In this document: one piece after another, positions 1 through 24,037 of the stretch
Layout of the letters: every line of letters starts with the position of its first letter
Position numbering within the stretch: the stretch's first letter is position 1
IMG/VR virus record: IMGVR_UViG_3300020220_000330
Coordinates: 1 to 24,037 of that record
From: a virus
Strand: one strand, 5' to 3'
Length of the DNA: 24,037 nt
The notes under the pieces: model-generated
Seen by the model: only the letters and a program-made list of their open reading frames with translations
Told to the model about the DNA's origin: nothing
Database searches by the model: none
Position numbers and translations under genes: made by a program

Positions 1-189
1 TTATCTAGTGTAGATTACGGTGAGGCAAACTACGCCAATAATGAGCCCATGACAGTGGCTCTCACGGTCAAATACGATAATGCCGTGCAATTCGCGGGGG
101 CCAGCGGCACGGGAGTCGAACGAGGTATTGGTGCTCTAATAGGAAGAACGCTCGGCGAAGCAGTAACAGGACGAAGCGGCGCACAGTAA
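1..189 (+). CDS. C-terminal end of a tail-tube-fold baseplate/tail protein (partial)
   Basis: This is the 3' end of a gene entering from the left edge: 62 codons open in frame 1, ending TAA at 187-189. The residues EPMTVALTVKYDNAV look like the last beta-strand of the T4 tail-tube fold. In T4 gp19 and gp54 a similar strand (for example TTFDVTFAYR in gp54) follows a short Asp/Asn-rich turn. After it comes a Gly-rich tail (GIGALIGRTLGEAV), which suits gp54/gp48-type tube-initiator proteins better than gp19, which ends at that strand. A Rho-independent terminator follows within 25 nt. The assignment to the tail-tube superfamily is inference from a short stretch, and I cannot choose between gp19, gp48 and gp54. 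Confidence 0.55.
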   Translation, partial: LSSVDYGEANYANNEPMTVALTVKYDNAVQFAGASGTGVERGIGALIGRTLGEAVTGRSGAQ

Positions 190-208
190 AAGACAACAAG
201 GCTGACAA

Positions 209-236
209 AGAACCCAGATTTTTCTGGGTTTTTTTG
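209..236 (+). terminator. Rho-independent terminator after the first tail gene
   Basis: An 8-bp stem AACCCAGA / TCTGGGTT (211-218 and 223-230) with a TTTT loop is followed by five more T. It lies 20 nt after the stop codon at 187-189 and only 5 nt before the late-promoter motif at 241, so it separates two late transcription units. Confidence 0.85.
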
Positions 237-240
237 TGGC

Positions 241-247
241 ATAAATA
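241..247 (+). promoter_or_regulatory. T4-type late promoter ATAAATA, 5 nt before ATG 253
   Basis: ATAAATA matches 7 of 8 positions of the T4 late -10 element TATAAATA; the preceding base is C. The gap to the start codon at 253 is 5 nt (TCTGT), the same gap as at 2708, 4164, 5762 and 13656. T4 late transcripts start a few bases after this element, so the mRNA would begin at or very near the AUG. There is no Shine-Dalgarno in the gap. Confidence 0.7.
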
Positions 248-252
248 TCTGT

Positions 253-1383
253 ATGGCAAATAAATTTACAAGATTTTTAACTGGCCAAGGCGGTAGCAGC
301 TCTGTGGGCAGATTTTTAAGCGGAGTTGCAGGCGGACTAACGAATCCTAAAGGAGGACTTGCCGACTGGCGACATGCATCTAGACTGTTTTTAGATAACA
401 GTTATAGATTGACACCTCGTACGAAATTCCTTTATTACGTGCGATTTGAAATAGATAAGTCTATATTGTCATCCCCGATATTTTCTAATAAACATGCAGA
501 TGAAATAGGATATCTGATCAAGACTACAGATCTTCCAAAATTTAAATTTGAAACCGTCACAAAAAATCAATACAATAGAAAAAAAATCTTTTATAAAAAT
601 TTTACATATGAAGGTATAAACATGACCTTCCATGATGATAGTGCCGGTGTAATCAATGCCTTGTGGGCATTGTATATGGGTGCTTATGTCCAAGATCGGC
701 ATAATCCAGAAAGAGCGTTTTTTAAGACGGCCCTGCGGCCAGAAGGATCCGTGGTCGACAGTTATAGATATGGTCTAGATCGAGCAGGAAGGTCTACTGA
801 TTTTTTCACATCTATCAGCATCTATACTATGAGTCGCAGGAGATTTCTCGGATATACCCTGATCAATCCTAAAGTTACTAATTGGGGTCATGGTAGCATG
901 GATTATACAGCAAATGATTTCAATGAAACTTCCATGGGCATAGAATATGAATCAGTTATCTACAGCAGCGGAAATGTTTCTAGAAACAATCCCAAAGGAT
1001 TTGCAAATCTTTATTACGATAATGTTCCAAGTCCGCTTACAGTCGCAGGCGGTGGGGTATCGACTCTATTAGGCGAAGGTGGAGTATTAGATGGCCTAGA
1101 ACAGGTATTCGGAGATGTTGCCGGCGGTTCTGCGTTCGGGTCAGTCGGAGGATTTTTAGGTACTGCTATCAAGGCCATTAATACCGCGAAGAATTTTAAA
1201 AGCCTTAGCAAAGAAGGATTGAAACAAGAGGCTATCAATATCTTAAGTAATCCTGCTACGGTAAGAGGAACCATCAATACAGTAGGCGGTATCGTAGGTG
1301 CGGCGTTTCCAAAAAATTCAGGCACTGCCACCGGTACAACTGCCACACAAAAGAGATTGGTTAACCCCGCAGATGATCGATAA
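253..1383 (+). CDS. tail-tube-type baseplate protein (gp48/gp54-like)
   Basis: A 376-residue protein, probably part of the baseplate-tail tube junction. The N-terminal 55 residues are Gly-rich. A tail-tube-like core follows from about residue 60 to 250: a YYVRFEID strand, then a TDLPKFKFET segment, NQYNRKK, and a HDD turn before LWALYMG, a pattern found in tube proteins of T4-like phages. The core ends near YESVIYSSG. The last 120 residues are Gly/Ala-rich with helical segments, resembling the C-terminal tail of T4 gp54. Its length is close to T4 gp48 (364) and gp54 (320). The start at 253 follows a late promoter by 5 nt and has no Shine-Dalgarno. It lies next to another tube-type protein and upstream of gp4. 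The structural role is fairly safe; the exact T4 counterpart is not. Confidence 0.6.
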   Translation: MANKFTRFLTGQGGSSSVGRFLSGVAGGLTNPKGGLADWRHASRLFLDNSYRLTPRTKFLYYVRFEIDKSILSSPIFSNKHADEIGYLIKTTDLPKFKFETVTKNQYNRKKIFYKNFTYEGINMTFHDDSAGVINALWALYMGAYVQDRHNPERAFFKTALRPEGSVVDSYRYGLDRAGRSTDFFTSISIYTMSRRRFLGYTLINPKVTNWGHGSMDYTANDFNETSMGIEYESVIYSSGNVSRNNPKGFANLYYDNVPSPLTVAGGGVSTLLGEGGVLDGLEQVFGDVAGGSAFGSVGGFLGTAIKAINTAKNFKSLSKEGLKQEAINILSNPATVRGTINTVGGIVGAAFPKNSGTATGTTATQKRLVNPADDR

Positions 1384-1400
1384 CCTATACGGAGACTAGG

Positions 1401-1772
1401 ATGGCCTTAACTAATTTGCCCTTCAAGCGTGACGAGGACAGTGCTTCTGCTACCAAAGCGTTTTTCAACACCTACGGTAATCTAGAGTTAGAATTCACGG
1501 CCAACGAAGTTTCGGCAGCCATAGGATTTTTCCAAAGTCGCGGGTTCAACGATGATGCCAGCATCGTCACTGCTCAGGTACTGCTACGACAGGCTAAAAT
1601 AGACGGAGTTCCAGTATTTAAATTAATAGATACTTTGAAAACATTCAATGGTGTTCAGATCAGCGCCATCGTGGCAGAAATATTAAACAATAATAGAAGC
1701 GCGACCAGTGTGCTTGGCTACAAGATAACTTCAGTCGAAAAACAAAATCAAACTAGGAATATCTTTGCCTAA
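1401..1772 (+). CDS. small conserved phage structural protein, function unknown
   Basis: A 123-residue protein I recall as a conserved neighbour of gene 4 in cyanomyophage-like genomes, usually called a virion structural or hypothetical protein. The middle (residues 35-95) reads as three helices, with AAIGFFQSRGF, a QVLLRQAKIDGV segment and QISAIVAEILNNNR. The C-terminal SVLGYK is probably a conserved ending. No catalytic motif or membrane segment is visible. A Shine-Dalgarno (GGAG at 1391-1394) precedes the ATG, so it is probably translated from the mRNA that starts at the upstream late promoter. Its stop codon shares one base with the start of gp4 (TAATG), which suggests translational coupling and a shared role in head or neck assembly. 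Function is not known to me. Confidence 0.65.
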   Translation: MALTNLPFKRDEDSASATKAFFNTYGNLELEFTANEVSAAIGFFQSRGFNDDASIVTAQVLLRQAKIDGVPVFKLIDTLKTFNGVQISAIVAEILNNNRSATSVLGYKITSVEKQNQTRNIFA

Positions 1773-2212
1773 TGGTTAAATTTGCGCAGGGACGTTTTGA
1801 AATGAAAAATCCCGACAAGTATGTGGGAAAGAAAACTCCATTGGCTAGATCTAGTTGGGAATTCGTTTTCATGCGTATGTTAGACGAACATCCAGGAGTA
1901 GAAAACTGGGCGTCGGAAAGCATACAGATACCTTACAGAGATCCTCTAACTGGAAAATATACTATCTATGTGCCAGATTTTTTTATCGTTTACAAAGACA
2001 AAGGCGGAAAAAAACATGCAGAAGTTGTCGAGGTAAAACCCAGCAATCAGATGATCTTGGAAAAAGTCGGTAAGAGTCTGTATAATCAAGAACAGTATGT
2101 GAAAAATATAGCGAAATGGGAAGCCGCTAGCAAATGGTGCCAGCAGCAGAATGTTAGATTCCGGATCATCAACGAAGACGACATTTTCCATCAAGGCGGA
2201 AAACGTAGATAA
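1772..2212 (+). CDS. 4: head completion protein gp4 (T4 gene 4/50 family)
   Basis: A 146-residue homologue of T4 gp4 (150 aa), the protein needed to finish filled heads before tail joining. It shows a PD-(D/E)xK nuclease-like layout of the TnsA type: E30 in SSWEF, D69 in YVPDF, and E87-V-K89 in VVEVKP. All three presumed metal/catalytic positions are present, so nuclease-type activity remains possible. In T4 this protein is linked to trimming or protecting DNA ends in the head; that is family knowledge and not shown here. The gene overlaps the stop of the upstream gene by one base, and gp16 starts 8 nt after its stop, so packaging genes are contiguous. The identification rests on length, motif order and position. 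Confidence 0.88.
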   Translation: MVKFAQGRFEMKNPDKYVGKKTPLARSSWEFVFMRMLDEHPGVENWASESIQIPYRDPLTGKYTIYVPDFFIVYKDKGGKKHAEVVEVKPSNQMILEKVGKSLYNQEQYVKNIAKWEAASKWCQQQNVRFRIINEDDIFHQGGKRR

Positions 2213-2219
2213 GTACACT

Positions 2220-2699
2220 ATGACCAAAAAACTAGAAGAATTATTGAATCTCGAACGATCTGCAGTCAACAAAGAAGATCCGCTGAAGCCTGTCAAAGAA
2301 CATCAGGAAGTACGCAGCCTAGATGACAGTTATCAGGCTGTGGCAGAAATAACCAAAGGTCTTCCTCAGATCAAAGAACTAGACGAACTGGACGATAAAG
2401 AACTAGATAATCTAGCCAGCAAAGCAGAACAGGCCTATGACGACCTAATGGATCTAGGCATGAATGTGGAAGTACGATATAGCGGCCGTATTTTTGAGGT
2501 CGCTGGCTCGATGCTTAAAAACGCCATAGATGCCAAGAGCGCTAAGATCGAGAAAAAACTAAAAGCAGTAGATTTACAGTTGAAAAAATATAAGATAGAT
2601 AAAGATTCCAATGAAGATCTTAACGATGTGATCAACGGGCAAGGTTACATCATCACCGACCGGAATGAACTGTTGAAAAAACTAGGCAACAAGGAATAA
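2220..2699 (+). CDS. 16: terminase small subunit gp16
   Basis: A 159-residue small terminase, the DNA-recognition and regulatory partner of gp17 in headful packaging. It is mostly charged helix: residues 1-15 (TKKLEELLNLE), a DDSYQAVAEI segment at about 36-45 like the DDYGVVRRN region of T4 gp16, and a central helical region (LGMNVEVRYSGRIFEVAGSM, then KNAIDAKSAK) that probably forms the oligomerising coiled coil. T4 gp16 is 164 aa. An upstream in-frame ATG at 2151 lies inside gp4, so I chose the ATG at 2220, 8 nt after the gp4 stop. A degenerate ATAAGTA lies 4 nt before this start, with no clear Shine-Dalgarno. The late promoter for the next gene overlaps its last codons (2696-2702). Confidence 0.85.
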   Translation: MTKKLEELLNLERSAVNKEDPLKPVKEHQEVRSLDDSYQAVAEITKGLPQIKELDELDDKELDNLASKAEQAYDDLMDLGMNVEVRYSGRIFEVAGSMLKNAIDAKSAKIEKKLKAVDLQLKKYKIDKDSNEDLNDVINGQGYIITDRNELLKKLGNKE

Positions 2700-2702
2700 A
2701 TA
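2696..2702 (+). promoter_or_regulatory. T4-type late promoter ATAAATA, 5 nt before ATG 2708
   Basis: ATAAATA overlaps the last bases of gp16 (its stop TAA is 2697-2699) and stands 5 nt (CATAT) before the ATG at 2708. An AAGGA at 2691-2695 is 12 nt from the start, too far for a normal ribosome binding site. The geometry is identical to the sites at 241, 5750 and 13644. Confidence 0.65.
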
Positions 2703-2707
2703 CATAT

Positions 2708-3274
2708 ATGAAAAGTTTCAAACAATATCTTACCGAAAACCAAAAAGTCTACAGTTTCAAAGTCAAAGTTGCTGGTGATCTCCCTGAGAAATTCCAGGAA
2801 GGTCTAAAGACTAGGCTGGATCGCTGCAAAGTTCTGACCATAGAAAAGATCACGACTACTCCTATACAAAAATTACCATTAGATTTTCCAAATATGGAAA
2901 ACAAAGAAGTGCATATTTTCGAAGTTGTTTGCGAATATCCAGTGACCGCTCCTGAAATTTCTCAAGATATTAAAAATATGGGCATCGAAGAAGGTTGTTT
3001 CCGTGTGAGAGGCAGCGGGGAACCTACAGAAGAAGATCAAGCCATGTTGGACAGTGAGATCAACAAAGAAGCATTGCTCAGCGAAACTGATTTAGATAAA
3101 AATTCAGGTAAGATCAAACACAAGGATTATTTTGGTGCTGATTTTAATAAATCATTTTTGAAAGATCTAGAAAAATCAGCCAAGGCTCGTAAGAAAGATC
3201 AGGGACAGGTCGAATACAAACTGCCCAAGGCCAAGATCGATAAAGCAGGTACAAAAAGCCCAATGGGGAGTTAA
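2708..3274 (+). CDS. putative internal capsid protein with prohead-targeting N-terminus
   Basis: A 188-residue protein of unknown function. Its first ten residues, MKSFKQYLTE, closely resemble the capsid-targeting sequence of T4 internal proteins (MKTYQEFIAE). T4 prohead protease gp21 cuts after Glu with Leu or Ile two residues earlier; L8-T9-E10 fits that rule. The next 90 residues look like a small alpha/beta domain (VYSFKVKVAGDLP, VHIFEVVCEYPV) similar in style to a ferredoxin-like fold. The remainder is charged and Lys-rich (residues 130-180), as expected of a DNA-contacting head protein. A second possible protease site, L124-S125-E126, is present. It sits between gp16 and gp17 and has its own late promoter. 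Head localisation is inference; the fold is a guess. Confidence 0.6.
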   Translation: MKSFKQYLTENQKVYSFKVKVAGDLPEKFQEGLKTRLDRCKVLTIEKITTTPIQKLPLDFPNMENKEVHIFEVVCEYPVTAPEISQDIKNMGIEEGCFRVRGSGEPTEEDQAMLDSEINKEALLSETDLDKNSGKIKHKDYFGADFNKSFLKDLEKSAKARKKDQGQVEYKLPKAKIDKAGTKSPMGS

Positions 3275-3276
3275 AT

Positions 3277-4095
3277 ATGAATTTTCATGAATTATTAGCC
3301 AAGATGCAACAGTTAGATCAGCCTGCATCTACAGTAGAACAAATAACGGACGAGATGGGCTGCGGATCTCCTATGCCGCCGGCAAACGATCCTCCCGTGG
3401 CTCCGCCTAGCATGAGCATCAATCTAAATGCGCAGGGCATGGATAACATCGAAGATCTAATGAAATTGGTCACGAAGGTCAATCCGGACATGGATAAACC
3501 TCCGATGCCGCCATTGCCTTCGATTAGTGTTGGTCCTATGGATAAACCAACCGATATGCCGCCGATGGGTATGTCACCTCTTAAATTAGGTAACCTAGAT
3601 TCGGGACCGTTAAAAATGCTACCAGACATGGATGCTGATAACGACGACAAGCCCGGTGGAGAAAAAGATAAGGGCTCACAACCAGGAGGTTTAGGGGCTA
3701 GTCTAGATCGAGACAATGACGGCGATCATGATATGGACGATCATGATATGGAAAAGAAAGATAAGGAAGAAGGCAATGCCTATGGATTGGCTGTTAAAAA
3801 TACCCCTCCTGGTGAAGAAATTAAAATCAATGGAAAAGGTACAGGAGATATTAAAAAAGGTGAAAAGGAAGAAGCATTTGGTAACTCACCGATTGGTGGT
3901 GCAGAACCGGAGTATAAGGGCATGGATGCTGCTGTCCCCGATGGCACTGATCTAAATAGACCCAAGAAAAGTTTCAGCGGTAAACCATATCGCGGTGACA
4001 ATCCTATGGCTGCCGGTGCATATGAAAGCACTGATTTACGTGCCCAGATCCGTACGGAACTACAGCGTAGATTAAACGAAGCGAAAAAATCCTAG
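3277..4095 (+). CDS. disordered acidic protein, putative virion or prohead core component
   Basis: A 272-residue low-complexity protein rich in Pro, Met, Gly, Asp and Lys, with no globular domain except short helices. These are residues 1-15 (NFHELLAKMQQL), about 58-70 (IEDLMKLVTKVNPD) and the C-terminus (DLRAQIRTELQRRLNEAK). Residues 144-155 (DRDNDGDHDMDD) resemble a calcium-binding DxDxDG loop and are followed by a duplicated DHDM unit. I recall similar proteins beside the terminase genes of cyanomyophages, where they are called structural. The start is supported by GGGGAG at 3264-3269; the gene begins 2 nt after the previous stop and is probably co-transcribed from the promoter at 2696. 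A terminator follows. No function is known to me. Confidence 0.6.
   Translation: MNFHELLAKMQQLDQPASTVEQITDEMGCGSPMPPANDPPVAPPSMSINLNAQGMDNIEDLMKLVTKVNPDMDKPPMPPLPSISVGPMDKPTDMPPMGMSPLKLGNLDSGPLKMLPDMDADNDDKPGGEKDKGSQPGGLGASLDRDNDGDHDMDDHDMEKKDKEEGNAYGLAVKNTPPGEEIKINGKGTGDIKKGEKEEAFGNSPIGGAEPEYKGMDAAVPDGTDLNRPKKSFSGKPYRGDNPMAAGAYESTDLRAQIRTELQRRLNEAKKS
3724..3753 (+). repeat. 15-nt tandem repeat, two copies, in the acidic protein gene
   Basis: Two adjacent 15-nt units, GATCATGATATGGAC and GATCATGATATGGAA, differ only in the last base and encode DHDMD and DHDME. The repeat is in frame and extends the Asp-rich loop of the 3277 gene. It looks like a local duplication. Confidence 0.8.
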
Positions 4096-4123
4096 GAAAG
4101 ATTTTATAGTCGATAGCAACCAA

Positions 4124-4148
4124 ATAGGCTCTCCGGAGCCTATTTTTT
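4124..4148 (+). terminator. Rho-independent terminator before gp17
   Basis: An 8-bp stem ATAGGCTC / GAGCCTAT (4124-4131 and 4136-4143) closes a TCCG loop, a UNCG-type tetraloop with a C-G closing pair, followed by a T run to 4148. It ends the 3277 gene's transcript and is followed directly by the gp17 late promoter at 4151. Confidence 0.88.
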
Positions 4149-4150
4149 CC

Positions 4151-4158
4151 AGTAAATA
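4151..4158 (+). promoter_or_regulatory. variant T4-type late promoter AGTAAATA, 5 nt before ATG 4164
   Basis: AGTAAATA matches TATAAATA at 6 of 8 positions and is spaced 5 nt (ACTGT) from the gp17 start, the same spacing and nearly the same spacer as TCTGT before 253. It follows a terminator by 2 nt, so gp17 needs its own promoter. No Shine-Dalgarno is present. Confidence 0.6.
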
Positions 4159-4163
4159 ACTGT

Positions 4164-5750
4164 ATGGGAAAATCATTAGACGGCGTATTGGTCAAAAAGG
4201 CCTTCGCCAAGCAAAAATATACACTAGAAGAAGTCAAACATCTAGAAGCCTGTTTAGATCCAGTAACAGGTCCTCTCTACTTCTGTAGGAATTTCCTAAA
4301 GATACAGCATCCAGTGCGTGGTGCTATCGCATTTGATCCCTACGAATACCAGGTTAATCTAATCAATGCCTATCAAGAACACAAGCAAACCATAGCGATG
4401 TTACCAAGGCAGTCAGGAAAGACGACCTGCGCTACCGGATATCTCCTCTGGTATACTATGTTCGTTCCTGAATGCCAAGTGTTGATCGCTGCGCACAAAT
4501 ATGACGGTGCACAGGACATCATGAATCGTTATCGTTATGGTTATGAAAATCTGCCTGACTTTATACGAGCCGGAGTGCATAGTTATAATCGTAATACCAT
4601 TGAATACGATAATGGCAGTCGCATACAAGCGACTACCACAACAGAAACCACAGGACGCGGTAAAAGTCTTTCACTGATCTACTGCGACGAGTTCGCGTTC
4701 GTGCAGCCCCCAGAAAAAGCCAAAGAATTTTGGACCGCACTATCACCTACTCTGTCCACTGGTGGTAAATGTATCATCACTTCTACACCTAACTCGGACG
4801 AAGATCAGTTCGCACTAATCTGGACTGAAGCCAACAATCGATTCGACGAATACGGCAATGAACAGCGAGTAGGAGTCAATGGTTTTTTCAGTTATTATGC
4901 ACACTGGAGTGAGCACCCCGACCGTGATGAAGAATGGGCTCGTGTAGAACGTGCTAAAATCGGAGAGGAGCGTTTCCGTCGAGAATTTGATTGCGAATTC
5001 TTAATATTTGACGAGACTTTGATTAATTCTGTAAAATTGGCAGAACTCAAAGGAGACGACCCCACGATGACCATGGGACAAACTCGTTGGTACAAAGACA
5101 TAGATCCTCGTTGCACCTACCTAGTGGCATTAGATCCCAGTCTCGGAACTGGGGGAGATTATTCGGCCATCCAGGTCTTTGAATTGCCCGCGATGGAACA
5201 GATAGCAGAATGGCATCATAATCTAACTCCTGTGCAATCACAGGCTAAACATCTCAAAGAAATCTGCAATTATATCGCTACACGAGGAAAAGAACGAGGT
5301 GGAAATCCTCAGATCTATTATTCGGTAGAAAATAACACAGTAGGAGAAAGCGCTCTTATCTGCATCAATAATATAGGGGAAGAAAATTTCGCTGGACTGT
5401 TTCTCAGCGAGCCTATACGCAAAGGCCATTTCCGTAAATTCCGCAAAGGATTTAATACCACGCACAAAACGAAAATCGCTGCCTGCAGCCAATTCAAACA
5501 TATGGTAGAAACCAGCAAGATGCGCATACACAGCAAACCCTTGATTAGCGAACTAAAAAATTATGTGGCGCACGGTATAGGGTTTGGGGCCAAGACTGGG
5601 GAGAACGACGATCTCGTGTCCAGCACACTGCTGATATTGCGCATGGCTGCGATCTTGGCCGACTGGGATCCAAAAATCTACGAAAAAATGACTGATAAAA
5701 TCTCTGAAGATCAGATGCCTATGCCTATTTTCGTCAGCACAGGTTTTTGA
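4164..5750 (+). CDS. 17: terminase large subunit gp17 (packaging ATPase and nuclease)
   Basis: A 528-residue large terminase that powers DNA translocation into the prohead and cuts the concatemer. The ATPase domain has the Walker A box PRQSGKTT at residues 81-88 (K86), Walker B LSLIYCDE at 169-176 (D175, E176) and coupling motif STPN at 207-210. The C-terminal RNase H-like nuclease starts at VALDPSLGTGGDYSA, with D324 as the first metal ligand. Further acidic residues lie in YYSVENN and in the GENDDLVSS segment near the end. T4 gp17 is 610 aa; this one is shorter, as in related marine phages. The start follows a late-type promoter by 5 nt. Its last codons overlap the promoter of the next gene. 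Confidence 0.96.
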   Translation: MGKSLDGVLVKKAFAKQKYTLEEVKHLEACLDPVTGPLYFCRNFLKIQHPVRGAIAFDPYEYQVNLINAYQEHKQTIAMLPRQSGKTTCATGYLLWYTMFVPECQVLIAAHKYDGAQDIMNRYRYGYENLPDFIRAGVHSYNRNTIEYDNGSRIQATTTTETTGRGKSLSLIYCDEFAFVQPPEKAKEFWTALSPTLSTGGKCIITSTPNSDEDQFALIWTEANNRFDEYGNEQRVGVNGFFSYYAHWSEHPDRDEEWARVERAKIGEERFRREFDCEFLIFDETLINSVKLAELKGDDPTMTMGQTRWYKDIDPRCTYLVALDPSLGTGGDYSAIQVFELPAMEQIAEWHHNLTPVQSQAKHLKEICNYIATRGKERGGNPQIYYSVENNTVGESALICINNIGEENFAGLFLSEPIRKGHFRKFRKGFNTTHKTKIAACSQFKHMVETSKMRIHSKPLISELKNYVAHGIGFGAKTGENDDLVSSTLLILRMAAILADWDPKIYEKMTDKISEDQMPMPIFVSTGF

Positions 5751-5756
5751 TAAATA
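5750..5756 (+). promoter_or_regulatory. T4-type late promoter ATAAATA, 5 nt before ATG 5762
   Basis: ATAAATA begins at the last base of the gp17 stop codon and stands 5 nt (CTCTT) before ATG 5762. This spacing supports 5762, and not the in-frame TTG at 5747, as the real start: the TTG would lie upstream of the promoter element. Confidence 0.7.
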
Positions 5757-5761
5757 CTCTT

Positions 5762-7951
5762 ATGAATGCTACAAATAACATAGCCACAGATCTTTTCTAC
5801 AAGGTCCGTAGCCGTTTCCGCGGGTTGAAACTTGGAGACGAGACAGGACAGTTAACCATCAATCCAGAACAAGCGAGATTCTTCGATTTTGATTACATGG
5901 AGGGTGAAACGCCTATAGGTCATGTCAGTATTAGTCTCGCAGAAGAAAATTCCATGAAAGTTTATTTCAGCACCGGAATCACGGAAAGCATGGACGGTAA
6001 GCAAAAAGATCATTGGTATGACTTTTTAAAAGAATTGCGCACATTTGCCAAACGTAGATTGATGGCGTTTGATACCAGGGATATCGCCAAAGATAATCTA
6101 GATAAAAGAGATTACGAATTCCTGAGCCAACACAACAAACCCAAAGAACAACCAAATACTATCGTACAGCCGGTCGGAGAACAAGTTATGAACGAAAGCA
6201 CACTATATGGTACCAAAACCATGAGTTACCAGAAGTTGATGGACACACGCCTCATCATCAAACACAGCCAAGCGGTAATGGACGACACACAGCCAGGCGC
6301 TAGGACACGTCATATATCTGCGCTGTTCGTAGAAAACCAAGACGGCGAAAGATTTAAATATCCGTTCATACATCTAGCAGGCGCACGAGCTATGCAGCGC
6401 CATGTGGCCAATGGTGGATTGCCCTACGATGATCTAGGTAAGAGTATCATCCAAATGAGCGAAGAAATCGCACAACTCAAGAGTTTTGGAAATTATGTTG
6501 TCCGAAATGATCTGATGAATTCAGATACCAATGGTATAGTAGAACGCAGTACACAGGCCCTAAACGACCTAAGAGAAACCATACAAAAAATAGCCAAACA
6601 AGGCCACTACGAAGCATACAAAGAAAGTTTCCAGGCCAGAGAACAAATAGAGGTTCCACAAGAAGTCGCAGAAGAATATACAGAAAAGTTCACTGTCAAA
6701 AATTTCAAAGAAGATATTAAATCAGTATTTCCTGTGATCTATCGATTGATGCAGGAAGAAAGTTCGATAGGCTATGACGACATAGTCGCGATGACACAAG
6801 AAGACATGGTCAATGACGAAGTAGATGTAGTCGAAAATGATGAAGGTAATTATTTCGATAAATTTGAAAGTTGGGTGATGGGGTTAGGCGAAGAATCCGC
6901 CATAACCTCATCCGACCAAGAAGAACAGACACAGGCAATAAAAGAACTACAAGAACTGGTAGGCGAACATTTTCCTGCAGGAGTAGACGGTTCTAACGCT
7001 ATCGAAAGTCTCAAAGGCATCATAGAAGATCCCAAATTGTATAAAGAAATCAAAGATCAGGCCAAGGAAGATCCCGACAGTTGCGTAAGACCGTTAATTA
7101 AAAATTGGCTAGAACAGAACGCACCCGAGATAGTAGATCAATTGGACTTCGGCGATATGGTCGATGAGCCGGCAGCAGACCAAGGAGGTGACCAAACTGC
7201 ACCGGAAGAAGAACCACAGATGGCCGGGGACGATCCCGACAAGAGAAACGACGACAAGGACGACCTACCGTTTGTACCCGATGAAAATCCTTCGGACAAA
7301 GACGAGTTCGGGAACACGATCAAACACAGGGCGAGACATCTAGCCAAGAAAGGCATGCGACAGGCCATGGACGTACAAGGACTGGCAGAATTTATCGGTT
7401 CATTTTATGATCGCAACACAGGCACATTCCCCAAAGGTCCAGAAGGTGTTGTAGTAATGGTAGGCAAGAAGTTTGGCGAAGAAGCCGAACAGGTGGCTCG
7501 CAAATTTGTTGAAAGAATGGCTCCACATCAGGAAGCGGGTGCAGAAGAATTAGCAGAACTAGGCCGTATGAGAGAGTTAGCAGGTGTGCAACAAGAAGGA
7601 GATCGTATTAGAGATATCAGTCCAGAAGACGACGAGGACGATGAAGAACCTGCAGAACGACATTATGCTTTTGATTTGGGCAATAGACTATTCGCAGAGA
7701 ATCCAAATCTCAGCGTGAAACGCGGAGGAGATGAAGTGGTCGATGCAGCCTATGAGATCATGGTCAAAGAATTAGGCAAGAAGAGAGCCGACTATATTCT
7801 AAGATATGATGAAGATTTTGTCGGAGATTTACTTGATATGTATTCTCGAGCACAGCATAGCAGTAAGTCAAAAGGAGAAGCAGTTGAACCTATCCCTGAA
7901 TTGGAAGACATCCGCAGATTATCAGGCATAGCACAAGGCCTAGGCTACTAA
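5762..7951 (+). CDS. large conserved phage protein, putative virion structural protein
   Basis: A 729-residue protein from ATG 5762 (a TTG at 5747 would add five residues but precedes the late promoter). I recall similar proteins following gp17 in cyanomyophage-type genomes, annotated as structural or hypothetical. Residues 1-120 form an alpha/beta region. The segment around RTRHISALFVENQDG, then HLAGARAMQRHVA, looks like the conserved core. The middle is helical and charged. A disordered acidic linker (about 475-530: DPDKRNDDKDD and nearby) separates a C-terminal part. There two short look-alike motifs occur, MRELAGV at 603-609 and IRRLSGI at 717-723, each preceded by an acidic stretch. No enzyme motif is visible. 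A strong terminator follows. Function is unknown; a virion role is inferred from context. Confidence 0.65.
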   Translation: MNATNNIATDLFYKVRSRFRGLKLGDETGQLTINPEQARFFDFDYMEGETPIGHVSISLAEENSMKVYFSTGITESMDGKQKDHWYDFLKELRTFAKRRLMAFDTRDIAKDNLDKRDYEFLSQHNKPKEQPNTIVQPVGEQVMNESTLYGTKTMSYQKLMDTRLIIKHSQAVMDDTQPGARTRHISALFVENQDGERFKYPFIHLAGARAMQRHVANGGLPYDDLGKSIIQMSEEIAQLKSFGNYVVRNDLMNSDTNGIVERSTQALNDLRETIQKIAKQGHYEAYKESFQAREQIEVPQEVAEEYTEKFTVKNFKEDIKSVFPVIYRLMQEESSIGYDDIVAMTQEDMVNDEVDVVENDEGNYFDKFESWVMGLGEESAITSSDQEEQTQAIKELQELVGEHFPAGVDGSNAIESLKGIIEDPKLYKEIKDQAKEDPDSCVRPLIKNWLEQNAPEIVDQLDFGDMVDEPAADQGGDQTAPEEEPQMAGDDPDKRNDDKDDLPFVPDENPSDKDEFGNTIKHRARHLAKKGMRQAMDVQGLAEFIGSFYDRNTGTFPKGPEGVVVMVGKKFGEEAEQVARKFVERMAPHQEAGAEELAELGRMRELAGVQQEGDRIRDISPEDDEDDEEPAERHYAFDLGNRLFAENPNLSVKRGGDEVVDAAYEIMVKELGKKRADYILRYDEDFVGDLLDMYSRAQHSSKSKGEAVEPIPELEDIRRLSGIAQGLGY

Positions 7952-7956
7952 GCTAC

Positions 7957-7989
7957 GAAAAGAAAGGTTCTCCGGAACCTTTTCTTTTG
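7957..7989 (+). terminator. Rho-independent terminator at the end of the packaging module
   Basis: The stem AAAGGTTC / GAACCTTT (7963-7970 and 7975-7982) has a TCCG loop, like the terminator at 4124. The flanking A-rich (AAAAG) and T-rich (TCTTTT) arms extend it, so it may also work on the other strand. Confidence 0.85.
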
Positions 7990-8037
7990 GCCATTTTTCC
8001 AAACCACTTTTCATCTTAGAATATTTCCAGCGCAATA

Positions 8038-8045
8038 TATAAATT
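8038..8045 (+). promoter_or_regulatory. possible promoter TATAAATT upstream of the secreted peptide gene
   Basis: TATAAATT matches the T4 late element at 7 of 8 positions and also serves as a TATAAA-like sigma70 -10. No good -35 is visible. It would give a leader of about 35 nt carrying a GGAG ribosome site, unlike the 5-nt arrangement at the other late promoters. Confidence 0.35.
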
Positions 8046-8062
8046 AGCAGAAACATTCTGCT
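8046..8062. repeat. perfect inverted repeat upstream of the secreted peptide gene
   Basis: AGCAGAA / TTCTGCT form a 7-bp palindrome around an ACA loop. It directly follows the candidate -10 element at 8038, where a repressor operator or a 5' mRNA hairpin would lie. There is no T run, so it is not a terminator. Confidence 0.6.
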
Positions 8063-8086
8063 TTCATTTTAAATGGAGATTTTCAT

Positions 8087-8269
8087 ATGAAATCAGTCGT
8101 CGCATTAACCGCTGCTCTTTTCGCAGCGACCACAGCATTTGCACAGGCACCTGCTAAGAAAGAAGAAGCAAAGCCAGCAGCCGCAGCACCTGCAGCCAAA
8201 CCTGCCGATGCCAAAGCAGCACCTGCTCCTGCTAAAAAGGACGAGAAGAAAGAAGCAGCCAAGAAGTAA
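8087..8269 (+). CDS. small secreted Ala/Lys/Pro-rich protein with signal peptide
   Basis: A 60-residue protein with a clear Sec signal peptide: K2, a hydrophobic stretch VVALTAALFAATTAF, and a signal peptidase I site after residue 19 (AFA before QA). There is no lipobox Cys. The mature 41 residues use only Q, A, P, K, E and D, with repeated PAKK and AKPA units and a Lys-rich end, so it is unfolded and cationic. The Shine-Dalgarno GGAG at 8075-8078 is well placed. The gene is alone between two terminators and has its own palindrome. Such Ala/Pro/Lys periplasmic peptides are common in betaproteobacteria; in a phage I infer host origin or a periplasmic role during infection (envelope binding, lysis or exclusion). 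Function is unknown. Confidence 0.75.
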   Translation: MKSVVALTAALFAATTAFAQAPAKKEEAKPAAAAPAAKPADAKAAPAPAKKDEKKEAAKK

Positions 8270-8280
8270 TATGAGCGATC

Positions 8281-8310
8281 GAAAGGGCTCTATCTGGAGC
8301 CTTTTCTTTT
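8281..8310 (+). terminator. Rho-independent terminator after the secreted peptide gene
   Basis: GGCTC / GAGCC (8286-8290 and 8297-8301) with a six-base loop TATCTG is extended by AAA/TTT pairing and followed by TTTTCTTTT. It starts 11 nt after the stop codon. Confidence 0.82.
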
Positions 8311-8333
8311 GGCAAAAATTTCTCAAAAAGATC

Positions 8334-8362
8334 TTGACCTTGCTAAATAAACTACGCATAAT
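8334..8362 (+). promoter_or_regulatory. sigma70-type promoter for gp32
   Basis: TTGACC (8334-8339) and CATAAT (8357-8362) are 17 nt apart, 5 of 6 matches to each consensus box. An alternative TAATAT at 8359 gives 19 nt. The start would be near 8369, leaving a 50-nt A/T-rich leader. This contrasts with the late-type elements at the virion genes and suits an early or middle replication gene. A CTAAATA at 8343-8349 is also present. Confidence 0.65.
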
Positions 8363-8374
8363 ATGTTTTATGCG
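8355..8374. repeat. perfect inverted repeat overlapping the gp32 promoter -10
   Basis: CGCATAA (8355-8361) and TTATGCG (8368-8374) are perfect complements with a six-base spacer, and the left arm covers most of the -10 box. The arrangement fits a protein operator; it is not followed by a T run. Confidence 0.6.
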
Positions 8375-8418
8375 CAAGGCATACATTTTAAGGCAAATTA
8401 CAAAGGAGGCAATTTAAA

Positions 8419-9384
8419 ATGGCTACATTAGCAGAGATCCGTGCTAAACTTCAAGAAGCACAAAACAAAACCACAGGCAACTCCACAGGCGGTGGAGACA
8501 ACGCGATTTACCCCCACTGGAACATGCAGGAAGGCAAAGAAGCAGTCGTGCGTTTCTTACCTGACGGCAACACCAACAACACATTCTTCTGGGTAGAACG
8601 TGCGATGATCAAACTGCCGTTCGCAGGTGTCAAAGGAGAAACAGACAGCCGTGCGGTACAGGTACAGGTCCCCTGTGTGGAAATGTACAATGATGGTACA
8701 GCCTGTCCGATCCTTTCAGAAGTCCGTGGTTGGTTCAAAGACAAGAACCTCGAAGAAATGGGTCGTAAGTATTGGAAGAAGCGTTCATACATCTTCCAAG
8801 GTTTTGTTGTAGAAGATCCTCTCAAAGAAGATTCTACTCCGGATAATCCCGTCCGTAGATTTATCATCGGACCTCAGATCTATCAGATCATTCGTTCTGC
8901 ACTGATGGATCCAGAGTTGGAAGAACTGCCAACCGATTTCCTGCGTGGTGTTGATTTCCGCATCGCAAAGACCAGCAAGGGCGGATTCGCAGACTATTCT
9001 ACTTCCAAGTGGAGCCGTCGTGAAAGATCTTTAACTGATCAAGAGAAAGCAGCCATCGATCAATATGGCCTGTTTAATCTATCGGATTTCCTTCCTAAGA
9101 AGCCAACCGATGTCGAGCTGAAAGTAATGAAAGAGATGTTCGAAGCATCAGTCGACGGCGAAGCCTACGATATGGATCGTTGGGGTCAATATTTCAAACC
9201 TGCAGGAATGGGTTCGGCCACCGGAGATCCTAACAAGACGGTAGCGAAACCAACGGTGTCCGATGATGAAGTCGATGATGAACCTGCTACGGTGTCAAAG
9301 CCTGCGGCCGCACCTGCCAATACAGAAAGCGCATCTAGGGCACAAGATATCCTTGCCAAGATCCGCGCCAGACAGGGCCAGTGA
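8419..9384 (+). CDS. 32: single-stranded DNA binding protein gp32
   Basis: A 321-residue gp32 homologue (T4: 301) that coats ssDNA during replication, repair and UvsX recombination. The OB-fold core runs from about residue 30 to 240; EAVVRFLPDG at 41-50 matches T4 QAVIRFLPSK, and the FADYSTSKW segment matches T4 FSNYDESKF. The T4 zinc ligands are only half kept: C86 and C96 are present with the right spacing, but the third Cys is L99 and no His lies at the first site. An acidic stretch (VSDDEVDDEP) precedes an Ala/Pro linker and a basic end. That end (LAKIRAR) echoes the N-terminal LAEIRAK. A strong AAAGGAGG ribosome site and a sigma70-type promoter precede it; a hairpin terminator follows. 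Confidence 0.93.
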   Translation: MATLAEIRAKLQEAQNKTTGNSTGGGDNAIYPHWNMQEGKEAVVRFLPDGNTNNTFFWVERAMIKLPFAGVKGETDSRAVQVQVPCVEMYNDGTACPILSEVRGWFKDKNLEEMGRKYWKKRSYIFQGFVVEDPLKEDSTPDNPVRRFIIGPQIYQIIRSALMDPELEELPTDFLRGVDFRIAKTSKGGFADYSTSKWSRRERSLTDQEKAAIDQYGLFNLSDFLPKKPTDVELKVMKEMFEASVDGEAYDMDRWGQYFKPAGMGSATGDPNKTVAKPTVSDDEVDDEPATVSKPAAAPANTESASRAQDILAKIRARQGQ

Positions 9385-9396
9385 TTGCTAAACTAA

Positions 9397-9424
9397 AAAA
9401 TGTGGGACTAAGGTCCCACATTTT
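9397..9424. terminator. bidirectional hairpin terminator between gp32 and uvsX
   Basis: A 12-bp perfect stem AAAATGTGGGAC / GTCCCACATTTT with a TAAG loop is present. The A and T tracts allow termination in either direction. With no promoter visible before uvsX at 9445, uvsX may depend on read-through of this hairpin. Confidence 0.85.
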
Positions 9425-9444
9425 CATCAACATAGGACGACATA

Positions 9445-10524
9445 ATGGCAAAAGCATTTGATATAAGCAAGTTTCGAAAAAGTATTACTAAGAGCATCGA
9501 AGGACTCAGCATCGGTTTCAATGATCCCACAGATTGGGTCTCGACAGGAAACTATGCTCTGAACTATCTGATCAGCGGTGACTTCCATCGCGGAGTTCCA
9601 CTGGGCAAAGTCACGGTATTCGCAGGTGAAAGTGGTGCAGGCAAATCCTACATCTGTGCCGGCAACTTGATCAAGGCCGCACAGGCGCAGAATATCTATC
9701 CTATCTTGATCGATTCAGAAAATGCCTTAGATGAAGATTGGCTCAAAGCACTGGACGTTGATACCGCAGAAGATAAACTGCTGAAACTCAACATGGCCAT
9801 GATCGATGATGTGGCCAAAACCATCACAGAATTTGTCGCAGAATACAAGGCCATGCCCGAAGACGGTCGTCCAAAGATCTTGTTCGTGCTGGACAGCCTA
9901 GGCATGTTACTGACTCCCACAGATGTCAATCAATTTGAAGCAGGTGATCTGAAAGGTGATCTGGGTCGCAAAGCCAAAAGTCTCACCGCACTTGTGCGAA
10001 ACTGCGTGAACATGTTTGGTAGCCTTAACATTGGCCTAGTTGCTACTAACCACACATACGCTAGCCAAGACATGTTTGACCCCGATGACAAGATCTCAGG
10101 TGGACAAGGTTTCATCTATGCCTCATCTATCGTCGTGGCGATGAAGAAACTCAAGCTCAAAGAGGATGAAGATGGCAATAAGATTTCAGAAGTCAAAGGT
10201 ATCCGTGCTGCCTGCAAGATCATGAAGACACGCTATGCCAAACCCTTTGAATCGGTACAGGTCAAGATCCCCTACGAAACTGGCATGAATCCTTACAGTG
10301 GTCTTGTCGATCTCTCTGAAGCCAAAGGCATATTGGTAAAAGATGGTAACAGACTGTCCTATACGACACCGGATGGGGAAATCCTTAAGTTCTATCGCAA
10401 AGAATGGGAACGCAACGAAAATGGTTGTCTCGATCAATTGATGATAAATTTTTCTAAAGCCACAGAAAATACATCATCTGAGATAACTAATAATGTTGAA
10501 CCCCAACCGGAGAGCGTGGAATGA
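9445..10524 (+). CDS. uvsX: UvsX RecA-like recombinase
   Basis: A 359-residue strand-exchange recombinase of the RecA/UvsX family (T4 UvsX 391 aa). The Walker A box is GESGAGKSY at residues 61-69 (K67), Walker B ILFVLDSLG at about 144-152. The DNA-binding loop region includes DLKGDLGRKAKSL, and IGLVATNHTY is the usual strand ending in the glutamine/histidine sensor region. The N-terminal cap is short, and the C-terminus is Asn/Glu-rich. It works with gp32 and UvsY, both encoded next to it. The start at 9445 follows TAGGAC at 9434-9439. It overlaps the next gene by 4 nt (ATGA), so the three downstream genes are probably coupled. Confidence 0.95.
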   Translation: MAKAFDISKFRKSITKSIEGLSIGFNDPTDWVSTGNYALNYLISGDFHRGVPLGKVTVFAGESGAGKSYICAGNLIKAAQAQNIYPILIDSENALDEDWLKALDVDTAEDKLLKLNMAMIDDVAKTITEFVAEYKAMPEDGRPKILFVLDSLGMLLTPTDVNQFEAGDLKGDLGRKAKSLTALVRNCVNMFGSLNIGLVATNHTYASQDMFDPDDKISGGQGFIYASSIVVAMKKLKLKEDEDGNKISEVKGIRAACKIMKTRYAKPFESVQVKIPYETGMNPYSGLVDLSEAKGILVKDGNRLSYTTPDGEILKFYRKEWERNENGCLDQLMINFSKATENTSSEITNNVEPQPESVE

Positions 10525-10757
10525 AAGAAGATTTAATCGCAGATATTTGGACACTGGTCGTAGAACATATCCCTGAAAAATCTAGAGCCGACGTAGCATC
10601 TGGATTCGTAAACACTCTATTAGACTATGGAATCAAAGAATCTACACTGCAGAGCCTATTAGGAATAGATGACCATCTAGACGAAGCCATCGACTATGCT
10701 ATCGATGACGAAGAGATCGAAGAAGAATATGAAGATTACACCGACGATGAGGAATAA
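10521..10757 (+). CDS. small acidic protein between uvsX and uvsY, function unknown
   Basis: A 78-residue protein with a helical N-terminal half (residues 1-52, including IWTLVVEHIPEKSRADVASG and TLLDYGI) and a very acidic tail, 13 Asp/Glu among the last 18 residues (IDDEEIEEEYEDYTDDEE). I recall small acidic proteins in this position after uvsX in cyanomyophages, but no function. It overlaps uvsX by 4 nt and abuts uvsY, so all three should be made together. The acidic tail could mimic DNA or contact gp32/UvsX; that is inference only. GGAGAG before the start serves as the ribosome site. Confidence 0.7.
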   Translation: MKEDLIADIWTLVVEHIPEKSRADVASGFVNTLLDYGIKESTLQSLLGIDDHLDEAIDYAIDDEEIEEEYEDYTDDEE

Positions 10758-11213
10758 ATGAATTGGTATGATCGAGTTTCAAAGGATATTTCAAACATAC
10801 CAGATGCTGTGGCATATTATGAAAGCGAACTGCTAGAAGCAAAAAAAGATGCCCGCATAGCGGGAAACATCGAACGAGCATCGGCTGCTATGCCAGGCAT
10901 CGTAGAAAACCGATTCAATCAACTCCAAGAGATCGAAGCCATATTAGAATATCTCAACATCGAACTGCGCAGACTGCGCAGCCAGCATTTTCGCAAATAT
11001 CTTGAAAATTATCAACGAAGCCTAAGTTCTAGAGACTGTGAAAAGTTTGTAGAAGGCGAAGCCGATGTTGTTGATTTTGAAAAGATTATCAATGATTTTG
11101 CTCTATTAAGAAATAAATGGCTAGGCATCATCAAAGGCCTAGACATCAAACAATGGCAGTTATCCAACATTGTTAAATTACGAACTGCCGGATTAGAAGA
11201 TGCTACTCTATGA
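10758..11213 (+). CDS. uvsY: UvsY recombination mediator
   Basis: A 151-residue homologue of T4 UvsY (137 aa), the mediator that loads UvsX onto gp32-coated ssDNA. It is all helical with many charges: the N-terminal region binds DNA in T4, and here ESELLEAKKDAR and ENRFNQLQEIEAILEYLN form the central helices, followed by LRRLRSQHFRKYLE. The last part (RNKWLGIIKGLDIKQWQLSNI) matches the conserved UvsY ending. The start follows GAGG at 10749-10752 by 5 nt, immediately after the upstream stop. The stop overlaps the next gene (ATGA), tying the sugar epimerase to the recombination operon. Confidence 0.9.
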   Translation: MNWYDRVSKDISNIPDAVAYYESELLEAKKDARIAGNIERASAAMPGIVENRFNQLQEIEAILEYLNIELRRLRSQHFRKYLENYQRSLSSRDCEKFVEGEADVVDFEKIINDFALLRNKWLGIIKGLDIKQWQLSNIVKLRTAGLEDATL

Positions 11214-12184
11214 ATGTACTAGTAACAGGCGGGTTAGGTTTAATTGGTCATAATGTAATTAAAAAATTAGAGGGAATCGGCTATGACGTTATTATTACCG
11301 ACACTAGAACTAATTACGGTATAATCCCTCAACTAGAGATAGATTATCTTATCTCAGAAAGATTAAAATTTATTCGGTCAGAAAAAATACACAGAATTGA
11401 CATCAGCGATCGAGATAATGTCGAATGGTTGTTTAGAAATTATCATCCAGATGCTGTCATACATTTGGCTAGTTTCCCTAGACAGAAAGTTGTTAATTCT
11501 GACCCTGCGCTCGGTGCTAGGGTAATGAGTGAAGGATTACTTAATCTATTAGAATCATGTTTAAAATTTTGTTGTTACAGATTTTTATATACTAGCAGCA
11601 GTATGGTCTACGGTGACTTCAAAAACTATGTCACCGAAGATGCAGAATGTCGACCACAAGGGCAATACGGTATACTCAAACTGGCTGGAGAATGGTTAAT
11701 CCGCGATTATCAAAGGCGAGGTATAGATTATACTATATTTCGTCCCAGTGCTGTATATGGTCCTTTAGATGTCGAAGACCGTGTAATTTCTAAATTCTTA
11801 CTAACTGCTATGAGGGGCGGTGTTCTTAAAGTCAACGGTGTTAATGAAACGCTAGATTTTACCTATGTCGACGATGCGGCCAATGGAATCGTGCAAGCCC
11901 TTCTATCGGAAAATACAAAAAATAAAACCTACAATATTACGAAAAGTCACAGTAAAACTTTGTATGAAGCAGCCCAATTGGCTGTTAAATTAGTAGGAAA
12001 AGGAACTATCGAACTTCGAGATAAAGATGCAGATTTTCCTAGTCGTGGTGCGTTAGATATCGATGCAGCACGTAGAGACTTTGGGTTTAATCCAATTGTA
12101 GATATAGAAGAAGGATTTGAACGTTATTACCATTGGCTCAAAAATAGTGAATATTACTCAAAAAATCCTAACCATAGGATTTAA
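11210..12184 (+). CDS. NAD-dependent sugar epimerase/dehydratase (extended SDR)
   Basis: A 324-residue extended short-chain dehydrogenase, probably acting on a nucleotide sugar. The Rossmann NAD-binding motif is GGLGLIG at residues 7-13. The catalytic set is complete: Ser in YTSSSMVYG (128-134), Y153 and K157 in YGILK. RPSAVYGP is the usual substrate-loop motif. UDP-glucose 4-epimerase-type proteins are the nearest match by eye, but the substrate cannot be read. It starts by a 4-nt overlap with uvsY, so it may be expressed with the recombination genes. Its last 27 nt overlap the convergent glycosyltransferase gene and contain a terminator hairpin. Confidence 0.88.
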   Translation: MNVLVTGGLGLIGHNVIKKLEGIGYDVIITDTRTNYGIIPQLEIDYLISERLKFIRSEKIHRIDISDRDNVEWLFRNYHPDAVIHLASFPRQKVVNSDPALGARVMSEGLLNLLESCLKFCCYRFLYTSSSMVYGDFKNYVTEDAECRPQGQYGILKLAGEWLIRDYQRRGIDYTIFRPSAVYGPLDVEDRVISKFLLTAMRGGVLKVNGVNETLDFTYVDDAANGIVQALLSENTKNKTYNITKSHSKTLYEAAQLAVKLVGKGTIELRDKDADFPSRGALDIDAARRDFGFNPIVDIEEGFERYYHWLKNSEYYSKNPNHRI

Positions 12185-12883
12185 TTTTATGTCCCATAAT
12201 TTTTGATCTTGCCATTTGTATATGCCATACGGTAAAAATTTTTGTTCTAACTGATGTTGAAAAAACATCTTATCAAATATAAAACTTTCTAATTTTAATT
12301 TTTCCTGTCGTCTATTACAATCAAACAGCGCATCGAGATTATATGGAAGTTTTAATGTACGAAAAAAATCTAAATCGGTTGATTGTATAATAGAAATTAA
12401 GTCAGTTCTATTTTGTAATAAAGCAACACCAAAACTCCAATGATCACGCTTAAATGTTCTATAAAAATCTAATGAAAATCCATCTAATTTATTTTCTAAA
12501 AAATAATTTTCAGATAAAATTATTTTTGATTTAATTAAATCTATATCAAATGTTATAAACATTGTGTCGTCAGCATCGATTAACCAAAAAGGATCATTAC
12601 CGCTTTTTTCATAACACGACAAATTTGATGCTGCAACATTTTTCCATCTTTTTGATTCTAATAAATGATCAATAGGTGCAGATAATGCGTAATTAGAATT
12701 TATAAATTGAAATGAGGAATAATTTATAAAATGTTTCGGAAACTTTAAAGTAGGATCAAACATATCACAGATAATATAGATGTTTCTATCTGCAAAAATA
12801 TCTAACCAAAAATTTAAACACTGGATTGACGACGGATTCTCTTTAGGATCTTTGTTATACTTTAGGAAAATATTTTTTATCAT
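12158..12883 (-). CDS. putative glycosyltransferase, GT-A type
   Basis: A 241-residue protein probably transferring a sugar. The only clear motif is the metal/nucleotide-sugar site DADD (D103, D105, D106) in FWLIDADDTMF, the usual GT-A DxD after a beta-strand. It differs from the four related glycosyltransferases elsewhere in this window and I do not recognise its family. The gene is very AT-rich (12481-12540 has 6 G/C of 60), unlike the core genes, which suggests recent transfer. It overlaps the upstream - gene by 4 nt, so both come from one transcript starting near 13620. Its end overlaps the epimerase. Acceptor and sugar are unknown. Confidence 0.65.
   Translation of the reverse strand: MIKNIFLKYNKDPKENPSSIQCLNFWLDIFADRNIYIICDMFDPTLKFPKHFINYSSFQFINSNYALSAPIDHLLESKRWKNVAASNLSCYEKSGNDPFWLIDADDTMFITFDIDLIKSKIILSENYFLENKLDGFSLDFYRTFKRDHWSFGVALLQNRTDLISIIQSTDLDFFRTLKLPYNLDALFDCNRRQEKLKLESFIFDKMFFQHQLEQKFLPYGIYKWQDQKLWDIKLNPMVRIF
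12159..12182. terminator. bidirectional terminator inside the overlap of two convergent genes
   Basis: AAATCCTA / TAGGATTT (12163-12170 and 12175-12182) is a perfect 8-bp stem with an ACCA loop. On - it is followed by a T run (AAAAAA on +, 12159-12164); on + by TAATTTT. It lies in the last codons of both the epimerase and the - glycosyltransferase. Confidence 0.75.
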
Positions 12884-13614
12884 AATTTGCCTCTAAATTT
12901 TCTATGTTTGCTGAAACCAGTATGTTTACTTTTTTTACTGATCCAATGATCAAAATATTCTCCAATTTCGCCAACGGCGATTGGATCTATAAACGAACTG
13001 TATTTTCCTGATAAATTTTTAAAAGATAATAAGGAGTTTAATCTAACATGATCAAATGCTCCGCAATCACACCACGAATCTAGTTCAAACAATTGGTCTT
13101 TATTATACAAATTAATAAAAGTTTCAAAGAAATTTTCTGCACCCGGATCAGATAGATCGTATAAGATAAATCCAGTTTCGGTTAATAAGGTGTCTCTGCC
13201 AATATAACCGCAAAAATGATTATCTAACATATTAGCCGCAACATTACTATCAAATGATTTTAATGCTGCAACATCTGCATCTAAAAACAAAAGATATCTA
13301 GTATCGGCGATTTTAAATGATTCGTATTGCGCATAAACTTTATGACAGTAAGTGTCCCACTTTCTACCAACCGGGTGTATAATTTTAGTACCTTGTCTGC
13401 CAATTCTGGTGTTTCTTTCTAGAAAATCTAATTTTTCTTTTGTATCTAAAAAATAAGTTATTCGTCGGTCGATTATTGGTTCAAATTCTGTATGAAAATG
13501 AAATTTAATTCCTGGATCAAAATATCGAAACCAGGTTGGTATTGATCTATTACCGTAATGTTCCCAAAGATCTTTAGTAAATGTAGATACTACTGTTAGA
13601 CTATTATTGCTCAT
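12880..13614 (-). CDS. putative glycosyltransferase, GT-A type (family shared with 20684 and 21384)
   Basis: A 244-residue GT-A-like protein. It has an N-terminal VVSTFTKDLWEHYG strand-helix like those of the 20684 and 21384 proteins, the site LFLDADVAAL (D112, D114), then TETGFILYDL and the WCDCGAFDHVR segment, which corresponds to WNDCWVFDEVR in the 21384 protein. These shared blocks make it a paralogue of both. It is the first gene of a two-gene - operon. TTAAATA stands 6 nt before the start, with no Shine-Dalgarno, in a divergent arrangement with 13656. The sugar it transfers is not evident. Confidence 0.72.
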   Translation of the reverse strand: MSNNSLTVVSTFTKDLWEHYGNRSIPTWFRYFDPGIKFHFHTEFEPIIDRRITYFLDTKEKLDFLERNTRIGRQGTKIIHPVGRKWDTYCHKVYAQYESFKIADTRYLLFLDADVAALKSFDSNVAANMLDNHFCGYIGRDTLLTETGFILYDLSDPGAENFFETFINLYNKDQLFELDSWCDCGAFDHVRLNSLLSFKNLSGKYSSFIDPIAVGEIGEYFDHWISKKSKHTGFSKHRKFRGKL

Positions 13615-13620
13615 AGAAAC

Positions 13621-13627
13621 TATTTAA
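13621..13627 (-). promoter_or_regulatory. late-type promoter TTAAATA on the minus strand, 6 nt before ATG 13614
   Basis: Read on -, TTAAATA matches the last seven bases of the late element at 6 of 7 positions. Six bases (GTTTCT) separate it from the start. It is back-to-back with the + element at 13644, 16 nt away. Confidence 0.5.
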
Positions 13628-13643
13628 CCAATTAAATGCGTAC

Positions 13644-13650
13644 ATAAATA
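13644..13650 (+). promoter_or_regulatory. T4-type late promoter ATAAATA, 5 nt before ATG 13656
   Basis: ATAAATA with spacer TTGAT is exactly 5 nt before the start of the large sugar operon. There is no Shine-Dalgarno. It is the only obvious + promoter for the nine coupled genes from 13656 to 21400. Confidence 0.7.
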
Positions 13651-13655
13651 TTGAT

Positions 13656-15173
13656 ATGAATTTACACATTATTGTTCAGGCCGGTGGCCGTGGTAGTCGT
13701 TTGAGACACCATACATGGAATAAACCAAAATGTTTAGTTAGTGTTCGAGGAAAACCGTTGTTATATCATTTGTTTGATCGATTTCCAACAGCACATTTTC
13801 ATATCATTGGTGACTATGCTTATGATCAGCTTGAAAAATATCTACAAGTGAATACCCCGTCAGTTAATTATACCTTAATTCAAACCGACGAAAAAGGAAC
13901 TGCTAGCGGCATTGGTGATGCTCTTAAAGCTGTTCCTAACGATGCTGAACTTATAATTACTTGGAGCGATTTAATTATTGGTAGGATGCCGTCTATTGTA
14001 GATTCATCCTTACCTACTGTTATCACGACAAATGCATTCACCTGTCGATGGACTCAGAACGATGCAGGTGCATTGATAGAACAACCAGGACCAAATGGTA
14101 TCCCTGGAATCTTTCATGTTAGACGTGCTGAGTATTTTCCGGAGCCGCCCACAAGCGGAGAATTTGTAAAATGGTTCAGTAAGAATATAACACAGTTCAA
14201 CACAGTAGTATGCAACGACTTAGAAGAATTAGGCGACTTTTCAACTATCGAAACACAAAACGATCGAGCAGGGTTTAGTAGATTTTTCAATGAGGTAAAA
14301 ATTAACGAATCTACTGTCGAAAAACGTGCAATTAATTCTGACTATCTACATTTGATAGGTAAAGAACAGGATTGGTATAAGAGTGTTAGTGATCTAGGAT
14401 TTCGTAGAATTCCAAAGATTATTTCAATAGATCCGTATGTCATGACTAAAATTAATGGAAATCATGCATATCAAATGTTAAATCTTACTGAACGAGAAAA
14501 ACGTGCGGTGCTGGCTGACTATTTAGATTCACTAACGTCCTTGCACGACCTATCTACTAGACCAGTAATTAGCGAAGATGTTGTTGATACTTATATTACA
14601 AAAACATTAAATCGTGTTAATAGTGTTTCAAAAATAATTCCTAATTTTGATCAAGACTCTATTACGGTAAATGGATTAAAATGTAAAAATGTATTTGCAG
14701 AAAAGTACAAACATTTATTTGAGACTATTCTTACGACTATTCAACCGTCGATATTTACACCAATACACGGCGATCCAACATTTAGTAACAGTCTTATAGA
14801 TAAAAATTTAAAAGTATGGTACATCGATCCGCGAGGATATTTTAGCAAACCAGGAATATGGGGAGATCCAATGTACGACTTTGCTAAAGTATATTATAGT
14901 GCAGTTGGGGGTTATGATATGTTTAATCGTAGAAAGTTTAAACTTCATATAGATAGAGAAACTGTAGAAATTTTACAAGAATCAACGAGATTTGAAATAT
15001 ATGCTGAGGAAATTTTTACTGAGTATTTTGGTAACAAAATTGCTAAGATTAAAATATTACATGGGCTAATTTGGTTATCCTTAAGCGGTTATGCAAAAGA
15101 CGATATTGATAGCGTCATTGGTAGTTTCTATCTTGGATTGCATTATCTTGAACAGGGATTGCAAGAGTTATGA
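13656..15173 (+). CDS. sugar nucleotidyltransferase fused to an APH-type small-molecule kinase
   Basis: A 505-residue two-domain enzyme. Residues 1-220 are a sugar-1-phosphate nucleotidyltransferase: AGGRGSRL at 9-16 and KPKCLV at 23-28 are the nucleotide-binding signature, and ITWSDL holds the likely metal Asp. Residues 245-505 look like an aminoglycoside/choline kinase-type domain, with the Brenner loop HGDPTFSN (H371, D373, N378) and a metal-site strand YIDPRGYF (D391). This suggests one protein phosphorylates and then activates a sugar or a small polar group. The order (kinase plus nucleotidyltransferase, next a HAD phosphatase) is common in capsule clusters. It leads the operon and overlaps the next gene by 4 nt. 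The substrate is unknown. Confidence 0.82.
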   Translation: MNLHIIVQAGGRGSRLRHHTWNKPKCLVSVRGKPLLYHLFDRFPTAHFHIIGDYAYDQLEKYLQVNTPSVNYTLIQTDEKGTASGIGDALKAVPNDAELIITWSDLIIGRMPSIVDSSLPTVITTNAFTCRWTQNDAGALIEQPGPNGIPGIFHVRRAEYFPEPPTSGEFVKWFSKNITQFNTVVCNDLEELGDFSTIETQNDRAGFSRFFNEVKINESTVEKRAINSDYLHLIGKEQDWYKSVSDLGFRRIPKIISIDPYVMTKINGNHAYQMLNLTEREKRAVLADYLDSLTSLHDLSTRPVISEDVVDTYITKTLNRVNSVSKIIPNFDQDSITVNGLKCKNVFAEKYKHLFETILTTIQPSIFTPIHGDPTFSNSLIDKNLKVWYIDPRGYFSKPGIWGDPMYDFAKVYYSAVGGYDMFNRRKFKLHIDRETVEILQESTRFEIYAEEIFTEYFGNKIAKIKILHGLIWLSLSGYAKDDIDSVIGSFYLGLHYLEQGLQEL

Positions 15174-15514
15174 TCCCATTTGAATTAAGTGAATTACCAC
15201 ATACCTGGTTTATTGATTTAGACGGAACCATATTAGACCACAATGCACATTTGCATAGTGAAGATCGACTACTGCCTGGAGTTATTGAATTTTGGAATAC
15301 AATTCCGGAGAATGATTATATCATAATTACTACAGGACGTTCTGAACAATATCGAAAATCTACACTAAATTTTTTACAAGACAGCGGTTTACGTTATAAT
15401 TTCGCATTGTTCGAGCTACCTCTCGGAGAAAGGATAATTATTAATGATACCAAGCCTGCAGGATTAAAAACTGCAATTGCATGGAATGTTGAACGAAATA
15501 AAGGGTTTTTATGA
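15170..15514 (+). CDS. HAD-family phosphatase, small
   Basis: A 114-residue haloacid dehalogenase-type hydrolase. Motif I is IDLDGTIL (D16, D18), motif II is ITTGR (T54 or T55) and the last motif is INDTKPAG (D93, with K95). It is short, lacking a large cap, like capsule-cluster HAD proteins that dephosphorylate sugar phosphates. It overlaps the nucleotidyltransferase-kinase fusion by 4 nt and the following methyltransferase by 4 nt, so it probably acts in the same pathway as the fusion protein. GmhB-like heptose phosphatases are one alternative. Its substrate is unknown. Confidence 0.8.
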   Translation: MIPFELSELPHTWFIDLDGTILDHNAHLHSEDRLLPGVIEFWNTIPENDYIIITTGRSEQYRKSTLNFLQDSGLRYNFALFELPLGERIIINDTKPAGLKTAIAWNVERNKGFL

Positions 15515-16086
15515 TAAGCAATTCGCAGGCATTACAAGATATATTTGTATCAAATCTTATAACTGAAAATAAGACTTACATTGAAATTGGCGGATACGAA
15601 CCAGTTAAATGGAGTAACACGTATAATTTAGAAATGAGCGGATGGAAAGGTTTCAGTGTCGAATTAAACACAGATCATCAAGTTATTTGGGCTGCACATC
15701 CGGAACGTAAAAATAAAATTTATTGGGAGAATGCTTTAACTTTTAATTATGCAAAAGCATTATCTGACAATAACCTGCCAATGCATCTTGGATACCTAAG
15801 CTGTGATATTGAACCCCCAGAAAATACGTTTGCTGCCTTACAGCAGGTATTATCTCAAGGAATTACATTTGATTGTATTACCTACGAACATGATAATTAT
15901 GCCGCAAAAAAAGATTGGAATGCTATTGCTACCGAATATCTAGATAAATTTAATTATAAACCTGTGATATACGACGTATATCCTGATGATAGAAAAAATA
16001 AAAAATTTGAAACATGGTTTGTAAGAAACGATATTAATCTTATACCGATGTCATTCGACGAATGGAAATTATGTTTAAACACTTAA
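15511..16086 (+). CDS. FkbM-like methyltransferase (first of two)
   Basis: A 191-residue protein beginning SQALQDIFVSNLI, then YIEIGGYEPVKWSNTYNLE and GWKGFSVELN (residues 23-52). This is the FkbM-type opening: a SAM-binding motif I (IEIGG) followed by an acidic residue at the end of strand 2 (E51). LSCDIEPPENTF resembles the usual FkbM DIEG segment but is altered. FkbM enzymes O-methylate sugars and natural products; here the target is presumably a glycan residue. It overlaps the HAD gene by 4 nt and the next FkbM gene by 16 nt. It is more divergent than the second copy, so function is less certain. Confidence 0.72.
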   Translation: MISNSQALQDIFVSNLITENKTYIEIGGYEPVKWSNTYNLEMSGWKGFSVELNTDHQVIWAAHPERKNKIYWENALTFNYAKALSDNNLPMHLGYLSCDIEPPENTFAALQQVLSQGITFDCITYEHDNYAAKKDWNAIATEYLDKFNYKPVIYDVYPDDRKNKKFETWFVRNDINLIPMSFDEWKLCLNT

Positions 16087-16733
16087 ACTTAGAAATCAGA
16101 AAAGATCCTAAAGAGGGTGGCGATTGGTTATGGCCAATCGAAGATAAGTGGTGCTGGCATCATTTAAATAAAGAAAGATTTCGTCATTTGCCAAAAAAAA
16201 TTGCCGAGCATTGCAAAGAAAAAAATTTAGTTATTCAAGCTGGTGGCAATGCTGGGTACTATCCAAAACAATATGCTAAACTATTTAATACCGTAGTAAC
16301 GTTTGAACCCGATCATAGAAATTTTTATTGCCTTTCTTACAATGTTCCAGAAGAAAATGTGTTTAAATTTAGAGCATGTATTGGTAATGATAATATTCCC
16401 CTTAGTTTAGAACTTCATAAAGATCACGATCTAAATCTTGGTGGATTACGAATTGCAGGAGAAGGAATAATCCCACAGGTCAAAATTGATCATTTCGGCC
16501 TAACCCCGTCACTAATACATTTAGATATCGAAGGATTTGAAGGGTTCGCATTACTAGGTGCAGAAGAAACAATTAAACGATCTAAACCAGTAATTGCATT
16601 AGAAATTAACGGCTTCGGTGATGCGTATGGCTGGCCAAAAGAAAAAATAAATGCGCTATTGTTTGGATGGGGATATGTAGAACATATTAAGTTTGAAAGT
16701 GATGTAATGTATATTCATAAGGATTTTGTATGA
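16071..16733 (+). CDS. FkbM-family methyltransferase (second of two)
   Basis: A 220-residue methyltransferase with a clear FkbM pattern: VIQAGGNAGYYP at 54-65 (SAM motif I), TFEPDHRNF at 77-85 (E79), and HLDIEGFEGFALLGA at 150-164, followed by PVIALEINGF. Such enzymes methylate sugar hydroxyls. I chose ATG 16071; an upstream ATG at 16062 would add three residues, and neither has a strong ribosome site. It overlaps the previous gene and ends with a 4-nt overlap with the next. With two adjacent FkbM proteins, two different positions may be methylated. Confidence 0.85.
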   Translation: MFKHLNLEIRKDPKEGGDWLWPIEDKWCWHHLNKERFRHLPKKIAEHCKEKNLVIQAGGNAGYYPKQYAKLFNTVVTFEPDHRNFYCLSYNVPEENVFKFRACIGNDNIPLSLELHKDHDLNLGGLRIAGEGIIPQVKIDHFGLTPSLIHLDIEGFEGFALLGAEETIKRSKPVIALEINGFGDAYGWPKEKINALLFGWGYVEHIKFESDVMYIHKDFV

Positions 16734-17494
16734 AAACAATAGTTTTGGTTACCGGCGGATTTGACCCAATCCACTCAGGACATATTAATTATTTTAAAGA
16801 GGCAAAAAAACTAGGCGATATACTTGTAGTAGGTGTTAACTCAGATGCCTGGTTAGCTCGTAAAAAGGGTCAAGCGTTTATGCCCTACGCAGAACGAGCA
16901 ACGATTGTTCGTAATATCGTAGGAATAGATTTTGTCATCGATTTTAATGACGACGACGGCTCCGCCCGGCATGCTCTTCGTATGGTGAGACAAAGTTACC
17001 CTCAAGATCAAATTATATTTGCCAACGGCGGCGATCGTACAGATCAAAATATCCCCGAAATGGATATTCAAGACGATAATTTAAAGTTTGTGTTTGGCAT
17101 CGGTGGATTTAACAAAGCTAACTCTAGTTCTTGGATTCTTGAAGAGTGGAAGGCTCCTAAAACTGAAAGAGCATGGGGATACTATAGAGTTTTACACGAA
17201 CCAACTAAACAAGTTAAATTAAAAGAACTGATGGTAGATCCGAGAAAAAGTTTAAGCATGCAGAAACATCAACAGAGATCAGAATTCTGGTTTGTCGCAG
17301 AGGGAACAGCATCTTTGTACACTGTAAATTCCAGTACAGATGTTGAATCTGCTGGAATGTTCAAAGAACATCAACATATTTGGATACCGGCCGATTCTTG
17401 GCATCAGCTAGCCAACGAGACAGATCTTCCTTTGAAAATAATAGAAATTCAATACGGTGAAAATTGCGTAGAAGCGGACATTGAACGCCGATGA
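16730..17494 (+). CDS. RfaE2-type cytidylyltransferase fused to a phosphomannose-isomerase cupin
   Basis: A 254-residue fusion. Residues 1-125 are a nucleotidyltransferase of the HxGH type: GGFDPIHSGH at 9-18 (H15, H18), then VVGVNSDAWLARKKG, close to the HldE/RfaE2 C-terminal domain. FGIGGFNKANSSSWIL follows as a linker. Residues 145-254 are a cupin like the C-terminal isomerase domain of type II phosphomannose isomerases: SMQKHQQRSEFWFVAEGTA (H180, E185), IWIPADSWHQL (H225), IEIQYGENCVEADI. The likely roles are activating a sugar phosphate and isomerising or binding one. It overlaps both neighbours by 4 nt. Which sugar is used cannot be read. Confidence 0.85.
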   Translation: MKTIVLVTGGFDPIHSGHINYFKEAKKLGDILVVGVNSDAWLARKKGQAFMPYAERATIVRNIVGIDFVIDFNDDDGSARHALRMVRQSYPQDQIIFANGGDRTDQNIPEMDIQDDNLKFVFGIGGFNKANSSSWILEEWKAPKTERAWGYYRVLHEPTKQVKLKELMVDPRKSLSMQKHQQRSEFWFVAEGTASLYTVNSSTDVESAGMFKEHQHIWIPADSWHQLANETDLPLKIIEIQYGENCVEADIERR

Positions 17495-18294
17495 ATAACT
17501 GGATATTTCTAAGCAAAGAAGGCAAAGACGAATATATCAATATGTTCGGTATGGGCAGTGGTGGCCGAATAATCAACACCGACGATTTTAATTATAGAGA
17601 CAGCGAAGATCCTATAGTACTGAGAGGTATACTCAAGCATAAGATAATGAAAAAATGCTGGCTAGACGGCAGAGACTTTTATTTTATGGACACGGGATAT
17701 ATGGGAAATATGCGAGGTCCATTAAACCCTATGGGATGGAAATATTATCATAGAATCGTAAAAAATGATCTTCAGCATACCGAATTAATCAAAAGACCCG
17801 ATGATAGATTTCGTAAGTTGGCAATTCCTATACACCATTGGAAGAAAGGTGGAAGAAAAATCCTAATTGCTAAGCCTGACGAAAAACCTATGAAATTTTA
17901 TGGTTTAGAATTAAAAGACTGGTTACAGGAAACTGTCGATACGATTAAAAAATATACCGACCGTCCTGTGGAGATCCGAGAACGAGTCAAAAGTAGATTA
18001 GAACGAACAGTTAACAGCACACTGAAAGAAGCGTTAGATGATGATGTTCATTGTCTCGTGACTTTCAATAGCAATGCAGCCACCGAGGCAGTCATGTACG
18101 GATATCCTGCATTTACCCTATCTCCTACACATGCTGCGAAACCAGTCACCTCTCAAGATTTGAGTAAAATAGAAACACCGTATTATCCCGATCAAGATCA
18201 AGTATATGCGTGGGCCTGTCATCTTGCCTATGGTCAATTTCATATAACTGAACTAAAAGATGGCACCGCCTGGAGAATACTCAATGAACAATGA
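17491..18294 (+). CDS. KpsC/KpsS-like polysaccharide protein, GT-B type, paralogue A
   Basis: A 267-residue protein with a GT-B-like C-terminal half: TFNSNAATEAVMYGYPAF at 191-208 recalls the Ser-x-Ala-x-Glu-Ala-x-x-x-Gly-x-Pro donor-site pattern of capsule (KpsC/KpsS) and related transferases. Together with KYTDRPVEIR (154-163) and DLSKIETPYYPD it matches the 19753 protein closely (KYTDREIVIR; DFSKIENPDLPD), so the two are paralogues. The N-terminal half (MDTGYMGNMRGPL) is like that of the 23670 protein. Presumed role is glycan transfer or assembly; no reaction is proven. It overlaps the neighbour by 4 nt upstream and by 11 nt downstream. Confidence 0.68.
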   Translation: MNNWIFLSKEGKDEYINMFGMGSGGRIINTDDFNYRDSEDPIVLRGILKHKIMKKCWLDGRDFYFMDTGYMGNMRGPLNPMGWKYYHRIVKNDLQHTELIKRPDDRFRKLAIPIHHWKKGGRKILIAKPDEKPMKFYGLELKDWLQETVDTIKKYTDRPVEIRERVKSRLERTVNSTLKEALDDDVHCLVTFNSNAATEAVMYGYPAFTLSPTHAAKPVTSQDLSKIETPYYPDQDQVYAWACHLAYGQFHITELKDGTAWRILNEQ

Positions 18295-19756
18295 ATTTTT
18301 ACCTATTTTCGTAGGTTATGATCCCCGAGAAGATATCGCATATAAAGTCTGCGAATTTTCCATTTATAAAAATACCCCAAATGCCGAAGTTAAACCGTTA
18401 ATACAGGATCGATTAAGAAAAGACGGCTATTATACAAGACCGATTGATCCTTTAAGTTCGACCGAATTTACATTCACAAGATTTTTAGTTCCTCAGATTA
18501 TGAATTTAGAAGGATGGGCATTATTCTGTGACTGTGATTTTATCTGGGACGGAGATATACAAGAAATTTTTGATCAGGCCGATCCACAATATGCTGTCAT
18601 GGTGGTAAAACATAATCATCAACCTAATTCAAAAACAAAAATGGACGGAAAAGAACAGACACAGTATCCGAGAAAAAATTGGAGTTCAATGATTCTCTGG
18701 AATTGCAACCATCCTTCAAATTCAAAACTCACTCTAGAAGATGTCAACACCCAACCCGGATCCTATTTACATCGATTCCAGTGGCTGGCAGATTCGGAAA
18801 TCGGTGAATTAAATGTGCAATACAATTTTCTAGTGGGTTATAATAAACCCGAACAATGCAAACAAGGTAAACCGTTCGCATATCATTGGACCGAAGGCGG
18901 TCCTTGGTTTCCTCGATATATGGACTGCGAACATAAAAATGTCTGGTATCAGTACCTCATAGACTATTCTAATGAACTAGGAAGAAATAATGTTACCGCA
19001 TACTCTCCGATAACATGGGTAACTTCGTTGTCTAGAGAATATTACGAATATTGTGCAAAATTCACTATGCCCACGTGGGCAAGACTTCCTGGAGATGTGG
19101 TCATCGTCTGGGATGACAAGCCGATAGATCTAGGATTTGGAAAAATTTTTAATTTCTGGAAAGATGTAGCCAGTCCTGAAGATCCCTGGATTAAAGAAGG
19201 CATGGGCGGGACCAAGGCCGATAGATTTTGGAAGAAAAGTCGGGTACAAGTCTGGGCTGCTAGACGATTTAAAGGGTTAGTAGTTTGGATAGATGCTGAT
19301 ATCGCAGCGACTAAACCATTGACCCGTACTAGAGCTATAGAATTATTGCATCCTGGAAAAAATGCGTGGACCAGTTTAGATGCAGGAGAGGACTGGCCCG
19401 ACAGAGGTGATTGTCCAATAGATACAGGAATCGTAGCATTTAACTCTAGGCATATAGAATTTGAGAAATTTATCAAAGATTATTCATTAACCTGGTATAA
19501 CGGAGATATTTTTAGAATACCGCAGGCGTATGATCATCATGCTGCAAATTTAGTAAGACAAAAGTGGCCAATGACATCTCTAGCGCCACATTATACATCG
19601 TGGGAGAATCCACCCACAGAGTACATAAGTAGATTCGTTCTTGAAAACAGTAAACTCAAAGACTATTTTATCCATTACCTGGGTATAGAACAAAAAGATC
19701 GTTTAAGAAAAATTAACGACGAAGCCATAATTTCTAAAAAGGAAAAGAAAAAATGA
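18284..19756 (+). CDS. two-domain glycosyltransferase (tandem GT-A domains)
   Basis: A 490-residue fusion of two GT-A domains. Domain 1 (about 1-240) starts FLPIFVGYDPREDIAY and has ALFCDCDFIW (D83, D85), a GT8-like arrangement. Domain 2 (about 250-490) starts TWVTSLSREYYEYCAKF and has VVWIDADIAATKP (D337, D339), then DTGIVAFNS. It is related to the 12880, 20684 and 21384 proteins. Each domain should bind its own nucleotide sugar, so it may add two sugars in turn. The start 18284 has GGAGA at 18272-18276; an upstream ATG at 18260 lies inside the previous gene. The downstream gene overlaps by 4 nt. Confidence 0.82.
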   Translation: MNNEFLPIFVGYDPREDIAYKVCEFSIYKNTPNAEVKPLIQDRLRKDGYYTRPIDPLSSTEFTFTRFLVPQIMNLEGWALFCDCDFIWDGDIQEIFDQADPQYAVMVVKHNHQPNSKTKMDGKEQTQYPRKNWSSMILWNCNHPSNSKLTLEDVNTQPGSYLHRFQWLADSEIGELNVQYNFLVGYNKPEQCKQGKPFAYHWTEGGPWFPRYMDCEHKNVWYQYLIDYSNELGRNNVTAYSPITWVTSLSREYYEYCAKFTMPTWARLPGDVVIVWDDKPIDLGFGKIFNFWKDVASPEDPWIKEGMGGTKADRFWKKSRVQVWAARRFKGLVVWIDADIAATKPLTRTRAIELLHPGKNAWTSLDAGEDWPDRGDCPIDTGIVAFNSRHIEFEKFIKDYSLTWYNGDIFRIPQAYDHHAANLVRQKWPMTSLAPHYTSWENPPTEYISRFVLENSKLKDYFIHYLGIEQKDRLRKINDEAIISKKEKKK

Positions 19757-20691
19757 AATTCGTTGTTTATCAGGCGTGCCTGCCTCCTACAAACAAAAAT
19801 CTCGAAAAAAATGAAATTTTAAATAGATTCCCTTTAGGCGTCGCTTATCTAGGATTAGACGATGTTATTATTCATGAACAGCGAAATCTTATAGATGCTG
19901 ACGTAGCTATGATGATAGGGTGGGTCCATGAAGATTCAAGAGACACGCCTCATTTGGTATTTCGTAGACAAATTATAGAAGAACAAAAACGTAAAAATAA
20001 AAAAGTCTTATTGGCAGATTCTAATTTATTTCTCTACAAGGATAAATCTAACCCTCATCATTATTTAAGATATAGCTATAACGGAATTTTTCCAAATACG
20101 GGTGATTATTGTGACACAGACATAGATCCGTCTAGATGGGTATCTGTTTCGCAACACATCGGTTTATCTTTAAAAGATTATCGAAGTAATGGCAATCATA
20201 TTTTATTGTGTTTACAACGAAACGGAGGTTGGAGCATGAATGGATTTGATGTTGTTGATTGGACTGCACAGACTCTTCGAGAATTAAGAAAATACACTGA
20301 TAGAGAAATAGTTATCCGTGCTCATCCCGGTGACAAGGGATCTAAAAATTATCTCTCCCCAAATAATCTAATTAAAAAAATAGGCATGTTAAAAAAAGTA
20401 AGATTAAGCAAAGAGAGTGTGGATTTAATGGGGGATTTAAAAGATTGTTGGGCAGTGGTAAACTATAACTCTAGTCCTACAGTGGCAGCAGCAATAGAAG
20501 GTTATCCGGTATTTGTCACAGATCCCGATCGTAGCCAGAGCAAAGAAATCTCTAATAATGATTTTTCTAAGATAGAAAATCCCGATTTACCAGATAGACA
20601 AAGATGGGTCGAGCGTCTAGCAATGTTCCATTGGAGTTTCAGTGAAATCTCTAACGGAACTTGTTGGAGTCATATGAGAAATTATGCTTAA
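19753..20691 (+). CDS. KpsC/KpsS-like polysaccharide protein, paralogue B
   Basis: A 312-residue paralogue of the 17491 protein. Shared blocks are KYTDREIVIRAHPGDKG, VVNYNSSPTVAAAIEGYPVF (the GT-B-like donor site), DFSKIENPDLPD and FSEISNGTCW. Its N-terminal half (VAMMIGWVHED, then VFRRQIIEEQKRKNKKVLLADSN) resembles the 23670 protein (VIWSVLWYG, VFERAKSQG). Capsule-type polysaccharide synthesis proteins are the nearest known kind. It sits late in the sugar operon, overlapping by 4 nt upstream and 8 nt downstream. The exact reaction is unknown. Confidence 0.7.
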   Translation: MKFVVYQACLPPTNKNLEKNEILNRFPLGVAYLGLDDVIIHEQRNLIDADVAMMIGWVHEDSRDTPHLVFRRQIIEEQKRKNKKVLLADSNLFLYKDKSNPHHYLRYSYNGIFPNTGDYCDTDIDPSRWVSVSQHIGLSLKDYRSNGNHILLCLQRNGGWSMNGFDVVDWTAQTLRELRKYTDREIVIRAHPGDKGSKNYLSPNNLIKKIGMLKKVRLSKESVDLMGDLKDCWAVVNYNSSPTVAAAIEGYPVFVTDPDRSQSKEISNNDFSKIENPDLPDRQRWVERLAMFHWSFSEISNGTCWSHMRNYA

Positions 20692-21400
20692 AATACAAGT
20701 TATTACCAGTTTCAATCAACACTATTATGATCTTATAGGCAAAGATGCTGTAGAGTCGTGGTTAAAATTTTGGCCTGAAGACATGACATTGACTTGTTAT
20801 GTTGAAGAATTTAATATTCCTAACAACACTAGAATACATCAAATATCATTCGACGACTTTGAAAAAGAATATTTTATATTCCAAGAAACTGCCCATAAAC
20901 AGGTAAAGAAGTTTGCGAAAAAAGCCTGGAGCTTTATTCATGCGATGCATAATTCAAATGCTGATAGAATCATCTGGCTCGATGCCGATGTTTTACATGT
21001 AAAAAACATCGATATAAAATTTATAGAATCAATTTTACCAGAGACGGTATTAAGTACACATATGGGTGTAATATATACTACTGCAAAAGATGGTTCACCT
21101 GGAAAGTGGTTCGTTCCTGAAACTGGGTTTTTTGCGATCAATACAAAACATAAATTATTTGATCAGTTTAAAAAAGAATATAGACGGCATTACGTTGAAC
21201 AGGACCATCATATGTTAAGAAGATTTTATGACAACGATGTTTATGGATATGTATTTGAACAAACGAAAGCAGACGGATTAGATCTCTGCAAAAATTTTAC
21301 CAAACCTTATAAGACTCCGATGCGCCATACTGTTTTAGGATCTTACATGGAACATTATAAAGCCAAACACAGCAAGGCTGAATTTAACTCTGATGACTGA
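20684..21400 (+). CDS. putative glycosyltransferase, GT-A type
   Basis: A 238-residue protein: VITSFNQHYYDLIGKDAVESW at the start, IIWLDADVLHVKN at about 96-108 (D100, D102) and ETGFFAINTKH after it. The layout matches the 12880 and 21384 proteins and domain 2 of the 18284 protein. It is the last gene of the + sugar operon; a start-codon overlap of 8 nt with the previous gene implies coupling. It converges with the - gene at 21384 and overlaps it by 17 nt. Sugar and acceptor are unknown. Confidence 0.75.
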   Translation: MLKIQVITSFNQHYYDLIGKDAVESWLKFWPEDMTLTCYVEEFNIPNNTRIHQISFDDFEKEYFIFQETAHKQVKKFAKKAWSFIHAMHNSNADRIIWLDADVLHVKNIDIKFIESILPETVLSTHMGVIYTTAKDGSPGKWFVPETGFFAINTKHKLFDQFKKEYRRHYVEQDHHMLRRFYDNDVYGYVFEQTKADGLDLCKNFTKPYKTPMRHTVLGSYMEHYKAKHSKAEFNSDD

Positions 21401-22208
21401 TCCAATATTTTTCAGTGCGTGGTCGTATAAAATCGGTTTTTAGGCTTTTACCGTGATTTTTACGGTTACCTTTAAGGTGATCCAGATAAGCACCCCATTC
21501 GCTGTTGACCAAAGGATGACCTTCACCTTTGATTAATCCCTGACACCAATCGTTCCACTGCCACTCGGGGTGACGTTGCTTGACTTCTTTACGAACTTCG
21601 TCAAAAACCCAGCAATCGTTCCATTCACTGAACTGGAAAATCCGTCCGCTGTCGTAGGCCTGTTGGAATTCAGATAAAAATTCCTGTGTGTTTTTATCTC
21701 TAAGATTCATAGAGTAAAGACCACATTCAGTAAATTTCCTTTCTCTGCCTAAAAATCCTAGACCAATATGGGATTGACACATCCTATCGATAAAATGATG
21801 AGGAACAGGAGTATGGCAGATCATATCAGCATCCATCCATAGCAATAGGTCAGCCTCAGTGTTTCGAGCAGCATGGCAAACAGAATAGATCTTATGGCTA
21901 AATCGAATAGCATCCCACCTAAACCCGATTCCTGGCTGCTTGCCTTTACGATCCATTGGGCCAGTCGCTACTTCGCCCCTGGCCTTAGGATCATCCTTCC
22001 ACCGATTTTTAAAAGAGACTAATTCCGGGCACGATTCATGTAAATCTCGAACTACGAGATTTTCTGCAGATTCGTCTATGGTATGATCTTGAGGATATGC
22101 ATATAATGTTATATCCCAGGGCCAAGTCTTCAAGAATGTTTGTACCATCCTCTTGGCATATTTGTCGTAGCCCTCTTTATGGAAGGTAGTTACTACGGCT
22201 TTTTTCAT
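21384..22208 (-). CDS. putative glycosyltransferase, GT-A type
   Basis: A 274-residue protein related to the 20684 and 12880 proteins: VVTTFHKEGYDKYAKRMVQTF at the start, LLWMDADMICHTP (D126, D128), ECGLYSMNLRDK, and the WNDCWVFDEVRKEV segment. An insertion of about 25 residues between strands 3 and 4 (KDDPKARGEVATGPMD) distinguishes it. It overlaps gmd by 4 nt on the same strand, so they form one operon, and it may use the deoxysugar that Gmd helps to make; that link is inference. Its end overlaps the convergent 20684 gene. By eye it is less AT-rich than 12158-13614. Confidence 0.75.
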   Translation of the reverse strand: MKKAVVTTFHKEGYDKYAKRMVQTFLKTWPWDITLYAYPQDHTIDESAENLVVRDLHESCPELVSFKNRWKDDPKARGEVATGPMDRKGKQPGIGFRWDAIRFSHKIYSVCHAARNTEADLLLWMDADMICHTPVPHHFIDRMCQSHIGLGFLGRERKFTECGLYSMNLRDKNTQEFLSEFQQAYDSGRIFQFSEWNDCWVFDEVRKEVKQRHPEWQWNDWCQGLIKGEGHPLVNSEWGAYLDHLKGNRKNHGKSLKTDFIRPRTEKYWISHQS

Positions 22209-23188
22209 TTAGTCTGATATCTTTGTATGTCGGCCTCTACCATCATTCTGACAAGATCTTCAAAACTTGTGCGTCGTTGCCAGCCTAGCACTGTCTCCGC
22301 TTTTTTCGGACTACCGCAGAGGCTAAACAATTCTGCAGGACGTTTAAATCTGGGATCACTTTTAACATACTGCTGCCAGTCATCGATTCCAGCATATTTA
22401 AATGCACGTTCTAATAGATCACCTATGGTATATTGTTGCCCTGTGGCCACGACATAGTCGCCGGGTTCATCTTGTTGTAGCATCAACCACATGGCTTCTA
22501 CGAAATCGCCAGCGAATCCCCAATCTCTCTTGGCATCGAGATTACCTAACGTGATACTGTCTGCTAGACCGCATTTGATCTTGGCCACGCCGTCTGTGAT
22601 CTTTCTAGTGACGAATTCTTTGCCTCGGATGGGGGATTCGTGATTAAACAATATTCCGTTTGAAGCATGCAGACTGTAACTTTCACGGAAATTTATGGTC
22701 ATCCAATAGGCATATAATTTAGCCACACCGTAGGGACTGCGAGGCCAGAAAGGTGTAGATTCATCTTGGTGTCCACCTGAGATTTCAATGCTGTTTCCGT
22801 ACATCTCTGAGGTAGATGCCTGATAAAATCTAGTGTCGGGGTTGTGCTGCTTGATGGCGTTTAGAATATTAAGCACTCCGACGGCATTTACTTCGGTGGT
22901 CAATTTGTTCAGATCCCAACTGGCTCCCACGAAACTCTGTGCTGCGAGATTATAAAACTCATTGGGTTTGAGACTTTTAATCAAATGATTCATGCATCCA
23001 TCATCAGTGATATCGCCGGTGATTAATTCGACATCGTGTTCGATTCCGAGATATGTTATGTTGTCTAAATTAGGGTTGGAATACCTTTTTATCAGTCCGT
23101 AGACCTTATAATCCTTTTCCAGCAGTAGTTTTGCTAGATACGGACCATCTTGCCCGGTCATTCCGGTAACAAATGCAATCTTTTTCAT
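22205..23188 (-). CDS. gmd: GDP-mannose 4,6-dehydratase
   Basis: A 327-residue extended SDR that converts GDP-mannose to GDP-4-keto-6-deoxymannose, the precursor of fucose, rhamnose, perosamine and related sugars. It has the NADP motif GMTGQDG at 9-15, the catalytic STSEMYG at 125-131 (with E128) and Y153/K157 in YGVAK. NHESPIRGKEFVTRKI is the Gmd hallmark and the C-terminus shows RPAELFSLCG. Gmd genes are frequent in cyanomyophage and pelagimyophage genomes. No second enzyme (fucose synthase or reductase) is in this window, unless the epimerase at 11210 serves. A GAGG ribosome site and a perfect TATAAATA late promoter lie upstream. Confidence 0.94.
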   Translation of the reverse strand: MKKIAFVTGMTGQDGPYLAKLLLEKDYKVYGLIKRYSNPNLDNITYLGIEHDVELITGDITDDGCMNHLIKSLKPNEFYNLAAQSFVGASWDLNKLTTEVNAVGVLNILNAIKQHNPDTRFYQASTSEMYGNSIEISGGHQDESTPFWPRSPYGVAKLYAYWMTINFRESYSLHASNGILFNHESPIRGKEFVTRKITDGVAKIKCGLADSITLGNLDAKRDWGFAGDFVEAMWLMLQQDEPGDYVVATGQQYTIGDLLERAFKYAGIDDWQQYVKSDPRFKRPAELFSLCGSPKKAETVLGWQRRTSFEDLVRMMVEADIQRYQTK

Positions 23189-23214
23189 TTTTTCCTCAGT
23201 CTAGATTAGTTTTT

Positions 23215-23222
23215 TATTTATA
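23215..23222 (-). promoter_or_regulatory. perfect T4 late promoter TATAAATA for gmd (minus strand)
   Basis: On + the bases are TATTTATA; read on - this is TATAAATA, 8 of 8 matches. The gap to the gmd ATG (23188) is 26 nt and includes GAGG, a conventional leader. It falls just after the stop of the 23237 gene. Confidence 0.75.
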
Positions 23223-23236
23223 GTATGAGATTATGC

Positions 23237-23632
23237 CTATCTTAATTTCCAGACATAATGATTTTTGTAAACATCCACGATCTGATAGTTGTGTGATTTG
23301 AGAAATCTCTGATTTTCTTGAGAAATCAAAGCAGGACCCTCAATGACTATGAGAGAATTCCATCTTTTCAGTAACGGTAAAAGTTCTGTGATGTGATTTT
23401 CGTGATCCAAGTCGATCAATACCACATCGACATCATATAGGTGTGAAATATTATCGAAATTTTCACGATACACGATGTTCTTTGAACGCAATATCCTTTT
23501 CTTGTCATCGATTAGAAAGATAGTTCCGAACGAATCCGTCAGTTCCGACAGATTTCCCCAGGCGCTGCCTGCGACCAAGATGTTCCGAGATTTTTTGTTT
23601 AACTTTTTTATCCGTTTAGCGAATTTGCTCAT
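23237..23632 (-). CDS. small Rossmann-like protein, possible methyltransferase relative
   Basis: A 131-residue protein with an alpha/beta pattern like the first half of a SAM-dependent methyltransferase: RNILVAGSAWGNLSEL at 16-31, TIFLIDDK at 37-44 where an acidic residue would bind SAM, and DVVLIDLDHENH at 69-80, then SLIVIEGP and HYVWKLR at the end. The motif I glycines are partly lost (AGSAWGN), so activity is doubtful. I recall similar small proteins near sugar genes of cyanomyophages. It shares the - strand with gmd, ending 14 nt before the gmd promoter, and has its own late promoter upstream. Function is unknown. Confidence 0.6.
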   Translation of the reverse strand: MSKFAKRIKKLNKKSRNILVAGSAWGNLSELTDSFGTIFLIDDKKRILRSKNIVYRENFDNISHLYDVDVVLIDLDHENHITELLPLLKRWNSLIVIEGPALISQENQRFLKSHNYQIVDVYKNHYVWKLR

Positions 23633-23654
23633 AATTTATCATTAAATACTAGGT

Positions 23655-23662
23655 TATTTATA
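23655..23662 (-). promoter_or_regulatory. perfect T4 late promoter TATAAATA for the 23237 gene (minus strand)
   Basis: TATTTATA on + reads TATAAATA on -, 8 of 8. It is 22 nt before the ATG at 23632 (minus strand). The divergent + gene starts 7 nt beyond it, at 23670. Confidence 0.75.
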
Positions 23663-23669
23663 AGACCTT

Positions 23670-24037
23670 ATGAAATTTAAATTATGGAAAGAGCACGGCG
23701 CTCTAAACAGTCCACCGGTATTTGCTGCTGTAGAGCAGGGATTGAAAAATATCGGCATGGCGGTGGTCGAAGACGGCCAAGACATTGACGTGATATGGTC
23801 GGTCCTTTGGTATGGTCGGATGAAACCTAATAAATTGGTGTTCGAAAGAGCCAAATCTCAGGGAAGGTCCGTGATGATCATTGAAGTTGGAAATCTTTTC
23901 CGTGGTTCTACATGGAGACTGAGCCTCGATCATATACACGGGCTCGGAAAGTTTGGCAATGACCATATGCTTGATACCGATCGACCTAAAAAATTAGGAG
24001 TAGTCCTGAAGCCGATCAATGACCAGCGAAAAAATCG
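23670..24037 (+). CDS. KpsC/KpsS-like polysaccharide protein, paralogue C (5' part only)
   Basis: An open frame from ATG 23670 to the right edge (122 full codons), incomplete at the 3' end. It begins MKFKLWKEHGALNSP; DIDVIWSVLWYGRM and LVFERAKSQGRSVMIIEVG match the N-terminal halves of the 19753 and 17491 proteins in order and spacing. The GSTWRLSLDHIHGLGKFGN segment follows. The C-terminal donor-site half lies beyond this window. No Shine-Dalgarno is seen; TTATAAG stands 5 nt before the ATG, a weak echo of the other late sites, and a TTAAATA is at 23642. It is divergent from 23237. Confidence 0.75.
   Translation, partial: MKFKLWKEHGALNSPPVFAAVEQGLKNIGMAVVEDGQDIDVIWSVLWYGRMKPNKLVFERAKSQGRSVMIIEVGNLFRGSTWRLSLDHIHGLGKFGNDHMLDTDRPKKLGVVLKPINDQRKN

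Follow-up and report, generated by a model that had tools for sequence, protein, structure and literature searches.

Late promoter boxes placed five nucleotides before start codons suggest leaderless mRNAs in uncultured T4-related phages

Late promoter boxes and start codons in the window

The question raised by this locus is whether a phage late promoter can stand so close to a start codon that the mRNA begins with the AUG itself. The window analyzed here, i.e. the whole stretch of 24,037 nucleotides of the viral record IMGVR_UViG_3300020220_000330, had been described in a sequence-only reading as carrying five (A/G)TAAATA-N5-ATG sites. All five were recovered, with the positions and spacers announced: TAAATA starts at 242, 2697, 4153, 5751 and 13645, in each case 5 nt short of an ATG (253, 2708, 4164, 5762 and 13656, respectively). 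On the plus strand, ATAAATA followed by TCTGT and ATG (241..255) precedes the tail tube gene (CDS 253-1383, assigned with PHROGs), and ATAAATA with spacer CATAT (2696..2710) precedes a virion structural gene (CDS 2708-3274). GTAAATA with spacer ACTGT (4152..4166) leads the gene of the terminase large subunit, TerL (CDS 4164-5750), ATAAATA with CTCTT (5750..5764) a second virion structural gene (CDS 5762-7951), and ATAAATA with TTGAT (13644..13658) a gene whose PHROG is of unknown function (CDS 13656-15173). The ORFs behind these five promoters are 188 to 729 aa long. The count of five TAAATA-N5-ATG matches compares with 0.69 expected (sd 0.85); the maximum among 100 dinucleotide shuffles was 4, and none reached 5.

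A sixth fused site, absent from the earlier reading, was found on the minus strand (13612..13626): its TAAATA, at 13626, is separated by a 6-nt spacer from the ATG of gene 12880-13614, for which no PHROG match was obtained. This gene and gene 13656, on the plus strand, form a divergent pair with start codons 41 bp apart. The contrasting case is a leadered late promoter, TAAATA at 23215..23220 on the minus strand: it stands 26 nt ahead of gene 22205-23188, which is preceded by an SD-like GAGG.

The lack of a properly spaced GGAG-type Shine-Dalgarno (SD) site holds for all five starts. Gene 2708 does show an AAGGA about 12 nt from its ATG; this motif abuts the promoter on the upstream side and hence lies outside any transcript made from that promoter. 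Seven of the other starts said to have GGAG-type sites were checked, and each has one: GGAG in six cases, GAGG in the case of 10758. Starts further downstream with their own ribosome sites would have undermined the proposal. No later in-frame ATG with an SD was found within 50 codons of the five starts, the sole SD-associated alternative in that range being codon 35 of 13656, a TTG. The terminators proposed immediately before 253 and 4164 are also supported. Both regions, on the plus strand, fold as a hairpin followed by a T-run and end directly before the promoter (205..236, -18.8 kcal/mol, z -3.36; 4122..4150, -16 kcal/mol, z -3.81); neither is listed by a consensus terminator scan.

Spacing among related loci

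The distance between TAAATA and ATG was scanned in 80 related loci and is not flat but sharply peaked, with 174 unique contexts at 5 nt. By class, 209 unique contexts are found at 4-8 nt, 3 at 9-15 nt and 38 at 16-30 nt; 36 further contexts at 31 nt mix leadered tail-sheath promoters with a match in coding sequence. The set is redundant, with only nine gene families represented at 5 nt. Some of its loci lie in two of the long records, G002 and G006. The more distant record G007 also has a sharp 5-nt peak, and G008 a cluster at 4-7 nt. The geometry is not strictly fixed: 5 nt dominates most sets, but spacing varies from 4 to 8 nt across relatives. A terminase query from an Agrobacterium phage returned only 4 loci.

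TAAATA was ranked among its 15 letter permutations at spacings of 4-7 nt with a pyrimidine at -1. It comes first in G002 (22 genes), G006 (35), G007 (32), G008 (10) and the cultured Pelagibacter phage HTVC008M (12). The runners-up are mostly overlapping offsets (ATAAAT, AAATAT); the close ones in HTVC008M, ATAAAT (10) and TATAAA (9), both overlap the T4 late element TATAAATA. Taken together, the shuffles, the 5-nt peak in relatives and the permutation ranks lead us to reject a chance origin of the spacing.

At the level of single genes the spacing persists while the spacer letters vary among orthologues. Among 36 tail tube orthologues, 29 have the box at 5 nt, 5 at 4, 1 at 6 and 1 has none. 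The figures for TerL (n=79) are 66 at 5 nt, 9 at 4, 2 at 6 and 2 without a box; those for 5762 (n=80) are 77 at 5 nt and 3 at 4, and those for 2708 (n=68) are 63 at 5 nt, 3 at 8 and 2 at 7. Only one orthologous start of 13656 was present in the 80 loci, at 5 nt. These data bear on the possibility that the promoter is real and that translation nevertheless proceeds mainly from longer readthrough mRNAs carrying upstream SD-like sites, the leaderless transcript being minor. Gene 2708 is the case in its favor: besides the AAGGA of the window, 38 of the 68 orthologues have an SD-like tetramer on the upstream side of the promoter. However, such tetramers are nearly absent before the three other well-sampled genes (TerL 1/79, 5762 0/80, tail tube 0/36), which leaves 2708 as the one exception among the four best-sampled fused genes; terminator hairpins precede two of the window genes. 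We therefore judge readthrough translation improbable as the main route.

In 21 loci the box before TerL reads TAAGTA, at 5 nt in 20 of them and at 8 nt in one. Its 18 unique 5-nt contexts have T (17) or C (1) at -1, and 15 of them are the TerL start itself. A change of promoter letters throughout the genome of a sister lineage was considered and discarded: the variant is mostly confined to the TerL start, and the loci concerned still contain TAAATA sites. TAAGTA is a variant box and no switch of specificity.

The presumed initiator

The base before the ATG was recorded in 164 contexts: T in 143, C in 21, and A or G in none. Start codons are ATG in 164 cases, TTG in 3, CTG in 1 and GTG in none. 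At the sixth base after the box, about one helical turn downstream, where a T4-type start would be expected, a pyrimidine/A step is present in 164/164 contexts, with no 5' end mapped. In HTVC008M-like loci a purine stands at -1 in 11 of 65 cases. TAAATA itself is fixed by the selection of the set; before it stands an A (52% of the 164 contexts) or, less often, a G (25%). Conservation does not extend to the outermost T of TATAAATA, a position with T at 0.19 and A at 0.42.

The T4 late promoter TATAAATA spans -13 to -6; a review places its first two letters at -13/-12, and a cryo-EM paper has an adenine at -12. This numbering puts +1 on the sixth base past the box, which in the fused promoters would be the A of the ATG; this remains an inference without a mapped 5' end. 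The sixth base is also A in many leadered, SD-led late promoters (T4 63%, n=27; S-PM2 69%, n=13; GAP32 62%, n=47), more weakly in ViI (46%, n=13) and in the leadered set of the window clade (45%, n=51, many of them in coding sequence).

TAAATA could instead be an A/U-rich translation element, for example a contact for bS1, and not a promoter, with transcripts starting far upstream. A/U-rich leaders help SD-less initiation, the box is within reach of the ribosome, and most fused genes of the window follow one another on a single strand, an arrangement open to readthrough. Yet TAAATA is the T4 late box minus its outer T, and the identical hexamer is also found 16-40 nt before SD-led genes. The runner-up permutations are mostly overlapping offsets or TATAAT promoters, and hairpins stand directly before the boxes of 253 and 4164. 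The -1 pyrimidine and +1 A also argue for a promoter, as do the divergent pairs: start codons 24-56 bp apart hold two fused sites, and two promoters are needed in that interval. We accordingly give the translation element very little credence.

Sigma-70-type promoters fused to start codons

In three relatives (G002, G006 and G007) TTGACA/TATAAT promoters are likewise fused to the ATG. Where TATAAT lies 5-8 nt before ATG, a -35 box with 5-6 matches to TTGACA accompanies it in 4/8 cases in G002, 8/13 in G006 and 6/15 in G007. Matches to the permutation ATAATA (11 genes in G006, 15 in G007) are in fact TATAAT -10 boxes, many with TTGACA upstream. The proposal of a late promoter fused to the start codon needs one correction: the fusion is not special to late promoters, and leaderlessness would be a habit of the phage and not of one promoter class.

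These promoters also imply that the host must translate leaderless mRNAs even before late transcription, in keeping with the view that the phage merely follows a leaderless habit of its host as an ordinary adaptation. PMC3160421 has the share of leaderless genes reaching about 20% for Actinobacteria and 40% for Deinococcus-Thermus. On the other hand, the late-box peak also occurs in HTVC008M, whose host Pelagibacter is an alphaproteobacterium, and the seven other window starts checked have GGAG or GAGG. An attempt to identify the host from one sugar gene gave no assignment: the 80 nearest cellular relatives kept are 48-61% identical and come from many phyla. Adaptation to the host is a possibility we take seriously without favoring it; it is compatible with the fused-promoter mechanism and reduces only the surprise.

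Cultured phages and phage-borne translation factors

The same sharp 5-nt peak is present in HTVC008M, where all 9 TAAATA-N5-ATG matches of the first 50 kb coincide with gene starts annotated by the depositors. It was not seen in T4, S-PM2, ViI, PA5oct, GAP32 or Melnitz. The first five of these mostly have the box 16-40 nt away from the ATG. Two T4 matches, at 113,273 and 113,422, fall within uvsW. A dip at 9-15 nt is common to S-PM2, ViI and GAP32 (4, 2 and 4 sites), so that the dip alone is no proof of two promoter classes.

The gp55 family (phrog_234) was not found in the window itself; it is present in 7 of 11 environmental relatives, the other four being possibly fragments, and in 8/8 cultured records searched. 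Melnitz is reported to have a gp45-like clamp. Ribosomal protein bS21 was found in G002, G006, G007, G008 and HTVC008M, and also in PA5oct and Melnitz; no match was obtained in G004 and G005, possibly fragments, which have 16 and 12 N5 matches. A strict link between the peak and a phage bS21 is thus rejected, since PA5oct and Melnitz have the protein without the peak and G004 and G005 the matches without the protein. That phage bS21 retunes the ribosome for leaderless messages is not excluded, but the fused sigma-70-type promoters, PA5oct and Melnitz weaken the idea to the point where we consider it highly unlikely. A phage IF3 occurs only in GAP32 and 121Q (2/16), too few to conclude.

Functions of fused and leadered genes

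Functions were compared in G006. Of 35 fused genes found, 20 were searched: 11 have no PHROG match and 2 have clear virion matches; four orthologues of the window virion genes are outside these 20. Among leadered SD-led genes, 16 of 28 were searched, with 4 lacking a match and about 9 matching virion proteins, including the tail sheath. The tail tube is fused and the tail sheath leadered. The comparison does not support the notion that fusion marks the main virion genes (2/20 virion matches against about 9/16), and with so few such matches the label "late" draws more on the box than on what the genes encode.

Discussion

We consider it very probable that gp55-type late promoters give these phages leaderless mRNAs in addition to leadered ones. 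This rests on observations of the motif and its spacing, of the initiator bases, of the use of ATG, of missing SD sites at the majority of starts sampled and of the phylogenetic spread; the transcription start, dependence on gp55 and mode of translation are inferred. The earlier proposal of mRNAs leaderless from the AUG gains support from the 5-nt peak, the pyrimidine/A step, the use of ATG, the absence of SD at most of the well-sampled genes and the divergent pairs. It is still an inference because no mapped transcript 5' end of these phages was found in the literature.

In the proposed mechanism, RNA polymerase carrying the late sigma factor of the phage would recognize (A/G)TAAATA at about -12 to -6 and start RNA 5-6 nt past the box, where the pyrimidine/A step coincides with the ATG. 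A start on the A of ATG would make the mRNA of the first gene leaderless (pppAUG...), and this gene would be translated without SD, probably by initiation on the 5'-terminal AUG; downstream genes of the operon would use ordinary SD sites. Late promoters with a leader, 16-40 nt ahead of SD-led genes, are present in the same genomes as well; boxes at 9-15 nt are few, and a leader of that length would exceed what leaderless initiation allows without sufficing for an SD site. A two-class program, in which host-sigma and late-sigma promoters are both fused, early and late genes are leaderless and spacing (4-8 versus 16-40 nt) selects the translation mode gene by gene, can be put forward tentatively; for us the balance tips slightly toward doubt.

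T4 late promoters are known, and so are leaderless genes; no report combining the two was found in the literature searched. T4 late promoters (gp55/gp33/gp45) share the core box, the gp55 family is present in relatives, and several fused genes are virion genes; T4, S-PM2, ViI, PA5oct and GAP32 differ in the distance of the box and in having no 5-nt peak. PMC3160421 describes TA-like signals, situated about 10-12 bp upstream, as the mark of leaderless genes in bacteria. These TA-led genes are alike in having a -10 element at that distance, no SD and +1 expected at the ATG, a kind matched directly in G002, G006 and G007 by their fused TATAAT promoters. The TA-led genes differ in having a host -10 box before cellular genes, whereas here it is mostly a phage late-sigma box before phage genes. 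Leaderless mRNAs are also described as preferring AUG, placed right at the 5' end or very close to it. The freshwater phages encoding bS21 (PMC9723584) are likewise large aquatic phages, in that case of Bacteroidetes; the word "leaderless" does not occur in that paper (0 matches).

If our reading is correct, a single spacing would tie the start of transcription to the mode of translation in widespread uncultured aquatic phages related to T4, and the peak in a cultured Pelagibacter phage makes this directly testable. Such genomes would lend themselves to the study of leaderless translation of essential virion genes and provide a practical rule for calling start codons. They also raise the question of what phage-borne ribosomal proteins might act on.

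Proposed fused late promoters in the window

The sequence-only reading had placed (A/G)TAAATA exactly 5 nt before the ATG of five genes, and all five sites are present at these positions: 253 (tail tube), 2708 and 5762 (virion structural), 4164 (large terminase) and 13656 (PHROG of unknown function). The five TAAATA-N5-ATG matches are above expectation from the window composition. A sixth site, with a spacer of 6, precedes the minus-strand gene 12880..13614 and faces 13656, the two start codons being separated by 41 bp. We call such promoters, whose box lies about 5 nt (4-8) before ATG, fused; in leadered promoters the box lies 16-40 nt upstream of a gene led by a Shine-Dalgarno (SD) site. Terminators had also been proposed before 253 and 4164, and hairpins were indeed found upstream of both genes. 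At gene 2708 (2690-2710) the SD-like AAGGA abuts the fused promoter on its upstream side, and SD-like sites recur there in many orthologues. Readthrough from upstream is possible for this gene: the readthrough RNA could then be SD-led and the promoter's own RNA leaderless.

Because it carries UvsX, UvsY, ssDNA-binding protein and head closure genes besides the terminase, the window, a virus record of 24,037 bases, was assigned to the T4 superfamily. The closest terminase among the phage records searched is that of PA5oct and its kin (52.5%). Regions 11210-12184 and 15170-23188 contain sugar-nucleotide and heptose pathway genes according to PHROGs, namely two epimerase-like genes, phosphoheptose isomerase, heptose kinase/adenylyltransferase and a methyltransferase.

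Conservation of the spacing among relatives

A scan of related genomes for a sharp distance peak had been suggested, and the best 80 of at least 596 related loci (1.17 Mb) gave a single one, at 5 nt: 328 raw counts vs 0-22 at any other distance from 0 to 30. As unique contexts, these 80 loci yielded 174 at 5 nt, 209 at 4-8, 3 at 9-15 and 38 at 16-30. A further 36, at 31 nt, are leadered tail-sheath promoters mixed with a match within coding sequence. The 338 proteins at exactly 5 nt fall into only 9 families, so that the evidence consists of nine genes sampled repeatedly, plus whole records. Orthologue starts lie at 5 nt in 66/79 terminases (4 nt in 9, 6 nt in 2, none in 2), 77/80 for gene 5762 (4 nt in 3), 63/68 for gene 2708 (8 nt in 3, 7 nt in 2) and 29/36 tail tubes (4 nt in 5, 6 nt in 1, none in 1). 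Spacer letters vary among orthologues though the 5-nt spacing is kept. An SD-like site precedes all 62 orthologues of gene 3277 and all 67 of ssb; TAAATA was found within 40 nt of these starts only for 3277, in 5/62 and at 0-2 nt. TAAGTA replaces TAAATA in the terminase promoter of L289, L302, L313 and 18 other loci, with 5-nt spacing in 20/21.

Distribution among phages

Long records were rebuilt by joining 20-kb blocks, and TAAATA was counted at 4-8/9-15/16-40 nt. The environmental relatives gave 28/3/55 (G002), 44/4/51 (G006), 40/3/83 (G007) and 14/0/37 (G008), with 14, 18, 14 and 4 at exactly 5 nt; the cultured Pelagibacter phage HTVC008M gave 16/3/22, with 12 at 5 nt. G008 shows a cluster over 4-7 nt and not a 5-nt peak, and G002 and G006 hold loci from the 80-locus set, so they are not independent of it. 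The cultured comparison phages gave 5/11/49 (T4), 1/4/41 (S-PM2), 0/2/31 (ViI), 4/15/74 (PA5oct), 1/4/67 (GAP32) and 4/6/34 (Melnitz). If counts are limited to spacings of 4-7 nt and to sites with a -1 pyrimidine, TAAATA ranks first among 15 letter permutations in G002, G006, G007, G008 and HTVC008M; no such enrichment was seen in the six comparison phages.

In the first 50 kb of HTVC008M, 9/9 TAAATA-N5-ATG matches are annotated gene starts, and HTVC008M-like loci (n=60, its own record included) peak at 5 nt with 65 unique contexts. In the best 80 of at least 600 loci retrieved by a PA5oct terminase query, there are 75 unique contexts at 5 nt, and the count rises again at 7 nt, to 43. Elsewhere, N5 matches against reversed control were 3/2 in Phosso, 15/9 in Atu_ph07, 6/11 in 121Q, 2/2 in KVP40, 0/1 in RM378 and 0/0 in phiM12 and phiW-14. 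With a pyrimidine at -1 they were 5/2 in Melnitz, 7/2 in Campylobacter F356, 18/10 in Lak-B9 and 2/0 in AG-345-F15 and SRB7757, and at or near control in Syn10, ACG-2014f, VS1, Sf-CH8 and P-SSM2. There is no clear case among these records, Melnitz, F356 and Atu_ph07 being borderline.

The family of gp55, the T4-type late sigma factor (phrog_234), was found in G002, G004, G005, G006, G007, G009, G011 and all eight cultured records searched; it was not found in G001, G003, G008 and G010, possibly fragments. Genes for ribosomal protein bS21 are present in five fused-promoter records (G002, G006, G007, G008, HTVC008M) and in two without (PA5oct, Melnitz), and initiation factor IF3 domains only in GAP32 and 121Q, both without fused promoters; these small numbers are merely suggestive.

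A quickly built terminase tree kept 108 of 173 rows once near-copies had been removed; 81 of the 108 are fused, 67 with TAAATA (spacings 4-8) and 14 with TAAGTA. The state changes at least 11 times, 8 of them forced by well-supported branches. PA5oct, not fused, adjoins a fused row (support 97), and HTVC008M, whose terminase start is itself not fused, groups with S-PM2 (99), distant from the window. Long branches leave deep joins unsure, and the fragment row L012 was scored not fused merely because its start is cut off. Several gains or losses of the fused state are probable, and its occurrence in HTVC008M looks independent of that in the jumbo phages.

Initiator base and predicted transcription start

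A -1 pyrimidine followed by a +1 purine is a common preference of bacterial polymerases. ATG is preceded by T in 143 of 164 unique contexts and by C in the other 21, never by A or G, and start codons at 5-nt spacing are ATG 164, TTG 3, CTG 1 and GTG 0. Pyrimidine occupies -1 in 79/85 pattern matches of G001-G006 vs 4/10 in T4 and 9/15 in PA5oct; these counts took in any ATG, and G005 and G006 have many matches in common. In the parts available to us, a review of T4 late genes assigns -13/-12 to the first two letters of the box, and a cryo-EM paper places an adenine at -12. This numbering puts the box end at -6 and, by inference, +1 at the sixth base after the box, so that the predicted +1 of fused promoters would be the A of ATG. 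Leadered SD-led late promoters carry A at this sixth position in 63% of cases in T4 (n=27), 69% in S-PM2 (n=13), 62% in GAP32 (n=47) and 46% in ViI (n=13). The window clade's own leadered set (n=51) does so in only 45%, which is no help to this reading of +1.

Divergent promoter pairs

Back-to-back fused promoters with start codons 24-56 bp apart occur in G002 (2), G006 (3), G007 (2), G008 (1), HTVC008M (1) and the window (1), and none was found in T4, S-PM2, ViI, PA5oct, GAP32 or Melnitz. As unique contexts there are 8 in the window clade (one a G006 pair), 14 in HTVC008M-like loci (that of HTVC008M included) and 3 in the PA5oct-query loci. In HTVC008M, by depositor annotation, the minus-strand gene of the pair (18392..18916) encodes a DNA end protector and the plus-strand gene (18943..19440) head closure; the two boxes take up 12 of the 26 bp between them. 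Should the promoters that transcribe both genes lie in this gap, neither mRNA can carry a leader that includes an SD at normal spacing. Such pairs are the strongest structural argument for leaderlessness, one that rests on start calls made by others. At G006:261111-261136, two divergent start codons separated by 24 bp have the palindrome TATTTATAAATA in common, which amounts to a single bidirectional promoter box. A second divergent pair in the window, 23632 (minus)/23670 (plus), has TAAATA 22 nt ahead of one ATG and 21 nt ahead of the other; SD was seen at neither start, which corresponds to short leaders without ribosome sites.

Fused promoters of the sigma-70 type

A runner-up permutation, ATAATA, corresponds to start codons with a fused -10 box, TATAAT. 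This box precedes ATG by 5-8 nt, mostly by 6 nt or an adjacent spacing, at 8 gene starts in G002, 13 in G006 and 15 in G007. The best -35 matches TTGACA at 5-6 of 6 positions in 4/8, 8/13 and 6/15 of these, respectively, the sigma-70-type layout being TTGACA, 16-18 nt, TATAAT; the same count is 0/2 in T4, 0/1 in S-PM2, 0/3 in ViI, 0/8 in GAP32, 1/8 in PA5oct, 1/2 in Melnitz, 1/3 in HTVC008M and 1/4 in G008. No TATAAT peak was seen in the 80 window-clade loci (structural region; 3 contexts at 6 nt), the HTVC008M-like loci (0) or the PA5oct-query loci (6). Early-type promoters and genes of G002, G006 and G007 may therefore be leaderless too, judging from their layout and without data on expression timing.

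A translation element without promoter could be invoked in place of a late promoter. It leaves unexplained the late box itself, the initiator step, the hairpins upstream of 253 and 4164, the fused TTGACA/TATAAT promoters and the divergent pairs. A host itself rich in leaderless genes would not exclude the late-promoter reading but would make the biology less surprising. The fused TTGACA/TATAAT promoters raise the likelihood of such a host; with no host assigned, we regard it as possible, though less likely than not.

Relation to published work

Leaderless transcripts have reportedly been observed in phiKZ. Within the portions available to us, the AR9 paper describes phage transcripts as often leaderless, yet AR9 leaders measure 26-491 nt; the CBB paper gives ATAAATA followed by A/T-rich sequence downstream; and 15 late promoters are reported for Melnitz, without discussion of their distance to the start codon in the parts consulted. 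The sources, available in part, are PMC2984593, PMC9004378, PMC3121705, PMC5259590, PMC5312081, PMC2988020, PMC7892883, PMC3037559, PMC9031893, PMC3160421 and PMC9723584. No description of leaderless genes combined with T4-type late promoters was found in the titles and abstract openings of the literature searched, which is weak evidence since subscription journals lay mostly outside the search. In bacteria, leaderless genes with a -10 box close to the start codon as their signal are an established phenomenon (PMC3160421, as far as available). On this limited coverage, and hence with weak support, the link of such genes to a T4-type late box seems new.
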